64,000 nt of DNA from Paenarthrobacter aurescens TC1 (lineage in GTDB: Bacteria > Actinomycetota > Actinomycetes > Actinomycetales > Micrococcaceae): NCBI GenBank assembly GCA_000014925.1, contig CP000474.1, positions 3,720,001 to 3,784,000 on the forward strand. Reading direction: 5' to 3'. Each line of letters opens with the position of its first letter. The first letter of the stretch is position 1. This document shows positions 1 through 64,000 of the stretch, one piece after another. A program made the translations under genes and the position numbers. The notes below the pieces were generated by a model, which was not told the origin of the DNA, did not search any database, and was given only the letters and a program-made list of their open reading frames with translations.

Positions 1-164
1 TTCTTGGGCACCGTGGTGGTGGACCGCATGGGGTCCGGCCAGTTACCGATGGCGCTTACTGTGCTGGAATCTGCTGCGGGAGCAGCAGAGACTACCCCGG
101 GAGCCGCAACCGCGAACGTCAGTGCGCCCGCCACGGCCACTGACGCGATGATTTTCTTGAACAT
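1..164 (-). CDS. Secreted protein, N-terminal 54 codons only (runs off the window)
   Basis: Reading leftwards from an ATG at 164 gives an open frame to the window edge. The protein starts MFKKIIASVAVAGALTFAVA and continues through a small-residue stretch with AAPGVVSAAPAAD, a typical Sec signal peptide with a likely AxA cleavage near residue 32. The mature part visible is too short (about 20 residues, GNWPDPMRSTTT) to name a family. It is divergent from the XRE regulator, with a good promoter on its own strand at 224-254, so it may be that regulator's target. Function unknown. Confidence 0.75.
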   Translation of the reverse strand, partial: MFKKIIASVAVAGALTFAVAAPGVVSAAPAADSSTVSAIGNWPDPMRSTTTVPK

Positions 165-288
165 GTTGTACCCCAATGCGAGTCGGATTCGTTACGGAAA
201 TTGCACGGTCCCTGTTGACATACATTGTAAAATGTTTTCCACAGAGACTGTCAAGGTTTTGGTCAAAAGACACCTGTAGGAGGGACCC
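165..288. promoter_or_regulatory. Divergent promoter region with small inverted repeat
   Basis: For the leftward secreted gene, a TTGACA -35 lies at 249-254 (minus strand) and a TACAAT -10 at 224-229, spacing 19. An inverted repeat ACATT-GTAA-AATGT at 222-235 covers this -10 and could be an operator, possibly for the adjacent XRE protein. A TTGACA also sits on the plus strand at 215-220 without a convincing -10. AGGAGG at 278-283 serves the gene starting at 289. Confidence 0.45.
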
Positions 289-1554
289 GTGGGAAACGGA
301 TTCGGCGAGAAGCTACGTGCCGAACGGCTCGAACGTGGGTTGACGCAGGCAGAGCTAGGCAAGAACCTGTATTCACCGAGCTATATTTCGCTGCTGGAGA
401 CCGGTCGCCGCGAGCCTACGGCCGAGGTCATCGAGGAGCTGGCCCGCAGGCTCGAGCTGGCGCCCAAAGCACTTGAAGCGTGGAGCCAACCAGTCTCCGT
501 CAGTGATGCCGAGTACGTCCTCGCCGGACTCTACGCCCGGCAGGCTTGGGACCTTCGCGACTACCAACTGGCCGCCAGCCACGCCGCCACCGCCGCGCAG
601 ATTGCCCTCGAGGCCAAGAACAACAGCGCCTGGTGGAATATGACGTACATGCAGGCCGAGTGCGTGATGAAGCAAGGCCAACTCAAGGAATGCCAGCAAA
701 TCGTTGAGCACCTCCTGGAACACCCCATGGCCACTGAATCCGCCGGCCTGGGAGTGCGCGCCTGGCAGATGCTTGCCGCGGTGTGTCACGGACAAGGACA
801 GCTGGCCACCGCCGTCGAGCATGCCAAGCAAGCCGTAAAGCTCAGCGAGCAACTGCCCAAGGGTTCCACCCTCATCATCGGTGCGCACCGCGCGCTGATC
901 GGAGCCCTGGCCGAAAGCGGCAAGCTGGACGAAGCCTGGCAGTATTGCCTGGCGATGATCGAGCACATGGACGAGCATTCCATGTCGCAGCTGGCCGGCG
1001 AAGTCGCGTGGGTGGTCGGCAACGTCGCCTTCATGCGCCACGACTATGTAGAAGGCATCAAGCACCACGAGCGAGCCGCCAAGCTCCTCTCCCCCGCCAA
1101 CGACATTGAGCTGTGGGCCCGCTTCAACAAGGCGTCCGCAGCGGTTCGACTGTCCTCAGGGATTGTGGAACCGGAAACGTTGTCCGCCATAGAGCGTGCA
1201 GAACTGGCGCTGTCCATTGTGGGCGGCAACAAGACGGACCAGCTGGAGGTCGCTTTTATCCGCGCCCGCTGGCTGTACCTGACCGGGGATATCCCTGCAG
1301 CAGTGGAGAAGCTCCGCGAGATTTACGCCGACCGTAAGGTGTTGGCCCGGCACACCGCCGGCGAAGTTTCCCTCCTGCTTGGCAAATCCTTGAAAGCAGC
1401 CGGGGAAGCCGCTGAGGCGCTCCAGTTCCTGGAAGAGGCGCAGCACGACTTCAGCGCGGCAGGGGCCTCGGACAGGGTTCAGCAGGCCATGGACGCGGTC
1501 TTGGAGATCCGCCTCGCCGAGCGTCGGGCCGCGAAAGAACACTCGGAAGCCTGA
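289..1554 (+). CDS. XRE-family regulator with TPR-like C-terminal domain
   Basis: 421-residue protein with a GTG start 5 nt after AGGAGG. Residues about 5-65 form a cro/C1-type helix-turn-helix (GFGEKLRAERLERGLTQAEL followed by SPSYISLLETGRREPTAEVI). The remaining 350 residues are helical and alanine-rich, with repeated TPR-like helix pairs (for example AWWNMTYMQAECVMKQGQL and GVRAWQMLAAVCHGQGQL). This architecture is common in actinobacterial regulators where the TPR part senses a peptide or partner protein. It is divergent from a secreted protein gene and isolated from purC by a terminator, so local or autoregulation is the simplest guess. The ligand is unknown. Confidence 0.85.
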   Translation: MGNGFGEKLRAERLERGLTQAELGKNLYSPSYISLLETGRREPTAEVIEELARRLELAPKALEAWSQPVSVSDAEYVLAGLYARQAWDLRDYQLAASHAATAAQIALEAKNNSAWWNMTYMQAECVMKQGQLKECQQIVEHLLEHPMATESAGLGVRAWQMLAAVCHGQGQLATAVEHAKQAVKLSEQLPKGSTLIIGAHRALIGALAESGKLDEAWQYCLAMIEHMDEHSMSQLAGEVAWVVGNVAFMRHDYVEGIKHHERAAKLLSPANDIELWARFNKASAAVRLSSGIVEPETLSAIERAELALSIVGGNKTDQLEVAFIRARWLYLTGDIPAAVEKLREIYADRKVLARHTAGEVSLLLGKSLKAAGEAAEALQFLEEAQHDFSAAGASDRVQQAMDAVLEIRLAERRAAKEHSEA

Positions 1555-1555
1555 T

Positions 1556-1628
1556 TAACCCAAAACTGGGGGACAACAGACTCCCACTGACCGTTCAGTG
1601 GAGCATGTGCTGTCCCCCAGTTGGGTTA
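1556..1628. terminator. Bidirectional terminator between XRE gene and purC
   Basis: Convergent genes meet here. Arm 1556-1575 (AACCCAAAACTGGGGGACA) pairs with 1611-1628 (TGTCCCCCAGTTGGGTTA) with a 2-nt bulge; an inner hairpin CCACTGA/TCAGTGG lies at 1584-1601. Confidence 0.8.
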
Positions 1629-1629
1629 A

Positions 1630-2568
1630 CTAGGCGAAGGTGCGCCCTGTGAGCTTCTCGTAAGCCTCCACATAACGGGCGCGGGTGCGCTCAACCACCT
1701 CGGCGGGCAACGGAGGCGGCGGCGTGTCGGAGGACTTGTCCCAGCCGGACTCGGCGGAGGTCAGCCAGTCACGGACGTACTGCTTGTCGTAGGAAGGCTG
1801 CGACTTGCCCGGCGCATACGTGGACGCATCCCAGAAGCGCGAAGAGTCCGGGGTAAGAACTTCGTCGCCCAGCGTGATCACGCCAGTGGCGGCGTCGATA
1901 CCGAACTCCACCTTAGTGTCGGCCAGGATGATGCCACGTTCGCGGGCGATCTCCTCGGCGCGGGTGTAAATCTTCAGCGTGAGCTCACTGAGGCGGGCAG
2001 CGATGTCGTCGCCCACCATGGCCACAACGTCGTCATACGTGATGTTGACGTCGTGCTCGCCAACCTCGGCCTTGGCGGAAGGCGTGAAGAGTGCCTTCTC
2101 CAAGCGCGAACCATCAACCAGCCCCTCCGGCAGCGGGATATTGCACACCGTCCGGGATTCCTTGTACTCAGCCAGGCCCGAGCCGGTGAGGTAGCCACGC
2201 GCGATGCACTCCACGGGGAACATGTCCAGCTTCTTGCAGATCATGGCCCGGCCCTCCACGGCCTCCGGAACACCACCCTCAACAGTGGACGCCAGCACGT
2301 GGTGCTCAACATCCAGCTGGTCGAACCACCACAAGCTCAGCTGCGTCAGGACGCGGCCCTTGTCCGGGATTTCGCTGCTCAGCACGTGATCGTAAGCGCT
2401 GATGCGGTCGCTGGCCACAACCAGCACGCATTCCTGGCCGATCTTCTCCGTGATGGCTTCATCGGCCGGGACGTAGAGGTCGCGGACCTTGCCGGAGTAA
2501 ACGTGCTTCCAGCCCGGAAGTTCCAGCGTTTCGGTTTCGAAGCCGCCGGTGGGGATACCCTCAGTCAT
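1630..2568 (-). CDS. purC: Phosphoribosylaminoimidazole-succinocarboxamide synthase (SAICAR synthetase)
   Basis: 312-residue protein catalysing ATP-dependent joining of aspartate to CAIR in de novo purine synthesis, cytosolic. The family signature is clear: GWKHVYSGKVRDLYVPAD near residue 19 and VVASDRISAYDHVL near 50, VECIARGYLTGSGLAEYKE near 117, LADTKVEFG near 216, and a C-terminal YDKQYVRDWL. The length is that of the single-domain actinobacterial form. It follows purD with a 2-nt gap on the same strand, so the two are probably translationally coupled. Ordinary housekeeping gene. Confidence 0.97.
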   Translation of the reverse strand: MTEGIPTGGFETETLELPGWKHVYSGKVRDLYVPADEAITEKIGQECVLVVASDRISAYDHVLSSEIPDKGRVLTQLSLWWFDQLDVEHHVLASTVEGGVPEAVEGRAMICKKLDMFPVECIARGYLTGSGLAEYKESRTVCNIPLPEGLVDGSRLEKALFTPSAKAEVGEHDVNITYDDVVAMVGDDIAARLSELTLKIYTRAEEIARERGIILADTKVEFGIDAATGVITLGDEVLTPDSSRFWDASTYAPGKSQPSYDKQYVRDWLTSAESGWDKSSDTPPPPLPAEVVERTRARYVEAYEKLTGRTFA

Positions 2569-2570
2569 GC

Positions 2571-3881
2571 TCAGGCCTGCACTTTCGGGATGGTACCGGT
2601 AGCCGTGTACGGAACGCGGATTTCGCCGCGGGCGGCTTTGCCTCCGATGTCCGTACGGAACTGCGAGCCTTCAAGCTGAACCAGCTCAACGCCGTCGTAC
2701 GCTTTCTCGCGCGCCTCCACCAGATCGGAACCGAGCGCCACAACCGCCAGGACGCGGCCTCCGGCGGAGACCACCTTGCCTTCATCGTCCAGCTTGGTGC
2801 CGGCGTGAACCACGTGGACACCGTCCAGCTCGTCAACCTTCTTCAGGCCACGAATGCGATCGCCCGTGCGGGGCGCGTCCGGGTAGTTTTCGGCAGCAAC
2901 GACGACGGCGACTGCCGTGTTCTTGGACCAGCGCAGCTCTTCTGCGGTGTCCAGTTCGCCCTTGGCAGCTGCCAGCAGCAGCGCACCGAGCGGGGTCTTG
3001 AGGCGCGCCAGGACGGCCTGGGTCTCGGGATCGCCGAAGCGGACGTTGAACTCAATGACGCGTGTGCCGCGGGACGTCAGGGCGAGGCCGCAGTACAGCA
3101 CGCCGACGAAGGGGGTGCCGCGGCGGGCCATCTCATCAACGGTGGGCTGGGCCACGCGGTCGATGACTTCCTGGACCAGGCCTTCCGGAGCCCATTCGAG
3201 CGGGGTGTACGCGCCCATGCCGCCGGTGTTGGGGCCTTCGTCGTTATCGAAGATGCGCTTGAAGTCCTGCGCCGGGGACAGCGGGACGGTGGTGCGGCCG
3301 TCGCAGAGGACGAACAAGGAAACCTCTGGGCCGTCAAGGAATTCCTCGATGACCACGGTTCCACCGGCGTCGAAGCACGCCTGGGCGTGAGCCAGGGCTT
3401 CCGCTCGGTCCTTGGTGACCACCACGCCCTTACCGGCGGCCAGGCCGTCGTCCTTAACTACATACGGGGCACCAAAGGTGTCCAAGGCGTCGGCAGCTTC
3501 GTCAGCGTTGGTGGCAACGCGTGCCATAGCCGTGGGAACGTTGGCTTCAGCCATGATCTGCTTGGCGAACGCCTTGGAAGCCTCCAACTGGGCTGCTTCC
3601 TTGCTGGGACCGAAGACGGGAATGCCGGCTTCGCGGACCGCGTCGGACACACCGGCAGCCAAAGGCGCCTCGGGTCCTACGACAACCAGGTCCACGCCCA
3701 GCTTGGTGGCGAGGGCGGACACGGCTTCCGGGTTGTTCCCGTCAATCGCGTGGGTGGGAACGAGTTTGCTGATGCCCGCGTTGCCCGGGGCCGCGTGGAC
3801 CTCGGAAACGTTGGGATCTTCAAGCAGAGAGCGGACAATGGCGTGTTCGCGGCCGCCTGGGCCAATGACGAGTACCTTCAC
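2571..3881 (-). CDS. purD: Phosphoribosylamine-glycine ligase (GAR synthetase)
   Basis: 436-residue ATP-grasp enzyme that ligates glycine to phosphoribosylamine, second step of purine synthesis. I chose the GTG at 3881, giving VKVLVIGPGGREHAIV at the N-terminus, the usual family start; the frame remains open upstream to an ATG at 3929, which would add 16 unlikely residues. Other family features are FGPSKEAAQLEASKAFAK, the lid YVVKDDGLAAGKGV, and VIEFNVRFGDPETQ. It forms an operon with purC and is divergent from the asparaginase gene at 3964. Start choice is the only real uncertainty. Confidence 0.95.
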   Translation of the reverse strand: MKVLVIGPGGREHAIVRSLLEDPNVSEVHAAPGNAGISKLVPTHAIDGNNPEAVSALATKLGVDLVVVGPEAPLAAGVSDAVREAGIPVFGPSKEAAQLEASKAFAKQIMAEANVPTAMARVATNADEAADALDTFGAPYVVKDDGLAAGKGVVVTKDRAEALAHAQACFDAGGTVVIEEFLDGPEVSLFVLCDGRTTVPLSPAQDFKRIFDNDEGPNTGGMGAYTPLEWAPEGLVQEVIDRVAQPTVDEMARRGTPFVGVLYCGLALTSRGTRVIEFNVRFGDPETQAVLARLKTPLGALLLAAAKGELDTAEELRWSKNTAVAVVVAAENYPDAPRTGDRIRGLKKVDELDGVHVVHAGTKLDDEGKVVSAGGRVLAVVALGSDLVEAREKAYDGVELVQLEGSQFRTDIGGKAARGEIRVPYTATGTIPKVQA

Positions 3882-3963
3882 AGTCTTCAAGGGTACTTTG
3901 TGAAGGGCGCGGGGCCTAAGCTGTGTCATTCACCGGACCCCGTACGCCCCTAGACTTGGCTGT

Positions 3964-4980
3964 ATGCCCATGAGTTCGCATGAAACGTTCAACGTTGAGT
4001 CCGCGGTAGAACTGGCAGTGATCGAACGTAGTGGCTTTATTGAGTCCCGGCACATCGGCGCGGCCGTGGTTCTTGCCGGCGACGGCTCGGTAGTCACCCG
4101 TCTTGGTGACATCGACGCTCCCATTCTCGCCCGCTCCACGCTCAAGCCCTTCCAAGCCCTGGCTTCCATGCAATCCGGCGTGCCCCTCCGTGGCGCCCAA
4201 GTTGCTGTCGCCTGCGGCAGCCACACCGGTTCCCTGGATCATATGGACGTTGTGGAGGGGATGCTCAAAGCAGCAGGCGTGAAGGAGGAAAACCTCCAGT
4301 GCCCTGCCGCCTGGCCCCAGGACGAAACGGCCCGCAACTGGCTGGTTCGCTCCGAACGCGGACAATCGAAACTGGCATTCAACTGCTCCGGCAAGCACGC
4401 AGCATTCCTGTGGGCCTGCACCGAAAACGGCTGGGACCTGCGCAGCTACCTTGAACCAAACCACCCGCTGCAGCAGCGCGTGCGCTCGGTGATTGAGGAA
4501 TACAGCGGCGAAACGATCTCCCATTTGGGCATCGACGGCTGCGGCGCACCTGTTGCTGCCATCTCACTGACCGGCCTGGCCCGCGCCTACTCCCGCTTGG
4601 CCAAGTCCCCCGGCGACAAATCGTCCAATGCCCGTGCTGCCACCATCGCCACATCCATGCTCGACTACCCCTGGGCCGTCCAAGGGAAGGGCGAGTCCAA
4701 CACCATCGTCATGGAAGAACTGGACGTCCTGGCCAAGATCGGGGCCGAAGGCGTCCTGGTCCTGGCAACCCCCACCGGCGCCACGGTAGCCGTGAAGATA
4801 CTCGACGGAAACCTCCGCGCCACGTCCCTGGTGGGCTTGACCCTTCTGGCAGTGAGTGGAGCCGTGGACATTCCGGCGGTTTCCGGTGTTTTGGAACGGG
4901 TGGTTGAGCCCGTGCTCGGCGGCGGACACGAGGTAGGCAAGATCCGGCTGGGTCACGCCGTCTCTGCCCTGCTCGACTAG
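3964..4980 (+). CDS. Asparaginase, asparaginase II (Pfam PF06089) type
   Basis: 338-residue protein of the PF06089 asparaginase family, distinct from the AnsA/AnsB fold: IERSGFIESRHIGAAVVLAG, then ARSTLKPFQALASMQSG with the conserved STLKPFQ, VACGSHTG, FNCSGKHAAFL and IDGCGAPV. Predicted to hydrolyse L-asparagine to aspartate and ammonia in the cytosol. A TAGACT -10-like hexamer at 3951-3956 lies 7 nt before the ATG, suggesting leaderless transcription; a second ATG at 3970 is possible. The sterol-carrier-like gene follows 20 nt downstream on the same strand. Confidence 0.9.
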   Translation: MPMSSHETFNVESAVELAVIERSGFIESRHIGAAVVLAGDGSVVTRLGDIDAPILARSTLKPFQALASMQSGVPLRGAQVAVACGSHTGSLDHMDVVEGMLKAAGVKEENLQCPAAWPQDETARNWLVRSERGQSKLAFNCSGKHAAFLWACTENGWDLRSYLEPNHPLQQRVRSVIEEYSGETISHLGIDGCGAPVAAISLTGLARAYSRLAKSPGDKSSNARAATIATSMLDYPWAVQGKGESNTIVMEELDVLAKIGAEGVLVLATPTGATVAVKILDGNLRATSLVGLTLLAVSGAVDIPAVSGVLERVVEPVLGGGHEVGKIRLGHAVSALLD

Positions 4981-5000
4981 TACTTCTGAGGAGAAAACGT

Positions 5001-5399
5001 ATGGCTGTTGCACGACGCCGCGTCGATGTTTCCGAGGGCCGCGCTGCGCTGGCAGCCTGGCAGGCCGCCGTCGAGCCTTCAGATGGTGAGCCGGGCAGCG
5101 TTTCCGGGCCGCCGCCGTCGCGCACTCTCATTGCGACGGCGGTGCGCTACTCCCTGGAGGAAGTCACCGCCCGCGCGCCCGGCAACTCCGTGGAGGTCCG
5201 CGTGCCGCCGTTCGGCGTCACCCAATGCGTGGAGGGGCCCCGCCACACGCGCGGCACTCCCCCGAACGTGATCGAGTGCGACGCCGCCACCTGGCTTTCG
5301 TTGGTGACGGGCCGGATTTCCTGGGCAGACGCGGTTTCGAACCACAAGCTCACTGCGTCCGGTTTGCGTGCAGACCTCTCGGAGCTGCTGCCCCTTTAG
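5001..5399 (+). CDS. Sterol carrier family protein (SCP-like), function unknown
   Basis: 132-residue cytosolic protein starting MAVARRRVDVSEGRAALAAW, with a TGAGGAG ribosome binding site at 4987. The body (SVEVRVPPFGVTQCVEGPRH and VIECDAATWLSLVTGRISWADAV) matches the short actinobacterial SCP-2-like family, in which an acidic CDAATWL segment and a final GLRADLSELLPL helix are typical. Known members are often encoded near purine or asparaginase genes, but no activity is assigned. It sits 20 nt after the asparaginase gene and is followed by a strong terminator, so the pair probably forms an operon. Confidence 0.75.
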   Translation: MAVARRRVDVSEGRAALAAWQAAVEPSDGEPGSVSGPPPSRTLIATAVRYSLEEVTARAPGNSVEVRVPPFGVTQCVEGPRHTRGTPPNVIECDAATWLSLVTGRISWADAVSNHKLTASGLRADLSELLPL

Positions 5400-5415
5400 G
5401 GGTTTTTATACAGCT

Positions 5416-5447
5416 GAGGCCCCTCAAGAATCGTCTTGAGGGGCCTC
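5416..5447. terminator. Bidirectional terminator
   Basis: Perfect 14-bp stem (GAGGCCCCTCAAGA, 5416-5429; TCTTGAGGGGCCTC, 5434-5447) with an ATCG loop, between the convergent sterol-carrier-like gene and dctA. Confidence 0.85.
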
Positions 5448-5461
5448 ATGCTTTGGCTGTA

Positions 5462-6949
5462 CTAGTCCGGGCAGACCGGGTTGGATGGTTGCCCGCGCTT
5501 GCTCATTTCGAATTGCGGGATATCGTCCGCCGCGGGGCCGCCGCGGAACTTCGGAGAAGGTTCCTGGCCCTCGCTGATGCGCTGGAGTTCCTGCTCTTCG
5601 AAGACTTCTTCCTTGCCAAGCATGACGGCCGAGTCATGGTTGGTGATCTCACCGTTGAAGGCGCGGACCATGACGCTGCGGTCAAACTGGCCCTCCCACT
5701 TGGCGACGACGAACGTTGCCACGCAGTTGCCCAGCAGGTTCACCACCACACGCATGGAGTCCATGAGGCGGTCGGCTCCGAGGAGAAGCGCAACGCCGGC
5801 CACCGGGAAGATGCCGAGCGCTGCTGCCGTGGCGGAGAGGGCCAGGAAGGACGAACCCGGCACACCGGCCATGCCCTTGGAAGTCAGGAGCAGGACGCCC
5901 AGGGCCGCCAACTGCTGGCCCAGATCAAGGTTGTGGCCGAAGGCCTGCGCCAGGAACAGCAGCGAGATGGACAGGTAGATCGCCGCGCCGTCCAGGTTGA
6001 AGGAGTAGCCGGTAGGTACCACCAGTCCGGTGGTGGCACGGGAGCAGCCTGCGTTGGTCAGCTTGGTCATGATGCGTGGCATGACAGCTTCCGTGGAGGC
6101 TGTTCCGAGTGCCAGCAGGAATTCTTCGCGGGTGTACTTGAGGAATGACCACAGCGGAACCCTGGCGAAGCTCCAAGCCACCAGGAACAGCAACGCGATG
6201 AAGACAATCGCTGCGCCGTAGCAGGCGGCTATCAGCAGAGCATAGGTACTGAGCGTGCCCAGACCGTACTGGCCGATGATGAATGCCATGGCACCAAATG
6301 CACCGATGGGAGCCACTTTCATGATCCAGGACATGATCTTGAAGATCAGTTCCAGGACGGTCTCCATCAGGCTGATGACCGGCATGCAACGCTCGCGGCC
6401 GATGACAACAATCGCAGCACCGAAGAAGACAGAGAAGAACAGCACCTGAAGCAGGCTGTTGTTGGCAAAAGCACCGATCACGCTGACCGGAATGACATCC
6501 AGGATGAACGCTGCGGCGTCCTTGGGAGGCGCGTTTCCGGTCTTGGCGTTGAGCGCGTCCTGGGAGAGCGTAGCGGGGTCGATATTAAGGCCAGCACCAG
6601 GCTGAACAATATTTCCGACGATGAGCCCGAAGACGAGGGCAAAGAGGGTGGCGCCGGTGAAGTACAGGAGCGCCTTGACCCCGACCCTTCCGACCGCCTT
6701 GACGTCGCCCACTGCTGAGATGCCTGTGACAATCACAAGGAAAATCAGCGGGGCGATGATCATCTTGATGAGTTGAATGAATCCATCACCCAGTGGCCGG
6801 AGGGCGGACCCGATGGTCGGCCAAAAATGACCGATGAGTACACCTGCGACGACGGCGATCAGGATTTGAAAAAAGAGCGACTGATACAGCCGCTTTTTCT
6901 TCTGCGGGGCCGAACTCGCCTTCAGCGCCGCGGGGTCTGGGATCTTCAT
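5462..6949 (-). CDS. dctA: C4-dicarboxylate:cation symporter (DAACS family)
   Basis: 495-residue membrane carrier importing succinate, fumarate or malate with H+ or Na+. Family marks include IQLIKMIIAPLIFLVIVTGI, VIGNIVQPGAGLN, the serine-rich LGTASTEAVMPRIMTKLTNAG, and VVPTGYSFNLDGAAIYLS; about eight membrane helices plus two re-entrant loops are expected. I start at the ATG at 6949 (MKIPDPAALKA) because it lies just before the basic KKKRLYQ and first helix; an ATG at 7030 would add 27 residues. A perfect 17-bp palindrome at 7043-7059 lies about 90 bp upstream and matches the IclR-type boxes elsewhere here, linking dicarboxylate uptake to the purine/glyoxylate genes. Confidence 0.92.
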   Translation of the reverse strand: MKIPDPAALKASSAPQKKKRLYQSLFFQILIAVVAGVLIGHFWPTIGSALRPLGDGFIQLIKMIIAPLIFLVIVTGISAVGDVKAVGRVGVKALLYFTGATLFALVFGLIVGNIVQPGAGLNIDPATLSQDALNAKTGNAPPKDAAAFILDVIPVSVIGAFANNSLLQVLFFSVFFGAAIVVIGRERCMPVISLMETVLELIFKIMSWIMKVAPIGAFGAMAFIIGQYGLGTLSTYALLIAACYGAAIVFIALLFLVAWSFARVPLWSFLKYTREEFLLALGTASTEAVMPRIMTKLTNAGCSRATTGLVVPTGYSFNLDGAAIYLSISLLFLAQAFGHNLDLGQQLAALGVLLLTSKGMAGVPGSSFLALSATAAALGIFPVAGVALLLGADRLMDSMRVVVNLLGNCVATFVVAKWEGQFDRSVMVRAFNGEITNHDSAVMLGKEEVFEEQELQRISEGQEPSPKFRGGPAADDIPQFEMSKRGQPSNPVCPD

Positions 6950-7042
6950 TGATCTGAACCAATCAGTTGGGAACAACCCCACATTTTGAGGGGGTTTTTC
7001 AAATGTAAGCCTGCTCACACCATTCCGCAAGGGGGAATTGCA

Positions 7043-7059
7043 TTTCCATAATATGGAAA
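7043..7059. promoter_or_regulatory. IclR-type box, perfect 17-bp palindrome, upstream of dctA
   Basis: TTTCCATA-A-TATGGAAA, fully symmetric, 94 bp upstream of the proposed dctA start. It is the most symmetric of seven related sites in the window (consensus about WTTYCGYATTRTGGAAW). Role as an operator is inferred from symmetry, promoter position and recurrence. Confidence 0.6.
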
Positions 7060-7117
7060 GTCACATTTGGTTTGGAGCTTTGGGGTGCGGGCGCCCACCA
7101 CCCCTTTTGAGCACAGA

Positions 7118-7159
7118 AATGCCCGCGACACACCCTTTGTCAGGCGTGCCGCGGGCATT
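7118..7159. terminator. Hairpin terminating the NCS1-racemase-SDR operon
   Basis: AATGCCCGCG (7118-7127) pairs with CGCGGGCATT (7150-7159). It lies just past the SDR stop codon. Outside it, a second pair, GCCCACCACCC (7092-7102) and GGGTGGTGGC (7172-7181), can extend the structure. Confidence 0.65.
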
Positions 7160-7215
7160 CAAGTTCAAAGTGGGTGGTGGCGGTACGGGTCGCCCGTCCG
7201 GCGTGCGGGCAGGGG

Positions 7216-7983
7216 CTAGCCGCGGCCTACGAACGGCATGCCGGCAGCGGTCACCACCAAGGAACCAACACTCGCCGACGCCGGCATGTTGGCCATCATC
7301 AACACGGCACGGGCAGCGTCCTCCACGGGGAACATCGGCTCCACCTTGCGGCTGCCGTCGGCCTGGAGAGCACCGGAGCCCACGCCGATGGTGTCCATGA
7401 TCTCGGTGCGCGTATTGCCGATGTCGATCTGCCCGGCGGTGATGCCAAACTCCCGCCCGTCCAGCTCAATACTCTTGGTCAGACCCGTCATCGCATGCTT
7501 GGTGACTGTGTAAGCCACGGACCTGGGCCTTGGCGAGTGCGCCGAGATGGAGCCGTTGTTGATGATGCGGCCACCTTGCGGCTCCTGGGCTTTCATGCTC
7601 CGCACAGCCTCAGCCGCACACAGCATGGAACCGGTGACATTCACCCTCAACGTTGCTTCCCAGTCGTCCACACTGATCTCACCCACATCGCCGGCCGGGC
7701 CGAAAATGCCGGCATTGTTGAACAGCACATCAACCCGACCCCAGCGTTGGCGGACCTCCGCGAAAAGGCGGGCGACGTCGTCGGGCGCTGTTACATCGCA
7801 CGGAACCACCAACGCTTCCGAATGGTCGCCTGCGGTTTCGAGCAGCTGCGCCTCACGGCGACCGGCCAACGCCACCCGGTAGCCTTCGGCGAGCATGAGC
7901 CGGGCAACTGCCCGCCCAATACCCGAACCGGCCCCGGTCACGACGGCGACCCTAAAGTTTGCGGGCGGGCTGGAGTCAGTCAT
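7216..7983 (-). CDS. Short-chain dehydrogenase/reductase
   Basis: 255-residue NAD(P)-dependent SDR with a complete Rossmann start (VAVVTGAGSGIGRAVARLML, TGxxxGIG near residue 16), NNAG in DVLFNNAGIFG near 88, the catalytic serine in NGSISAHS and the YxxxK pair in VAYTVTKHAM. The substrate cannot be read from sequence. It is the last gene of the NCS1 permease-racemase-SDR operon, 31 nt after the racemase-like gene, so oxidation of a product of that enzyme (a hydroxy acid or semialdehyde from a hydantoin, ureide or malonate-type compound) is a reasonable inference. Confidence 0.9.
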   Translation of the reverse strand: MTDSSPPANFRVAVVTGAGSGIGRAVARLMLAEGYRVALAGRREAQLLETAGDHSEALVVPCDVTAPDDVARLFAEVRQRWGRVDVLFNNAGIFGPAGDVGEISVDDWEATLRVNVTGSMLCAAEAVRSMKAQEPQGGRIINNGSISAHSPRPRSVAYTVTKHAMTGLTKSIELDGREFGITAGQIDIGNTRTEIMDTIGVGSGALQADGSRKVEPMFPVEDAARAVLMMANMPASASVGSLVVTAAGMPFVGRG

Positions 7984-8014
7984 GTGGTTGCCTTTCGGGT
8001 GGTGCGGTGGAGCG

Positions 8015-8776
8015 TCAGCGTGCGGCTTCTGCCGGCTGGGCTGGAGTTGCTTGGGCTGGGGTTATCGGCCAGCCTATGACAGTCTTCGGGCGTGGCGTCG
8101 CGTAGGTTCGCACCTTGGACGTGGACAGCCCGAGACGGACCAGTGACTCGGCGATGGTGACCGCGGCGGCAACTCCATCCACCACGGGGACGCCCGTACG
8201 CTGGCGGATCTGCTCGTCGAGACCGGCCATTCCGCCGCAGCCGAGAACAATGACCTCGGCCTTGTCCTGCTGGACCGCTTGTTCCGCCTGGCTCACAATG
8301 GCTTCAACAGCACGCTCCGGGTATTCCTCAAGTTCCAGCACGGCCATGCCGCTGGCCCTCACAGAAGCGCAACGTGCTTCCAGGCCCGCGAGCTTGAGGC
8401 GGTCCTCGATCAGTGGAACAGCGCGATCCAGCGTGGTGACCACTGAGTATTTGTGTCCAAGGAACATCGCGGTGCTGGCTGCTGCCTCGGTGATATCAAC
8501 TACCGGGACGTCCAGGAGTTCCTGGAGGCCTTCGCGTCCGTGCTCGCCATAGCCTGCCTGGATGACGGCGTCGAACGGCTCGGGGTAGTTCACCACTGCA
8601 TCCATGACGGCGATCGCAGCGAGGTAGCTTTCGAAATTGCCCTCGCAGGAGTCGGCGCCGAAGCGCGGGGTGATGCCGATGATTTCGGTGCCGGGGGCAG
8701 CTGCCGCACGAGCCTGGGCGGCGATGGAATCCGTCATGGACTGGGTGGTGTTCACGTTTGCGACAAGGATGCGCAT
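8015..8776 (-). CDS. Asp/Glu racemase superfamily enzyme with only one catalytic cysteine
   Basis: 253-residue protein of the hydantoin/allantoin racemase branch: MRILVANVNTTQSMTDSIAA, a central DAVIQAGYGEHG and a C-terminal VIVLGCGGMAGLDEQI. Classical two-base racemases have a cysteine in each half. Here the second is present (C180), but the first is glycine (G75 in QAGYGEHG, where HyuE-type racemases have ACFGDPG). Arylmalonate decarboxylase has that same Gly/Cys pattern, so a decarboxylase, isomerase or one-base enzyme is as likely as a racemase. Start ATG at 8776 has GAGAGG upstream. It lies between the permease and SDR genes in one operon. Confidence 0.85.
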   Translation of the reverse strand: MRILVANVNTTQSMTDSIAAQARAAAAPGTEIIGITPRFGADSCEGNFESYLAAIAVMDAVVNYPEPFDAVIQAGYGEHGREGLQELLDVPVVDITEAAASTAMFLGHKYSVVTTLDRAVPLIEDRLKLAGLEARCASVRASGMAVLELEEYPERAVEAIVSQAEQAVQQDKAEVIVLGCGGMAGLDEQIRQRTGVPVVDGVAAAVTIAESLVRLGLSTSKVRTYATPRPKTVIGWPITPAQATPAQPAEAAR

Positions 8777-8853
8777 GGTTTTCCTCTCAACGGCGACGCC
8801 CGTCCTCTTTCCGATGGACCGGGAGGACGGGCGGGCCTTGATCTTGGGTGATG

Positions 8854-10419
8854 TCAGTGGGTGCTGGCGACGGCGATCGGCTCGCCGGAGACGTCTTCGT
8901 GGACTTGCTTCTTGTCCGCGACAGCGAAGTACGTCAGGGCTGCGACGCCGGCACCGATGAACCAGGCGAACGGAGCCGCCGCGGCCAGTCCCGGGATGAA
9001 GGCGATGGCGATGGCGAGGCCGGCTGCCGGGAGCATGGCGATGATGGCCTTCGGGTTGACGCCACGCTTGTAGAAGTAGGCACCCTTGGGATCTTCCGTG
9101 TAGAGCTCGGGGACGTTGACCTTGCCGCGACGGACCAGCCAGTAGTCGGCCATAACCACACCGAACAGCGGGCCGAGCAAAGCACCAAGGCCACCCAGGA
9201 AGTACACGATGACAATGGGGTTGTTGTAGAGGTTCCACGGCAGGATGATCAGACCGATGGTCCCACTGACCCATGCCGCCTTGCGGAAGTTCAAGTGCCG
9301 CGGGAAGAGGTTGGTCAGGGCGTAGACCGGAGCCACGAAGTTGGCCATCAGGTTCACGGCGATGGTCAGGATCAGCAGTGCCAGGCAAGCAAGGACCAGC
9401 AGGAGCGTATTGGGGATGCTCTCCACAATGTCCGAGGGGCTCTCGATGACGGTCCCGTTGATCTTGTACTGACCGCCGGCCATGACCACCACAATGGCGC
9501 CAAAGACGAGCATGTTGATGGGGATGCCCCAGAAGTTGCCCTTGACGATGGATTTCTTGGAAGCGGAGGAGCGGGTGAAGTCGCAGAAGTTCAAGACGAA
9601 CGTTCCGTAGATCGAAACCCAGAGAGCGCCGCCGGCGAAGATGGTCAGCCACATCTCGGTACCCTCAAGACCCTTGATGCCGCTCCACTGGATGGCACCG
9701 CCGGCTTCGATGAAGACCCACACGGCAATCGCGGCCATGGTGACCAGGATGATGGGTCCGGCGAAGGCCTCGTATTTACGGATCATTTCCATGCCGAAGC
9801 TGACGATGACCAACTGGACGATCCAGAGGGCTACGAAGGAGAGCCAGCCAAGGGTGGAGAGCCCAAGGATGGAATTACTGTCCAGATCCTTGAGGCCCGG
9901 GGCCATGGCGACCAGCATGACGCGGAGAACCACCGAAGCCAGGTACGTCTGGATGCCGAACCACGCCACGGCAACGGCGCCACGGACAAGGCTGGCAATT
10001 TGCGCGCCCCGGATGCCGAAGCTGATGCGGCTCATGACCGGGAAAGGAACGCCGGTCTTCTCGCCCATGAAGCCGGAGAAGTTCAAGAGAGCGAACAGGA
10101 GGATGGCGCCGATGCCCAGGGCTACCAGGATCTGCCATCCACCCAGCCCCAAGGAGAACAGTCCGATGGCAAAGGCATAGTTACCCAGGCTGTGGACGTC
10201 GTTGGCCCAGAGGGTAAAGATGCTGTAGCTGGTCCACTTACGGCCTTTGGCCTTGGTGGGGGCGAGATCAATGTTGTAAAGGCTGGGGCTGATGGTACGG
10301 CCTGCGGCTTCGGAAGCTATGGCGCAGAGGTCAGTGTTACCCACCACCGGGTGGTTGGGGCCACCTGCGTTCTTGTCTCCCGGAGTCTCAGTGACGCCGA
10401 CTGATGAAGTCGTCTGCAT
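8854..10419 (-). CDS. NCS1-family permease, hydantoin/allantoin type (Mhp1-like)
   Basis: 521-residue, about 12-helix nucleobase:cation symporter. The region from SLYNIDLAPTKAKGRKWT through WANDVHSLGNYAFAIGLFSL closely resembles the Mhp1 hydantoin transporter of Microbacterium. The WFGIQTYL motif (W153, Q157) corresponds to the tryptophan and glutamine that contact the hydantoin ring in Mhp1, and GGALWVS supplies the second stacking tryptophan. Likely substrates are 5-substituted hydantoins or allantoin. It heads the operon with the racemase-like and SDR genes, and an IclR-type box lies 23 bp upstream of the ATG. Confidence 0.9.
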   Translation of the reverse strand: MQTTSSVGVTETPGDKNAGGPNHPVVGNTDLCAIASEAAGRTISPSLYNIDLAPTKAKGRKWTSYSIFTLWANDVHSLGNYAFAIGLFSLGLGGWQILVALGIGAILLFALLNFSGFMGEKTGVPFPVMSRISFGIRGAQIASLVRGAVAVAWFGIQTYLASVVLRVMLVAMAPGLKDLDSNSILGLSTLGWLSFVALWIVQLVIVSFGMEMIRKYEAFAGPIILVTMAAIAVWVFIEAGGAIQWSGIKGLEGTEMWLTIFAGGALWVSIYGTFVLNFCDFTRSSASKKSIVKGNFWGIPINMLVFGAIVVVMAGGQYKINGTVIESPSDIVESIPNTLLLVLACLALLILTIAVNLMANFVAPVYALTNLFPRHLNFRKAAWVSGTIGLIILPWNLYNNPIVIVYFLGGLGALLGPLFGVVMADYWLVRRGKVNVPELYTEDPKGAYFYKRGVNPKAIIAMLPAAGLAIAIAFIPGLAAAAPFAWFIGAGVAALTYFAVADKKQVHEDVSGEPIAVASTH

Positions 10420-10441
10420 CGTGGATCTCCACTTCGTACTG

Positions 10442-10458
10442 ATTCCACAATGCGGAAT
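10442..10458. promoter_or_regulatory. IclR-type box upstream of the NCS1 permease
   Basis: ATTCCACAATGCGGAAT: 17 bp, symmetric except for one pair, centred 31 bp upstream of the permease start. Reverse complement ATTCCGCATTGTGGAAT matches the window consensus at nearly every position. Confidence 0.6.
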
Positions 10459-10636
10459 CTAGTTATTGAATAGTGAAAGCACTCTATGACTCAGGTCACG
10501 TAACGTCAAGGGTTCCCGTGTATGCAGGGTCACATTCTGTTGCTTGATCAGTGCTTTGCCAGTTGACTGTTTTGGTTACGCAATCCGTGTTGACGCTGCC
10601 CAACCAGCAGACGTAATCTCGAATTGCAGAATTTTA

Positions 10637-10653
10637 TTCTCACAATACGAAAT
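10637..10653. promoter_or_regulatory. IclR-type box upstream of aceE
   Basis: On the minus strand ATTTCGTATTGTGAGAA; it aligns with the malic-enzyme box TTTTCGTATTATGGATA. It ends 57 bp before the aceE start, in the leader or core promoter region. Confidence 0.5.
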
Positions 10654-10709
10654 TCGATGAGCGCCCCCACAGAGCAAGCGCCCAGACATTCAATGAAGAG
10701 AGGTTGGAC

Positions 10710-13481
10710 GTGGCTGCAGGAGAAGAGACCTCACACATCCTCAGCGGGTTGACTGCCCAGCTGCCTGATCGTGATCCGGAAGAGACCGCGGAGTGGATTG
10801 AGTCCCTTGATGCGTTGATCGCGGAGCAGGGTACCGAGCGTGCCCAGTACATTATGCGTTCGTTGTTGCAGCGTGCCGGTGCCAGGTCGGTGGGTGTGCC
10901 GATGGTGACGACCACTGATTATGTGAACACGATCCCGGTGGACCAGGAAGCTCAGTTCCCGGGCAACGAGGAGTTCGAGCGCCGGTACCGGGCGTACATG
11001 CGGTGGAACGCCGCGGTGATGGTCCACCGTGCGCAGCGTTCCGATATCGGTGTCGGCGGGCATATTTCCACCTATGCCGGTGCCGCGACGTTGTATGAGG
11101 TGGGTTTCAATCACTTCTTCCGCGGCAAGGACCACCCCTCGGGCGGGGACCAGGTGTTCTTCCAGGGCCACGCGTCCCCGGGCATGTACGCCAGGGCGTT
11201 CATGGAAGGCCGCCTCACGGAAGAGGATCTGGACGGGTTCCGTCAGGAAAAGTCCAAGGCCGGTCATGCCCTGTCCTCGTACCCGCACCCGCGGTTGATG
11301 CCGGACTTCTGGGAATTCCCCACCGTGTCCATGGGTATCGGCCCGATGAACGCGATCTACCAGGCCCAGTCCAACCGGTACCTGCAGAACCGTGGCATCA
11401 AAGACACCTCGGACCAGCAGGTCTGGGCGTTCCTCGGTGACGGGGAAATGGACGAGCCCGAATCCCGTGGCCTGCTCCAGCTCGCCGCGAACGAGAACCT
11501 GGACAACCTGAACTTCGTGATCAACTGCAACCTCCAGCGCCTGGACGGACCGGTCCGCGGCAACGGCAAGATCATGCAGGAACTCGAGGCGTTCTTCCGC
11601 GGTGCGGGCTGGAACGTGATCAAGGTCGTCTGGGGCCGCGAATGGGACTCGCTCCTGGAAGCGGACACCGACGGGGCGTTGGTGAAAATCATGAACGAAA
11701 CCCCCGATGGTGACTACCAGACCTACAAGGCCGAGTCCGGCGGGTTCGTCCGTGAACACTTCTTCGGCAAGTCCCCGCAGACCAAGGACATGGTCGCGGA
11801 CCTGGACGACGAACAGATCTGGGGCCTGAAGCGCGGCGGTCACGACTACCGCAAGGTCTACGCCGCGTACAAGGCAGCGACCGAGTTCAAGGGCAAACCC
11901 ACCGTGATCCTGGCCAAAACGGTCAAGGGCTACGGCCTGGGCCCGCACTTCGAGGGCCGCAACGCGACCCACCAGATGAAGAAACTGACCATGGAAGACC
12001 TCAAAGCCTTCCGTGACCACCTCCGCATCCCCATCAGCGATGACCAGCTCGACGCGGACCTCTACCGGCCCCCGTACTACCACCCCGGCATGGACGCCCC
12101 CGAAATCAAATACCTGATGGAACGCCGGGCAGAACTCGGCGGGTTCGTGCCCGAACGCCGCCGCAAACACACCGAGGTGGTGTTGCCCGAGGCGAAGTCC
12201 TACGAGGTCGCCAAACGCGGATCCGGGAAACAACAAGCCGCCACCACCATGGCCTTCGTAAGGCTCCTCAAAGACCTCATGCGGGACAAAAACTTCGGCG
12301 CCCGGTTCGTGCCCGTCGTCCCGGACGAATCCCGGACCTTCGGCATGGACGCGTTCTTCCCGACCGCGAAAATCTACAACCCCAAAGGCCAGAACTACCT
12401 CTCCGTGGACCGCGACCTCGTCCTGGCCTACAAAGAATCACCCGCCGGGCAACTGATCCACCCCGGCATCAACGAAGCCGGCGCCGTCGCAGCCTTCACC
12501 GCCGCCGGCACCGCCTACGCCACCCACGGCGAACCCCTGGTCCCGATCTACGTGTTCTACTCCATGTTCGGCTTCCAACGCACCGGAGATTCCTTCTGGG
12601 CCGCCGCGGACCAAATGACCCGCGGCTTCATCATCGGCGCCACCGCAGGACGAACCACCCTCACCGGCGAAGGACTCCAACACGCCGACGGGCACTCCCC
12701 CATCCTGGCCTCCACCAACCCCGCCGTGAAAACCTACGACCCCGCCTACGGCTACGAAATCGGCCACATCATCCGCCACGGCCTCGAAGAAATGTACGGA
12801 CCCGACAGTACTGACGGCACCGGTGAAGACCGCAACGTGATGTACTACCTCACCGTCTACAACGAGCCCATCACCCAACCCGCCGAACCCGACAACCTCG
12901 ACATCAACGGACTCCTCAAAGGCATCTACAAACTCGCAGACGCCCCCGAAACCACCGGGAACGGGAACCGGCCCACCGCGACCATCCTCGCCTCCGGCGT
13001 CTCCGTCCCCTGGGCCCTCGAAGCACAACGCATCCTCAACGAAGACTGGAACGTCGCCGCCGAAGTCTGGTCCGTGACCTCCTGGAACGAACTCCGCCGC
13101 GACGGACTCGCCGCCGAAGAACACGCCTTCCTCAACCCCGGCCAACCCGCCCGCACCCCGTTCATCACCGAACAACTCAAAGACACCAACGGACCCGTCA
13201 TCGCCGTGTCCGACTACATGAAAGCCGTCCCCGACCAAATCCGCCAATTCATCCCCAACGACTTCGCCTCCCTCGGAGCAGACGGCTTCGGCTTCTCCGA
13301 CACCCGCCAAGCCGCACGCCGCTACTTCAAAAACGACACCCACTCCATCGTCGCCAAAACCCTGCAGTTGCTTGCGGCGAGGGGCGAAGTGGAGGAGGGC
13401 GCGCCGTCGTACGCCATTGACCGCTACAAGCTGCTGGACGTAAACGCCGGCACCACCGGCGGAGCAGGCGGCGACGCCTAA
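10710..13481 (+). CDS. aceE: Pyruvate dehydrogenase E1 component, homodimeric type
   Basis: 923-residue thiamine-diphosphate enzyme decarboxylating pyruvate for the pyruvate dehydrogenase complex. I take the GTG at 10710, 6 nt after GAGAGG, over a TTG two codons earlier. Visible marks are [20 protein letters not shown] near residue 105, the ThDP motif [15 protein letters not shown] near 244 ending in [20 protein letters not shown], and a C-terminal transketolase-like part ([17 protein letters not shown]). Its length is normal for actinobacterial AceE. E2 and E3 genes are not adjacent. The stretch from about 12060 to 13370 uses C-ending codons far more strictly than the first third. An IclR-type box lies upstream. 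Confidence 0.96.
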
Positions 13482-13498
13482 CAACCCGCATCAACACA

Positions 13499-13537
13499 AA
13501 TTGGCGGCAGTGTTCGTGAAGAACACTGCCGCCAATT
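13499..13537. terminator. Bidirectional terminator after aceE
   Basis: Perfect 17-bp stem (13499-13515 and 13521-13537, AATTGGCGGCAGTGTTC and complement) with loop GTGAA. The TGTTC-GTGAA-GAACA core recurs at 31241-31255. Confidence 0.85.
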
Positions 13538-13566
13538 GTCGTTTTGTTGGTGTTGCCTACCCGGGT

Positions 13567-13758
13567 TTACGTGCCCAAGTTCCTCCGATCGACCACAAAG
13601 CCTGTTGCCGCGTTCTCGCGGACGGCGTTGATGCCGGCCACAACGGCTTTGAGACTTGGAAATTGTGGCGACACTGCCACAACCGTGCCGTCCTCGGCTG
13701 TGAGCCGGAATCGGAATGTGTTGGTTCCTGCCTTGAGAATCTCGAAACTGCCCGCCAT
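13567..13758 (-). CDS. Small DUF1508 (YegP-like) protein
   Basis: 63-residue protein starting MAGSFEILKAGTNTFRFRLT with an AGGGGAA ribosome binding site just before the ATG at 13758. The sequence KAGTNTFRFRLTAEDGTVVAVS followed by FPSLKAVVAGINAVRENA matches the YegP/DUF1508 fold, a small beta-beta-alpha module of unknown biochemical role found singly or in tandem in many bacteria. Here there is one copy. The frame is open further upstream, but the added residues are not family-like and the ribosome site fixes the start. Confidence 0.85.
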   Translation of the reverse strand: MAGSFEILKAGTNTFRFRLTAEDGTVVAVSPQFPSLKAVVAGINAVRENAATGFVVDRRNLGT

Positions 13759-13946
13759 GTTCCCCTGTTCTTCCACGCGTCGTTGCGTATTCGAGCTGAC
13801 TGCATAGCTCCCCCACCGACAATAATGGCCATTTCCGGCCACCAAAAGACCTACCCACGGGTAATCTGCAACCGATTTAGGTAGATGTAACAGAAAGCAA
13901 GCTAGGAGCTAGAGACCGCATGGAACCCCGCGCGTATCGTGAGGAT

Positions 13947-14558
13947 ATGACTGACTCCGGCATGGCCCCGACCACGGGCGTGCTGCTCGCTGCGGGTGCC
14001 GGCACCCGCTTGGGCCGCGGCCCCAAAGCGCTGCTCCCCTTCCGAGGGCGGACCTTGGTGGAGGTACTCGCCGATACGCTCTTCGACGGCGGCTGCCGCG
14101 AGGTGGTGGTGGTACTTGGCGCGGAAGCCGACCATGTCCGGCGAAGCACCGATTTAGGCACACACCTGGTTGTGGAGAATGAGAACTGGGCCAAGGGCAT
14201 GGCCGGGTCCTTCCGTGCCGGCATCGAAGCGGCCACGCCAGGGAACAGCATCATGGTGGCGTTGGTGGACCAACCCGGATTGACCCCGACGGCGGTGAGC
14301 AGGTTGCTGGGCAGCCACCGTCCCGGCAGGGTCACCGCAGCCGCCTACCCCGATGAGTCCGGCCACCTGAAGCGTCGGCACCCGGTGATTTTCGACGCCG
14401 GGCTTCGCGAGCAAGCCGCGGCAGCGGCCAATGGCGACACGGGTGCGAGATCATTCCTCAAAGCCCATCCCGGGCTGGTGGACCTGGTGGACTGCAGCGA
14501 CCTCTGCTCCGGCGAAGACCTGGACACGAAGGATCAACTGCATCTTTTGGACGGGTAG
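13947..14558 (+). CDS. MobA-like NTP transferase (MocA / nicotine-blue-oxidoreductase family)
   Basis: 203-residue nucleotidyltransferase-fold protein: GVLLAAGAGTRLGRGPKALL near residue 7 is the signature LAAGxGxRxGxxK, followed by LVEVLADTLFDGGCREVVVV, VALVDQPGLTPTAVSRLL and RRHPVIFDAGL. Family members cytidylate molybdopterin (MocA) or are annotated as nicotine blue oxidoreductase. Xanthine dehydrogenase, a Mo enzyme, is encoded 540 bp downstream on the opposite strand, which favours a cofactor role. GAGG lies just upstream of the chosen ATG at 13947; an ATG at 13920 would add nine residues. Confidence 0.8.
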   Translation: MTDSGMAPTTGVLLAAGAGTRLGRGPKALLPFRGRTLVEVLADTLFDGGCREVVVVLGAEADHVRRSTDLGTHLVVENENWAKGMAGSFRAGIEAATPGNSIMVALVDQPGLTPTAVSRLLGSHRPGRVTAAAYPDESGHLKRRHPVIFDAGLREQAAAAANGDTGARSFLKAHPGLVDLVDCSDLCSGEDLDTKDQLHLLDG

Positions 14559-14578
14559 CGGCGGGTAAGTTAGGGTCC

Positions 14579-15046
14579 ATGATCCGCATCGAAACTGATG
14601 ATCCCGCACGCCCTGATGTCCACCGGCTCCTCAGCGAGCACTTGGCCGACATGTTCGCGACCTCCCCGGCAGAAAGCGTCCATGCGTTGGATCACTCAGC
14701 GTTGTCGCACGAGTCGATCACGTTCTGGACGGCCCGCGAGGACGGGGTCTTGTTGGGATGCGGGGCGCTGAAGACGCTGGCCCCGGGGCATGCGGAGATC
14801 AAGTCGATGCGTACCACCTCCACCGCACGCGGACGCGGCGTGGCCACCCTGATGCTGGAGCACATCGTGGCCGAAGCTGCCCGGCTGGGTTACGAGCGGC
14901 TCAGCTTGGAAACGGGCACTGAGGAGTACTTCGCCCCCGCGCGCCGGCTGTACGCCCGGCACGGATTCACGGAATGCCCGCCGTTTGGTGACTACACCCT
15001 GGACCCGCACAGTGTGTTCATGGAACTCGCCGTTTCACCCAAGTAG
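14579..15046 (+). CDS. GNAT-family N-acetyltransferase
   Basis: 155-residue acetyl-CoA-dependent acetyltransferase. The acetyl-CoA loop is in TTSTARGRGVATLMLEHIV near residue 80, and the C-terminal LYARHGFTECPPFGDY is typical of the PhnO/YjaB-like group. The segment LGYERLSLETGTEEYFAPAR resembles the annotated ElaA/YsnE type, but the acceptor cannot be read. It has no Shine-Dalgarno sequence; TAAGTT lies 8 nt upstream of the ATG, so the message may be leaderless. It follows the MobA-like gene by 20 nt. Confidence 0.88.
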   Translation: MIRIETDDPARPDVHRLLSEHLADMFATSPAESVHALDHSALSHESITFWTAREDGVLLGCGALKTLAPGHAEIKSMRTTSTARGRGVATLMLEHIVAEAARLGYERLSLETGTEEYFAPARRLYARHGFTECPPFGDYTLDPHSVFMELAVSPK

Positions 15047-15050
15047 CTGG

Positions 15051-15090
15051 CATTAGTGGTTGTTCCCAGGGCTGGGAACAACCACTAATG
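15051..15090. terminator. Bidirectional terminator between GNAT and xanthine dehydrogenase
   Basis: Perfect 18-bp stem: CATTAGTGGTTGTTCCCA (15051-15068), loop GGGC, complement 15073-15090; it lies between convergent genes. Confidence 0.88.
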
Positions 15091-15094
15091 CGAG

Positions 15095-17902
15095 TCAGTT
15101 GGGAATCAGGGTGCGGTCGCGGAGCGCCAGATAGATCTTGTCCCGCGCGATGGGTAGCTCACCGAAGCGAATCCCGGTGGCGTTGCGAATCGCGTTTGCC
15201 AGCGCAGGAGCCACGGGGTTGAACGGGCTCTCGCTCATGGACTTGGCACCGAGCGGGCCGGTGGAATCGTTGGTAGTGGCGAAATAGACCTCGCTCCTGG
15301 GCACGTCCGCGAACGACGGGATGTGGTACTGCCGCAGGATGTCCGTGGTGACGCGTCCGGCGTCGTCCACTTTCACTTCCTCGTACAGCACCGCACCGAG
15401 CGCCTGCGCAATGCCGCCCTCGATCTGGCCGCGGCACTGCCGCGGATTCACCACAACGCCGGCATCAGCGGCCTGGACACTTTGCAGAATCCGCAGCTCG
15501 CCGGTTCCCGTATTAACAGCAACCCTGAAGCCGTGCACGTTGAACGCGACCGACCGCGGCGTTCCTCCCCAGTTGCCGTCCGTGGCGAGCCGAACGCCTT
15601 GCAACCGTGCGGCATCGACGATTTCCTTCAGCTGCACCGTGCGATCACCGCACTGAACCGCGCCGTCCACCAAACGGCAATCCGTCAGGGCGGCTCCCGT
15701 CAACGACGCCGCAACCGTCTGGATCCGCGTAGCGAGTTCCAGCGCCGCCCCGAGCGTCGCCTTCCCGGCCACCACCGTGCCGGCTGAACCGAACGCACCG
15801 GTGTCGTGCTCCACGAGGTCGGTATCTGACTGACGCACGGTCACTTTGGACGCCGTCGTCGCCAGCGCGGTGGCAGCCAGCTGCGCATGGACAGTTGTGG
15901 TGCCGTTCCCGAACTCGGCAGTACCGACGTCGACGGCGAACCTTCCGTCCGCTTCCAGGCTCACCCGGGTGTGGGCGAAGTGGCCGCGGGGCGGGACGGT
16001 GTCGATCATGGACAGGGCTGAGCCCTCCCCGACCACCCAGTCCGGTCCGAGATCATCCAGCCCGGCAGCCCGGTAGCGTTCCTTGCCACGGTCCAACGCG
16101 TCCCGCACCAACGCCACGCACTGGTCCAGGCCGTAGCTGCCGTAGTGGACGTCTTCCTCGGGCTCGGGTGTTGTGGAGAGCATGTGATCGCCGGGCCGGA
16201 CCATGTTCTTGAGCCGGAACTCGAGCGGATCCATGCCGATGCCGATGGCAAGTTCGTCAATGGCAGACTCGATCGCGAAGATCATCTGGCTCAACCCATA
16301 GCCCCGGAAAGCACCTGCGGGCACGGTGTTGGTGTAAACCGCGTGCGCGTCCACCTTCTTGTTCACGCACTTGTAGACGGCCAAAGACTCGCCGCAGCCG
16401 TGGAACATCACGCCGGGAGCATGGTTTCCGTACGCACCGGTGTTGGTGAGGACGTTCAGCTGCAGGGCAGTGAGGTACCCATCGCGGCTGGCACCCGCCT
16501 TGAGGTGAATGGTGAAGGGGTGCCGGGTGGTGGTGGCCGTAAACTGCTCGGTGCGGGTGAACTCCAACTGCACCGGCCTGCGAAGGGCCAAGGCCGCGAG
16601 GGCTACAAGATCCTCAGTGAGAACTTCCTGCTTTCCGCCGAATCCGCCGCCGACCCGCCCTGCCACCACGCGGATGGTCTCCGGGGCCAGGTTGAACACC
16701 CGGCTCAGCGTCCGCTTCACCAGGAAGGGGACCTGCGTGGAGGACCGGATCATCAAACGGCCGTCCTCATCCAGCCAGGCAATGGACGCATGGGTTTCCA
16801 TCGCAACGTGCTGCACGCGTTGGGTTTGGTAGGTGTGTTCGTGAATAAAGTCGGCAGCAGCGAAGCCGTCGGCCACGCTGCCCAGTTCCGCGTGGACCTC
16901 GGCCACCACGTTGTGATGCGGGCGGGAAATGCGGGAGAAGACGCCGTCTTTTTCCCCATGAATCGCCCGTGCGCCGGGAAGGATGGCCTCCTGCGGAGTG
17001 AACACCGGCTCCAGGAGTTCGTACTGCACGGCCAATGCACGGGCACCGGCCTCGGCAGCACCCACAGTTTCGGCCACCACCGCGGCAACCCGCTGCCCGA
17101 TGAACCGCACCACGTTATCCAGGACACGGGTGTCGTCGGGGTCGTCGGCGAAGTTCTCGTGTTGGGCCGTGGAGAACAGCAGCTGCGGCGCATCTTCATG
17201 AGTGAAGACCGCCACGACGCCGGGAACTGCCAAAGCTGGCGCCTTGTCGATGGACACGATCCGGGCATGCGGGTGCGGCGAACGCAGCAGCTTCATATGC
17301 AGCAGGCCCGGGAGTTGCTCCGCCGGAACATCAAGGGTGTAGCGGGCGGTTCCGGTGACGATGGCCTGGCCGGCGGGTGCGGGGACGTTGTCGCCGAGCT
17401 GGCCGGGGGTCGCTTCCACAGAGGCTGGTGCCTGCGCCCCCGAAACGTCCGCACCGGCGTCGTGCTTGTGGTCGTCTCCGTGACCACAGACCGCGTCGGC
17501 GATGGAGCGGTAGCCGGTGCAGCGGCACAGGTTGCCCTTGAGGTTGCGGGGCAGGTTGGCGCGCTGCTCGTCGTCGAACGTTGCCGCGGTCATCATCATG
17601 CCGGCGGTGCAGAAACCGCACTGGAAGCCTTGGCTCTCCAGGAACTGCTCCTGCACAGGGTGCAGCCCATCAGCGGAGGCGAGGCCCTCGATGGTGGTGA
17701 CCGCTTTGCCCTCCGCGCGGACTGCAGGGTAGATGCAGCTGTGGACGGGCGTGCCGTCAACGTGCACGGTGCAAGCACCACAGTCGCCGCCGTCGCAGCC
17801 TTTCTTGACGCCGAAGTTGCCTTCCTCCCGGAGGAAGGTACGGAGGCATTGTCCGGGGCGGGGTGTGGCCTGCGAGGCAGCGCCATTGATCTCAATTGCC
17901 AT
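15095..17902 (-). CDS. Xanthine dehydrogenase, fused [2Fe-2S] and molybdopterin subunits
   Basis: 935-residue protein that joins the small iron-sulfur and large Mo subunits. Residues 1-150: plant-type [2Fe-2S] ligands C36, C41, C44, C56, and the second cluster C95, C98, C126, C128 (CGFC and CRC). A linker of about 30 residues leads to the Mo domain: GGGFGGK near 418-424, [18 protein letters not shown], and E891 in SMSESPFNP at the place of the catalytic glutamate. Oxidises hypoxanthine and xanthine to urate. Its start overlaps the FAD-subunit gene by 11 nt, giving a three-gene operon xdhC - FAD subunit - this gene. The FeS-Mo fusion without the FAD domain is unusual compared with E. coli XdhABC or eukaryotic XDH. 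Confidence 0.93.
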
Positions 17903-18830
17903 TCCGGGCCTCCTTCTGCTTGATGGTTGTTGCGGCTGGCTGGGTTGACGGCTGGGGCGAGGTGGCGTGCGGCGGCCAAAAATCGCCGGACACAGTCATT
18001 GATTCGCCCAGCAGTTCGGCCCGGATTTCCTCGGCCAACTTGAAGGTCATGTCCCGCCGCCAGGCAGGCAGCCCGTGGATGTCGTCGTGGTACAGCGGCC
18101 ACGGAATGGAATCGCCGACGGCGTCAGCCAGCGTCCCGACGTCGGGAACCTGCCCGGCGGGGAACCGCAGCTGTACCGGCCTTTTGGTGGACGCGGTCAC
18201 GGTGATGACCAGGCCGCCGTCGGGGTCGAGCCGGCCTATCAGCAGTACGCCCGAGCGGCCAAGGTTGCTCAGCGACAAGCGCCGGAAAGCGACCCGGGCT
18301 GAGAGTGCGCTTGCGGGCAGATGGATGCTGCGCAGCAACTCCCCCGGCGCGAGGACGGTCTGCATATCCCCGGTCACGACGTCAGCCACCGGGACGTCCC
18401 GGCTGCTGCCGTCCGGGCTGAGGATGGTGGCCACGGCGTCGAGTCCGGCGCAAAGCGATGTCATGGGCCCTGCCGGCAGGCCCGTGCAAATGTTGCCGCC
18501 CACCGTGGACATGTTCCAGATCTTGAACGAGGCCACGAACGAGTCGCAGCACGGGCGGATCAGTGCCAGGCCCGGCCATTCACGGTTGGCTGTTTCTGCG
18601 GCCAGCGGAAGGGAATAGAGCTCGGCGACCGTGCAGGTGGCGGCCAGTTCGAGGCCTTGGTCAGTGACAGTGATGGCGGGCCAGTCGGCTTGGCCCAGGT
18701 CAAGGAGCCGTTTGAGGACGGTGCTGCCGTAGGAGAAGAGGACCGTTCCTCCGGCGAGCCAGGCATCGCCGTCGCGCCACTGTGCCGGGTCCGTGGTGGG
18801 GACCACGGCCTCGATGGTGTTCATGTCCAT
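17892..18830 (-). CDS. Xanthine dehydrogenase FAD-binding subunit
   Basis: 312-residue CO-dehydrogenase-flavoprotein-like subunit: AWLAGGTVLFSYGSTVLKRL near residue 24 (FAD loop), and SFKIWNMSTVGGNICTGLPAGPMTS near 102 with the TVGGNxxxxxPxGD-like flavin motif. It passes electrons from the FeS domain of the partner chain to NAD+. AGGAGG lies 4 nt before the ATG. It overlaps both neighbours (10 nt with xdhC, 11 nt with the FeS-Mo gene), which indicates tight translational coupling and equal expression. Confidence 0.92.
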   Translation of the reverse strand: MDMNTIEAVVPTTDPAQWRDGDAWLAGGTVLFSYGSTVLKRLLDLGQADWPAITVTDQGLELAATCTVAELYSLPLAAETANREWPGLALIRPCCDSFVASFKIWNMSTVGGNICTGLPAGPMTSLCAGLDAVATILSPDGSSRDVPVADVVTGDMQTVLAPGELLRSIHLPASALSARVAFRRLSLSNLGRSGVLLIGRLDPDGGLVITVTASTKRPVQLRFPAGQVPDVGTLADAVGDSIPWPLYHDDIHGLPAWRRDMTFKLAEEIRAELLGESMTVSGDFWPPHATSPQPSTQPAATTIKQKEARNGN

Positions 18831-20050
18831 GAGTCCTCCTGAGTGAGGTGTTGAGGTGCCTGGTGAATCGGGCCGGTGCTGTCCTTCAGGGAAGGGAAAC
18901 CGGGTGTAGTGCCTTTTGTGCCGGCTCCGCGCTCGGCGATGATTTCGGCCGTGATGGACACCGCTACTTCCGCGGGAGTCACGGCGCCGAGGTTCAATCC
19001 GATGGGTGAATGGAGGCGTTCCAAGGCTTCCGGCGGTGTGCCTGCCTCAAGCAAGGCGTCCACCCGTTGGCGGTGGCTGCGACGCGAACCCATCGCGCCG
19101 ACGTACGCCAGGTTCAATCGAAGGGCGCTTTCGAGCAGGGGGATGTCGAACTTGGGGTCGTGGGTCAGGATGCACACCACGGTGCGGGCGTCGATGCGTC
19201 CTGCAGCGGCTTCGGATTCCAGGTAGCGGTGCGGCCAATCGGTAACCACTTGGTCTGCTCCTGAGAAGCGGCTTTGCGTCGCGAAGGCGGGGCGGGCATC
19301 GCACAGGGTGACGTTGTATCCAAGGAGTTGCCCGGCGGGTAGCAGGGCTGCACCGAAGTCGTTGGCACCGAAGACCAACATCCGCGCAGCGGGCAAACGG
19401 CTTTCCACAAACAGAGTGATCGGTTCCGGCTGCACTTCTTCGCGTGGAGGCAAAGCCAACCTCTCGGTGGTGACCCAGCCGTCGATGCAACCCTCGGGTG
19501 CGGCGAGGCGGACCAAACCGGCTCGGCCTCCTTGGAGCAGCGGCTCTACTTGGGCCGCGGCGGCGAAGAGCGTGGCGGGGTGGTCCCCCACCAGCTTGGC
19601 CAGTTCCTCCGATTCCATGGCACGGAACCTCGCAGGATCATTGACCACCATGACTCCGCCGCCGGCATCGAGCCGACGGATCAGGGCCGCAGGGCGCTTC
19701 GCTTCAGCAAACACGGAAAGTTCGGGCGATCCAGCCATGAGCGGCTGGATGTGGACTTCCAGCTCTCCTCCACAAGTGAGTCCGACGGCGAACGCGTCCT
19801 CGGAACTGTAGCCAAAAGACTCAAGGCGAGGGCCGCCGTCGCGCATTGCTTCCAGGGCCGCCTCAACGACGGCACCTTCCACGCAACCGCCGGACAAACT
19901 GCCCAGGATTTCGCCTTTTTCGGAAACCATCATGGAGGTCCCCATGGGCCGCGGCACGGAGCCGCCAGTCCCCACGATCGTGGCCACAGCACACAGTTGG
20001 CCAGAGACCGCAGGCCGCCAGCTGCCCAGCGAAGGCATCAGATCCAGCAT
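18821..20050 (-). CDS. xdhC: XdhC/CoxI family molybdenum-cofactor insertion protein
   Basis: 409-residue maturation factor that binds molybdopterin, promotes its sulfuration and delivers it to xanthine dehydrogenase. N-terminal XdhC/CoxI domain: CAVATIVGTGGSVPRPMGTSMMV and GSLSGGCVEGAVVEAALEAM. C-terminal Rossmann part: ARMLVFGANDFGAALLPAGQ, VCILTHDPKFDIPLLESAL and AYVGAMGSRRSHRQRV. First gene of the xdh operon. Upstream lie a 15-bp direct repeat (20161-20190) and the terminator of the purine permease, so it probably has its own promoter in 20051-20190. Confidence 0.93.
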   Translation of the reverse strand: MLDLMPSLGSWRPAVSGQLCAVATIVGTGGSVPRPMGTSMMVSEKGEILGSLSGGCVEGAVVEAALEAMRDGGPRLESFGYSSEDAFAVGLTCGGELEVHIQPLMAGSPELSVFAEAKRPAALIRRLDAGGGVMVVNDPARFRAMESEELAKLVGDHPATLFAAAAQVEPLLQGGRAGLVRLAAPEGCIDGWVTTERLALPPREEVQPEPITLFVESRLPAARMLVFGANDFGAALLPAGQLLGYNVTLCDARPAFATQSRFSGADQVVTDWPHRYLESEAAAGRIDARTVVCILTHDPKFDIPLLESALRLNLAYVGAMGSRRSHRQRVDALLEAGTPPEALERLHSPIGLNLGAVTPAEVAVSITAEIIAERGAGTKGTTPGFPSLKDSTGPIHQAPQHLTQEDSWT

Positions 20051-20160
20051 GGCAACACATCCTTATTCCAGGTGTCCCAGCCAGGAGGCCCGGCCGGAGC
20101 AGTGCGCGATCTTGCCTCATATTCTCATTTCCAGAGGATGTTGAGGGGGAGTCGCGGGTA

Positions 20161-20190
20161 ATCAGTAAAAGTTCAATCAGTAAGAGTTCA
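20161..20190. repeat. Tandem 15-bp direct repeat upstream of xdhC
   Basis: ATCAGTAAAAGTTCA (20161-20175) followed directly by ATCAGTAAGAGTTCA (20176-20190), one mismatch. It lies 111-140 bp upstream of the xdhC start, and could be a regulator site for the xanthine dehydrogenase operon; no protein is assigned. Confidence 0.45.
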
Positions 20191-20192
20191 TA

Positions 20193-20231
20193 GGAACGGG
20201 GGCAAGGGCTTCACCTCCCTGCCCCCGTTCC
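20193..20231. terminator. Hairpin downstream of the purine permease
   Basis: 12-bp stem GGAACGGGGGCA (20193-20204) with TGCCCCCGTTCC (20220-20231). It separates the deaminase-permease transcript from the xdh operon. Confidence 0.65.
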
Positions 20232-20408
20232 CTGACGGAGCGTCGGCGCCCTTCCCTGAATCATCAGGGCCGCCGCCCGCCGTCGTGCCTGTTGAGAGGG
20301 ACGACGACGGACGCCTATTCGTGCGGTGGGTACCGACGGACCGTCGATCGGAGTGCCGGAATTGTGCCCGCCGGCGCGGGGTGCGCCCGGTTACCGGGCA
20401 GGTGTGGG
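20232..20408 (-). other. GC-rich, hairpin-rich 3' region of the permease transcript
   Basis: 177 bp without a coding frame I can support. Several short self-complementary stretches are present, for example CGACGG-A-CCGTCG around 20336-20349 and CCCGGTTACCGGG around 20388-20400, with CGTCGT/ACGACG pairs around 20283-20310. It could be a structured 3' UTR or a small RNA; no known class is recognised. Confidence 0.3.
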
Positions 20409-21992
20409 CTAGACGCCCATCAGGGCATTGATGGGGCCCCGGGCGAAGTAGATGATGAAGCCCGCCGTGACAACCCACATGAGCGGGTGGACCTTCTTGG
20501 CTTTGCCCGACGCCGCGCTGATGACGGCGAAGGAGATGAATCCGACACCGATGCCGTTGGCGATGGAGTACGTCAGCGGCATGGTCACGATAGTCAGGAA
20601 CGCCGGGAGTGCTATGGAGAACTTGGTGAACTTGATCTCCCGGATCTGCGCCATCATCATCGCGCCAACCACTACAAGTGCTGCAGCAGCTACTTCCAGC
20701 GGCACCACCGAGGTGAGCGGGGTGAAGAACATGGAACCCAGGAACAGCAAGCCGGTAACCACCGAAGCCAAGCCGGTCCGTGCGCCTTCGCCGATGCCCG
20801 CCGCCGAATCGATATACACGGTGTTGGACGAACCGGACGTTGCGCCACCCACCACTGCGCCCATGCCTTCAACGATGAAGGCCGACTTCAGCTTGGGAAA
20901 CGTGCCGTCCTTATGAGCCACGCCTGCGCTCTTGGCCAGACCGGTCATGGTCCCCATGGCGTCGAAGAAGTTGGTGAACACCAAGGTGAAGACCAACATG
21001 GTGGCAGCCAATCCGCCGATCCTGGCGAATGAGCCGAAGAGATCGAACTGACCCACCAAGCTCAAATCCGGGACCGAAACCAGCTGGCTCGACAAGATGG
21101 GGACGTTGAGGTGCCAGCCGCCGGGGTTGTCGGCACTGCCTGGGCCAATGTGGAACACAGCCTCGACAACTGCGGCGAGGACGGTGGTAGCGACGATGCC
21201 GATCAGCAGGCCGCCCTGGATCTTGCGTGCCACGAGGATGCCCATGGTCAGCAGTCCAACAATGAAGACAAGGGTGGGGATGGAGGTAATGGAGCCATTG
21301 TCTCCGAGCTGAACCGGCGGACCGCCCGTGGTGGCGCGGACAAAGCCGGAGTCAACGAAGCCGATGAAGGCAATGAACAGGCCGATGCCAACAGTGATGG
21401 CGGCCTTGAGCTCCTTGGGGACTGCCTTGAAGATCGCCGTCCGGGCTCCGGTAGCACCGAAGAGGACAATCAGGATGCCGTTGATGACCACCAGGCCCAT
21501 GGCTTCCGGCCATGTGACTTCCTGAATGACCGCGACGGCAAGGAAGGAGTTGATGCCCAGACCGGCTGCAAGGCCGAAGGGCAGGTTGGCCACCAGACCG
21601 AAAATGATGGTCATGACGCCGGCAGTCAGGCCGGTGACGGCGCCAACCTGTGCAGCCGAGAGCCAGCCGCCGGCAACGTCCGTAGGGGCGTTTTCTGCCG
21701 AGAAGCCGCCCAGGATGAGCGGGTTGAGGATGACGATGTACGCCATGGTGAAGAACGTGACCAAGCCGCCGCGGAATTCGCGGGCCAACGTGGAGCCACG
21801 CTTGGAGATCTGGAAGAACTTATCCAGGAAGGAGTTCGACACCGGCGGCTTCTTGTTGCCATCTGCCAGGCCGGTTGCCGTGTGCTTTGCCGCTGTGGGC
21901 TCTGCGCTCTTGCCACCGTTGGGGAAGAGCGCAGCCTGCTTTTCAGCTGCTTCTTGCATTTCTGCGGTATCCAGGCTTTCCATGTCAGCCAC
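20409..21992 (-). CDS. NCS2-family purine permease, AzgA/adenine-guanine-hypoxanthine type
   Basis: 527-residue, 13-14 helix transporter of the AzgA branch: EFRGGLVTFFTMAYIVILNP near residue 72, LPFGLAAGLGINSFLAVAVI, VFTNFFDAMGTMTGLAKSAG and the C-terminal SGSSNTVYIDSAAGIGEGARTGL motif. Probably a proton symporter for adenine, guanine or hypoxanthine. It has an unusually long, hydrophilic N-terminus of about 70 residues. The GTG start is 6 nt after the stop of the nucleobase deaminase gene, so import and deamination are coupled in one operon; an internal ATG three codons later is the alternative start. Confidence 0.9.
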   Translation of the reverse strand: MADMESLDTAEMQEAAEKQAALFPNGGKSAEPTAAKHTATGLADGNKKPPVSNSFLDKFFQISKRGSTLAREFRGGLVTFFTMAYIVILNPLILGGFSAENAPTDVAGGWLSAAQVGAVTGLTAGVMTIIFGLVANLPFGLAAGLGINSFLAVAVIQEVTWPEAMGLVVINGILIVLFGATGARTAIFKAVPKELKAAITVGIGLFIAFIGFVDSGFVRATTGGPPVQLGDNGSITSIPTLVFIVGLLTMGILVARKIQGGLLIGIVATTVLAAVVEAVFHIGPGSADNPGGWHLNVPILSSQLVSVPDLSLVGQFDLFGSFARIGGLAATMLVFTLVFTNFFDAMGTMTGLAKSAGVAHKDGTFPKLKSAFIVEGMGAVVGGATSGSSNTVYIDSAAGIGEGARTGLASVVTGLLFLGSMFFTPLTSVVPLEVAAAALVVVGAMMMAQIREIKFTKFSIALPAFLTIVTMPLTYSIANGIGVGFISFAVISAASGKAKKVHPLMWVVTAGFIIYFARGPINALMGV

Positions 21993-21998
21993 CGGGCC

Positions 21999-22493
21999 CT
22001 AGTAATCAATCCTGGAATCAAGCGTGTTCCATGTGTTGAACGGCTGGAGGGCCTCCGGAGCCTGGGGGTCGCCCAGTTCCAGCTTGGCTACCGGCATCAG
22101 CGCGTCCCGGTTGTCGTTCTCGAAGTACTCGTAGAAGACGGCGTCGTCGAAGCCGACGGATGCGGCGTCGTGACGGTCTGCGGCAAAAAACACGCGGTCA
22201 ACGCGTGCCCAGAGTGCAGAGGCCAGGCACATGGGGCATGGCTCGCAGCTGGTGTAGAGGGTTGCTCCGCTGAGATCGAAAGTTCCCAGTTCGCGGCAGG
22301 CATTACGGATGGCCGTGACTTCTGCGTGGGCGGTGGGATCGTTCGTGGCGGTGACGCGGTTGACGCCTTCGAAGGCTCGTCCGTCCGCGGTGACAATGAC
22401 GGCGCCGAAGGGGCCTCCACTGTTGAGGACATTGGCTGTTGCCAGCTCAATGGATGTGGCCAGGAATTGCTCGGCCGTGACGGTTGTACTCAT
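21999..22493 (-). CDS. Nucleoside/nucleobase deaminase, guanine-deaminase-like (zinc CDA fold)
   Basis: 164-residue member of the cytidine-deaminase-like zinc family. Zinc and catalytic residues are H56-A-E58 in DPTAHAEVTAIRNAC and P85-C-P-M-C89 in TSCEPCPMCLAS. The C-terminal AASVGFDDAVFYEYF followed by the TWNTLDSRIDY tail resembles GuaD of Bacillus, which converts guanine to xanthine. That fits the context: the same operon carries a purine permease, and xanthine dehydrogenase is adjacent. Other nucleobase deaminations (for example ammeline) are possible within the family. Confidence 0.85.
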   Translation of the reverse strand: MSTTVTAEQFLATSIELATANVLNSGGPFGAVIVTADGRAFEGVNRVTATNDPTAHAEVTAIRNACRELGTFDLSGATLYTSCEPCPMCLASALWARVDRVFFAADRHDAASVGFDDAVFYEYFENDNRDALMPVAKLELGDPQAPEALQPFNTWNTLDSRIDY

Positions 22494-22906
22494 GTTGCGA
22501 CTTCCTTAGTGCTGAGGAAGCCAGGTGACCTGTTTGGGGGCGCTACAGAGAGGAGCTCCAGTTAGCTTGGTTACCAGGCTTCAGCATGTGCGATGAAGGT
22601 TAAGTTGCGCCTGGTAGATAGCTTCCCGAGGTCCGGGTGCCCGCCTTTGGCAGTTAGAGCGTAGCACCAGGTTTGTGAGCCGCGCCATAGTTTTTTGAAA
22701 ATTTAATTTCGTCATGCGAAATTACTTACTCAGCGGTCCTGGTGCCCGAATGTGACCGCAGCCCGCCCGCAGGCGTTGACGGCCGCCGTCGTGCATTTTA
22801 CGCTGAGGGGACCGGACCGCTCTCTGGCGGGGCCGGAAACCTGGATCAGCAGACAGGGCCTAACTGAGCTGGAACGCGTACACGCCGACCAGACAAGGAA
22901 CCTGCA
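22494..22906. promoter_or_regulatory. Divergent regulatory region, guanine-deaminase operon / 8-oxoguanine deaminase
   Basis: 413 bp without a supported gene. It contains an AT-rich island with an IclR-type box at 22706-22722. For the rightward gene it holds a promoter with TTGACG (22776-22781), 17-nt spacer and TACGCT (22799-22804), giving a leader of about 95 nt and an AAGGAA site before the ATG at 22907. No riboswitch is recognised. Confidence 0.55.
22706..22722. promoter_or_regulatory. IclR-type box between the two purine deaminase units
   Basis: ATTTCGTCATGCGAAAT; extended to 22705-22723 the outer seven bases of each arm are perfectly complementary, with two mismatched pairs next to the centre. 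It lies in an AT-rich patch suited to a promoter core for the leftward operon. Confidence 0.55.
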
Positions 22907-24253
22907 ATGACCCCCCTTTGGATCAAGAACCCGCTGGGTATCTTCACCGCAAACGACCTCGACGCCGGCGGCGGCTTGGTGGTTTCCGACTCCGGCACCA
23001 TCACTGAACTGGTGCCTTCAGGCGGGCAGCCGTCTTCCCCCGCCACCGTTTTTGACGCGTCCGGGCATGTTGTCCTTCCCGGGCTCATCAACACGCACCA
23101 CCACTTCTACCAAACCCTCACCCGCGCCTGGGGTCCGGTGGCCAACGCACCGCTGTTCCCGTGGCTGCAGAACCTCTACCCCGTCTGGGCACGACTCACC
23201 CCACGGAGCCTTGAGCTCGCCGTGCAGGTCGCGCTGGCCGAGCTGCTGCTTTCGGGCTGCACCACCGCCGCCGACCACCACTACCTCTTCCCCGACGGCA
23301 TGGAAGACGCCATCGACATTGAAGTGGCCGCCGTCCGGGCCATGGGGATGCGAGCCACGCTGACCCGCGGGTCCATGACCTTGGGAGAGGACGACGGCGG
23401 GCTGCCGCCCAGGACCACGGTCCAGTCACCCGAGGCGATCCTTGCGGACAGCGAAAGACTGATTCGTCAGTACCACGAAACGGGTGACGGGGCTGTCGTG
23501 CAGATCGCCCTTGCCCCGTGCTCCCCGTTCTCGGTGACCAAGGAAATCATGGCCGAGAGCGCAGCCATGGCCGAACGATTCGATGTCCGGCTCCACACCC
23601 ACCTTGCCGAGACCATCGACGAGGAAGACTTCTGCCGCTCCATGTTCGGGCTGCGGACCGTGGACTACTTGGAGTCCGTGGGCTGGTTGGGCTCCCGCAC
23701 CTGGCTTGGACACGGCATCCACTTCAATGACGACGAGATCGCCAGGCTGGGAGCCGCGGGCACCGCCGTCGCGCATTGCCCCACCTCCAACATGCGCCTC
23801 GCCTCCGGGACCGCGCGCGTCTTGGAACTGGAGGCCGCAGGTGTTCCTGTGGGGCTGGGGGTGGATGGGTCGGCGTCGAACGATGCTTCCAACATGATCC
23901 TCGAAGCTCGGCAAGCCCTGTATCTGCAGCGGCTCCGCTACGGCGCCTCCGTTCCCGTGGAGCGGGCGCTCGGCTGGGCGACCCGTGGGTCCGCTGCGGT
24001 GCTGGGTCGATCCGACATTGGCCAGTTAGCCCCGGGGATGCAGGCCGACCTTGCGCTGTTCAAGCCCGATGAGCTGCGATTCTCCGGCAGCCACGATCCC
24101 GTCGCTGCGTTGCTGCTCTGCGGAGCGGACCGCGCCGACCGTGTGATGGTGGGCGGTTCCTGGCGCGTGGTGGACGGCGCGATCCCCGGACTGGACGTGG
24201 CCGGGCTCATCGCTGAGCACTCGGCCGCGGCGCGGAAGCTGGTGGCGGGGTAG
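22907..24253 (+). CDS. 8-oxoguanine deaminase (amidohydrolase family)
   Basis: 448-residue zinc amidohydrolase of the subgroup that deaminates 8-oxoguanine to urate and may accept guanine-like purines. Metal and catalytic motifs: GLINTHHHFYQTLTRAWG (HxH at residues 64-66), RLHTHLAETIDEEDF (His), LGHGIHFNDDEIARLG (His) and GLGVDGSASNDASN (Asp). The short AELLLSGCTTAADHHYLFPD segment is typical. Product urate feeds the uricase encoded 3.7 kb downstream, so it belongs to the purine pathway. Downstream lies the first of three palindromic repeats, after which accessory genes begin. Confidence 0.92.
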   Translation: MTPLWIKNPLGIFTANDLDAGGGLVVSDSGTITELVPSGGQPSSPATVFDASGHVVLPGLINTHHHFYQTLTRAWGPVANAPLFPWLQNLYPVWARLTPRSLELAVQVALAELLLSGCTTAADHHYLFPDGMEDAIDIEVAAVRAMGMRATLTRGSMTLGEDDGGLPPRTTVQSPEAILADSERLIRQYHETGDGAVVQIALAPCSPFSVTKEIMAESAAMAERFDVRLHTHLAETIDEEDFCRSMFGLRTVDYLESVGWLGSRTWLGHGIHFNDDEIARLGAAGTAVAHCPTSNMRLASGTARVLELEAAGVPVGLGVDGSASNDASNMILEARQALYLQRLRYGASVPVERALGWATRGSAAVLGRSDIGQLAPGMQADLALFKPDELRFSGSHDPVAALLLCGADRADRVMVGGSWRVVDGAIPGLDVAGLIAEHSAAARKLVAG

Positions 24254-24278
24254 CCCTGGCGTGCTGAGGCCTCGCCCG

Positions 24279-24340
24279 ATTCGATGGTTCCCTGCTCAGG
24301 ATGCCGATCGCCCGGCACTTTTTGCAGGGAACCATCGAAT
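24279..24340. repeat. Palindromic repeat, copy 1
   Basis: 17-bp arms (24279-24295 and 24324-24340, ATTCGATGGTTCCCTGC and complement) around a 28-nt loop that begins TCAGGATGCCG. It shares the arm ATGGTTCCCTGCTCAGGATG with copy 2 at 26147. It may also terminate the 8-oxoguanine deaminase and lipoprotein transcripts, which converge here. Confidence 0.8.
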
Positions 24341-24352
24341 TGCTCGGCTCAG

Positions 24353-25861
24353 CTAGATCGTGATCTTGTAAATATGATGCGTGTACTCGTTCGCGAACGA
24401 ATCAGTGAACTTGCCTTCCGTTACCTGGATAGTCCGGCCTTCGCCCACCACTTCCACCTGGTTACCGGTGATCCCGGCGGGAAGCGTTAACGTCTTTGAG
24501 CCCGGAGCACCGTTTAGCCCGATGCCTGCGAAAAGGTACGCGCTGCCGTCCTTGGCCTTGAGCATGGTGTCAGTGCCCGCAGCTCCCGCGTTCCACTCAT
24601 AGCTTTGTGTGTTGAGGACAGGAGCCAACGCTTGGATCCCTGCCAGCGCGGCCTTGATCTTCGCCCTGCGATCATCAGGAATGTCCACCAAAGAATAGTT
24701 ACCGTACGCCGGATCATTGTTGTGTTGGAAGATGCTGATACCGCGCGCTTCGTGGATGATGCCGGACCACATGGCACCCTCCATCTGCTCCGGGGTTATG
24801 GTCCTGGCGTTCGACTCACCCAGGTACGGTCGAGCCGATTCCACGAACAGCCAATTCGGTTTCTCGCCAGGGGTTGCCTGGAAGGACCGCATCCGGTCAA
24901 CCTGCCAGCCATACGCTGCACTGACCGCCGGGTTGGCACCTTCGGGCCACGCAGGGGAAGCTCTGAAAGCATCTCCCACAGGCGGGCTGGTATAGGCATA
25001 GTTATCGACGGAAGCGAAATCCACGGCCGCCAAGAAATCGTCCATGGTCCCGCTGGCCCACCACGTCCCCAAGATGCCTTTGCTGTAATTGGCGTTGATG
25101 GGCCGGCCGTCACCATACGCGCGTATCTTCTCCACAAGATTGGTCATCTGCTGCAAGTTCTCCTGGGTATTGCTCCCGGAACAACCCAAGCCCATGTCGC
25201 ACTCGTCAAAGGTCGCCCAGGCGACAACGCCGTCGTTGGCGCCCACCTCGGAACGTGTCCACTCCTGACCGGCGATGACGAGCATTCCGGTGTCAGTGAT
25301 GGACGTCATCGTGGAGCCATCGTGCTCTGCCTCCTGATACACATTCACGCCAAGGTCCTTCAACCGGGCGGCGTGCTCCGGTTTCCCGAAAAAGACGCTC
25401 ACGGGGAACAGGTTGGGGTTGTTCAGCCTGGCCGCACCCGGGAACTTGGTCCAGTACCCTGGTCCACCATCCCAGGGAATCCGAGCCAGGTTGGAGAGGG
25501 TGCCCGAGGTCGCCGTCGGGGTCGGGGTCGGGGTGACCGTCGCCGTCGCCGTCGGGGTCGGGGTGGCGGTCGCCGTCGGGGTCGGGGTGACGGTCGCCGT
25601 CGGGGTGACCGTCGCCGTCGGGGTGACCGTCGCCGTCGGGGTGACCGTCGCCGTCGCCGTCGGGGTCGGGGTGGCGGTCGCCGTCGGGGCGACCGTCACC
25701 GTCGGGGTGACCGTCGCCGTCGCCGTCGGGGTCGGCGTAGTGCTACTGGACGGTATGGGTGCCGAGGTAGTTACCGACGGCGTGGGCTGCGGCTGAGGCG
25801 TTGTGCACCCGGAAAGAGCCAACGCCATCACCGCCACGAATATTGAGACCTTGAGTTTCAT
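24353..25861 (-). CDS. Surface lipoprotein with Thr-Pro repeat stalk and glycosidase-like domain
   Basis: 502-residue lipoprotein. Start ATG at 25861, AAGGAAA upstream. Residues 1-19 are a lipoprotein signal, MKLKVSIFVAVMALALSGC, with the lipidated cysteine at 19. Residues about 20-125 are a low-complexity TPTPTATATVTP stalk encoded by an 18-bp minisatellite. The rest is globular (IPWDGGPGYWTKFPGAARLN, LVIAGQEWTRSE, WATFDECDMGLGC, FASVDNYAYTSP, WLFVESARPYLGE, IFQHNNDPAYG), with the look of a TIM-barrel glycoside hydrolase; I cannot assign a CAZy family. A cell-surface enzyme or binding protein is likely. It lies between palindrome copies 1 and 2. Confidence 0.75.
   Translation of the reverse strand: MKLKVSIFVAVMALALSGCTTPQPQPTPSVTTSAPIPSSSTTPTPTATATVTPTVTVAPTATATPTPTATATVTPTATVTPTATVTPTATVTPTPTATATPTPTATATVTPTPTPTATSGTLSNLARIPWDGGPGYWTKFPGAARLNNPNLFPVSVFFGKPEHAARLKDLGVNVYQEAEHDGSTMTSITDTGMLVIAGQEWTRSEVGANDGVVAWATFDECDMGLGCSGSNTQENLQQMTNLVEKIRAYGDGRPINANYSKGILGTWWASGTMDDFLAAVDFASVDNYAYTSPPVGDAFRASPAWPEGANPAVSAAYGWQVDRMRSFQATPGEKPNWLFVESARPYLGESNARTITPEQMEGAMWSGIIHEARGISIFQHNNDPAYGNYSLVDIPDDRRAKIKAALAGIQALAPVLNTQSYEWNAGAAGTDTMLKAKDGSAYLFAGIGLNGAPGSKTLTLPAGITGNQVEVVGEGRTIQVTEGKFTDSFANEYTHHIYKITI
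25507..25740. repeat. Minisatellite encoding the Thr-Pro stalk
   Basis: Tandem 6- and 18-bp units such as GTCGGGGTGACCGTCGCC, repeated over about 230 bp in frame with the lipoprotein. Copy number is likely to vary by slippage, which would change stalk length in steps of six residues. Confidence 0.85.
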
Positions 25862-26146
25862 GACTTGTATTTCCTTTTGCAGGGCAGCCACATTGAGCTG
25901 CCTCGGTGCCGTCTCCCCAGCCGGCTCTTTCGCCACCTGCCTTGGCAGGGTTTCAGCCGGGACATTGCCCGGCACGGCGCGGCGATGCGCGTCGGATTCT
26001 CGATCTCTGCCGTGCGCCGCCTGTAGCCGGTGCCGTTCGAGCGAGATGTTGCGGCCCGTGTCCGGTCAGGGCCGCGACGACCAAATGCCCGTAGGTGGTC
26101 GTCGACTCAGCATACGGGAAGCCCACATCCGCCATGCCGCTGGTTT
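25862..26146 (-). promoter_or_regulatory. Long, hairpin-rich leader of the lipoprotein gene
   Basis: 285 bp with no gene. At its upstream end two adjacent hairpins are clear: 26075-26104 (CGACGACCA / TGGTCGTCG) and 26051-26075 (GCGGCCC / GGGCCGC). Further towards the gene a CCCTGCC/GGCAGG pair lies near 25930. The length and structure suggest an RNA-level control element, but I match it to no known riboswitch. Confidence 0.35.
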
Positions 26147-26202
26147 AGATGGTTCCCTGCTCAGGATGCCGTGCGCACGGCATCGTGAGCAGGGAACCAT
26201 CT
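26147..26202. repeat. Palindromic repeat, copy 2 (best copy)
   Basis: 56-bp near-perfect palindrome: arms of 28 bp beginning AGATGGTTCCCTGCTCA and meeting at a central TGC-GCA, with one mismatched pair. No coding or target-site duplication is evident. Confidence 0.88.
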
Positions 26203-26269
26203 GAACGGGTTCTCCACATAGACAAACCCGCCCCTGTGCCGGCTTTCCCGCTCGTTCCAGTCTTGACTC

Positions 26270-27208
26270 ATGACCAACAGCACTCATGACCAACTGCCCC
26301 CGGGAATGGATTTGTGGCGAACCAACGAGCTGTATGAAGCGGGGATCCACCATCGAAGAATTGCCATGCTTGTCCGTTCCGGCGAGCTGGTGCGCCTACG
26401 GCGCGGTTGCTATATCCGAGGCAGCACCTGGACAGCCCAAAAGCCATGGATCCGCAGTCTGCAACTCATTGCCGCGCACGCACACGGGACACTTACGACG
26501 TCGGCCGGAAGCTTGGTCTACAGCCACACCTCGGCCGCGCGCCTCCATGGCCTCTTCCTATGGAACGTGGATGACAAAATCCACATCACCACGGAGACAA
26601 CCACCTCATCCACGTCACACGGCGGGGATGTTGTTCCGCACACACGTTCGCTGGCGGTGACTGGCGACGTTGTTTTTGTGAGGGGCATGCCTTGCACCAC
26701 CGTGGAACAAACCGTGGTGGATTGCTGCCGGATGCTGAGCTACAAACAAGCCTTGGTCCTGATGGACCATGCTCTCAGAAAGGGCGCAGATCCTGTGAAG
26801 CTTCAGCAAATGTGCACGTTGATGGCCGGCCGCAACGGAGTGCTCACTCTTCGCCGGGTCCTGGAGAATGCGGATGCCAGGTCAGAGTCCCCCGGGGAAA
26901 CCCTCACCCGGGAGTTGCTCCAGCGGTTGGGGATCGAACTCCCCGAATCGCAGGTGGAGGTCGCGTCACCGGAAGGTCGCCATCGGCTGGACTTTGCATG
27001 GAAGAAAAGGAAGGTTGCCTTGGAGTTCGATGGGAGGGTGAAGTACTTCGACTACGCCCCTACTGACGAGGTGATCTACCAGGAACGGCTGCGCGAAAAG
27101 GCCTTGACCGAGCTTGGCTGGAGGTTCATTCGCATCAAGTGGCAGCAACTGTTCAAGGAACAGGAGTTCAAGACCAGGGTGCTGAGAGTCTTGCGGGGAA
27201 CAAGCTAG
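26270..27208 (+). CDS. AbiEi-type antitoxin-domain protein with C-terminal DUF559 endonuclease-like domain
   Basis: 312-residue cytosolic protein. The N-terminal region (DLWRTNELYEAGIHHRRIAM then GELVRLRRGCYI) is the winged-helix start typical of AbiEi/type IV antitoxin-like proteins. The C-terminal part has PGETLTRELLQRLG, HRLDFAWKKRKVALEFDG and LREKALTELGWRFIRIKW, the conserved acidic and lysine positions of the DUF559/Vsr-like PD-(D/E)xK fold. Such proteins are common singletons in Actinobacteria; their role (defence, DNA repair or regulation) is not established. No toxin gene is adjacent. It lies between palindrome copies 2 and 3, and lacks a clear ribosome site. Confidence 0.8.
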   Translation: MTNSTHDQLPPGMDLWRTNELYEAGIHHRRIAMLVRSGELVRLRRGCYIRGSTWTAQKPWIRSLQLIAAHAHGTLTTSAGSLVYSHTSAARLHGLFLWNVDDKIHITTETTTSSTSHGGDVVPHTRSLAVTGDVVFVRGMPCTTVEQTVVDCCRMLSYKQALVLMDHALRKGADPVKLQQMCTLMAGRNGVLTLRRVLENADARSESPGETLTRELLQRLGIELPESQVEVASPEGRHRLDFAWKKRKVALEFDGRVKYFDYAPTDEVIYQERLREKALTELGWRFIRIKWQQLFKEQEFKTRVLRVLRGTS

Positions 27209-27218
27209 CGCCGGATTC

Positions 27219-27272
27219 GGGGGTTCACTGCCAACAGTGCCGTGGGCACGGCATAGTGAGCAGGGAACCCAC
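27219..27272. repeat. Palindromic repeat, copy 3 (degenerate)
   Basis: GGGTTCACTGC (27221-27231) pairs with GCAGGGAACCC (27260-27270) with one mismatch. The centre GTGCCGTG-GG-CACGGCA and the right arm GTGAGCAGGGAACC match copy 2 closely. Confidence 0.75.
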
Positions 27273-27313
27273 GAAACGGTGGCGGAGAGGAAGAGGCGCA
27301 AGGGCAACGGAAA

Positions 27314-27345
27314 GGCGGGCAATACCTCCCCAGGTATCGCCCGCC
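27314..27345. terminator. Terminator between AbiEi/DUF559 gene and small-protein gene
   Basis: 14-bp stem with one mismatch (GGCGGGCAATACCT 27314-27327; AGGTATCGCCCGCC 27332-27345), CCCC loop, then TCTTT. The genes on either side converge. Confidence 0.75.
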
Positions 27346-27451
27346 TCTTTGGCTCTGTTGCGCAGAGCCCGCGCTCCTGAAAATTCCCGCAGCGGCAGGG
27401 TTCCCTGTCCGAGCTTGCGAGGAAAGGGGGGCCGCTGAGGACGGAAAGATC

Positions 27452-27628
27452 CTAGGGGCGCTGCCGGCCGAACACCGGGAGTGCGCGCAGCCAACGGGAG
27501 AACCCGCCGGCCTTGCGGTCACAATCGGCCGGAATGTAGAAGTCCGGATCTGTCGCACCGAAAGGCAGGTACAGCTCCTGACCCGGCGCCGGGAATTCCA
27601 CGACGTTGTTCGTATCCTTCGAGTCCAT
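27452..27628 (-). CDS. Small conserved-type hypothetical protein, 58 residues
   Basis: MDSKDTNNVVEFPAPGQELY, then a short acidic/aromatic middle (FGATDPDFYIPADC) and a basic end (WLRALPVFGRQRP). No membrane segment or known motif. I call it real because GAGGAGGAAC lies at ideal distance from the ATG and a full promoter stands upstream. It is transcribed away from the uricase gene. Function unknown; nothing in its context points to a role. Confidence 0.72.
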   Translation of the reverse strand: MDSKDTNNVVEFPAPGQELYLPFGATDPDFYIPADCDRKAGGFSRWLRALPVFGRQRP

Positions 27629-27693
27629 CTGTTCCTCCTCTTTCTCATGCAAGCAGTTTCCGCTCTTCGGAAAACTTTTATTGTTATGTGGAA

Positions 27694-27723
27694 AGTGTAG
27701 GCAGGCGTCAAAGCAAGCGTCAA
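27694..27723 (-). promoter_or_regulatory. Promoter of the 58-residue protein gene
   Basis: On the minus strand TTGACG (27718-27723), 18-nt spacer, TACACT (27694-27699), then a leader of about 60 nt to GAGGAGG. Confidence 0.6.
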
Positions 27724-27819
27724 GACCCCCGAGAAGCCAAACTGAGTTGCCCCGGTCACATTTGGATGGTTCATAACGATCCGCCGGAACCCGTATACAC
27801 AAGTCGAATTAGTGCGCTA

Positions 27820-27911
27820 CTCTCGAATGAGTTCGTGGCGTACGTCACGTAACCTGAGAGCAGCAGGCAGGGTCGTAATGAGCTGGCATCAATGGATGTC
27901 GGCTCTTTTTT
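27820..27911 (+). ncRNA. Structured RNA with intrinsic terminator ahead of uricase (candidate attenuator or sRNA)
   Basis: Plus-strand element. CTCTC (27820-27824) can pair with GAGAG (27856-27860), enclosing two small hairpins, GAA-TGAG-TTC (within 27825-27834) and GTGGC-GTAC-GTCAC (27835-27848). Then comes a strong terminator: GAGCTGGCATC (27880-27890), loop AATG, GATGTCGGCTC (27895-27905; two G-U pairs), followed by T6 (27906-27911). No plus-strand gene ends nearby; the closest stops at 27208 and has its own terminator. The element therefore ends a short transcript of its own or sits in a longer uricase leader, 88 nt before the uricase ATG. It fits no riboswitch class I know. Confidence 0.5.
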
Positions 27912-27964
27912 GTTGGGTCGGCTCCACCAGAAACGCAGTGGAAACACGCGCTTAATTTCATTGA

Positions 27965-27980
27965 TGGAACCTAGGTTCCA
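27965..27980. promoter_or_regulatory. Perfect 16-bp palindrome just upstream of uricase
   Basis: TGGAACCTAGGTTCCA, 18 bp before the uricase ATG. Probably an operator. It differs from the IclR-type boxes in half-site order and spacing, so a different regulator (for example a urate-responsive MarR type) is possible. Confidence 0.55.
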
Positions 27981-27998
27981 CCTCACAGAAGTTGGGAT

Positions 27999-28913
27999 AT
28001 GACCATGAGCAACAACATCGTCCTCGGCGAAAACCAGTACGGCAAAGCAGAAGTCCGCGTCGTCAAGGTCACCCGGGATACTGACCGCCACCACATCGAA
28101 GACTTGAACGTCACCTCACAGCTGCGCGGCGACTTCCAGGCGGCCCACCTCGAAGGCGACAACGGACACGTCGTTGCCACCGACACTCAGAAGAACACGG
28201 TCTACGCCTTTGCCCGTGAAGGCATCGGCTCACCCGAGTCCTTCCTGCTTCGCCTCGCAGACCACTTCACTGGCGGATTCGACTGGGTCACCGGCGGCCG
28301 CTGGGAAGCCGAAGCCTACAGCTGGGATCGCATCCAGGCCCACGGCGAGGGACACGACCACAGCTTCGTCCGCAACGGACAAGAGGTGCGTACCGCCGTC
28401 GTCGTCCGTGATGGCGCAACCACACACCTCATCAGCGGCCTCAAGGACCTGACCGTCCTGAAGACCACGCAGTCCGGTTTTGTCGGCTACCCGCGCGACA
28501 AGTACACAACCCTGCCGGAGACCACCGACCGCATCCTGGCCACCGACGTATCCGCCCGCTGGCGCTACAACACCAACTTGGACTTCGCCGGCACGGACTT
28601 CAACAAGAGCTACGAGGACATCAAGGCACTCCTGCTTGAAGGCTTCACCGAGAACTACTCCCACGCACTGCAGCAGACGCTGTTCGACATGGGCAAGAAG
28701 GTCCTGGAAGCTCACAGCGAAGTGGACGAGATCAAGTTCTCCATGCCCAACAAGCACCACTTCCTGGTTGACCTGAGCCCGTTCGGCCTGGACAACCCCA
28801 ACGAGGTCTTCTTCGCCGCGGATCGCCCGTACGGCCTCATCGAAGCAACCGTCCAGCGCGAGAACATCGAGGCTGCACCGGTGGCATGGAGCGGCATCGC
28901 CGGCTTCTGCTAA
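27999..28913 (+). CDS. pucL: Urate oxidase (uricase, cofactor-independent)
   Basis: 304-residue enzyme converting urate and O2 to 5-hydroxyisourate and H2O2. The sequence is that of Arthrobacter-type uricase: IVLGENQYGKAEVRVVKVTR, DLNVTSQLRGDFQAAHLEGD, the active-site threonine in HVVATDTQKNTVYAF, then SGFVGYPRDKYTTLPETTDR and KHHFLVDLSPFGLDNPNEVF. The C-terminus ends GIAGFC with no peroxisomal signal, as expected in bacteria. The ribosome site is weak (GTTGGGAT), and a second ATG two codons later is possible. The genes for the next two ureide steps are not adjacent. A 16-bp palindrome and a terminator-containing element lie upstream; a urate/xanthine permease follows. Confidence 0.96.
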   Translation: MTMSNNIVLGENQYGKAEVRVVKVTRDTDRHHIEDLNVTSQLRGDFQAAHLEGDNGHVVATDTQKNTVYAFAREGIGSPESFLLRLADHFTGGFDWVTGGRWEAEAYSWDRIQAHGEGHDHSFVRNGQEVRTAVVVRDGATTHLISGLKDLTVLKTTQSGFVGYPRDKYTTLPETTDRILATDVSARWRYNTNLDFAGTDFNKSYEDIKALLLEGFTENYSHALQQTLFDMGKKVLEAHSEVDEIKFSMPNKHHFLVDLSPFGLDNPNEVFFAADRPYGLIEATVQRENIEAAPVAWSGIAGFC

Positions 28914-28961
28914 ACCCGCACCAAACGCGGACTAAGCCGCACTAAACCCGCACCATCTCAA

Positions 28962-29021
28962 GGGTTTGTGTGCAGGTCCCCCCAACGGCGCCCCGTCAAG
29001 GCCGGACCTGCACACAAACCC
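28962..29021. terminator. Terminator after uricase
   Basis: Perfect 18-bp stem GGGTTTGTGTGCAGGTCC (28962-28979) with its complement at 29004-29021; 24-nt loop. No T tract follows. Confidence 0.7.
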
Positions 29022-29046
29022 AACCCCAAAAACAACCCAAAGATTT

Positions 29047-29110
29047 GTTAGCCAGACACAGTTAGCCAGACGAAGACGTCTGCCATGAACCCAGAAAGTC
29101 TGCCATGAAC
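29047..29110 (+). promoter_or_regulatory. Leader with two direct repeats and an overlapping mini-ORF
   Basis: GTTAGCCAGAC occurs at 29047-29057 and 29061-29071. GTCTGCCATGAAC occurs at 29078-29090 and 29098-29110, the second copy carrying the permease ATG. The first copy's ATG (29085) opens a seven-codon frame, MNPESLP, whose TGA (29106-29108) overlaps the permease start as ATGA. Translational coupling is possible but the frame may be a by-product of the duplication. Confidence 0.4.
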
Positions 29111-30613
29111 ATCAAGAAGAAATCCCGCTCTGCGAATACCACCGCTTCGCAGACGAACAAGCCGGAACGGCCCGAGGACAAGCGACTCTCCATCGGAAGC
29201 ACCTTCGCCTACGGCTTCCAGCACGTCCTCACCATGTACGGCGGAATCATTGCGCCCCCGCTGATCATCGGTGCCGCTGCAGGCATGTCCTCGCAGGACA
29301 TCGGCCTCCTCATCGCCGCTTGTTTGTTCGTGGGCGGCCTGGCCACCATCCTTCAGACGGTGGGCATCCCGTGGTTCGGCTCGCAGTTGCCGCTGGTTCA
29401 GGGAGTTTCCTTCGCCGGTGTCTCCACCATGGTGGCAATCGTCCAAGGTGGCGGCGGGATCCAGGCGGTGTTCGGCTCCGTGATCGTGGCCTCGCTGATT
29501 GGCCTGGCGATCACTCCCCTGTTCTCCAAGATCATCAAGTTCTTCCCGCCTGTGGTCACCGGCACGGTGATCACCACCATCGGCCTCACGCTGATGCCGG
29601 TGGCGGCCAACTGGGCCATGGGCGGCAACGCCAAGGCTGACAACTACGGCAGCATGGCCAACATCGGCCTCGCAGCAGCCACCATGGGCGTGGTCCTTCT
29701 CCTCAGCAAGGTTGGCAACGCCGCCATTTCCCGACTCTCCATCCTGCTGGCCATGGTCATCGGTACCATCATCGCTTTCATCGCCGGCATGGCTGACTTC
29801 TCCAAGGTGGGCCAGGGTGACATCGTCGCTTTCCCCACGCCCTTCGCTTTCGGCGCTCCCACCTTTGAAATCGCTGCCATCATCTCCATGCTCATTGTCA
29901 TCCTGGTGACCTTGACCGAAACCTCGGCCGACATCATCGCAGTAGGCGAGATCGTGGACACCAAGGTTGACTCCCGCCGCATCGGCGACGGCCTCCGCGC
30001 CGACATGCTCTCCAGCGCCATCTCCCCGTTGTTCAACTCTTTCACCCAGAGTGCCTTCGCACAGAATGTTGGACTCGTTGCCATCACGGGCATCAAGAGC
30101 CGCTTCGTTGTCAGCGCCGGCGGCCTCATCCTGGTGGTCCTGGGCCTCCTGCCGATCCTGGGCCGTGTAGTCGCAGCGGTTCCGACGCCCGTCCTGGGCG
30201 GCGCCGGCGTCGTGCTTTTCGGTACGGTGGCAGCCAGCGGTATCCGCACCCTGGCCAAGGTGGAGTACAAGAACAACATGAACCTGATCATCGTGGCGGC
30301 CTCAATCGGATTCGGCATGATCCCCATCGCGGCACCTTCCTTCTACGACGAGTTCCCGTCCTGGTTCTCCACGATCTTCCACTCGGGCATCAGCTCGGCT
30401 GCCGTCATGGCCATCCTGCTGAACATCCTCTTCAACCACTTCAAGGCCGGCAACTCGGACAACCAGTCGGTGTTCGTGGCGGGCACTGACCGGATTGTCA
30501 GCGAAGAGGACATCAAGTGCCTCAGCGAGGGCGACCGCTTTGAGAACGGCAAGCTGATCGACGCCGACGGCAAGGAAGTCCCACTCAAGGCATCCAGCGC
30601 GTCAGAGCACTAG
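29105..30613 (+). CDS. NCS2/NAT-family urate or xanthine permease
   Basis: 502-residue, 14-helix nucleobase-ascorbate transporter. Family marks are FQHVLTMYGGIIAPPLIIG in helix 1 (conserved His), FGSQLPLVQGVSFAGVSTM, the helix-8 glutamate in TLTETSADIIAVGEIVD, and the NAT signature AQNVGLVAITGIKSR. The group with this signature transports urate and xanthine by proton symport (UacT, YgfU and PucJ/PucK types). A hydrophilic C-terminus of about 45 residues follows. Its position after uricase supports urate as a substrate. There is no strong ribosome site, which makes the overlapping upstream mini-ORF notable. Confidence 0.92.
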   Translation: MNIKKKSRSANTTASQTNKPERPEDKRLSIGSTFAYGFQHVLTMYGGIIAPPLIIGAAAGMSSQDIGLLIAACLFVGGLATILQTVGIPWFGSQLPLVQGVSFAGVSTMVAIVQGGGGIQAVFGSVIVASLIGLAITPLFSKIIKFFPPVVTGTVITTIGLTLMPVAANWAMGGNAKADNYGSMANIGLAAATMGVVLLLSKVGNAAISRLSILLAMVIGTIIAFIAGMADFSKVGQGDIVAFPTPFAFGAPTFEIAAIISMLIVILVTLTETSADIIAVGEIVDTKVDSRRIGDGLRADMLSSAISPLFNSFTQSAFAQNVGLVAITGIKSRFVVSAGGLILVVLGLLPILGRVVAAVPTPVLGGAGVVLFGTVAASGIRTLAKVEYKNNMNLIIVAASIGFGMIPIAAPSFYDEFPSWFSTIFHSGISSAAVMAILLNILFNHFKAGNSDNQSVFVAGTDRIVSEEDIKCLSEGDRFENGKLIDADGKEVPLKASSASEH

Positions 30614-30636
30614 CTTCCGCACGCGCGGATGACAGC

Positions 30637-30672
30637 AGGCGGCAGTGTTTTCCTTGGGGGACACTGCCGCCT
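30637..30672 (+). terminator. Terminator after the urate/xanthine permease
   Basis: 12-bp stem AGGCGGCAGTGT (30637-30648) with ACACTGCCGCCT (30661-30672), followed by TTTGTC. Confidence 0.8.
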
Positions 30673-30744
30673 TTTGTCGCCTCGCGGGGGGAGGGTCGCC
30701 CCTCGGGGCATGTACGACGCCAGCACTCACCGTAGGATCAGGCC

Positions 30745-31227
30745 ATGACCGAGAAGCCCATGACCAACCAAGCGCCCTGCTTCCACTCGCTGGCCTTCCG
30801 CGAGATCCCGAGGCCGGACTATGCGGACGTTTGCCTGGCCACTCTCCCGAACGGCGCCGGCACGGACCCCACGGAATGGGCGGAGCGGTTGTTCTCCTTG
30901 GAGTCCATGCCCCGTTGGGTCGCCGGGGCAATGGGCTTGCGTCAGGCGCTTGTGCCCTTGATCGGAATTCCCAGGGCGCCTCAGGACACGTTCAAGGTGA
31001 CCGACCAGTCGGGCGAAGAAGCCCTGATCTTTGTCCGGGACAAGCACCTGAACTTCGCGGCCGCCGTCGGGGTTGATCCTGTGAGCCGACTCATCAGGGT
31101 GACTACCGCCGTCGAACTTAAAGGGTGGCGCGGGAGACTGTACTTCGGCGTCGTGCGGCCCGTTCACCCGATCGTGGTGAACTCCATGCTCAAGAAGGCC
31201 ACCCGCTCAAAACCCTCGCCGACATAA
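30745..31227 (+). CDS. DUF2867-domain protein
   Basis: 160-residue cytosolic protein with the pattern of DUF2867: HSLAFREIPRPDYADVCLAT near the start, DPTEWAERLFSLESMPRWV, LIGIPRAPQDTF and the C-terminal WRGRLYFGVVRPVHPIVVNSMLKK. The fold is START/SRPBCC-like in appearance, but no reaction is established. It has its own leaderless-looking promoter region and terminator on both sides, so it is probably monocistronic. An ATG four codons in (30760) is the alternative start. No clear functional link to the purine genes around it. Confidence 0.78.
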   Translation: MTEKPMTNQAPCFHSLAFREIPRPDYADVCLATLPNGAGTDPTEWAERLFSLESMPRWVAGAMGLRQALVPLIGIPRAPQDTFKVTDQSGEEALIFVRDKHLNFAAAVGVDPVSRLIRVTTAVELKGWRGRLYFGVVRPVHPIVVNSMLKKATRSKPSPT

Positions 31228-31232
31228 CAAAA

Positions 31233-31263
31233 GATGGCAATGTTCGTGAAGAACATTGCCATC
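31233..31263. terminator. Bidirectional terminator between DUF2867 gene and IclR gene
   Basis: Perfect 13-bp stem GATGGCAATGTTC (31233-31245), loop GTGAA, complement 31251-31263. It shares the TGTTC-GTGAA-GAACA core with the terminator after aceE. Confidence 0.85.
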
Positions 31264-31282
31264 AAGTGCCGACTCGGCGAGT

Positions 31283-32053
31283 TTAGTTTTGGTTGAGCTC
31301 CGCGGAGATCGCCATGGCAGCCTCGCGCAGCATGGGCACGGCGCGGTCAGCGAAGCTCTGGTCAACGCGGGTGATCGGTCCGGACACGGAGATCGCGGTG
31401 GGCGTGGGCGCGTTAGGCACGGCCATGGCGAAGCAGCGGACGCCGAGCTCCTGCTCTTCCTCGTCAATGGAGTAGCCACGTTCGCGGATGAGCTTGAGAT
31501 CTGCCAGGAGGGAGTCGATGTCGCCGATGCTCTTGGCCGTGGGAGTGGGCATGCCTGTGCGGGCCACGATGCCGCGGACAACTTCGTCATCCAGCTGGGC
31601 GAGGATGGCTTTTCCGACTCCAGTGTCGTGCGTGTGGGCGCGGCGCCCAACCTCGGTAAACATGCGCATGGAGTGCATGGACGGGACCTGGGCCACGTAG
31701 ATGACCATGTCCGAGTCGAGGACGGCCATGTTGGAGGTCTCGCCGAGGCGCTCCACGAGGGTCTTCAGCTGCGGCCGGGCCACGGCTCCGAGCTGCTTGC
31801 TGGCGCCTTCACCCAGGCGGATGAGCCGAGGGCCCAAAGCGTAGCGGCGGTTGGGCAGCTGACGGATGTAGCCGAGGGACACCAACGTGCGGAGCAGGCG
31901 GTGGATGGTGGGCAGGGGGAGGTCCGTGGACGACGAAAGTTCGCTCAGGGTGACGTCGCCGCCTGCGTCCGTGATCAGTTCCAGCAGTTCAAAGACGCGC
32001 TCAACGGACTGCACGCCTCCGGAGGCTTTTTCAGCCATTCCCTTGTCTCCCAT
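31283..32053 (-). CDS. IclR-family regulator, probable ureide/glyoxylate regulator
   Basis: 256-residue repressor or activator. Residues about 14-70 form the IclR winged helix: QSVERVFELLELITDAGGDV, TLSELSSSTDLPLPTIHRLL, GYIRQLPNRRYALGPRLIRLG. The C-terminal effector domain follows (MAVLDSDMVIYVAQVPS, HTHDTGVGKAILAQL, GYSIDEEEQELGVRCFAMAV). It resembles AllR/GclR-type regulators that respond to glyoxylate or allantoin. It is divergent from the malic enzyme operon. A good match to the 17-bp box lies 22 bp upstream of its ATG, which suggests autoregulation. The ATG at 32038 (MAEKASGG) has a better-placed GGGAG and may be the true start. Confidence 0.9.
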   Translation of the reverse strand: MGDKGMAEKASGGVQSVERVFELLELITDAGGDVTLSELSSSTDLPLPTIHRLLRTLVSLGYIRQLPNRRYALGPRLIRLGEGASKQLGAVARPQLKTLVERLGETSNMAVLDSDMVIYVAQVPSMHSMRMFTEVGRRAHTHDTGVGKAILAQLDDEVVRGIVARTGMPTPTAKSIGDIDSLLADLKLIRERGYSIDEEEQELGVRCFAMAVPNAPTPTAISVSGPITRVDQSFADRAVPMLREAAMAISAELNQN

Positions 32054-32074
32054 GACTCAGATTCCGACAACTCT

Positions 32075-32091
32075 TATCCGCATCGTGAAAA
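32075..32091. promoter_or_regulatory. IclR-type box upstream of the IclR gene
   Basis: TATCCGCATCGTGAAAA, 14 of 17 positions matching WTTYCGYATTRTGGAAW. It starts 22 bp upstream of the regulator's ATG, consistent with autoregulation. Confidence 0.5.
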
Positions 32092-32170
32092 GAATTGCTT
32101 AGAACACCCAACATACAGCACAACCCGCACCTGCGCGATGACGCCAAACATGACCAAGCAGGGGGTTGTG

Positions 32171-32208
32171 TTTCCACTTTGTAGATAATAATATCCATAA
32201 TACGAAAA
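32171..32208. promoter_or_regulatory. IclR-type box upstream of malic enzyme, with a weaker second half-copy
   Basis: Main box 32192-32208, on the minus strand TTTTCGTATTATGGATA. A looser copy TTTCCACTTTGTAGATA lies at 32171-32187, 21 bp away centre to centre, about two helical turns. The malic enzyme ATG is at 32260 with CAGGAGG upstream. Confidence 0.6.
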
Positions 32209-32259
32209 CATTCAGTTTGGAACGGCGGCCCGGGAACGGGCCTTACAGGAGGAATTTCA

Positions 32260-33660
32260 ATGGCGAATCCGAGCCCCGGAAACTCGATCACCCTGCGCGT
32301 CGCCGCACCGTCGAGCTTCACAGCTACCAGTGAACTGGCAGCAGCCGTCGGCGCAGCCGGTGCAGCGATCACCGCACTGGACGTCACGGAATCCCACCAC
32401 GAGACGATCGTTGTTGACGTCACCTGCAACACCACGGACGACGACCACGCAGGCCGCGTGAAGGATGCCCTGAACGCCCTCGACGGCGTCACCGTCCAGC
32501 ACGTCTCGGACCGCACCTTCCTCATGCACCTCGGTGGCAAGCTCGAAGTCGTCCCCAAAGTAGCCCTGCGCAACCGCGACGACCTCTCTCGTGCCTACAC
32601 TCCCGGCGTCGCCCGCGTCTGCATGGCCATCGCTGAGGACCCGGCCGCAGCCCGCAACCTCACGGTCAAGCGCAACACCATCGCCGTCCTCACCGACGGT
32701 TCGGCCGTCTTGGGCCTGGGCAACATCGGCCCCGCCGCTGCCCTTCCCGTGATGGAAGGCAAGGCAGCGCTCTTCAAGCAGTTCGCCAACGTTGACGCCT
32801 GGCCCGTCTGCCTGGACACCCAGGACACCGAAGAAATCATCATGATCGCCAAGGCCATGGCCCCCGTTTACGGTGGCATCAACCTCGAAGACATCGCCGC
32901 ACCGCGCTGCTTCGAAATCGAGAACCGCCTCCGCGAAGAACTCGACATCCCGGTGTTCCACGATGACCAGCACGGCACCGCGATCGTCACCCTCGCCGCC
33001 TTGGTCAACGCCCTCCGTGTTGTAGACAAGAAGCTGTCCGAGGTCAAGATCGTGGTTTCGGGCGTCGGCGCTGCCGGCTCGGCCATCATCCAGCTCCTCA
33101 AGGCCCAGGGCGCGCAGCACATCATCGCCGCGGGCCGCTCCGGCGCCATCCACTCCGGCGAGGAATACAACGACGAGCACCGCAGCTGGATCGCCGCGAA
33201 CACCAACCAAGAAGGCTTCTCCGGAACCCTGCACGATGCCCTCAAGGGAGCGGACGTCTTCATCGGCGTCAGCGCCCCGCACGTGATCGGCGAAGAGCAG
33301 GTCGCTTCGATGGCCGAGGACGCGATTGTGTTCGCCATGGCCAACCCGACGCCTGAAATCGACCCCGTTGTCGCGTCCAAGCACGCAGCCGTGGTTGCTA
33401 CCGGCCGCAGCGACTTCCCGAACCAGATCAACAATGTGCTGGCCTTCCCCGGCTTCTTCCGGGGCCTGTTGGACGCTGGGGCCTCGGACATCACGCCGAA
33501 CATGCTGGTGGCCGCTGCCGAGGCAATTGCCAACCGGGTAGCTGACGATGAGCTCAACGCGAGTTACATTATCCCCAGCGTCTTCGATCCCCATGTTGCC
33601 GCCGATGTGGCCACCGCCGTAGCCAACGCTGCGCACGCCAACGCCGCCAGCGCACTCTAG
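32260..33660 (+). CDS. NAD(P)-dependent malic enzyme with N-terminal ACT-like domain
   Basis: 466-residue enzyme decarboxylating malate to pyruvate. Residues 1-75 ([20 protein letters not shown] to [19 protein letters not shown]) resemble an ACT regulatory domain. The catalytic part begins [20 protein letters not shown], with [20 protein letters not shown], the metal site [19 protein letters not shown], the dinucleotide motif [18 protein letters not shown] and [13 protein letters not shown]. In context it drains malate made by malate synthase to pyruvate. CAGGAGG lies at proper distance. First gene of a four-gene operon (malic enzyme, aceB, DUF6986, allE), with an IclR-type box upstream. Confidence 0.94.
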
Positions 33661-33678
33661 AAAAAGGAATCCGCTCAC

Positions 33679-35277
33679 ATGGCTATCACAGTCACCGATC
33701 CCCGGCCGATCGATCGCGCCGAGGAAATCCTTACCCCCAAGGCACTGGCCTTCATCGAGGAACTGCACAAGCGCTTCGCCGGTACCCGCAACGAGCTCCT
33801 TGAGGCCCGGCAGGTCAAGCGCCAGAAGGTTGCCGACACCAGCCGGCTGGACTTCCTCCCGGAGACCCAGGAAATTCGCGACGGCGACTGGAAGGTCGCC
33901 GAGGCACCGGCAGCTTTGCAGGACCGCCGCGTCGAGATGACCGGCCCGGCAACCCCGGCCAAGATGGCCATCAACGCCCTGAACTCCGGCGCCAAGGTGT
34001 GGCTCGCGGACCTCGAAGACGCCAGCACTCCCACCTGGCCCAACGTCATCGACGCCATCCTGAACCTTCGCGACGCCGCCCAGGGAACCCTGAGCTACAC
34101 CTCGCCCGAAGGCAAGGAATACCGCCTCCGCACCGACGCTCCCCTGGCCGTTGTTGTGGCCCGCCCGCGCGGCTGGCACATGGAGGAGAACCACCTGCTG
34201 ATCGACGGCGAACCCGCCGTGGGTGCGCTGGTGGACTTCGGCCTGCACTTCTTCCACATCGCCAAGCAGCTTCTCCTCAACGGCCAGGGCCCGTACTACT
34301 ACCTGCCCAAGATGGAGAGCCACCTGGAAGCCCGCCTCTGGAACGACGTCTTCGTGTTCGCACAGGACTTCCTGGGCATCCCGCAAGGCAGCGTCCGCGC
34401 CACCGTGCTCATCGAAACCATCCCGGCAGCGTTCGAAATGGACGAGATCCTCTACGAACTCCGCGACCACGCCTCGGGCCTGAACGCCGGGCGCTGGGAC
34501 TACCTCTTCAGCATCATCAAGTACTTCCGTGATGCCGGTGAAGAGTTCGTCCTCCCGGACCGCGCCACTGTTGCCATGACGGCACCGTTCATGCGGGCCT
34601 ACACCGAACTGCTGGTCAAGACCTGCCACAAGCGCGGCGCCTTCGCCATGGGTGGCATGGCCGCCGTCATCCCCAACCGCAAGCAGCCGGACGTCACCGC
34701 CGCCGCCTTCGACAAGGTCCGTGCCGACAAGACCCGCGAAGCAAACGACGGCTTCGACGGCTCCTGGGTTGCCCACCCGGACCTGGTCCCCACCTGCCGC
34801 GAAGTCTTTGACTCCGTGCTCGGTGACCGTCCCAACCAGCTCGATAAGCAACGCCCCGAGGTGAACGTCACGGCCGAGCAGCTCATCGACGTCGCCTCCG
34901 CCGGCGGTACCGTGACGGAGGCCGGCCTTCGGCTGAACCTGTACGTCGCCGTCGCCTACACGGGCGTCTGGATCTCTGGCAGCGGCGCAGTTGCCATCCA
35001 CAACCTCATGGAAGATGCAGCGACAGCGGAAATCTCCCGCTCGCAGGTATGGCAGCAGATCCGCAACAAGTCCGTCCTCGCAGACACGGGCAACACTGTG
35101 ACCCGCGAACTCGTCACCCGCATCCTGGGCGAAGAGACCGAGCGCCTGCGCATCGAGTTCGGCGACGAGAACTTCACAAAGTACTACGAGCCGGCATCCA
35201 AGCTGATCGAGGACATCTGTTTGTCCGACGATTACACGGACTTCCTCACCACTCCCGCGTACGAGCTGGTGGGCTGA
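33679..35277 (+). CDS. aceB: Malate synthase A
   Basis: 532-residue glyoxylate-consuming enzyme that condenses glyoxylate with acetyl-CoA to malate. Type A (about 530 residues) features: VEMTGPATPAKMAINALNSG, VWLADLEDASTPTWPNVIDA, ARPRGWHMEENHLLIDGEP, the metal-site region YYLPKMESHLEARLWNDVF and ATVLIETIPAAFEMDEILYE, then AFAMGGMAAVIP. No isocitrate lyase is beside it, so glyoxylate here probably comes from ureide breakdown rather than the glyoxylate shunt. The CitE-like gene begins one base after its stop. Confidence 0.95.
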   Translation: MAITVTDPRPIDRAEEILTPKALAFIEELHKRFAGTRNELLEARQVKRQKVADTSRLDFLPETQEIRDGDWKVAEAPAALQDRRVEMTGPATPAKMAINALNSGAKVWLADLEDASTPTWPNVIDAILNLRDAAQGTLSYTSPEGKEYRLRTDAPLAVVVARPRGWHMEENHLLIDGEPAVGALVDFGLHFFHIAKQLLLNGQGPYYYLPKMESHLEARLWNDVFVFAQDFLGIPQGSVRATVLIETIPAAFEMDEILYELRDHASGLNAGRWDYLFSIIKYFRDAGEEFVLPDRATVAMTAPFMRAYTELLVKTCHKRGAFAMGGMAAVIPNRKQPDVTAAAFDKVRADKTREANDGFDGSWVAHPDLVPTCREVFDSVLGDRPNQLDKQRPEVNVTAEQLIDVASAGGTVTEAGLRLNLYVAVAYTGVWISGSGAVAIHNLMEDAATAEISRSQVWQQIRNKSVLADTGNTVTRELVTRILGEETERLRIEFGDENFTKYYEPASKLIEDICLSDDYTDFLTTPAYELVG

Positions 35278-35278
35278 G

Positions 35279-36541
35279 ATGGGCTCCTTCTCTGCATCCG
35301 ATCTGGCCCACATCGAGTCCCAGCTCGAGGCGACGGACCAGTTGCTTGACCGCAACTACCCGGGCGACGACGGCTCACGCCAGCCCATCCACACCGTCTA
35401 CATCCCGGCCGACCGCTTCACGTCCACCTTTGTGGCTGATTGGAGCAAACAGGCACTGGCGACGGCGGAAGCTCACGGCGGTCTGGAAAAGCTGGGTCAG
35501 CTTTTGGGCCAGGAGCCCCATCTGGCTGCCGCTGTTGCGGAGCGCGTCGCCGCGAAGCTCGCTGCCGAGCCCATCGAGGACCTCCGTTTGGACTTTGAAG
35601 ACGGCTACGGCGACCGCGGCGATGAGGCAGAAGACGCCGACGCCGTTGCTGCCGCCAAGGCTGTTGCCGCCGCGGTTGCGGCCGGAACAGCTCCGCCGTT
35701 CATCGGCATCCGCTTCAAGTGCTTCGAAGCGCCCACCAGGGCCCGCGGGGTGAAGACGCTGGACCTGTTCGTCTCCACATTGGCTGAGGCAGGCGAACTG
35801 CCTTCCGGTTTGATCCTCACCCTGCCCAAGGTCACCACGGTGGCACAGGTCCAGGCGATGGACTTCGCGGTGTCCCGCCTTGAAGAAGTCCACGGGCTTC
35901 CCGCTGGCCGGCTCCGCTTTGAGGTGCAGGTGGAGACGCCGCAGCTCATCATCGGTGCTGACGGAACCTCGCCTGTGGCGCAGCTCCCCCACGTCGTTCC
36001 GGGCCGCATCAGCGCCCTGCACTACGGGACCTACGACTACAGCGCTTCACTGGGAATCTCCGCGGAATACCAGTCCATGGAGCACCCGGTGGCCGACTTC
36101 GCCAAGGAAGTCATGCAACTCGCCGTCGCCGGCACGGGCATCCGCCTCTCCGACGGTTCCACCAACATCATCCCCGTGGGCGATGCCGTGGAAGATGCCT
36201 GGAAACTCCACGGCCGGTTGGTTCGTCGCTCCCTGGAAAACGGCTACTACCAGGGTTGGGATCTGCACGCCGCCCAACTGCCCAGCCGTTTCTCGGCGTC
36301 GTACGCTTTCTACCGCGAAGGCCTCCCTGCCGCGGCCCTGCGCCTCCGCAACTACGTGGAGCGCACCGAAGGCGGCGTCATGGATGAGCCCGCCACCGCC
36401 CGCGCCCTGGCCGGCTTCGTCCTCCGCGGCGTCCAGTGCGGCGCAGTGGGGACCGACGAGGTCAAGGCGCTTGCCGGCGTCGAACTTTCACAGCTGACCG
36501 CACTGGCGCACCCGCGGCTCGCGCAACCAACTTCGCACTGA
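35279..36541 (+). CDS. DUF6986 family protein, HpcH/HpaI aldolase / CitE-like fold
   Basis: 420-residue protein with TIM-barrel CitE-like features: IHTVYIPADRFTSTFVADW, the acidic motif PIEDLRLDFEDGYGDRGDEA near residue 98, PPFIGIRFKCFEAPTRARG, LPKVTTVAQVQAMDF, and the metal-ligand-like RFEVQVETPQLI followed by GRISALHYGTYDYSASLGIS. Members of this fold make or break C-C bonds in acyl-CoA or keto-acid substrates. The start is one base after aceB, so translation is coupled; it sits between malate synthase and ureidoglycine aminohydrolase. A role in glyoxylate or oxalurate-type chemistry is inferred; the reaction is not known to me. Confidence 0.8.
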   Translation: MGSFSASDLAHIESQLEATDQLLDRNYPGDDGSRQPIHTVYIPADRFTSTFVADWSKQALATAEAHGGLEKLGQLLGQEPHLAAAVAERVAAKLAAEPIEDLRLDFEDGYGDRGDEAEDADAVAAAKAVAAAVAAGTAPPFIGIRFKCFEAPTRARGVKTLDLFVSTLAEAGELPSGLILTLPKVTTVAQVQAMDFAVSRLEEVHGLPAGRLRFEVQVETPQLIIGADGTSPVAQLPHVVPGRISALHYGTYDYSASLGISAEYQSMEHPVADFAKEVMQLAVAGTGIRLSDGSTNIIPVGDAVEDAWKLHGRLVRRSLENGYYQGWDLHAAQLPSRFSASYAFYREGLPAAALRLRNYVERTEGGVMDEPATARALAGFVLRGVQCGAVGTDEVKALAGVELSQLTALAHPRLAQPTSH

Positions 36542-36555
36542 TAGGAGCATTTCGC

Positions 36556-37368
36556 ATGGGCAAGTACTACTACCCGCAGGGCGGTCTGCCGCCGCAGACC
36601 CAACTGACCACCGAACGGGCAATCGTCACCGAGGCGTACACGGTGATCCCCAAGGGCGTCATGACGGACATCGTCACCAGCAACCTGCCGGGGTTCTCCA
36701 ACACCCGTTCGTGGATCATCGCGCGGCCGATCTCCGGCTTCGCCACCACGTTCTCCCAGCTGATCGTCGAAATCGCCCCGGGCGGCGGGGCTCCCAAGGC
36801 CGAGTTCGAGGCCGGCGTTGAAGGCGTCATCTTCGTCACCAAGGGCCAGGTCAACCTGACCCTCGACGGCGAACTGCACCACCTCGAAGAGGGCGGCTAC
36901 GCCTATCTCGCTGCCGGCGCTGAGTGGGGCCTGGAGAACGTCTCCGACGACATCGTCTCCTTCCACTGGATCCGCAAGGCCTACGAGCGCCTTGAGGGCT
37001 TCGAGGCCAAGTCCTTCGTCACCAACGAGAAGGACGTGGAGCCCACCTCCATGCCGGACACGGACGACGTCTGGAAGACCACCCGTTTCACGGACTCCAG
37101 CGACCTCGCCCACGATATGCAGGTCAACATCGTCACTTTCCAGCCCGGTGGTGTGATCCCCTTCCCGGAGACCCACGTCATGGAGCATGGCCTGTACGTC
37201 CTGGAAGGCAAGGCCATGTACTTGCTCAACAACGACTGGGTTGAGGTGGAGGCCGGCGACTTCATGTGGCTGCGCGCGTTCTGCCCGCAGGCTTGCTACG
37301 CCGGTGGTCCGGGCGAGTTCCGCTACCTGCTGTACAAGGACATGAACCGCCAGGTGAAGCTCACCTGA
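36556..37368 (+). CDS. allE: (S)-ureidoglycine aminohydrolase, bicupin
   Basis: 270-residue two-cupin enzyme hydrolysing (S)-ureidoglycine to (S)-ureidoglycolate and ammonia. TAGGAG precedes the ATG at 36556. The N-terminal cupin (SQLIVEIAPGGGAPKAEFEA to LEEGGYAYLAAGAEW) is followed by the C-terminal cupin with the manganese ligands E205, H207, H211 (FPETHVMEHGLYVLEGKA) and Q245 (FCPQACYAGG), the set known from plant UGlyAH. Last gene of the malic enzyme operon. Its substrate must come from allantoate amidohydrolase, which is not encoded in the window. A terminator follows. Confidence 0.93.
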   Translation: MGKYYYPQGGLPPQTQLTTERAIVTEAYTVIPKGVMTDIVTSNLPGFSNTRSWIIARPISGFATTFSQLIVEIAPGGGAPKAEFEAGVEGVIFVTKGQVNLTLDGELHHLEEGGYAYLAAGAEWGLENVSDDIVSFHWIRKAYERLEGFEAKSFVTNEKDVEPTSMPDTDDVWKTTRFTDSSDLAHDMQVNIVTFQPGGVIPFPETHVMEHGLYVLEGKAMYLLNNDWVEVEAGDFMWLRAFCPQACYAGGPGEFRYLLYKDMNRQVKLT

Positions 37369-37379
37369 TTTGCGCCGAG

Positions 37380-37421
37380 ATCGCCGGAAAGCTGCCAGTT
37401 CGCTGGAGGCTTCCCGGCGAT
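37380..37421 (+). terminator. Terminator after allE
   Basis: ATCGCCGGAAAGC (37380-37392) pairs with GCTTCCCGGCGAT (37409-37421), one mismatch; T-rich bases follow. Confidence 0.65.
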
Positions 37422-37441
37422 TTCGCCGTTTTCCGGCGAAC

Positions 37442-37738
37442 TCAGCGGCGGCGGCCGATAGCGAGCCCCGCCCAGAACGCGAGGACAAGCAGGCCAAAAA
37501 CTGTCACGACGAGCCCGAGCTGTGTGCCTTGGCTGACCATGGCTCCACCGTTCCCGACGAAGACAGTGTCACTCAACGGTGCGTAGGCGAACCAGCCGAA
37601 GCTGGTGCTTTGGTTGGTCCACGCCACGATCAGCCCCACGATCACAGCGATCAGCCCCAGCAAAGGCACGACGACGGCTGCCGGTTTGCGGGCAGGCCGC
37701 GGTGTGCTCTGTTCCCCAAGTTTGTTGTTTTCCCCCAT
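37442..37738 (-). CDS. Small membrane protein with two transmembrane helices
   Basis: 98-residue hypothetical protein: basic, proline-rich cytoplasmic start (GENNKLGEQSTPRPARKPAA), helix 1 VVVPLLGLIAVIVGLIVAW, an extracytoplasmic loop of about 30 residues (NQSTSFGWFAYAPLSDTVFV), helix 2 LGLVVTVFGLLVLAFWAGLA and a basic IGRRR end. No family is recognised. It follows the YjbR-like gene by 10 nt on the same strand and may be cotranscribed with it. Confidence 0.7.
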   Translation of the reverse strand: MGENNKLGEQSTPRPARKPAAVVVPLLGLIAVIVGLIVAWTNQSTSFGWFAYAPLSDTVFVGNGGAMVSQGTQLGLVVTVFGLLVLAFWAGLAIGRRR

Positions 37739-37748
37739 GCGGCCGAGT

Positions 37749-38057
37749 CTAGCCTGCGCGCCCGCCGGCGATTCTGTACGACTCCTGCAGCAGTTCGTCG
37801 AGCTCGTCCACGTCGATGTTGTCCAGCCGGATGAGCATCAGCTTCGGGGATTGCTCGTGATGCGGAGTCCAGAAGAAGGTATCGGGCCGCATGGCTGCGA
37901 GCGCTTCCCGTTCCTCAGTCTTGACGGTGCCGACGCCCTCCTCCCACATGCGTGCCATGAGGGTCTTGGCAAACCATGCCGGCTGCCCCCAACTGGGGCG
38001 CTCAGTGACTCCGGGCATGCTCAGGCAGATGCGTCTTACGTCGTCCTCCGTGGCCAT
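37749..38057 (-). CDS. MmcQ/YjbR family protein
   Basis: 102-residue protein of the MmcQ/YjbR (CyaY-like fold) family: DDVRRICLSMPGVTERPSWG, WFAKTLMARMWEEG, then FFWTPHHEQSPKLMLIRLDN and LDELLQESYRIAG. Such proteins are described as double-wing DNA-binding-like domains, but their role is not settled. Its ATG region overlaps no promoter I can define; the DinB gene is divergent, 136 bp away. Confidence 0.85.
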   Translation of the reverse strand: MATEDDVRRICLSMPGVTERPSWGQPAWFAKTLMARMWEEGVGTVKTEEREALAAMRPDTFFWTPHHEQSPKLMLIRLDNIDVDELDELLQESYRIAGGRAG

Positions 38058-38193
38058 GGTTCACTGTCGCATTCGACCCGGGGCAGCGACAAGCGAAATC
38101 GCGGGAATGCTGCGACAACGCTGGAGCTCATCGGACTGGTTGGCACGTTTCCCGCGAACCCGGCGCCCGGACCTCTTCGGTAGAGTCCTGACC

Positions 38194-38781
38194 ATGGATG
38201 AAAAAGCGACGCTGCTCACATATTTGCGCCTCCGTAGGACCGATCTGCTCGGGAAACTGGATGGGCTGAGCGAATACGATGCCCGCCGGCCCATGACACC
38301 CACGGGCACCAATCTGCTGGGCCTCGTGAAGCATGTGGCCAGTGTGGAATTGGGGTATTTCGGTGAGACCTTCGGCCGGCCCAGCGGCAGGGAGCTCCAG
38401 TGGTTTGCCGACGATGCAGCACCGGATTCGGACATGTGGGTTCCGGCAACGGAGAGCCGCGAAGAAATCCTGGAGCTTCACCATTTTTCCGCCAAACACA
38501 GCGACCAGACCATCGAGTCCCTCCCTTTGGACGCTCCCGGCGTTGTGCCGTGGTGGTCGGATGAGAAGAAGAACGTCACTCTCCACCAGATCCTGGTCCA
38601 CATGTGCGTGGAAACGTCCAGGCATGCGGGGCACGCGGACATTATTCGCGAACTCATTGACGACAACATTGGGCAGAGACCGGGCGATCCGAACATCCCG
38701 GGCCGATCCACGGAAGAATGGGCAGCCCACCGTGCCCGTATTGAGCAGGCGGCGCTGCAGGCAGGCGAAAGCAGCGCCTAA
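38194..38781 (+). CDS. DinB-family (DUF664) protein
   Basis: 195-residue four-helix-bundle protein of the DinB/DUF664 type, common in mycothiol-producing Actinobacteria. Metal-ligand histidines are likely H46 in GLVKHVASVELGYF and the later VTLHQILVHMCVETSRHAGH pair. The C-terminal GHADIIRELIDDNIGQRPGD is characteristic. A TAGAGT hexamer at 38181-38186 lies 7 nt before the ATG, so it is probably leaderless. Thiol-dependent transferase activity is possible from the family but not shown. Confidence 0.85.
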   Translation: MDEKATLLTYLRLRRTDLLGKLDGLSEYDARRPMTPTGTNLLGLVKHVASVELGYFGETFGRPSGRELQWFADDAAPDSDMWVPATESREEILELHHFSAKHSDQTIESLPLDAPGVVPWWSDEKKNVTLHQILVHMCVETSRHAGHADIIRELIDDNIGQRPGDPNIPGRSTEEWAAHRARIEQAALQAGESSA

Positions 38782-39140
38782 ACTTTCACAGGTGGCCTGT
38801 GAGGCGCTGGCATACTAACGGGCTCACAGGCCACTATTGCCCGGGTTGTCTTGAGCGAGGTTTGGCGGTTGAGGGCGGCGACTTTCAGACCTCTTTGGCT
38901 TCGACTATGCCCGTAAATCAACCTCTTTCGGGTGTATTCGTTCTAAAGAGGCTCATAAAGCAGCAGACCCCACCCCTCAATGAACTTCCGGTCACATTCT
39001 GTTTACACGCCAACCATGGCCTTTTGGTATCCCAAAGTGTAATCTCCATCACATTCCCTCATGTGATATTCGCATTCCGCATGACGGAACCATTCACGTG
39101 GCAATGAATGAACCCTTCAGAGCTCAGATAGGAGCGCACT
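38782..39140. promoter_or_regulatory. Terminator plus MFS promoter region
   Basis: 359 bp without a supported gene. It begins with a perfect 12-bp terminator stem GTGGCCTGTGAG (38792-38803) / CTCACAGGCCAC (38823-38834). It ends with the leader of the MFS gene, containing an IclR-type box at 39074-39090 and ATAGGAG just before the GTG start. I see nothing in 38840-39060. Confidence 0.6.
39074..39090. promoter_or_regulatory. IclR-type box upstream of the MFS-racemase pair
   Basis: ATTCCGCATGACGGAAC: five outer base pairs symmetric (TTCCG/CGGAA). It matches the consensus except near the centre and lies 51 bp before the MFS start. Confidence 0.5.
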
Positions 39141-40580
39141 GTGGAAAAAGACCTTGCCCAGGAGGCTGCAACACCGCGGACCGGATCCCTGGCCAAACAA
39201 ATCGAAGGCGCGTATCAACGGATAGGGGTGACTGGCGCACATCGCCAAATTGTCTTCATGATCCTGCTGGGCGTCTTCTTCGACGCCCTCGAACAAAATG
39301 CCGTAGGCATCACCGGACCCATCCTCCGCCAGTCGTGGGGATTGGGCGCCACCGAAATCGGCTTGCTGAACACAATGACGTTTACGGCAACCGCACTTGG
39401 ACGGCTCGCGACGGGCCTCATCGTCGATAAATACGGCCGGCGGCACATGCTGGTCATCAACCTCATCATCTTCGCCGGCGGTTCATTGCTCTGCGCCGTT
39501 GCTCCGAACTATCCCATTTTGGCCGCAGGCCGCTTCATTGTCGGTTTCGGGCTCGGTGGTGAAATAGCCGTTGCCGTGATCATGATGGCGGAGTTCTTCG
39601 CCGCCAAACACCGCGGCACCGCAGTGGGACTAATCAACGTCACCGCGGCGGGTCTGGGCAACATGCTGGCACCGGCCTTCGGCATCCTCGTCTTCACGCT
39701 CTTCGACGGCCCGGACAAGTGGCGCTGGGTTTTCGGCCTGCTGTTCATCCCCGCCCTGCTGGTGATGTTCTTCAGAAGGTACGTCCCGGAAACGCCGCGC
39801 TTCCTGGCATCCCAAGGCAAAATCGATGAGGCAAACCTAGTCATCACCCGCCTTGCCCGCAACAAGCTCTCCGGCCCCATTAAGGATCCGGAAACATACA
39901 TCACAGCAGTACCCGATCCTGTGGTGGTGAAATCGTCCGGGCACTGGAAGGATGCCCTCCGCGGCAAGCTCCTCAAGCGTACGGTGCTGCTGTGCGTTGC
40001 CGTTTGCATGTCCTACGCCGCCCAGATCTCCATGCTGACGCTGATGCCCACCATCCTGGTGTCGCGCGGTTATGCCGTGAACACGAGCCTCTGGTTCACG
40101 CTGATCATGCAGTCCGGTTCATTGCTTGGTGCCTGCACAGCCGCCTACCTCGCCAGCCGATTGCCCCGGAAGAAAGTGCTCACAGCGGCCGCAATTCTTG
40201 GCTGCTTGTCCGGGCTGTCAATGGCCTTCCTTGCCACCGACATCGTTCTCGTTGTGATCTTCGGAGTCCTCTTCAACTTCTCGGTGATCATCCTGAACAC
40301 CACCATCTGGCTATTTGCTCCGGAGCTCTACCCCACGCGCACCCGTGGTTTCGGTACGTCCATCATTCTGGCAGCGGGTTCTTTGTCCGGAGGCCTGTTC
40401 CCGCTCATCTCCGGGGCCGTGTTCGACTCCGCCGGGTTGCCGGGTATGTTCACCACGCTGGCAGTGCTGTTCGTCATCCTGGCGATCGTGGTCCAATTCC
40501 CGCCCGAGACCTTCAACAAGCCCCTGGAAGAGGACGCTGAACCGGGCGATGACGAGGAAGCTGCGATCTATGGACACTAG
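39141..40580 (+). CDS. MFS transporter, aromatic/organic acid:H+ symporter type
   Basis: 479-residue, 12-helix carrier with GTG start and GATAGGAG upstream. MFS signatures: LATGLIVDKYGRRHMLVIN between helices 2 and 3, GRFIVGFGLGGEIAVAVIM, PETPRFLASQGKIDEANLVI after helix 6 and LFAPELYPTRTRGFGTSI in the C-half. These place it in the sugar/aromatic-acid group. The substrate is not readable. Its last codons overlap the racemase-like gene by 11 nt, so that enzyme probably acts on the imported compound, as in the NCS1-racemase operon at 8-10 kb. Confidence 0.9.
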   Translation: MEKDLAQEAATPRTGSLAKQIEGAYQRIGVTGAHRQIVFMILLGVFFDALEQNAVGITGPILRQSWGLGATEIGLLNTMTFTATALGRLATGLIVDKYGRRHMLVINLIIFAGGSLLCAVAPNYPILAAGRFIVGFGLGGEIAVAVIMMAEFFAAKHRGTAVGLINVTAAGLGNMLAPAFGILVFTLFDGPDKWRWVFGLLFIPALLVMFFRRYVPETPRFLASQGKIDEANLVITRLARNKLSGPIKDPETYITAVPDPVVVKSSGHWKDALRGKLLKRTVLLCVAVCMSYAAQISMLTLMPTILVSRGYAVNTSLWFTLIMQSGSLLGACTAAYLASRLPRKKVLTAAAILGCLSGLSMAFLATDIVLVVIFGVLFNFSVIILNTTIWLFAPELYPTRTRGFGTSIILAAGSLSGGLFPLISGAVFDSAGLPGMFTTLAVLFVILAIVVQFPPETFNKPLEEDAEPGDDEEAAIYGH

Positions 40581-41268
40581 CGTTCCCAGCCCGGACACCG
40601 TCCTTCTGGTCAATCCGAACACCAACGGCAACACCACAACCATGATGGTGGACCTGGCTGAGGAAAGCCTGGCGCCGCATGGTCTCCGGGTTGTGGGCAT
40701 TACCGCAGCCGCCGGGCCTTCCATGATCGTGGATCCGGTCTCCTTGTCCGAGTCTGAGGCGCACGTCCGCAATGCTGTGCGCAACTACCTTTCCGGGCCC
40801 GACGGCGGACGGGTGGCCGCTGTGATCGTTGCAGCGATTGGTGATCCGGGGCGGGCACAGTTGGACGACGAACTCAACATCCCGGTGATCGGCATAGGAC
40901 AAGGCTCCGTTTACGCCGCGGCACAGAACTCCCACGGCGCGCTCCGTCACTTCGGCATGGCAACAAGCACGCCATTGTTGACGGACGCCCTGGGCAAGCT
41001 GGTGGCGGACCATGGGTTCCAGGAGCAGTTCACCGGTGTCCGCCTGACGCTGTCAGAACCCTTGGTCTTGGCGGCAGACCCTGAACGTCAGTTCCAGGAG
41101 TTGGCGCAGGCCGTCACGACAGCCACGGAGTCTGACAAGGCTGAGGCAGTCATCATCGCCGGCGGCCCACTCAGCGCCACCGCCCGACGGCTGGCAAAGG
41201 CAACCGCCGTCGACATCATCCAACCGATCCCCAGCGCCTGCCAGCTGGTGCTCACGGCCCTGTCTTAA
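40570..41268 (+). CDS. Asp/Glu racemase-fold protein lacking both catalytic cysteines
   Basis: 232-residue protein of the hydantoin-racemase branch: VLLVNPNTNGNTTTMMVDLA, SMIVDPVSLSESEAHVRNAV, VIVAAIGDPGRAQLDDELNI, and VIIAGGPLSATARRLAKATA near the end. Where HyuE-type racemases read ACFGDPG and LGCAGM, this one reads AAIGDPG (A89) and IAGGPL (G198), so both active-site cysteines are gone. It may bind rather than racemise, or use other chemistry. The ATG at 40570 overlaps the MFS stop; GAGGAAG lies upstream. Confidence 0.82.
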   Translation: MDTSVPSPDTVLLVNPNTNGNTTTMMVDLAEESLAPHGLRVVGITAAAGPSMIVDPVSLSESEAHVRNAVRNYLSGPDGGRVAAVIVAAIGDPGRAQLDDELNIPVIGIGQGSVYAAAQNSHGALRHFGMATSTPLLTDALGKLVADHGFQEQFTGVRLTLSEPLVLAADPERQFQELAQAVTTATESDKAEAVIIAGGPLSATARRLAKATAVDIIQPIPSACQLVLTALS

Positions 41269-41279
41269 ACGACAAAAGC

Positions 41280-41319
41280 AGCGCCCGACGACGGCACCCA
41301 AGTGCCGTCGTCGGGCGCT
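41280..41319 (+). terminator. Strong terminator after the MFS-racemase pair
   Basis: Perfect 18-bp stem AGCGCCCGACGACGGCAC (41280-41297), loop CCAA, complement 41302-41319, then TTTAAAT. Confidence 0.88.
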
Positions 41320-41493
41320 TTAAATAACCATGCAGGGGGCCCGCAAGCCTCCCCAACAAACTTGATGGGAACTTGAGCCAATCGAAAAGCTTCCTTGATA
41401 TAGCAGCGCCACGCTGGAAACAGGCGAAGCACCAATACCAAGGGGTTTCGGCAACGAATTCCAGATATGAAACACAACGATGTGGGGGAAGCA

Positions 41494-41967
41494 ATGGAAC
41501 AGGCATCAGCACTAACCGAGGTGGTAGCCGTCAAAGGCATCATCCAGGACCAACACCCCGTGGATTTCTACACGCTGGGTGTCGCAGGATGCATCGACCG
41601 GCTGGCTGCACCGCTCCGGCGCGAGGGCGTCACGGTGCACTGGCACACACCGCATCACGGCATCGAGATCTCCTCCTCAGCCGCCGCCCTTCTCTATCAC
41701 GTGGCTCAGGAGACCTTCAGCAACACCCTCAACTACGCCAACGCCAGCGAGCTCACCGTCCGGCTCAACGCCGTCTACCACGGCATCCAGCTCACCATCA
41801 CGGACGATGGCAGCGGATTCGAGATTCACGCCGCCCCCAGTGGCCGGCGGCACGGTTTCGGATTGCTGCTGATGTCCATAGCAGTCCACGACGCCGGCGG
41901 GACAGTTGACATCGACTCTGCCGTTGGGCGGGGCACCAGCGTGAGGGTCACGCTGCCGCTGGATTGA
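41494..41967 (+). CDS. Orphan histidine-kinase-like ATPase (HATPase_c) without sensor or H-box
   Basis: 157-residue protein consisting almost wholly of a GHKL ATPase domain of the NarL-kinase type: N-box LLYHVAQETFSNTLNYANAS, G1 ITDDGSGFEI, G2 RRHGFGLLLMSIAVHDAGG and GRGTSVRVTLPLD at the end. There is no transmembrane segment, PAS/GAF domain or phospho-acceptor dimerisation helix, and no response regulator beside it. The start at 41494 has GGGGGA 4 nt upstream; an ATG at 41467 lacks one. It could be an anti-sigma-like or decayed kinase. Confidence 0.75.
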   Translation: MEQASALTEVVAVKGIIQDQHPVDFYTLGVAGCIDRLAAPLRREGVTVHWHTPHHGIEISSSAAALLYHVAQETFSNTLNYANASELTVRLNAVYHGIQLTITDDGSGFEIHAAPSGRRHGFGLLLMSIAVHDAGGTVDIDSAVGRGTSVRVTLPLD

Positions 41968-42074
41968 GTCCGATTTGGGACCATATTTGGGCGTCCAAAC
42001 CATAGCCCCACAGCGTTGGCGGACGTATTCTGTAGCTACTTTTCAGCCTGGCATCCCTAGGGAGTGGCACGAAA

Positions 42075-44264
42075 ATGGCACGGAACAAGGGTCCAAAGAC
42101 AGGTCTGGGCAAGGTCCTTTTGAGGGTCTTCGGGTTCTTCTTCGTGAGCACTCTCTGCGGGGTGCTGATCACAGGATTCCTTGCCCCCGTGGTTGCGTTC
42201 ACCAGCACCACGCTGGGCGGGTCCGTGGGGTTCTATCAAAGCCTGCCGGCCGAACTCGACGTCGACTCCCCTTCCCTTTCCAGCAACGTGGTCGCTGCAG
42301 ACGGCACGCTCATTGCCACCTTCTTCGCCGAGAACCGGGTGAAAGTCCCTTTGGAGGAGATGTCTCCGTTCATCCGAGAGGCCATCATCGCGATCGAGGA
42401 CAGCCGTTTCTACGAGCACACTGGTGTGGATGCCCATGGCATCTTGCGGGCGCTCAGCTCCAACTTGACCCAGGGCACCCGTCAGGGCGCCTCCACGCTG
42501 ACCCAGCAATACGTCACCAACGTGCTCAACGAGTCACGCCTGTCCGAAGGGCGCCCGGAAGATGTGGTGCTCAGCGGCCAGAAGACCGTGGGCGACAAAT
42601 TGCGCGAAATCAAGCTTGCCCTGGAACTGGAGAAGCGCTTCAGCAAGAACCAGATCCTTGAGGGCTACCTGAACATTGTGTTTTTCAACCGGAACGCCTA
42701 CGGCATCGAGGCCGCGTCCCGTTACTTCTTCAGCACCTCCGCCATGGACCTGACCTTGCCCCAGGCGGCCCTCTTGGCCGGTTTGGTGAATGGACCCAGC
42801 ATCTACGACCCCATTGCCGATCCGGAAGCTGCGCTCAAGCGGCGCAATCTGGTGCTGGACCGGATGCTGGAACAGGGCAAGATCACACCGGTGGATCACG
42901 GAGTGGCGGTGGCTACGCCCATCGAGCTCAACATCACGCCTTCCCTGCAAGGTTGTGCGGGCACATCGTTTGCCACGTACTTCTGTGACTACGTCTCCCA
43001 TCTCATCCTGAACAATGAGGCGTACGGTTCAACCGTGGAGGAACGTGAACGGCTTCTCTATCGCGGCGGCCTGACCATCACCACCACACTTGACAGTCGT
43101 CTTCAGAACCTCGCCCAGCAACAAGTGGATGCATCCGCCGGAGCCAACCCGGACAAGTGGGGCGCCGCGATGACCACAGTGCAGCCTGGCACCGGGAAGA
43201 TCCTGGCGATGGCCCAAAACACGGTGTTCGTACCCCAGGAAGGAAAATACGATACCCAACTGAACTTCAACGTGGATGCCAAAGATGAGAACGGCTACGA
43301 CCTCAACGGTGCGGGAGGATTCCAGCCCGGCTCCACCATGAAACCGTTCATCTACGCTGAGTGGCTCAACGAGGGCAAGCACCCCACCGCCGTGGTTGAC
43401 GCCTCGCGCAGGGTGTACCCGGTAGGTTTCCCGTGGCGTTCGAGCTGCGGCAAGGTCCTTGGCGGTTACAGCACCGCCCAAAAGGCCCAGAACCTTGGGG
43501 CCGACGACGACCTTCAAAACAACGACGACGGCTACTACCGGCCGATGCCCATCAACTACGGCCTCTACAACTCCATCAACACGGCCACGTTCGCCACCGC
43601 GGCCCAACTGGACTTCTGCGGGATCCAGAAAATGGTGGACACCGTTGGACTGCATAGCGGCCTGGATAACGCCCCGGTGAACATGCACCAGATCGGCAAC
43701 CTCCTGGGTTCCATCGGCGTGGCCCCACTGGTCCTGGCGAGCGCCTACGCCACGTTTGCCAATGACGGCACATATTGCGAACCCATCGCGATCACCCAGG
43801 TCAGCGATTTCCAGGGAAGGGAGTACGAAGCCCAAACGCCGGAGTGCCGGGACGCCGTGAAACCGGCCGTGGCCCGCGGCGTCAATGCCGTCCTTCAGGA
43901 TGTGATGAAGGTGGGTTCCGGCGTGTGGATCGAACCCAAAGTCCACACCAAGGTCCCTGTTGCCGCCAAGACCGGCACGTCCAACAACAACGGAGCCACG
44001 TGGGTAGCCGGCTACACCACCACGCTCGCCACGGCGTCGTTCTTCGGGGATACGACGGCGGGACAGCAGCGCGCGGGCCAGAACGTCACCATCAACGGCA
44101 AGTTCTACAAGTCCTTGGACGGGTACATGATCGCCGGTCCGCAGTGGGCCAACTACATGGTGGAAGCCGTGGCACTCTACCCGAGCGGGCCCTTCCTGGC
44201 GCCGGCTCCACCACCGTCCCCGGCGCCCACCGTTCCGGCGCCGCCGCAGCTGACGGCCCGGTGA
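42075..44264 (+). CDS. Bifunctional penicillin-binding protein (GT51 transglycosylase / transpeptidase)
   Basis: 729-residue class A PBP for peptidoglycan polymerisation and cross-linking. One N-terminal membrane anchor (FGFFFVSTLCGVLITGFLAP). GT51 domain with catalytic E108 in AIIAIEDSRFYEHTGVDAHG and GASTLTQQYVTN. Transpeptidase domain with S420-T-M-K423 (PGSTMKPF), S500-I-N502, and K632-T-G (AAKTGTSNNNG). The C-terminus is short and proline-rich (PAPPPSPAPTVPAPP) with no PASTA domains. Monocistronic by position. Confidence 0.94.
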   Translation: MARNKGPKTGLGKVLLRVFGFFFVSTLCGVLITGFLAPVVAFTSTTLGGSVGFYQSLPAELDVDSPSLSSNVVAADGTLIATFFAENRVKVPLEEMSPFIREAIIAIEDSRFYEHTGVDAHGILRALSSNLTQGTRQGASTLTQQYVTNVLNESRLSEGRPEDVVLSGQKTVGDKLREIKLALELEKRFSKNQILEGYLNIVFFNRNAYGIEAASRYFFSTSAMDLTLPQAALLAGLVNGPSIYDPIADPEAALKRRNLVLDRMLEQGKITPVDHGVAVATPIELNITPSLQGCAGTSFATYFCDYVSHLILNNEAYGSTVEERERLLYRGGLTITTTLDSRLQNLAQQQVDASAGANPDKWGAAMTTVQPGTGKILAMAQNTVFVPQEGKYDTQLNFNVDAKDENGYDLNGAGGFQPGSTMKPFIYAEWLNEGKHPTAVVDASRRVYPVGFPWRSSCGKVLGGYSTAQKAQNLGADDDLQNNDDGYYRPMPINYGLYNSINTATFATAAQLDFCGIQKMVDTVGLHSGLDNAPVNMHQIGNLLGSIGVAPLVLASAYATFANDGTYCEPIAITQVSDFQGREYEAQTPECRDAVKPAVARGVNAVLQDVMKVGSGVWIEPKVHTKVPVAAKTGTSNNNGATWVAGYTTTLATASFFGDTTAGQQRAGQNVTINGKFYKSLDGYMIAGPQWANYMVEAVALYPSGPFLAPAPPPSPAPTVPAPPQLTAR

Positions 44265-44340
44265 CCCCGCGTTGCGAGGCCCGATCTGCGCACTATTCCT
44301 TCGCGAAAGGCTGCAAAGCAGGCCCCACAACTCGAGGGGG

Positions 44341-45072
44341 CTAGCGGGCGTAGCGCTCCGTGAAGTTCCGCAGTACTCGCATGGGCTCGGTCACGGATGA
44401 TCGGCGTGCCGTCTCGATGAGTTCATCGGCTGTGTGGGGCGGGAAGTATCCGGCGTTTTTGTAGATGTTGATGCGCGTGATGAGTCCGTCGGCATCCAGT
44501 TCGGGGTGGAACTGCGTGGCGTACAGGTTGTTCTTGATCCGGAACATATGCACCGGGCACGCAGCTGAACTGGCCAAGAGGACAGCGTGTTCGGGAAGTT
44601 GGCTGCACGCTTCCTTGTGTCCGACGAAAGCCTCAAAGGTGTGCGGGACACCCTGAAGCATGGGATCGCGTTCTCCCTCGGCCGTCAGCGTGATCTCCGT
44701 AGCTCCTACCGGCTCTCCGAAGCGGCGATCAATAACGGCGCCCTGGTGCACGCCCAGTGTGCCGACGCCGTAGCAAGCACCAAAGAACGGGAAGTCCTCG
44801 GCCACGATCCGGTCCAGGAGCCCGGAGAGTTCCTTCTCAACCCGGATCTGGGCTGCACTCTTCTCCTCCACAGGATCGCTCGAGGTATAAGGGCTGCCGC
44901 CGACAATCACGCCGGAATAATCGGACAGGTCGAGGGGCGGCAATGGCGCTGATTCCAGCCGAATACGGACCAGTTCCTCCGGTTTCAGTCCGCAGTACCG
45001 GAGATAGGCCAGGTACTCGTCATCGGCTGCGGCTTCTTCGGCGCGGGTGGCCAGCAATAAAAAGGGCTTCAC
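44341..45072 (-). CDS. Class I glutamine amidotransferase-like protein (GMP-synthase-related)
   Basis: 243-residue protein. GATase marks: VIVGGSPYTSSDPVEEKSA (oxyanion strand), the nucleophile elbow PFFGACYGVGTLGVHQGA with its cysteine, and the His-Glu pair in YATQFHPELDADGL. No synthetase domain is attached, so the natural substrate is unknown; many such stand-alone proteins are annotated as GMP synthase-like amidotransferases or gamma-glutamyl hydrolases. I take the GTG at 45072 (VKPFLLLATRAEE); the frame remains open 27 residues upstream, but those residues are not family-like. It converges on the PBP gene. Confidence 0.85.
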   Translation of the reverse strand: MKPFLLLATRAEEAAADDEYLAYLRYCGLKPEELVRIRLESAPLPPLDLSDYSGVIVGGSPYTSSDPVEEKSAAQIRVEKELSGLLDRIVAEDFPFFGACYGVGTLGVHQGAVIDRRFGEPVGATEITLTAEGERDPMLQGVPHTFEAFVGHKEACSQLPEHAVLLASSAACPVHMFRIKNNLYATQFHPELDADGLITRINIYKNAGYFPPHTADELIETARRSSVTEPMRVLRNFTERYAR

Positions 45073-45222
45073 AGGGCCAGTCTGCGTGAGGAATGGCTGA
45101 CGTTCAAAGTGTGTTGCTAGCGGAGGGGGTTTCTGACAGAGACTCCCTTGCATCGCCGTGGCTGCATAACGTTGTAGGGACCCCTATGAAACAACAATGA
45201 CTCATCCCAGAGGAGCAAATCT

Positions 45223-46464
45223 TTGAAGCAGGACCCCGTGGTCGTCGGAACGCCATCACCCGAGGCGTCGCGTGCTGAAACGCAGCAGCCGAAGAAGATC
45301 CCGTGGGGCGGACTGTTGGTGTTGGCGGCTGCGGGTTTCACCGCAGTAACCACCGAATTGCTGCCTTCGGGCCTGCTTCCCCAAATCAGCCGGGACCTCG
45401 GTGTGGACGAGTCGGCTGTGGGCTCGCTGACTGCGGTCTACGCTGCCATCATCGTCTTCACGGCCCTGCCGCTCTCCCGATTTCTGGCCGGAAGGGTGCC
45501 CCGCAAGACGCTGCTGATCGCCACTGTTCTGGCGTTTGCCCTGAGCAACGTGCTCCTCGCGCTCAGCCCCACGTTGGGTTGGGCGATCGGGGCACGCCTC
45601 CTTGGCGGTATCGCGCACGGCATGCTGTGGTCCAGCATGGCACCCTACGTGGCACGTATCGTTCCCGCTTATTCGGTGGGCAAGGCCATGGCTGTTGTGT
45701 TCAGCGGCACCAGCATTGCACTGGCGGTGGGCGCTCCTATCGGAACTCTCATGGGTTCACTCATGACGTGGCGGGCTTCGTTCATGGTCCTTGCCGGAGT
45801 CGGTGCACTCCTGGCAGTGATGGCCTTCTGGCTTCTCCCGGGCGCGCATGACCAGGCCAGCCAGAAGACTCCCTCCCTGCGCGCAGCCATGAAACTGCCG
45901 GGCGTGATTGCTGTGGCTATCGCTTGGCCACTCTTGTTGCTGGCCCACTTCACACTGTTCACCTATGTAGCCCCGTTCCTTCTCGCGTCCGGATTACCGG
46001 AATCCGCCACCAGCATCTCCCTCTCCGTGGTGGGAATCGCCAGCCTGGTAGGTATCTGGATTGCCGGCATGACAGCTGACTCGCGCCCACGCACCTCGGT
46101 GATTGCCGCCGTCGGACTCTTGACGCTTGCGTTCGCCCTGCTGCCTGCGCTCGGCGGCACCTGGGTGGGGGCTTTTGGACTGATGACGCTGTGGGGCATC
46201 GCTTTCGGTGCGGTGGGCATCTACAACCAGGCCGCGATCCTCCGTGCTGGTGGTGAGCACAAGGATGCTGCCAACGGCCTCACCGTGGTGACTATTCAGT
46301 TGGGTATCGCTGTGGGGGCTGTCTATGGAGCTCTTGCCCTCACCACAGTGGGGGCCCAGCTGGTGCCGTTGGCCGCCGCTTTGCCCACAGCGATCGCCTT
46401 GGTCATCATCATCGCCAGCCGTCGCGGAGGTTACCCCGCCGGGCCACGCGAGAAGCGCCGTTAA
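45223..46464 (+). CDS. MFS exporter, DHA1 (sugar efflux / drug) type
   Basis: 413-residue, 12-helix carrier. TTG start at 45223 with AGGAG 7 nt upstream. DHA1 features: GFTAVTTELLPSGLLPQISR in helix 1, SRFLAGRVPRKTLLIATVLA between helices 2 and 3, ARLLGGIAHGMLWSSMAPYV in helix 4, and the motif-C-like VFSGTSIALAVGAPIGTLMG in helix 5. This is the AraJ/CmlR-like group exporting sugars or drugs. A small TAGGG-AC-CCCTA symmetry lies about 45 bp upstream in the promoter. Substrate unknown. Confidence 0.88.
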   Translation: MKQDPVVVGTPSPEASRAETQQPKKIPWGGLLVLAAAGFTAVTTELLPSGLLPQISRDLGVDESAVGSLTAVYAAIIVFTALPLSRFLAGRVPRKTLLIATVLAFALSNVLLALSPTLGWAIGARLLGGIAHGMLWSSMAPYVARIVPAYSVGKAMAVVFSGTSIALAVGAPIGTLMGSLMTWRASFMVLAGVGALLAVMAFWLLPGAHDQASQKTPSLRAAMKLPGVIAVAIAWPLLLLAHFTLFTYVAPFLLASGLPESATSISLSVVGIASLVGIWIAGMTADSRPRTSVIAAVGLLTLAFALLPALGGTWVGAFGLMTLWGIAFGAVGIYNQAAILRAGGEHKDAANGLTVVTIQLGIAVGAVYGALALTTVGAQLVPLAAALPTAIALVIIIASRRGGYPAGPREKRR

Positions 46465-46513
46465 CATTCCTGAAACATGGCAGTGACGTGATCTTCACGA
46501 ACGAGGGATTTCT

Positions 46514-46529
46514 GTAACTTAGCTGCAAC
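46514..46529 (+). promoter_or_regulatory. GlnR-type box upstream of amt
   Basis: GTAAC-TTAGCT-GCAAC fits the actinobacterial GlnR half-pair GTnAC-n6-GnAAC. A further GGAAAC lies at 46546-46551. It is 110 bp upstream of the amt start, as expected for nitrogen control of an ammonium transporter. Confidence 0.6.
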
Positions 46530-46638
46530 TTAGCTCTTCTGAGTCGGAAACATAGCTCACCGAATATTGATCGGGGGGTTGGCGTGGGCCGGGAACAACG
46601 GCCCCGTTTCGGACAGGCTCAATGAGAAGGGAACGCAG

Positions 46639-47964
46639 GTGGAGATCTCTGCGCAACACGTCTGGATGATGTTGTCGGCGGCAATGGTGCTGTTCATGAC
46701 CCCCGGCCTCGGCCTGTTCTACGGTGGCATGACGCGTGCCAAGGCTGCGCTCAACATGATCATGATGAGCTTCATCTCGGCGGGCATCGTTGGCGTGGTG
46801 TGGGTGCTATGGGGCTACTCGATGACCACCGGCGAAGGATTCCTCGGCCTGTTCGGTAATCCCTTTGCACACTTCGGCCTGCAGGACCTGATGGGATCCC
46901 CCGATCTCATTAAGGCAGGCTTCGCCGCCACGTTCGCCATCATCACCGTTGCCCTCATCAGCGGTGCCATCGCCGACCGCGCCAAGTTCGGCGCCTGGGC
47001 ACTGTTCGTACCCATCTGGGTGACCGTGGTTTACTGCCCCCTGGCGTACATGATCTGGGGCGGTGGCCTCATGAGCGCAGGCGGTGCGCTGACGGACATC
47101 TTCGGACAGGTCATCGACTTCGCCGGAGGCGCAGTGGTTGAGGTCAGTTCCGGAACCGCCGCTTTCGTCCTCGCATTGATCGTGGGAAAGCGTCACGGAT
47201 TCGCCAAAGACCCCAACCACCGCCCGCACAACGTCCCGTTCATCATGATCGGCGCGGCCATCCTCTGGTTCGGTTGGTTCGGTTTCAACGGCGGCGCAGC
47301 AACCACGGCCGAGCAGGCCGGCCTGATCTGGGTCAACACCTTGGTGACACCGGCGGCGGCAATGCTCAGCTGGCTCGTGGTGGAGAAGATCCGCCACGGA
47401 CACCCCACCTCCCTGGGTGCGGCATCCGGCGTCGTGGCCGGTCTGGTGGCGATCACCCCTTCCTGCGCCAACATCAGCCCGCTTGCAGCTCTCGGCCTGG
47501 GCCTGGTGGCCGGCGCCGCCTGCGCTGTGTTCGTTGACCTGAAGTACAGGTTCGGTTTCGACGACTCCCTGGACGTGGTGGGCGTGCACTTCGGCGCCGG
47601 TGTCATCGGCACACTGTCCTTGGGATTCATCGCCTTCCCCACCGACGGCACGGCCGGCGGCCTCCTCTACGGCGGTGGCCCGCAGCAGCTCGTAGCCCAG
47701 ACGGTTGCCGTGTTGGTAACCATCGCCCTCTCCGGTGTGGGCACGTTGGTCATCGGCCGTGCGATTCACAAGACCATAGGATTCCGCGTCCCGTTGGAGC
47801 ACGAAGTCACTGGTGTAGACCTCACCCAGCACGCCGAGTCCGCTTACGAGTTCGGCCTCACCGCCCACGGCCACTTCCGCCAGCAGCACGCCCACCTGTC
47901 GGCCCTCATCAGCCGGAAGCCGGCTGCAGCCGCCCCCGAAGCCAAGGAAGACAGCTTCGCCTAA
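46639..47964 (+). CDS. amt: Ammonium transporter
   Basis: 441-residue Amt/MEP/Rh channel with 11 helices. I take the GTG at 46639, about 6 nt after AGAAGGGA, giving the usual N-terminus (VEISAQHVWMMLSAAMVLFM then TPGLGLFYGGMTRAKAALNM). Typical motifs are HNVPFIMIGAAILWFGWFGF with the first pore histidine region, LGAASGVVAGLVAITPSCAN, and DVVGVHFGAGVIGTLSLG with the second pore histidine. A 60-residue cytoplasmic tail follows. No glnK/glnD genes follow; a terminator comes at once. Confidence 0.95.
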   Translation: MEISAQHVWMMLSAAMVLFMTPGLGLFYGGMTRAKAALNMIMMSFISAGIVGVVWVLWGYSMTTGEGFLGLFGNPFAHFGLQDLMGSPDLIKAGFAATFAIITVALISGAIADRAKFGAWALFVPIWVTVVYCPLAYMIWGGGLMSAGGALTDIFGQVIDFAGGAVVEVSSGTAAFVLALIVGKRHGFAKDPNHRPHNVPFIMIGAAILWFGWFGFNGGAATTAEQAGLIWVNTLVTPAAAMLSWLVVEKIRHGHPTSLGAASGVVAGLVAITPSCANISPLAALGLGLVAGAACAVFVDLKYRFGFDDSLDVVGVHFGAGVIGTLSLGFIAFPTDGTAGGLLYGGGPQQLVAQTVAVLVTIALSGVGTLVIGRAIHKTIGFRVPLEHEVTGVDLTQHAESAYEFGLTAHGHFRQQHAHLSALISRKPAAAAPEAKEDSFA

Positions 47965-47985
47965 AGACCCCAACGCACAACAGCA

Positions 47986-48017
47986 GACGACGGCGGAACT
48001 TGGGTTCCGCCGTCGTC
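47986..48017. terminator. Bidirectional terminator between amt and DUF1992 gene
   Basis: 14-bp stem GACGACGGCGGAAC (47986-47999), loop TTGG, complement 48004-48017; convergent genes. Confidence 0.85.
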
Positions 48018-48032
48018 CGCTGTTTGTGCCCC

Positions 48033-48629
48033 TCAGCCGGAGCCGTTCCAGATCCGCTGCCACCACGTTCGCTTGCCCGGAGGCTCGGGCTCCGGCTCGG
48101 GAGGTGCAGCTGCGGCCCTACGCTCCCGCCACTTTTCCACCTCGGCGTCCACGTCGCGGAGCTTGGTGATCACGGGCGGGCCGCCTTGTAGCTGCCGACG
48201 GGCCTCGATCACGCGCTTGTTGAAGTCCTCAAGGATGTCCCGGACTTGTTTGTCCGTGTACTGCTGATCCAGCTTGGCGTCGAGCTCCGAGTCCTCGATC
48301 CGCAGCAAAATGGCGGGCGGACCGATCCCGCTGAGCCGTTCGCGCTGAATGAGTCCCTTGACCCACCAGTCGGGATCGTAGTGCTCCCCCAAGCCGGGAA
48401 TTGGCTTGCCGGCGTACTTCAGGTTGTCGAACTTTCCCTGGTTCATGGCGTCCCGGATGAGGTACTCAACGCGGGCGGCGTCGTCTACCTTTCGGCGTTT
48501 CTCGCGTTCTTCGGCATCCGCGGCCTCAAGCTCCGCGTCTTCCTCGGCATTTCCGCCCCAAGACCGCACCGCCCGCAGTTCCGCACCCCGCTCGAGCTTC
48601 CGCCTGAACGCGTTGTTCTCGGCGTTCAC
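48033..48629 (-). CDS. DUF1992 protein (DnaJ-homologue C28 conserved domain)
   Basis: 198-residue, highly charged helical protein. The central region AARVEYLIRDAMNQGKFDNL, KYAGKPIPGLGEHYDPDWWV and KGLIQRERLSGIGPPAILLR is the DUF1992 domain found in DNAJC28-like proteins; no J domain is present. The C-terminus is proline-rich and ends in WWQRIWNGSG. GTG start with GGAGG 10 nt upstream. Function unknown; possibly a chaperone-associated protein by family name only. Confidence 0.85.
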   Translation of the reverse strand: MNAENNAFRRKLERGAELRAVRSWGGNAEEDAELEAADAEEREKRRKVDDAARVEYLIRDAMNQGKFDNLKYAGKPIPGLGEHYDPDWWVKGLIQRERLSGIGPPAILLRIEDSELDAKLDQQYTDKQVRDILEDFNKRVIEARRQLQGGPPVITKLRDVDAEVEKWRERRAAAAPPEPEPEPPGKRTWWQRIWNGSG

Positions 48630-48763
48630 GTTCCCGCCACCTCCTCACACGGCAGCCTCGCCTGCCGGAAATCGTGGTTCCGAATCCAGTATTCCGCACG
48701 TTGCTGACGTTAATCCCCGTACCCCGGCGCTCGTTGGTTGAAACCCGCGGCTGCGCACGTACC

Positions 48764-48851
48764 GCCACCACCCACTACGAAACTGCAGCAGCCCCGACAC
48801 GCCATCTGAGGGGCGTCTCGGGGCTGAATGCAGCTCAAAGTGGGTGGTGGC
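48764..48851 (-). terminator. Long compound terminator after the SulP-carbonic anhydrase gene
   Basis: Outer 13-bp arms GCCACCACCCACT (48764-48776) / AGTGGGTGGTGGC (48839-48851) enclose CTGCA/TGCAG and AGCCCCGA/TCGGGGCT arms. The GGGTGGTGGC arm also appears near 7172. Confidence 0.75.
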
Positions 48852-48866
48852 CGCCCACCGGCGGAA

Positions 48867-51149
48867 TCAGGAACGGACTGCCATACTCGGATCCAGTTGC
48901 TCGATGCCTTCCGGCGTCACCAAGACAACGCGCGCCGTGCAGATGTCATAGAACAAACCAGTGGCCTGCACCTGGCCGGAAGCCAGGACCGGGCCGGTGA
49001 CCGGGTGTTGTTCCAGCTTCCGGAGTTGGAGGGCAACGTTCACCATGCTCAGCTGATCGAGGCGGCTGTAGCCCTCAGCGGAGGCAGCAATGGCCACCGG
49101 GTGACCGGACAGCAGGGCAGAGTAGCTCGGCCGCGCGTGTTCCAGCCACTCATCGAAACCGTCGCCCATGTCAGGCGAAGCCCCCTCGGCATCGGCAATG
49201 ACGGCCTTCATCGCACCGCAGTTGGAGTGGCCGCAGATCACGATCGAGTCCACGGACAAGCCTTTGACGGCGAAGGACAGTGCGGAGTCGATCGAGGCAT
49301 CGCGCCCGTCATTGCACACCACGTTGCCGATGTTACGGAGCGTGAGGAGATCGCCCGGTCCGCTGCTGGTGATCAGGTTGGGGTTCACCCGGGAGTCCAC
49401 ACATGCAACGAACAGAGTGTCGGGGTTCTGACCGTCGGTGAGGTCCTGAACCAACGGGCGGACCTTTTCAGCGTGCCGCCGGTGATACTTATCGATGCCA
49501 AGGAGGATGGACCGCAGCGGCGGCTGCCCGCCGTCGTCGTCATCATCCGCCTGGTTGACTCGGGCGGAAAGCGGCTGCCAGGAAGTACGGGGCGGCAGCG
49601 GGAATTCGCGCGGGTCCTGGCGCTGTGGCGTGTTGTCCTCGGCGTCACTGAAGGCAGTGGTGCCGTGCTCCTCAAGGATCACGGAGGCGCCGGAATTCCG
49701 TTGCTGCTTCTGCCACGCGACCAAGGCTTCGCGGAAGGCGTGATCGAGGTAGTCGGCGTTGAGTTCCACCACGACGTCCTGGCCTTCGGGCACGGAGTGG
49801 AGGACGCGGTTGAGCCGAGGCAGCGCGAAGAAGCTGCACGAGCCGGCGATGGTGACGCGCCACGGCAGCGCTTCAGCAGAGGGAGCATGCGCGTGGATCT
49901 GTGCGCGGAGCACACGCCAGAGCACGCAGAGAGCAGCAAGTGCGAGGCCAATAATGACGCCTTCGAGCAGGTTGAGGACCACGACGCACACCAGCGTGAC
50001 GCTGTAGACCAGGAGATCGCCGGTGCGGAGACTGGTCCGGATGTCGGCGACTTTGATGAGTTTCGCACCAATGACCAACAGCAGGCCAGCCAGAACCGAC
50101 AACGGGATCAGTTGGATGAGGCCGGCAAAGAGTGCAGAAAACACCAGAACCCAGACGCCGTGCAGGATGGCCGATGTGCGGCTTGCGGCACCTGCTTCAA
50201 CGTTGGTGGCGCTGCGGACGATCACTCCCGTCACGGGAAGGCCGCCAAGCATGCCGGAAACGACGTTCGCGGAGCCCTGGCCGACGAGTTCGCGGTTGAG
50301 GTTGGTGCGCGAGCCGCCCATTTTGTCCACGGCAACGGCTGACAAAAGTGACTCGATGCTCGCGATCAGGGCCACCGTGATGACGGCCATGGCGGCCGCG
50401 CGCCAATTGCCCTCGGGCAGGCTTGGGAGGGCGATGGCGTCGAAGATGGAACCGCTGAAGCTGATGCGCTCAACGCCCGGCGCTACGGCAACAGATAGTG
50501 CCGTAACCGCGACCACGGCAGCAAGCGGCCCGGGGATCTTCCGGACTGCGGCGGGGAGGAACTTCCACGTCAGCAGAATTGCGACGACTGCCAGGCCCAG
50601 GAGCGCCGAGTGGAGCTCAACGTTGGTAATGGCTGCAGGAAGCGCAGTGAGGTTTTCGATGGCCGATCCAGCGGCCTGACCGCCGAGCAGCACGTGGATC
50701 TGCTGCAGGATGATGGTGATGCCGATGCCGGCAAGCATCGCCTTGACCACCACTGGTGACACTGCCAGGGCCGCCCGGCCTATGCGGCTGACACCCATGA
50801 GGAGCTGCACGACGCCGGCAGCAGCCGTGATGGCGCACGTCACCTGCCAGCCGAACTCGTCTACAAGACCGGCAACGACGACGGTCAGTCCGGCGGCCGG
50901 GCCGCTCACCTGCAGTGGGGAGCCACCCAGGGTGCCTGCGACAATGCCGCCGACGGCTGCGGCAATGAGACCGGCCATGACGGGAGCACCTGAGGCTGCG
51001 GCGATGCCGAGGGAAAGCGGTAGAGCGACAAGGAAGACGACAAGTGACGCGGGGAGGTCTGCGCCAAGGTTGCTGAGGAAGGTGGGCGTCTTTCCCGGCG
51101 GGCTGTGGGAGTCGGTGGGAACTGTGGCGGATTGGTTGGGTTGCGGCAT
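48867..51149 (-). CDS. SulP-type anion transporter fused to beta-carbonic anhydrase
   Basis: 760-residue fusion. Residues about 25-420 form a SulP transporter (LPASLVVFLVALPLSLGIAA, GGSPLQVSGPAAGLTVVVAG, GMLGGLPVTGVIVRSATNVE). A STAS-like part follows (WRVTIAGSCSFFALPRLNRV to SGASVILEEHG). Residues about 545-760 are a beta-carbonic anhydrase with the zinc set in LFVACVDSRVNPNLI (Cys, Asp, Arg) and IVICGHSNCGAMKAV (His, Cys). Bicarbonate uptake coupled to CO2/HCO3- interconversion at the membrane is the family interpretation. TAGGAGAACCC precedes the ATG. An inverted repeat lies in its promoter. Confidence 0.94.
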   Translation of the reverse strand: MPQPNQSATVPTDSHSPPGKTPTFLSNLGADLPASLVVFLVALPLSLGIAAASGAPVMAGLIAAAVGGIVAGTLGGSPLQVSGPAAGLTVVVAGLVDEFGWQVTCAITAAAGVVQLLMGVSRIGRAALAVSPVVVKAMLAGIGITIILQQIHVLLGGQAAGSAIENLTALPAAITNVELHSALLGLAVVAILLTWKFLPAAVRKIPGPLAAVVAVTALSVAVAPGVERISFSGSIFDAIALPSLPEGNWRAAAMAVITVALIASIESLLSAVAVDKMGGSRTNLNRELVGQGSANVVSGMLGGLPVTGVIVRSATNVEAGAASRTSAILHGVWVLVFSALFAGLIQLIPLSVLAGLLLVIGAKLIKVADIRTSLRTGDLLVYSVTLVCVVVLNLLEGVIIGLALAALCVLWRVLRAQIHAHAPSAEALPWRVTIAGSCSFFALPRLNRVLHSVPEGQDVVVELNADYLDHAFREALVAWQKQQRNSGASVILEEHGTTAFSDAEDNTPQRQDPREFPLPPRTSWQPLSARVNQADDDDDGGQPPLRSILLGIDKYHRRHAEKVRPLVQDLTDGQNPDTLFVACVDSRVNPNLITSSGPGDLLTLRNIGNVVCNDGRDASIDSALSFAVKGLSVDSIVICGHSNCGAMKAVIADAEGASPDMGDGFDEWLEHARPSYSALLSGHPVAIAASAEGYSRLDQLSMVNVALQLRKLEQHPVTGPVLASGQVQATGLFYDICTARVVLVTPEGIEQLDPSMAVRS

Positions 51150-51193
51150 GGGTTCTCCTAGCTCGGGACTGCTGACCCTTCCAAGCTACGGAA

Positions 51194-51227
51194 CTTGTCA
51201 CCGTTAATGACAACAAGATGTGACAAG
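51194..51227. promoter_or_regulatory. Inverted repeat upstream of the SulP-carbonic anhydrase gene
   Basis: CTTGTCAC (51194-51201) and GTGACAAG (51220-51227), 18-nt spacer, 45-78 bp upstream of the start. Extra TGACA copies flank it. Candidate operator. Confidence 0.45.
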
Positions 51228-51633
51228 CGTGACAAAAGCTGTGAAGGTGCGCTTCATGTTGGGACCAATGGGAACTTTGGCGGGGGTGGCGCACGTTGGG
51301 GCCTGGAGCTCCCCCGCGGCTGTCGGCTCAGGGCGGGACCTCCCGCCGTCGTCCGCTTCCGGAGCCGGGTCCTTGCGTTTGTACACCGGTTACGCCACGC
51401 CGTATCCCGGCGGCACCTCTGCCGGTTTCTTTGGTCCTGGCACAGTGGGTAACGGCTGGAACGCCATGACCCCAATCGTGGGCCCCGGTGACTTCAACGG
51501 CGACGGCAACGTGGACCTCCTGGCCCGCGACGCTGGGGGTGCCCTCTGGCTCTACCCCAGCAACGGCCAAGGAGGCTGGCTCCCCCGCGGCCTGGTCGGC
51601 TCCGGCTGGAACGCCATGAACCTGATCATCTAG
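51220..51633 (+). pseudogene. Remnant of an FG-GAP/VCBS-repeat secreted protein
   Basis: 137 codons, opening with GTG. The second half has FG-GAP features: GYATPYPGGTSAGFFGPGTV, the calcium-binding-type GPGDFNGDGNVDLLARDAGG, LWLYPSNGQGGWLPRGLVG, and the repeated GNGWNAMTPIV / GSGWNAMNLII. Secreted Arthrobacter proteins carry several such repeats after a signal peptide. Here there is one full repeat, no convincing signal peptide, a poor N-terminus (MTSVTKAVKVRF) and no ribosome site, so I read it as the 3' remnant of a larger gene. A terminator follows. Confidence 0.55.
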
Positions 51634-51655
51634 CACCGCAAAACAAAGCAAAGCG

Positions 51656-51684
51656 AACGACGGCGGGAACCTCCCGCCGTCGTT
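51656..51684 (+). terminator. Terminator after the FG-GAP remnant
   Basis: 13-bp stem AACGACGGCGGGA (51656-51668), ACC loop, complement 51672-51684, extendable by CG/CG; then TCGTTTGG. Confidence 0.8.
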
Positions 51685-51704
51685 CGTTTGGTTTACGCAC
51701 ACAT

Positions 51705-51729
51705 AACCTAAGGTTCCTTAGTTTAGGCT
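51705..51729 (+). promoter_or_regulatory. IdeR/DtxR-like box overlapping the promoter of the ACAD-PIG-L-GT2 operon
   Basis: TAACCTAA (51705-51712) is a full half-site of the iron-repressor consensus TTAGGTTAGGCTAACCTAA, and TTAGTTTAGGCT (51718-51729) matches its first twelve bases at 11. Between them CTAAGG-TT-CCTTAG (51708-51721) is a perfect palindrome. TAGGCT at 51724-51729 is also the likely -10 of a leaderless gene (ATG at 51737). Confidence 0.5.
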
Positions 51730-51736
51730 TGGCATC

Positions 51737-52822
51737 ATGAGCTATTCCGAAGCCCAGCCCGTACGCCTCAGTTCCGAACCCGCGCAGCTGCAAGCACTGG
51801 AACCCGTGCTCGAAAAAGTGCGGGCATCAGTGGGCGACGTGCCTACTTTGCTGACCATAGCCGAGGACATCGGACGGACTGCCCCAAAGCCAGGCGAGGG
51901 AAACACCGCCAAGCTGTGGGAACTGTTGGCCTCCGTGACAGCCGTGGACGTCGCGGCCGGGCGGGTGCTCGAACCGCACCTCGACGCTCTCGCGATCCTC
52001 GCCCAAGCCGGAGTTCAAGCCGGGGCTGACGGCGAACACGAAGGAGCATGGGGAGTCTTCGCAGCGGAAGGCCCGGGAATGAAGCTCGAGGCCAAGCGCA
52101 CCGCTGACGGCTCCTACGTCCTCAACGGATCCAAGCCCTGGTGCTCACTCGCCGCGCAGCTGGACGGCGCAGTAATCACCGCTCACACAGAAGACAACAG
52201 CCGGGCCGCCTTCGCCGTGAATCTGAACGACCCCGGCGTCTCCTGCGAAATTCCTCAATGGACCAGTCGCGGCCTCCAAGAGATCCCCAGCGGAACAGTC
52301 CACTTTGACCAAGTCGCGGCACAGCCCGTGAACCAAGGAAGCTGGTATTTCAAGCGTCCGGGCTTCGCTTGGGGTGGCATGGGGGTGGCTGCCTGTTGGT
52401 TCGGCGGCGCGGTGGCCCTAGCGCGGGACTACGCGGATGCGTTGAAGAATGCCGCAGCCAATGGGCGCGAACCAGACCAGATTGCGCTGGCGTCCCTGGG
52501 CGAGATAGACCGCATCCTTGCCACAACCACCAGCTACCTCGCACAGACAGCTGAACGCATCGACGCCGGCGAGCTGGAGGGCTCTGACGAGGGCAGCCCG
52601 AGCGCCTGGAGCGAGGCCCTCCGTGTCCGCGGAACTGTTGCCGCCGCCGTCGAGCGTGTCCAAACCTTGGTGACGCAGAACCTGGGCCCCGGGCCGCTGG
52701 CTTTCGACGAAGCGTATGGCAAGCGCATGGCGGACCTGTCTCTGTACATCAGGCAGCATCACGCCATGCGGGACGATGCCCAACTGGGTGCACTGGCTCT
52801 GAAAGGGGACCGCGGATGGTAG
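51737..52822 (+). CDS. Acyl-CoA dehydrogenase-like flavoprotein
   Basis: 361-residue protein with the ACAD middle domain: WGVFAAEGPGMKLEAKRTAD, GSYVLNGSKPWCSLAAQLDG (the NGxKxW loop) and AFAVNLNDPGVSCEI, then a helical C-terminal domain (AACWFGGAVALARDYADALK, ADLSLYIRQHHAMRDDAQLG). The N-terminal helical domain is short and the protein is somewhat below the 380-residue norm. A catalytic glutamate is not obvious. It is the first gene of an operon, overlapping the PIG-L fusion by 7 nt, so it probably acts on the same pathway intermediate rather than in beta-oxidation. Confidence 0.85.
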   Translation: MSYSEAQPVRLSSEPAQLQALEPVLEKVRASVGDVPTLLTIAEDIGRTAPKPGEGNTAKLWELLASVTAVDVAAGRVLEPHLDALAILAQAGVQAGADGEHEGAWGVFAAEGPGMKLEAKRTADGSYVLNGSKPWCSLAAQLDGAVITAHTEDNSRAAFAVNLNDPGVSCEIPQWTSRGLQEIPSGTVHFDQVAAQPVNQGSWYFKRPGFAWGGMGVAACWFGGAVALARDYADALKNAAANGREPDQIALASLGEIDRILATTTSYLAQTAERIDAGELEGSDEGSPSAWSEALRVRGTVAAAVERVQTLVTQNLGPGPLAFDEAYGKRMADLSLYIRQHHAMRDDAQLGALALKGDRGW

Positions 52823-54180
52823 CTTTCTCGCACACGGACACCGGCACGTCGGAGTCCGAATGGGCTACCAGCGGAGTTGCGGCGTTGCCGGAGCTGCCGC
52901 TGAGCGCAGAAGAGCTCGCGGCCACGGCCTTTGTGGTGCTGGCCGCGCACCCTGACGACGAAACCCTGGGTGCCGGCGGCTTCCTGGCCAAACTTCATGC
53001 CGCCGGAGCGGCAGTGGAGGTTCTGCTGTGCACGGCAGGCGAAGCGTCGCACCCGGACTCGCAAACCACGACGCCGGAACAGCTTGCCGCTGTCAGGCTC
53101 AGAGAGTTCGGAACGGCAGTGTCCGGGCTGGCTCCCAACGCCACGTGGCGGTTCTTGGAACTCCCGGACGGGAAATTGGCGGCCAGCGCGGAGAGCGTTG
53201 CCGACGCCATACGGGCCACGATTGCTGAGACCGGGCGGCCTGACGAGGAAGTGACGATTGTGGCCCCCTACCGCCACGACGGGCACACGGACCATGACAC
53301 TCTTGGCGCCGTCGCCGCGGAGGTCGCGATGCAGGGCGGCCACGGTCTCTTGGAATACCCCATCTGGTACTGGTTATGGGCCGGTCCGGAGGACGCGACG
53401 TGGGAGTCGTGGGTACGGGTGCCGCTTAGCCCGGAGCAGCAACGGGCCAAGACGAAGGCCATGGGCGCCCACGCCTCGCAAACGGTGCCGCTTTCCGATC
53501 AGCCCGGTGATGAGACACTCCTTTCGGACACTTTCCTGGAGCACTTCGCCAGACCATGGGAAACCTTCGCTTGGCATCCTTCCAAGGCCGGCACCAACAG
53601 CGCCGCGGACGCGGAGCGCATCTTTGATGAGGTTCATGCCGGAGCAGATGACCCTTGGAGCTACACCACCAGCTGGTACGAGCGACGCAAGCGAGCGCTG
53701 ACGCTTGCAGCCCTCCCGGAGGAATCGTATGCATCCGGCCTGGAACTGGGTTGCTCCATCGGCACCCTCAGTGAGGAGCTCGCGCAGCGCTGCCAGCGGT
53801 TCCTGGGAGTGGACGCCAGCAGCGCAGCACTCGCCCAGGCAGCTGAACGGCTTTCACGAATTCCGGGTGCGCATACCCGGCACCTGACCATGCCCGGCGA
53901 GTGGCCTGAGGGAACATTTGATCTGGTGGTGTTGTCCGAGACGGGCTACTACCTCTCACCGGATGAGCTCGGCGAATTACTGGCTCGGATTGAAGCGTCC
54001 ACCCGGCCCGGCGGCACGTTGCTCCTGTGCCATTGGCGGCACCCCATCTCCGGCTGGCAGCTGGATGCCGACGGCGTCCATGCGATGGCCCGTAGCCAAC
54101 TCGGCTGGCCAACGCACGGACTCTACCGCGAGAAGGACTTCATGCTGGAGGTTCTTCTTGCCCCGGACGGGACGCAATAG
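52816..54180 (+). CDS. PIG-L deacetylase fused to SAM-dependent methyltransferase
   Basis: 454-residue two-domain enzyme. Residues about 35-240: PIG-L/LmbE zinc deacetylase with VVLAAHPDDETLGAGGFLAK and the second ligand site APYRHDGHTDHDTLG. Residues about 270-450: class I (NodS-like) methyltransferase with SGLELGCSIGTLSEELAQRC, RFLGVDASSAALAQAAERLS and GTFDLVVLSETGYYLSPDEL. N-deacetylation of an N-acetyl sugar followed by methylation of the product is the simplest reading. It overlaps the ACAD gene and ends 2 nt before the glycosyltransferase gene. Confidence 0.9.
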   Translation: MVAFSHTDTGTSESEWATSGVAALPELPLSAEELAATAFVVLAAHPDDETLGAGGFLAKLHAAGAAVEVLLCTAGEASHPDSQTTTPEQLAAVRLREFGTAVSGLAPNATWRFLELPDGKLAASAESVADAIRATIAETGRPDEEVTIVAPYRHDGHTDHDTLGAVAAEVAMQGGHGLLEYPIWYWLWAGPEDATWESWVRVPLSPEQQRAKTKAMGAHASQTVPLSDQPGDETLLSDTFLEHFARPWETFAWHPSKAGTNSAADAERIFDEVHAGADDPWSYTTSWYERRKRALTLAALPEESYASGLELGCSIGTLSEELAQRCQRFLGVDASSAALAQAAERLSRIPGAHTRHLTMPGEWPEGTFDLVVLSETGYYLSPDELGELLARIEASTRPGGTLLLCHWRHPISGWQLDADGVHAMARSQLGWPTHGLYREKDFMLEVLLAPDGTQ

Positions 54181-54182
54181 CC

Positions 54183-54941
54183 ATGCCTGGACAGCGGGAG
54201 ATCAAGAGCGTGGCGGTAGTGATGCCCGCCCACAACGAGGACCAGCACATCGGCAAAGCCCTGCTCGCGCTGAAGGCTGCAGCGGACGTGCTGCAGCGGG
54301 ACTACCGGGACATGGCAGTCAAGATCGTGGTGGTTCTGGACCATTGCACCGACAACTCGGCTGAGATCACCGCCGCGCATGTTGCCGGCGACGCGCGCTT
54401 CAGCGTGGTGGACGTGGAGCTGCGGAGCACGGGTGCCTGCCGTGACCTGGGTTTCCGCACCGCACTGGAATGCCTTGATGTTGACGGGACCGCGGGTATC
54501 TGGCTTGCCACCACCGATGCCGATTCGGCCGTCCCGCCACATTGGCTGACACGGCAAGTGGAACTGGCCGCCATGGGAGCGGACGCCATCCTTGGATCCG
54601 TGGAGCCCGACCCGGCGGACATGGACCCGGCCATTCATCGACGATGGCTGGAACTCCACCCCTTCCGGGAGGACCACCAGCACATCTACGGTGCCAATCT
54701 GGGCATCCGCGCTTCGGCCTATCTCAGTGCGGGCGGCTTCCCTGGGCTCCGCGCCCACGAGGACCGCGTCCTGGTGGAACGGCTCCGCCGCCACGGTTTC
54801 GCAGTCACCGCCACGGACACTATCCGTGTTGTGACCTCGGGCCGGACATATGCCCGCGCGCCGGAAGGATTCGCCGCGTATCTTCGCTCCCTCGCAGCGG
54901 AGCTTCCGACTGCGGGGCTCCCAAATCCTGCAAGTGGCTAA
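54183..54941 (+). CDS. Family 2 glycosyltransferase
   Basis: 252-residue GT-A glycosyltransferase: SVAVVMPAHNEDQHIGKALL at the N-terminus, VVVLDHCTDNSAEITAAHV, the metal-binding TTDADSAVPPHWLTRQVELA (DxD-like), YGANLGIRASAYLSAGGFPG and the acceptor-side AHEDRVLVERLRRHGF. No membrane helices, so it is cytosolic. Last gene of the ACAD / PIG-L-methyltransferase / GT2 operon; it probably transfers the sugar that the PIG-L domain later deacetylates. Acceptor unknown. Confidence 0.9.
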   Translation: MPGQREIKSVAVVMPAHNEDQHIGKALLALKAAADVLQRDYRDMAVKIVVVLDHCTDNSAEITAAHVAGDARFSVVDVELRSTGACRDLGFRTALECLDVDGTAGIWLATTDADSAVPPHWLTRQVELAAMGADAILGSVEPDPADMDPAIHRRWLELHPFREDHQHIYGANLGIRASAYLSAGGFPGLRAHEDRVLVERLRRHGFAVTATDTIRVVTSGRTYARAPEGFAAYLRSLAAELPTAGLPNPASG

Positions 54942-54967
54942 CCCTGCCAGCGGCCAGCACTTGCCGG

Positions 54968-55546
54968 CTAACCCGCCAGCGCTCCCTCCAACGCGGCGAC
55001 CGCGGCCTTCGTGATGGTTTCCCGCTCGCCGGATCCGTCAACCGTGAGCAGAATCCCGCGCTGAGAGTATGCCGTCAGCACCGGCTGCGTCTCGGCCCGA
55101 TACAGCTCCAGCCGGCGTTGGATCACCGGTTCGGTGTCATCGGCACGCCCTTGCTCCTGCGCTCGGAGCAGCATCCGGGACACCAACTCATGGTCCGGTG
55201 CCGTCAGCTCGAGAACTACCTCCAAGGTCTGCTGACGGTCAGCTAGCATCTCGTCCAGCGCGCCTATCTGGATGACCGTCCGCGGGTAGCCGTCCAACAG
55301 AAACCCCTCGCTGGCGTCCTCTTCCTCGAGCCGCCGCCGGAGCATGGCTGTGGTGACGTGGTCAGGCACGAATTCTCCGTGATCCATGTACCCGCTGGCC
55401 TCTACGCCCAATTCGGTTTTGTCCCGGACGTGCGCACGGAACAGATCCCCGGTGGAGATGGCCGGGATGCCGAAACGCCGTGCGATGTGCTCGGCTTGCG
55501 TGCCCTTGCCGGAACCAGGAGGGCCCATGATGATCATTCGCGCCAT
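54968..55546 (-). CDS. adk: Adenylate kinase, short-LID type
   Basis: 192-residue nucleotide kinase interconverting ATP, ADP and AMP. P-loop MIIMGPPGSGKGTQAEHIAR (residues 4-16 region), AMP site ISTGDLFRAHVRDKTELG, and GFLLDGYPRTVIQIGALDEM. The LID is short (QEQGRADDTEPVIQRRLELY), as is usual in Actinobacteria. Start at the ATG 55546; the frame remains open to 55609. Not in the ribosomal-protein/secY context where the housekeeping adk normally lies, so this may be a second copy. Confidence 0.92.
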   Translation of the reverse strand: MARMIIMGPPGSGKGTQAEHIARRFGIPAISTGDLFRAHVRDKTELGVEASGYMDHGEFVPDHVTTAMLRRRLEEEDASEGFLLDGYPRTVIQIGALDEMLADRQQTLEVVLELTAPDHELVSRMLLRAQEQGRADDTEPVIQRRLELYRAETQPVLTAYSQRGILLTVDGSGERETITKAAVAALEGALAG

Positions 55547-55588
55547 GACACTGGTCCGTTCCGAGAGGCAGCCGGGACTTAACCATAC

Positions 55589-55623
55589 GCCGACGACGGC
55601 GGGAGGCACCCGCCGTCGTCGGC
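55589..55623. terminator. Terminator upstream of adk, after the AHSA1 gene
   Basis: Perfect 15-bp stem GCCGACGACGGCGGG (55589-55603), loop AGGCA, complement 55609-55623; ATCTTTTTG follows on the plus strand. Confidence 0.82.
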
Positions 55624-55647
55624 ATCTTTTTGCGTGTGGTTCAGCAG

Positions 55648-56145
55648 TCAGGCGTTGGCCGGTTCCGAAAGCACGGCGTCGATCTGCTCGATCGCCTCGC
55701 GCATTCCTTCTTCCATTCCCATCTCGGCCATCTTTTGCATCTGCTCTTCGGACTCAAAGGTGGAGATGATGGTCATTCGTGTCCGGTTTTCCAAGGGCTC
55801 CAGCTTCACGGTGGCATGGGTGACACCCAGTTCATCCACGGGTGCGCCGTGCTCGTCCGCGAAGCCGTCGTCAAACTCGAGGTGGTCCGGGGCCTCGATG
55901 GTGGTGAACTGCCACCAGCCGCGGGCTTTGGTGCCGTCCGGGCCGGTCATGTAATAGGCGGCCTTTCCCCCGACGGTAAACTCGTGGGTCTCAAAAGTTG
56001 CCGGCCAGGTGGGCGGTCCCCACCAGCGTTCCAGCTGCCGGGGGTCCTCCCAGATAGCCCAGACGCGCTTCACGTCGGCATCGAATTCAGCAACAATGCT
56101 GAAGCTCAGGGCCTCAACATCCTTGTCTACGCTGACAACAGTCAT
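55648..56145 (-). CDS. SRPBCC / AHSA1-domain protein
   Basis: 165-residue START-like protein: SFSIVAEFDADVKRVWAIWE, PRQLERWWGPPTWPATFETH (the characteristic RWWGP), GKAAYYMTGPDGTKARGWWQ and TRMTIISTFESEEQMQKMAE. Such proteins often lie directly after an ArsR regulator, as here, where the start overlaps the ArsR stop as ATGA. Ligand unknown; small hydrophobic compounds are likely. Confidence 0.88.
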   Translation of the reverse strand: MTVVSVDKDVEALSFSIVAEFDADVKRVWAIWEDPRQLERWWGPPTWPATFETHEFTVGGKAAYYMTGPDGTKARGWWQFTTIEAPDHLEFDDGFADEHGAPVDELGVTHATVKLEPLENRTRMTIISTFESEEQMQKMAEMGMEEGMREAIEQIDAVLSEPANA

Positions 56146-56504
56146 GGCAGATCCCTTTCATCGTCTTCGGCGAGTATGTCCGCGATCCGGCTGGCACGTT
56201 GCCGCCAGATCAGTTCAAGTTGGTCCAACAGATGCCGGGCTTTTTGCAGCCCCTCATGGTTCCCCCGCACAATCTGCTCCCTCCCACGCTTCTCCTTGGT
56301 CACCAGGGAGGCCCGTTCCAGGACCGCAACATGTTTCTGCACGGCCGCGAAACTCATGGTGTAGAGCGCAGCCAGACCGGAGACGGAGTACTCTCCAGCC
56401 GTCACTCTGGCCACGATGTCCCTGCGCGTGGCATCGGCCAGTGCTTGGAACAGGCGGTCTGTTTCGTCGTCAGAGAGACTTCTGCGGAGCTGATCTACAA
56501 CCAT
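56142..56504 (-). CDS. ArsR-family regulator
   Basis: 120-residue winged-helix repressor: DRLFQALADATRRDIVARVT, SVSGLAALYTMSFAAVQKHV (recognition helix) and LVTKEKRGREQIVRGN. No cysteine-rich metal site is seen, so it belongs with the ArsR-AHSA1 pairs rather than metal sensors. Its promoter and a palindromic operator overlap the start codon, which predicts a leaderless, autoregulated message. The AHSA1 gene overlaps its stop. Confidence 0.9.
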   Translation of the reverse strand: MVVDQLRRSLSDDETDRLFQALADATRRDIVARVTAGEYSVSGLAALYTMSFAAVQKHVAVLERASLVTKEKRGREQIVRGNHEGLQKARHLLDQLELIWRQRASRIADILAEDDERDLP

Positions 56505-56541
56505 TTGGTTGTACGATATCTCCGACGCTGAATGGTGTCAA
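56496..56541 (-). promoter_or_regulatory. ArsR promoter with operator across the start codon
   Basis: Minus strand: TTGACA (56536-56541), 17-nt spacer, TATCGT (56513-56518); transcription would start at about the ATG (56504). The palindrome TACAACCA-TT-TGGTTGTA (56496-56513) covers the -10 edge and the start codon. Confidence 0.65.
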
Positions 56542-56573
56542 CGGGTTTCCGAAGCGACATTTCGCTGGCGAAG

Positions 56574-57452
56574 CTAGGACGTGGACCGTGGATGCATGAT
56601 GCGCATCTGGTCCCAGGTCCGCTCCGAGGCGGCGATGTTCTGGTTGGATCTCTCGCGATCGAGGGAGGCAAGCTCGACGGCGATCGCCTGGACCGCGGCC
56701 ACCGCACCTGTTAGGGACGGGAAGAAGCCGGCACCCTCCGTGGGCACCACAATCCTGTGGTCGGCATGCACCGCAACGGGCGAGCCCGCGCTGTCGGTGA
56801 TGGAAACGATAGGCGTGCCCAGATTGTGGGCGATCTCGACGGCCCGCATGGTGCTGTCGTAAACCCGCCAGAGACTGATGGCTATGACCAGATCCTCTGC
56901 ACCGAGCCGTGCAATGGCATTGGTGAGGGCTGCGACATCGGCATCAAGGAGCCGGACGTTGTACCCGGCGATGATCGCGTTGTGCTCCAGGGCCTTGCCA
57001 GGGATGGCGTAGCTTCCTGCTGCCACTATGAAGGTCTGCCGCGCACCGGCGATCGCCTTCGCAATATTGTGCAGGGTTTCGGCGTCCAATGTGCGCTCAA
57101 AATGGGCCAAATTAGCCCGGTCAGTGGACACCGCAGCCTGCGCAGGACTACTCACGTGGCCGTTGTGTTCGGCCGCAACTTCCACTGCGCTGAGCGATGC
57201 CAGGAACCGTGACCGGAGCTCAAACTGGAAGTCCGCCCAGCCCTTGAATCCCAGTGTTTGCGCGGTTCTGGTCACGGTGGAAGCGTTCGATGCGGCCACG
57301 GCGGCGATGTCACTGACAGAGCCGTAGGACGCAAGCCGGGGCTGTGAACGGAGGATGCCAATCACCTGCATTTGGCGCGCCGCGAGCTTACGCCCCTGGA
57401 CGCGGCTGTCCAGCCACTCGGTCAACGTTGACGAGTCGAAATCTTCTTCCAC
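56574..57452 (-). CDS. RpiR/MurR-family regulator (HTH plus SIS domain)
   Basis: 292-residue regulator. N-terminal HTH_6: QMQVIGILRSQPRLASYGSV, SDIAAVAASNASTVTRTAQT and LGFKGWADFQFELRSRFLAS. C-terminal SIS domain for a phosphosugar-like ligand: ARQTFIVAAGSYAIPGKALE, LIAISLWRVYDSTMRAVEIA-type strand, and TPIVSITDSAGSPVAVHADH. It is divergent from the MFS/GAF/amidohydrolase genes and probably controls them through the inverted repeat at 57509-57534. The ligand may be a non-sugar, as the target genes look like a small-molecule catabolic set. Confidence 0.9.
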   Translation of the reverse strand: MEEDFDSSTLTEWLDSRVQGRKLAARQMQVIGILRSQPRLASYGSVSDIAAVAASNASTVTRTAQTLGFKGWADFQFELRSRFLASLSAVEVAAEHNGHVSSPAQAAVSTDRANLAHFERTLDAETLHNIAKAIAGARQTFIVAAGSYAIPGKALEHNAIIAGYNVRLLDADVAALTNAIARLGAEDLVIAISLWRVYDSTMRAVEIAHNLGTPIVSITDSAGSPVAVHADHRIVVPTEGAGFFPSLTGAVAAVQAIAVELASLDRERSNQNIAASERTWDQMRIMHPRSTS

Positions 57453-57455
57453 CTA

Positions 57456-57534
57456 TTGACCTACCTCACACTTTGGCCGTAACTTCGATACATCGCTTCT
57501 GCACAGACTTGTGCATATTCCTCAAAATGTACAA
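57456..57534 (+). promoter_or_regulatory. Promoter and candidate RpiR operator upstream of MFS gene
   Basis: TTGACC (57456-57461), 17-nt spacer, GTAACT (57479-57484). Inverted repeat TTGTGCAT (57509-57516) / ATGTACAA (57527-57534), one mismatch, 10-nt centre, downstream of the promoter as expected for a repressor. Confidence 0.5.
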
Positions 57535-57560
57535 CTTGGCCCACTTTGGCAGGAACCACC

Positions 57561-58949
57561 ATGTCTCTTACAGCACGCTTGGATCGTCTGGCTCTCAGTC
57601 GACCACACTACAAGCTTCTCCTCATCGGAGGCCTCGGCTACTCGTTCGACGGTATGGACGGGGCAGTGGTCGCCTTCCTGCTCCCGCGCATCCAGGAATT
57701 GTGGGGCCTCAACACCGCCAGCCTCGGATTGGTTGGCTCGGCGGCCCCGTTCGGCTTCTTCTTCGGCGCGATCCTGGCCGGTTGGATGGGCGACCGCTTT
57801 GGCCGCAAGAAGGTCATGCTCTGGGCCCTGGCCTTCTACTGCCTCATGTCAGTGGTGGCGGCCATGGCCCCCAACTTCGAAATCTTCCTGATTGCACGGA
57901 TCTTTGCAGGTTTGGGCGCAGGCGCTGAAAGCGTGATCATCGCGCCGTTCCTGTCCGAGTTCATTCCCCCGAAGCGTCGCGGCTGGTTCATCGGAACATT
58001 GGCCGGGTTCTTCTCCTTCGGATTCGTTGGCGCCGCCCTCATTGGCCGCTTTGTTGTCCCGCTGGGCGAGGACGGCTGGCGCTGGGCCCAGGTCATCACC
58101 GCCATCCCCATCCTTCTCCTCCTGTGGTGGCGACGCAGCTTGCCGGAATCACCGCGGTATCTCATCAGCCGTGGCCGCATAGCCGAGGCCACGGAAGTGG
58201 TGGATCGCTTTGAGCAGAGCGTTGTGAAGGCAACCGGCAAACCACTCTCACCCCTGCCGGCCGCGGAGGAAGAGATCACCAAGCACGAGCAGAAGATCAG
58301 CATATGGAACGCCCTCAAGTTCATGTGGTCCAAGGCAATGCGCCGCCGCACAGCGGTGATCTGGTTGATCTGGTTTGTCATCACGTTCTCCTACTACGGC
58401 TTCTTCTCCTGGATTCCCACCCTTCTTGTAGGCCGGGGCATCACCATCACCAAGAGCTTCGAGTTCTCGATCCTCATTTACCTGGCGCAGATCCCCGGCT
58501 ACTTCTCCGCCGCGTGGTTGTGTGACCGGATTGACCGCAAGAACACCATCGCCCTGTACTTGGCGGGATCGGCGATCAGCGCTTTCTGGCTGAGCCAATC
58601 CAACGACTCCGGCATGATCCTGGTGGCAGCCGCAACGTTGTCCTTCTTCCTGAATGGCACCTACGCCGGTGTTTACGCGTACACTCCGGAGCTCTTCCCC
58701 ACATGGATGCGGGCCACGGGTGTCGGCCTGGCCAGCGCGGTAGGCCGCATCGGCAGCATCCTGGCCCCGTCCATCATCGGCATCTTCGCTGCATCCCTTG
58801 GCTTCGGTGGAGTGTTCACCATGACCACAGTGGTTCTGACCATCGGTGTCCTTGGCGTCGTGATCTTCGGTGCCTCCACCGCGGGCAAGTCACTGGAGGA
58901 CATCAACGCCCGTGCCGAGCATGATCCGGCAGCGGCAGGAAGTAAGTGA
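57561..58949 (+). CDS. MFS transporter, AAHS/sugar-porter-like
   Basis: 462-residue, 12-helix carrier starting MSLTARLDRLALSRPHYKLL, with CAGGAA 8 nt upstream. MFS features: LLIGGLGYSFDGMDGAVVAF in helix 1 (acidic DGMDG typical of the aromatic acid:H+ symporters), AGWMGDRFGRKKVMLWALAF, PESPRYLISRGRIAEATEVV, and TPELFPTWMRATGVGLASAV. Likely imports an organic acid or amide used by the downstream amidohydrolase. Its stop overlaps the GAF-protein GTG start. Confidence 0.9.
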   Translation: MSLTARLDRLALSRPHYKLLLIGGLGYSFDGMDGAVVAFLLPRIQELWGLNTASLGLVGSAAPFGFFFGAILAGWMGDRFGRKKVMLWALAFYCLMSVVAAMAPNFEIFLIARIFAGLGAGAESVIIAPFLSEFIPPKRRGWFIGTLAGFFSFGFVGAALIGRFVVPLGEDGWRWAQVITAIPILLLLWWRRSLPESPRYLISRGRIAEATEVVDRFEQSVVKATGKPLSPLPAAEEEITKHEQKISIWNALKFMWSKAMRRRTAVIWLIWFVITFSYYGFFSWIPTLLVGRGITITKSFEFSILIYLAQIPGYFSAAWLCDRIDRKNTIALYLAGSAISAFWLSQSNDSGMILVAAATLSFFLNGTYAGVYAYTPELFPTWMRATGVGLASAVGRIGSILAPSIIGIFAASLGFGGVFTMTTVVLTIGVLGVVIFGASTAGKSLEDINARAEHDPAAAGSK

Positions 58950-59440
58950 GCGCGATGATCACAGACGCAGTGTTTCAACAAACCTTCCGGGCCATGCAGC
59001 AGAAACCAGGAGTCATTCTGTTCACTGCCCTGCAGTGGATCCCGCAGCGTTCCAGCCTCAAGCGGCTCTTCACCAGCCACCCGGCCGATTACCCTGTGGG
59101 CGGCGAGAAAACGGTGGAGATCTCCCCCGGCTGGTTGGGGACAGTCATCGAGGACAAGAAGCCTTTCCTTGCCCCCGACCTGGAAGCCCTCCGGGAAGTC
59201 TTCTCCGACTCCCAACTTATTCAGCAGCTCGGCTGCGGCGCCGTTATCAACGTGCCCGTCCTCGACCAACAGCACAATGTTGTGGGCGTCCTCGCCCTCT
59301 TGGACGCGGAAGGCAAGTACACGCAGCAAAGTGTGGAAACCGCCGTCGACGTCATCAATGCGAACCTGTCTGCACTCGTCCAGGCCTTTGAGGCCCATCC
59401 CACCGAATCCCCCGAAGCACCCGCGAAGGACACCGTTTAA
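58946..59440 (+). CDS. GAF-domain protein
   Basis: 164-residue stand-alone GAF-like protein: TDAVFQQTFRAMQQKPGVIL, RSSLKRLFTSHPADYPVGGE, TVEISPGWLGTVIEDKKPFL, LGCGAVINVPVLDQQHNVVG, and LALLDAEGKYTQQSVETAVD. No output domain is attached. GTG start overlaps the MFS stop (GTGA), AGGAAG upstream. Similar GAF proteins next to transporters and hydrolases may act as small-molecule sensors or enzyme partners; here that is inference from position only. Confidence 0.8.
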   Translation: MSAMITDAVFQQTFRAMQQKPGVILFTALQWIPQRSSLKRLFTSHPADYPVGGEKTVEISPGWLGTVIEDKKPFLAPDLEALREVFSDSQLIQQLGCGAVINVPVLDQQHNVVGVLALLDAEGKYTQQSVETAVDVINANLSALVQAFEAHPTESPEAPAKDTV

Positions 59441-59441
59441 C

Positions 59442-60674
59442 GTGAGCACCACCCCAGAAACCACCCCGCTGTTCATCCGCAACGCAAGTGTCCTGGACGT
59501 TGAGGCCGGCGCCTACTCCACCGCCGACGTCGTAAGCGTTGACGGCAAGATCAGCAGCGTCGGTCCGAACGCCGAGGCGCCAGCCGGCGCGCGGGTGATC
59601 GACGGCACCGGCAAGTTCGTCATCCCCGGCCTGATCGATGCCCACGTCCACGTGGTCGCATCCAGCGCCGACTTCCGTTCACTGACCTACACGCCGGCGT
59701 CCTATGTTTACGCGCAGACGGCACGGATCATGGGGCAGATGCTGCGTCGCGGCTTCACGACTGTCCGCGATCTCTCCGGCGCCGATTTCGGGCTGGCCAT
59801 GGCTCAAGGAGAGGGCCTGCTTGAGGGTCCGAAAATCCATTTCTGCGGACACGCGCTCAGCCAGACCGGCGGTCACGGCGACATGCGCCTGCCCGGCGAA
59901 GACCATGACCCCAACGGCCGCGGATGCTGCGGCATCGGGCGCGTAGCCGATGGCGTGGACGCGGTCCGCGCCGCCGCTCGCGACGAGATCCGCAAGGGCG
60001 CCCACCACATCAAGATCATGGCGTCCGGCGGCGTCTCCTCCCCCACGGATCGCATCGACTCCACCCAGTACTCCATGGAAGAGATGCGCGCCGCGGTGGA
60101 GGAAGCCCAGGCCGCCAACCGCTACGTTGCCGCCCACGCCTACACCGCCCGCGCCATCAACCGCGCCCTTGAAGCCGGTGTCCGCTCGATCGAACACGGC
60201 AATCTCCTGGACGACCAGAGCCTGAAGCTGTTCCTGGAAAAGGACGCCTTCCTGGTGCCCACACTGGTCACGTATTGGGCGCTAAAGGAAGAGGGCAAGG
60301 AGTTCGGGCTCACGGAGGAAATGTGGACCAAGGTGGATTCCGTCCTCACCAGCGGACTCGAAGCAATTGCCCGCGCCCACCAAGCCGGGGTGAAAATGGC
60401 CTTCGGTTCGGACCTCCTGGGCGGAATGCATCGCCACCAGAATGAACAGTTCAGGCTGCTCGGCAAGGTCCAACCGGCTATTGACGCCATCCGCTCCGCA
60501 ACCACGACGGCGGCCCTGCTGCTTGAGCGCGAAGGTGAACTTGGCGTGATCGCGACTGGTGCGGATGCCGACATGCTGGTCCTGGGCGCCGACCCGGTGG
60601 CTGACATCTCGGTGCTGGCCGACATTTCCGAGCATCTTGAGTACCTGATTCAGGATGGCCGGGTGATCTCCTAG
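59442..60674 (+). CDS. Amidohydrolase, prolidase/imidazolonepropionase-like subgroup
   Basis: 410-residue binuclear zinc hydrolase with a GTG start one base after the GAF stop. Metal site: VIPGLIDAHVHVVASSADF (HxH), carbamylated lysine in GAHHIKIMASGGVSSPTDRI, histidines in YVAAHAYTARAINRALEAGV and SIEHGNLLDD, and aspartate in KMAFGSDLLGGMH. This is the Sgx-type dipeptidase/arginine-carboxypeptidase-like group; substrates are N-acyl or peptidyl amino acids. With the MFS and GAF genes it forms an RpiR-controlled catabolic unit. Confidence 0.9.
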   Translation: MSTTPETTPLFIRNASVLDVEAGAYSTADVVSVDGKISSVGPNAEAPAGARVIDGTGKFVIPGLIDAHVHVVASSADFRSLTYTPASYVYAQTARIMGQMLRRGFTTVRDLSGADFGLAMAQGEGLLEGPKIHFCGHALSQTGGHGDMRLPGEDHDPNGRGCCGIGRVADGVDAVRAAARDEIRKGAHHIKIMASGGVSSPTDRIDSTQYSMEEMRAAVEEAQAANRYVAAHAYTARAINRALEAGVRSIEHGNLLDDQSLKLFLEKDAFLVPTLVTYWALKEEGKEFGLTEEMWTKVDSVLTSGLEAIARAHQAGVKMAFGSDLLGGMHRHQNEQFRLLGKVQPAIDAIRSATTTAALLLEREGELGVIATGADADMLVLGADPVADISVLADISEHLEYLIQDGRVIS

Positions 60675-60809
60675 GGCCCGGCCGGGCGCAGTCCCTCCCG
60701 ACGCTCTCTCACATAACGCGCCATTTCCGCCGACGCTCTCTCACCAGGTGATAGAGCGTTGGGCGGAAGGGGCCGTTATGTGAGAGAGCGTTGGGGCTGA
60801 CCGGGCCTG
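60673..60809. repeat. Nested inverted repeat, about 137 bp
   Basis: Outer arms AGGGCCCGG / CCGGGCCT; middle 21-bp arms 60698-60718 and 60774-60794 (CCGACGCTCTCTCACATAACG and near-complement); inner hairpin 60726-60745 / 60747-60767 repeats the same GACGCTCTCTCACC core. Two direct copies of CGACGCTCTCTCAC thus face two inverted copies. It may serve as a terminator for the amidohydrolase operon, but is larger than needed. Confidence 0.8.
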
Positions 60810-60880
60810 TTATTACCCTCCAAAAAGCTCGATAATGTAAGCATGCTGATCAATACCGAGTCGAGCAGGAGGAGGACATC

Positions 60881-61573
60881 GTGACCACGAAAGTAAACAA
60901 GACAATCATGGTCAACGTTCCGGTTAGTACGGCCTACAGGCAGTGGACCAAGTTCGAGGAGTTTCCGCACTTCATGGGCGGAGTGGAACGCGTAACGCGG
61001 CTCAGCGAAGACCGGCTGGAGTGGGTGGCCGAAATTGCAGGCGTCCATCGCCGCTGGGAAGCCAAGATCGTTCAGCAGGACCTTGACCGCGCGGTGGCAT
61101 GGGCCGCCGTGGAAGGTGCCAGGAATGCCGGCTGGGTTGACTTCAAGGAAGCCGGCCCTAGCCAGACATCCCTGCATCTGTCCTTGGAATACGAACCGCA
61201 CGGCGTCCTCGAGTTCCTGGGCGACAAGTTGCACATTGTTGAAAGGCAGGCTGAGTCAGACTTGAAGAAGTTCAAGGAGTACATCGAAAAGCAGGCGCCC
61301 GAAGCCGCAACTCCGGCTCCTGGGACCGCGACTACCGCTACCCCGACGACGGGAGCTGCTGCCGCCACGGGCGCCAGCGCAGCCTCGGATTCAACGCCGG
61401 TGATCGACCCCGCAACGCACGTGTTCGACCAAACCAACGGCTTGGTGGACCTGGAGGGCGACTCCGACGAAACTGCTGACAGCGACACCCGCAGCGCAGC
61501 TGAGCGAAAGGCAGATGAGGGCCGCGGCGAAGGCTTCATCCCACCGCTGGGCGGGCTGCCAGGGCAGCGGTAA
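60881..61573 (+). CDS. SRPBCC (polyketide-cyclase-like) protein with disordered tail
   Basis: 230-residue protein; GTG start 6 nt after AGGAGGA. Residues 1-150 are an SRPBCC domain of the cyclase/dehydrase type (NKTIMVNVPVSTAYRQWTKF, EEFPHFMGGVERVTRLSEDR, VHRRWEAKIVQQDLDRAVAW, SLEYEPHGVLEFLGDKLHIV). The rest is an Ala/Thr-rich, acidic, probably disordered tail (ATTATPTTGAAAATGASAAS to DDLEGDS-like acidic stretch) ending GGLPGQR. This layout is frequent in Actinobacteria and resembles proteins linked to membrane or stress functions; no specific role is established. Confidence 0.85.
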   Translation: MTTKVNKTIMVNVPVSTAYRQWTKFEEFPHFMGGVERVTRLSEDRLEWVAEIAGVHRRWEAKIVQQDLDRAVAWAAVEGARNAGWVDFKEAGPSQTSLHLSLEYEPHGVLEFLGDKLHIVERQAESDLKKFKEYIEKQAPEAATPAPGTATTATPTTGAAAATGASAASDSTPVIDPATHVFDQTNGLVDLEGDSDETADSDTRSAAERKADEGRGEGFIPPLGGLPGQR

Positions 61574-61587
61574 GCCCTACGCACCGA

Positions 61588-61621
61588 AATGCCGCCCGGG
61601 TCAAGCGACCCGGGCGGCATT
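61588..61621. terminator. Bidirectional terminator between SRPBCC gene and rhamnogalacturonan lyase
   Basis: Perfect 15-bp stem AATGCCGCCCGGGTC (61588-61602), loop AAGC, complement 61607-61621; convergent genes. Confidence 0.87.
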
Positions 61622-61688
61622 CTCTTGGTGAGCAGTCTCGTGTTGCAGGGACTTCCCTTACAGGGAGCCGGTTGCTTCCCCGTGTACG

Positions 61689-63716
61689 CTACTTACCCGT
61701 GTAGACGACGGCGGGAATCGCCGGAGCCTGCATGCCCTCACCAATGAAGAAGCTCGGGTGCGGGGGCTGGTTGTAGGCCACGTTTTCCCGTGCCACAGCT
61801 GTGCGGTAGACAGTGTCATGCATCAGGGTCCGGAGGCGAACCTCGGTGGGTGCGGTGGTGGTGTAGATCCGCAACTCAGTGCTGTCTGTGGACGGCCAGG
61901 CGATCTCTTCGCGCCAGTCGCCCAGGATGTCTGCCTGGATCGACGGGTTGCCCTTGGTGGTGTTGTTGCTGCGTGCACCCTCTGCCGTCAGCAGCCGATC
62001 GCTGGACTCGGTTTCCCAGTTCCACTTGGAGATGGTGGGAACGCCGCGGGACAAGGTTGCGTCGTAGTCGTGGTCCACCACTTCGCGGAGCAGGTCACCG
62101 TCCCACCATGCCAGGAAGTTCGCGGCAGGGATCTTCTCGGAGATCAGCTCGCCCTTGGCCGATACCAACTGGCCAACGGGGGAATCCCAGGCAGCCGTAC
62201 CTCCTACGGCCCATCCTTCAGCCCCGGCGTAGCGGGGATCGATGTCGCCTGCCGCACCGCGACCGGTGTCCCTGGCGGCGGGGATGCTCCACAGGACTTC
62301 ACCGGTTGCGGCGTCGCGGAAGGTTGCTCCGCGGTTGCCGCTCTGGCTCATGCTCTCGTGGACGGCGAACGTCTCCAGCCCGGGCCTGGACGGATCAAGG
62401 TCGCTGGTGTGGATGGCATCGCCGTGGCCGAGCTTGGTGTTGTAAAGCGGCTGGCCGTTGTCATCAATGGTCATGGAGCCGAAGACGAACTCGTCCTTGC
62501 CGTCCTGGTCCACGTCGGCCACGGACAGGTTGTGGTTGCCCTGCCCCTTGTATTCATCGCCGGCGAGGTTCGAGTCGAAGGTCCAGCGCTTCACGAGCTT
62601 GCCGTTGACGAGGTCGTACGTGACCAGGACGGTGCGCGTGTAGTAGCCACGGCTGAACATCATGGACGGGTGCTCGCCGTCGAGGTAAGCCACGCCGGCC
62701 AGGAAACGGTCTACGCGGTTTCCGTAGTTGTCACCCCAGCCGGTGACCGAGCCGCGCGGGGGCTCGTAGGCCACAGTGTCCATGATTGTGCCTGTCTCGC
62801 CCTTGAAGACTGTCAGGAATTCGGGACCGGACAGAACGTAGCCGGCACTGTTGCGGAAGTCGGCGTCGGCGTTTCCAATCACCGTTCCTGCAGCATCGCG
62901 GGTGCCATCGGCTGTCTTGAGGGAGACCTCAGCCTTGCCATCGCCGTCGAAGTCGTAGGCCAGAACCTGCGTGTAGTGAGCGCCGGCGCGGATGTTTCGG
63001 CCCAGGTCGATGCGCCACAGCTTGGTGCCGTCCAGCGTGTAGGCGTCCACGTAGACGTTCCCCGTGTAGCCGGATTGGGAGTTGTCCTTGGCGTTGGATG
63101 GCGCCCACGTTTGGATGACCTCGTACTTCCCGTCGCCGTCGAGGTCCGCCACCGTGGCGTCGTTCGCCGAGTAGCTGTACGGCTTTCCGTCAGGGGTGAC
63201 TCCGTCTGCTGGCTTGTCCAGCTTGATGGCCAGGTAGTTCTGCGCGAGCGGCGTTACCGCTTGGGTCAGTTTGTCCTGCCCCTGCCCGTTGCCGACGGTT
63301 TTGATGACGTAGCTGGATTCGGCGGTGCCATCCGCGTCCACGAACATCGTGGCATTTCGGATGGGTTCCGGGGTGATATTGACGCCGTCGCGCAGGACGT
63401 GGAAGCCGATGCTGTCCTTGTCCAGGCCGAGCATACGCCAGCTCACTGTGACGCCTTGGTCAGTCAGGACAGCCACCGGCGCCCGGTCCAGGTTCTCCAC
63501 TTGCCGCTTGAGGGCGGAGGGATCCTTCGCAGCAGGCACGACGCCGGGGAGTCCGGTTTGCGCTGCCGGCGCGAGTTGGGCGGGCGCTGCTTGAGCCAGC
63601 GGGACGCCCGTCAGCGCTATGGCTGCAGCGGCGAGTGACGCCGAGGCTGCCAGGGGGACGGCCTTCCATGCACGGCTACGGGTACTGCGGTAGGAACATT
63701 TCGAGGGGTAAGCCAA
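61689..63716 (-). CDS. Secreted rhamnogalacturonan lyase, PL11-like
   Basis: 675-residue extracellular enzyme cleaving rhamnogalacturonan I. TTG start at 63716, 7 nt after AGGAG. Signal peptide: basic RSTRSRAWK, hydrophobic AVPLAASASLAAAAIALTGV, then AQAAPA. PL11 features: an N-terminal FN3-like part (APVAVLTDQGVTVSWRMLGL), then an eight-bladed propeller with calcium loops DLDGDGKYEV, DFDGDGKAEV and DVDQDGKDEF, and HNLSVADVD, GHGDAIHTSDLDPSRPGLE, ADILGDWREEIAW. The normal domain set is complete. Two LacI-type operators lie upstream. Confidence 0.93.
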   Translation of the reverse strand: MAYPSKCSYRSTRSRAWKAVPLAASASLAAAAIALTGVPLAQAAPAQLAPAAQTGLPGVVPAAKDPSALKRQVENLDRAPVAVLTDQGVTVSWRMLGLDKDSIGFHVLRDGVNITPEPIRNATMFVDADGTAESSYVIKTVGNGQGQDKLTQAVTPLAQNYLAIKLDKPADGVTPDGKPYSYSANDATVADLDGDGKYEVIQTWAPSNAKDNSQSGYTGNVYVDAYTLDGTKLWRIDLGRNIRAGAHYTQVLAYDFDGDGKAEVSLKTADGTRDAAGTVIGNADADFRNSAGYVLSGPEFLTVFKGETGTIMDTVAYEPPRGSVTGWGDNYGNRVDRFLAGVAYLDGEHPSMMFSRGYYTRTVLVTYDLVNGKLVKRWTFDSNLAGDEYKGQGNHNLSVADVDQDGKDEFVFGSMTIDDNGQPLYNTKLGHGDAIHTSDLDPSRPGLETFAVHESMSQSGNRGATFRDAATGEVLWSIPAARDTGRGAAGDIDPRYAGAEGWAVGGTAAWDSPVGQLVSAKGELISEKIPAANFLAWWDGDLLREVVDHDYDATLSRGVPTISKWNWETESSDRLLTAEGARSNNTTKGNPSIQADILGDWREEIAWPSTDSTELRIYTTTAPTEVRLRTLMHDTVYRTAVARENVAYNQPPHPSFFIGEGMQAPAIPAVVYTGK

Positions 63717-63766
63717 AGAACATCTCCTTTGATGCAGGGCGGCAGTGGGTCTGCCGCTCCCATGTT

Positions 63767-63884
63767 TGGAACGTTTCACACACACGTCAAGTAGAGCCAC
63801 GCCTAAAAAATGGGAGGTGGCTGGGCGATGCCAGAAAGCGCTTTCCGCTCACAAGGTTTACCAGTGCCTCAAGCGCCCGGTCAA
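63767..63884 (-). promoter_or_regulatory. Promoter with two LacI-type operators upstream of the lyase
   Basis: Minus strand TTGACC (63879-63884), 18-nt spacer, TAAACC (63855-63860). Perfect palindrome GAAAGC-GCTTTC at 63834-63845, just downstream of the -10, and TGGAACGTTTCA at 63767-63778. Both look like LacI-family operators; the regulator gene is not in view. Confidence 0.6.
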
Positions 63885-64000
63885 GGGTTTGACAGGAAAT
63901 GACTGTCCGGCTTCGTTAGGAAATGTTCGGATTTGTGGCCGCCACAATCGTCAGATTGACACCACCACTCGCCCCGGAATGGCGGAGATCAGCTGGCGGG
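63885..64000. other. Window end, no gene assigned
   Basis: A TTGACA at 63889-63894 on the plus strand may begin a promoter for a gene beyond the window; no matching -10 or coding start is seen. Confidence 0.3.

Follow-up and report, generated by a model that had tools for sequence, protein, structure and literature searches.

Do the short palindrome-like sites scattered among purine, ureide and central carbon genes of Paenarthrobacter aurescens TC1 mark the operators of one IclR-family regulator? From the letters of a 64,000-nucleotide stretch (the window), the original prediction had proposed a local regulon of seven 17-bp sites under a single IclR protein, uniting purine/ureide uptake with the metabolism of glyoxylate, malate and pyruvate. 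Comparative evidence, all in silico, supported such a regulon, and we consider it highly probable that the boxes are operators of an AllR-type repressor encoded at 31283-32053, which would bind them in pairs and be released by glyoxylate, with the regulon largely as proposed.

All seven 17-mers were present in the window at the predicted coordinates and strands (Table 1). Each was located upstream of a gene, at a distance of 13 to 185 nt from the closest ORF start as called mechanically, in agreement with the claimed promoter placement. As palindromes they are imperfect, with 8, 7, 4, 6, 4, 5 and 5 of 8 mirror positions matching in boxes 1 to 7, respectively. Matrix scans covered the 64-kb window and genome-wide scans used patterns. 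A symmetric matrix built from the seven boxes placed the same seven at ranks 1–7, and leave-one-out matrices ranked them 2, 3, 5, 5, 9, 4 and 8 among approximately 64,000 positions. A whole-genome scan, which had been suggested as a check, was run with the pattern WTTYCGYATNRYGRAAW: allowing at most one mismatch, it occurred at 8 places in 5,226,648 bases (1 place for the backward-read control), of which 7 were the boxes and the eighth, 98 kb beyond them, was part of a tandem before hyi-glxR-gcl. The chance of 7 of 8 places falling within one 32-kb span, corrected for the number of spans, was p ~4e-13, a value that tests clustering and not the motif, since the pattern was derived from the seven sites. 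That the boxes are real and strongly clustered is thus confirmed. A looser pattern modelled on the published IclR family consensus, TTYCRYWNNRYGRAA, had 10 exact places genome-wide: four coincided with boxes, two with the sites at gcl and uraD, three lay in ORFs, and the remaining one lay in the gap separating pobA from a different IclR gene. With 15 strand matches versus 7 for its backward control, it is only a modest predictor of single sites. A second matrix, from 41 boxes at 22 loci outside Arthrobacter, again ranked the seven first but is not independent, because its training sites were chosen with the first matrix.

Table 1. Predicted operators and associated genes in the window (positions are those of the window)
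Feature	Position	Strand	Evidence
dctA-like C4-dicarboxylate transporter gene	5462..7030	-	NCBIfam DctA 506.6 bits, just below cut-off 513
Partner of box 1	7022..7038	.	Score 16.6; equal pair in G012, G039, G042, G055
Box 1, predicted dctA operator	7043..7059	-	Matrix and pattern
NCS1-type permease gene (allantoin permease-like)	8854..10419	-	Allantoin permease best NCBIfam match, 282.1 bits, cut-off 620
Box 2, NCS1 operon	10442..10458	-	Matrix and pattern; box before ncs1 in 6/7 loci scored
Partner of box 3	10616..10632	.	Score 11.7; also in G012, G039
Box 3, predicted aceE2 operator	10637..10653	-	Matrix and pattern; box before aceE in 7/17 loci scored
aceE2, second pyruvate dehydrogenase E1 copy	10704..13481	+	TIGR00759 1352.7 bits, cut-off 859.9
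Box 4, 8-oxoguanine deaminase gene	22706..22722	+	185 nt upstream; 26/28 loci scored
8-oxoguanine deaminase gene	22907..24253	+	NF006055 683.5 bits, cut-off 532
Conserved small ORF, 58 codons (coding part without stop)	27455..27628	-	Homologues in 36/90 loci
Weak box, pair before small ORF, divergent from uricase	27657..27673	.	Score 10.8
Second weak box of small-ORF pair, 21 bp on	27678..27694	.	Score 10.4
IclR-family (AllR-type) regulator gene	31283..32053	-	NCBIfam matches below cut-off; IclR_C
Box 5, regulator's own promoter	32075..32091	+	Box of at least 12 near iclR start in 56/58 genus loci
Partner of box 6	32171..32187	.	Score 12.5
Box 6, malic enzyme operon	32192..32208	-	Box of at least 15 in 53/54 genus loci
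Malic enzyme-like gene	32260..33660	+	NF009501 349.8 bits, below cut-off of longer two-domain family
Malate synthase A (aceB)	33679..35277	+	TIGR01344 745.9 bits, cut-off 594.5
DUF6986 gene, malate synthase/CitE-like fold predicted	35279..36541	+	PF22484 598.9 bits
(S)-ureidoglycine aminohydrolase/allantoicase-like gene	36436..37368	+	NF008376 493.6 bits (cut-off 338); NF040771 466.2 bits (cut-off 350)
Partner of box 7	39053..39069	.	Score 12.8
Box 7, MFS transporter-racemase pair	39074..39090	+	Matrix and pattern
MFS transporter gene	39141..40580	+	Aromatic acid/sialate-type MFS matches, under cut-offs

Four of the seven boxes had a partner exactly 21 bp away (partner score above 10) and three did not; the mean best-side score was 8.1 at this offset, compared to -3.5 at the runner-up among 195 offsets. 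Pairs were likewise seen at gcl, uraD and the small ORF. The four partners and the weak pair at 27657/27678 had been missed in the first reading of the window. The malic enzyme partner box scored at least 9 in 49 of the 54 genus loci with malic enzyme, and in G039 a tandem pair preceded a 479-aa ORF, the same length as the MFS transporter ORF at box 7. According to the motif survey of Suvorova and Gelfand (2021; PMC8222616), IclR group 1 includes a WTT-11-AAW subgroup whose 17-bp consensus is WTTYCRYW3RYGRAAW, and tandem sites spaced 18–22 nt from centre to centre are common in the family. The seven boxes fit this consensus with a few mismatches, and the 21-bp pairs fall within the described range.

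The true start of dctA is probably near 6999 and the mechanical start at 7030 too early, since relatives' alignments begin near the equivalent of 6999; a tandem box precedes dctA in all three relatives scored. The boxed aceE2 is 99.1% identical to the unboxed aceE1 (C1:2669066), and aceE copies group by genome. In G042, aceE and ncs1 are separated and each is still boxed. In promoter scans, the gap between NCS1 and aceE yielded a single candidate, which lies 29 nt upstream of box 2 when read in the direction of that box; no sigma-70-like promoter turned up at 32040-32280, in the iclR-malic enzyme gap. Box 4 had been assigned to two purine deaminase units, of which only one deaminase gene, that for 8-oxoguanine deaminase, was found. 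The small ORF was preceded by a box of at least 15 in 16 of 19 loci scored, and 283 of 398 substitutions among 16 ungapped homologues occurred at codon position 3. Box 7 does lie upstream of the MFS gene, but the proposed MFS-racemase target found little comparative support (neighbour tables exclude racemase and SDR queries).

Two genes of the malic enzyme operon deserve comment. In the (S)-ureidoglycine aminohydrolase/allantoicase-like protein, the family match begins at residue 42. The structure model of the DUF6986 protein (pTM 0.82), compared by Foldseek, matched malate synthase (TM by query <0.5, large rmsd) and CitE (TM by target ~0.65), values that make a malate synthase/CitE-like fold only suggestive and not settled; by sequence, no close solved relative was found (best E 0.31).

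The regulon appears to be less local than first thought: in addition to the seven boxes within 32 kb, tandem operators were predicted before the glyoxylate carboligase operon hyi-glxR-gcl (gcl identified at 1,101 bits), ~98 kb beyond the last box, and, more weakly, before uraD-uraH, ~114 kb beyond it. These sites support gcl, uraD and uraH as candidate members outside the window that fit the pathway. Xanthine dehydrogenase and the two NCS2-type permeases fell outside it: xdhA (0/15 loci scored), ncs2 (0/20) and pbuX (0/48) carried no box, which leaves the oxidation of purines to urate outside direct control by the regulator. uraD had a box of at least 15 in 7 of 17 loci, and uricase was boxed in 4 of 52; like the 7 of 17 for aceE, these low counts speak against the model. 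Own boxes for xdh, ncs2, pbuX, ylbA, duf6986, gcl and glxR were considered and rejected, each with a count of 0; ylbA, duf6986, gcl and glxR can sit downstream within boxed operons. The allantoinase gene, 1.2 kb after gcl, had no own box in L146-L148, which likewise weighs against the model.

We scored 90 loci (10 relatives and 80 named loci) and a set of 58 genus loci, sets among which species may overlap; 58 of 59 regulator matches were examined, a partial match in G048 being left out. The box was kept before iclR in 82/90 loci, before malic enzyme in 65/70 and before hyi in 28/34. In 72 of the 80 named loci, the 420 nt preceding iclR contained a box of at least 15, versus 60 of 1,497 random slices of those loci. 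The iclR box was absent in 2 of 58 genus loci; L209 had no iclR box and L268 none above 11. In the actinobacterium Streptomyces coelicolor, the allantoin pathway is reportedly regulated by AllR, a protein of the IclR family (Navone et al., 2015). In 6 of 12 distant loci, all 6 from large, Streptomyces-like genomes, allB and aceB flank the orthologue; these six orthologues, located between allantoinase and malate synthase, are 60–62% identical to the regulator and have an upstream box of 14.8–18.9. Compared to that system, the malic enzyme, second aceE, NCS1 permease, dctA, and 8-oxoguanine deaminase and small ORF genes are also boxed here, although the Streptomyces regulon may contain some of them.

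The regulator itself belongs to the IclR family (PF01614, 128.8 bits, cut-off 24), contains the IclR_C and winged HTH domains, and matches several NCBIfam IclR models over full model length, all under cut-off: BhcR (NF045644) 188.7 bits versus 350, E. coli IclR 153.7 versus 380, and E. coli AllR (NF007548) 111.3 versus 406. As summarized in the BhcR study (PMC11323563), E. coli IclR and AllR are glyoxylate-released repressors of the glyoxylate shunt and of allantoin/glyoxylate operons, respectively, whereas BhcR of Paracoccus denitrificans, whose DNA binding is lowered by glyoxylate, acts in vivo as an activator of the beta-hydroxyaspartate cycle. No such cycle was seen here. The E. coli motifs listed in the table of PMC8222616 differ from ours. 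Taking residue roles from the pocket description in PMC11323563, an alignment showed that four of the five oxygen-binding residues (G160, A161, D212, S239, S241) are identical to those of the E. coli proteins; G160, D212, S239 and S241 are retained in this protein alone among the 22 IclR frames, and position 161 is Val in place of Ala. The same residues except 161 (Ile) are shared with BhcR, the best NCBIfam match, and both regulators adjoin genes for glyoxylate-using enzymes.

These features bear on the nature of the effector. It is unlikely, but worth weighing, that the boxes are genuine IclR-family operators responding to a ureide (allantoin, allantoate or ureidoglycolate) or another acid. 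Ureide metabolism holds most targets in this genome, and the pocket differs from that of E. coli IclR at 143, 154 and 161. However, the only altered oxygen-binding position is one at which the glyoxylate-responsive BhcR also differs. Moreover, in genomes G024 and G044, which show no purine cluster within the 40 kb examined, the iclR orthologue clusters with genes for glcD, an LctP-type permease and malate synthase G; boxes lie at iclR as well as in the lctP-glcB gap. This arrangement, in which glycolate oxidase and malate synthase G occur where no ureide is involved, points to glyoxylate as the shared metabolite and likely signal.

It is considerably less probable that another IclR paralogue, or several, binds the boxes. 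That the window encodes only one IclR protein, as had been noted, is weak evidence on its own, given that 22 distinct frames in the genome account for 24 IclR_C matches. IclR motifs are similar across subgroups in the PMC8222616 collection, and the palindrome next to pobA adjoins another IclR gene. G032 retains six loose matches, among them a tandem close to ncs1 and a site preceding hyi, and the regulator search there gave only a 56-residue resembling piece; orthologue-free genomes G018, G047 and G049 had 1, 4 and 2 loose matches. Against this, no box at the other IclR loci examined scored above 14.2, and the box predicted at the regulator's own promoter was borne out (Table 1) and moves with the gene across genera. 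This conservation, together with general co-occurrence, links the regulator to the boxes. Chance AT-rich intergenic palindromes chosen by eye have a negligible probability and were rejected. In favor of this origin, intergenic DNA is richer in AT, the seven sites were selected by hand, and the backward control of the looser pattern also gave matches, but genome-wide clustering, fixed 21-bp pairing and conservation across genera, including the excess of boxes upstream of iclR, contradict it.

We therefore favor glyoxylate-released repression by the 31283-32053 protein, an actinobacterial AllR-type repressor that would act at the boxes. At most of the strong promoters, two dimers or one tetramer may occupy a pair of 17-bp palindromes spaced by 21 bp, or two helix turns; elsewhere the protein would bind a lone box. 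Glyoxylate derived from allantoin, the likely signal, would free the repressor from DNA, switching on ureide uptake, late ureide breakdown, both glyoxylate sinks and the regulator's own gene. We infer that metabolic flow would pass through glyoxylate carboligase (hyi-glxR-gcl) as one sink and, as the other, through malate synthase, malic enzyme and the second pyruvate dehydrogenase E1, which together would oxidize glyoxylate and regenerate acetyl-CoA.

A broader joint reading is more tentative, and we rate it at somewhat less than even. One glyoxylate-sensing repressor would govern a complete glyoxylate-burning cycle of malate synthase, malic enzyme and a dedicated pyruvate dehydrogenase E1 copy. 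Gene conversion may hold the aceE2 coding sequence near-identical to its housekeeping counterpart, with the promoter alone differing; the regulon could switch its targets between purine/ureide sources and glycolate; and DUF6986 might be a novel, short enzyme resembling malate synthase that replaces aceB in some relatives.

No description of this regulon in Arthrobacter relatives was found in open-licence PMC papers, supplements aside. Arthrobacter sp. Rue61a grows on allantoin, and its genome paper, where it treats this pathway (PMC3534580), calls the allantoate-degrading step "not obvious"; the (S)-ureidoglycine aminohydrolase/allantoicase-like gene and DUF6986, both in a boxed operon, are candidates for this step. 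The two aceE genes would neatly exemplify near-identical enzymes set apart by control alone. Tying the regulator to a defined promoter set would offer a way of testing what soil actinobacteria do with purine-derived glyoxylate.

All seven 17-bp imperfect palindromes (boxes) that the original prediction assigned to an IclR-family regulator were present as described and lay 13–185 nt upstream of mechanical ORF starts; the box observation is confirmed. A scan of the genome (5.23 Mb, three contigs; the window is C1:3720001-3784000) with at most one mismatch found the pattern in 8 places, 7 of them inside the window. With one mismatch allowed, 61 genomes of the genus gave 506 strand hits. Those with a regulator match at E ≤ 1e-50 (57 genomes) averaged 8.6, and the four without such a match had 1, 6, 4 and 2. 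The six hits in one of these (G032) are not noise: two boxes in tandem sit close to an ncs1 homolog, and a further box precedes hyi. Beside malic enzyme in this genome, only a 56-residue piece resembling the regulator was seen, and the regulator gene there may be disrupted, divergent or misassembled.

Across ten relatives, each read over 40 kb, boxes were again found before dctA, ncs1, aceE, deaminase, the small ORF, iclR and malic enzyme. Boxes were then counted, with a symmetric matrix built from the seven sites, in these relatives and 80 named loci (see table). At a score of at least 15 within 270 nt upstream, no box preceded mocA (0/7), xdhA, xdhFAD or xdhC (0/15 each), ncs2 (0/20), pbuX (0/48), ylbA (0/17), mst (0/4), glxR (0/30), gcl (0/26) or uraH (0/17). 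Within genus loci, iclR was boxed in 56/58 (score at least 12) and malic enzyme in 53/54 (at least 15). The MFS-racemase site recurred only in G039, there before an ORF of equal length.

Features with their coordinates, and loci with a box (score at least 15 within 270 nt upstream) among loci with a usable start and upstream region
Feature	Window position	Strand	Loci with box
iclR (regulator)	31283-32053	-	82/90
malic enzyme (operon)	32260 onward		65/70
DUF6986	35279-36541		0/72
small ORF	27455-27628	-	16/19
aceE (position of the window's copy)	10704-13481	+	7/17
aceE DNA match	10701-13484
second aceE copy	G000:C1:2669066-2671744 (genome)
AbiEi_4/REase protein	26270-27208
GTCGCCGTCGGGGTC-type repeats	about 25505-25740	-
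dctA			3/3
glcB			4/4
deaminase			26/28
ncs1			6/7
hyi			28/34
lctP			3/4
uraD			7/17
aceB			8/65
uricase			4/52

When all offsets around the seven boxes were scored, a single signal appeared, at 21 bp, where four of the seven had a partner above 10; the NCS1, deaminase and iclR boxes had none above 10 at this spacing. Two further 21-bp tandems lay outside the window. One, the eighth genome match (scores 15.4 and 18.9), precedes hyi-like, tartronate semialdehyde reductase and glyoxylate carboligase genes (glxR and gcl above NCBIfam cut-offs, hyi below), with an allantoinase lacking its own box 1.2 kb downstream of gcl. The other, weaker (14.4 and 13.9), lies upstream of uraD-uraH. According to PMC8222616, tandem sites 18–22 nt apart are reportedly bound by IclR proteins as tetramers.

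The conserved 58-codon small ORF beside uricase has its own 21-bp pair (10.8 and 10.4); homologs occurred in 36/90 loci, with substitutions mostly at codon position 3. Other ORFs in the window included a protein that weakly matches the AbiEi_4 antitoxin-regulator and REase MTES_1575 domains, and a minus-strand ORF with low-complexity GTCGCCGTCGGGGTC-type repeats and no Pfam match. The DUF6986 protein has a predicted malate synthase/CitE-like fold; in 11 of the 80 named loci, malic enzyme sat directly beside DUF6986 and the stretch read contained no aceB.

The boxed aceE has an unboxed twin, 99.1% identical in protein, and their DNA match (98.9%) stops at most 3 bases from each end of the ORF. 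Among 14 genomes searched, six had two full aceE genes, seven had one, and G040 had its second in two pieces. In the 500 nt upstream of the 12 unboxed copies examined, no site scored higher than 9.4. Boxed and unboxed copies did not form two groups in a tree of 15 AceE proteins (5 label changes; one label change in 0% of bootstrap trees). Copies in G000 (the window's genome), G012, G031 and G039 paired by genome, and two of these four pairings were fully supported; those in G042 and G020 (90.9 and 93.0% identical) did not. Since the boxed locus is syntenic, gene conversion offers the simplest account and has apparently homogenized the twins within genomes while their promoters differ; repeated duplication is a less simple alternative.

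Among 22 distinct IclR-type frames in the genome, the regulator with boxes at its own promoter shared 98–100% identity with proteins from named Paenarthrobacter strains, which makes that genus the probable source of the DNA; none of its top NCBIfam names (BhcR, IclR, KdgR, PcaR, AllR) reached the cut-off. Aligned against the residues holding glyoxylate oxygens in E. coli IclR, as listed in PMC11323563, it retains G160, D212, S239 and S241, with Val at 161; none of the other frames had all four. The patch around pyruvate's methyl group is partly lost (Ser143, Met146, Ala154, Val220). Regulators of G024 and G044 (82 and 84% identical) adjoin glcD and the genes for an LctP-type permease and malate synthase G, and the boxes there score 18.2–21.9. 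Glycolate genes also occur in named loci L197, L211, L218 and L219. Glyoxylate would be the metabolite common to the purine and glycolate settings, and the likely signal. An extra regulator copy beside glcD- and glcB-like genes (L137, G021:C2), with no box above 12, is perhaps a diverged paralog.

Of 394 genomes sampled from the class, 129 contained a regulator relative (E ≤ 1e-60). Six of twelve distant loci read, all from one large-genome Streptomyces-like family, had allB, regulator and aceB together and a box of 14.8–18.9 between allB and regulator, matching the arrangement of AllR in S. coelicolor. In five loci outside this family, a box near the regulator scored more than 11; the last locus (L268) had none above 11 there.

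Allantoin yields glyoxylate, which with acetyl-CoA gives malate; malic enzyme converts malate to pyruvate, from which pyruvate dehydrogenase restores acetyl-CoA, and gcl diverts glyoxylate to glycerate. Given this established biochemistry, the boxed genes would assemble into a glyoxylate flow through malate and pyruvate, with acetyl-CoA regeneration and a gcl branch. The related strain Rue61a, as described in PMC3534580, grows on allantoin and glyoxylate, not glycolate, in line with a purine-type regulon. The proposal of an IclR regulon joining purine/ureide uptake with glyoxylate, malate and pyruvate metabolism is largely right, and extends to a predicted genus-wide AllR-type regulon.
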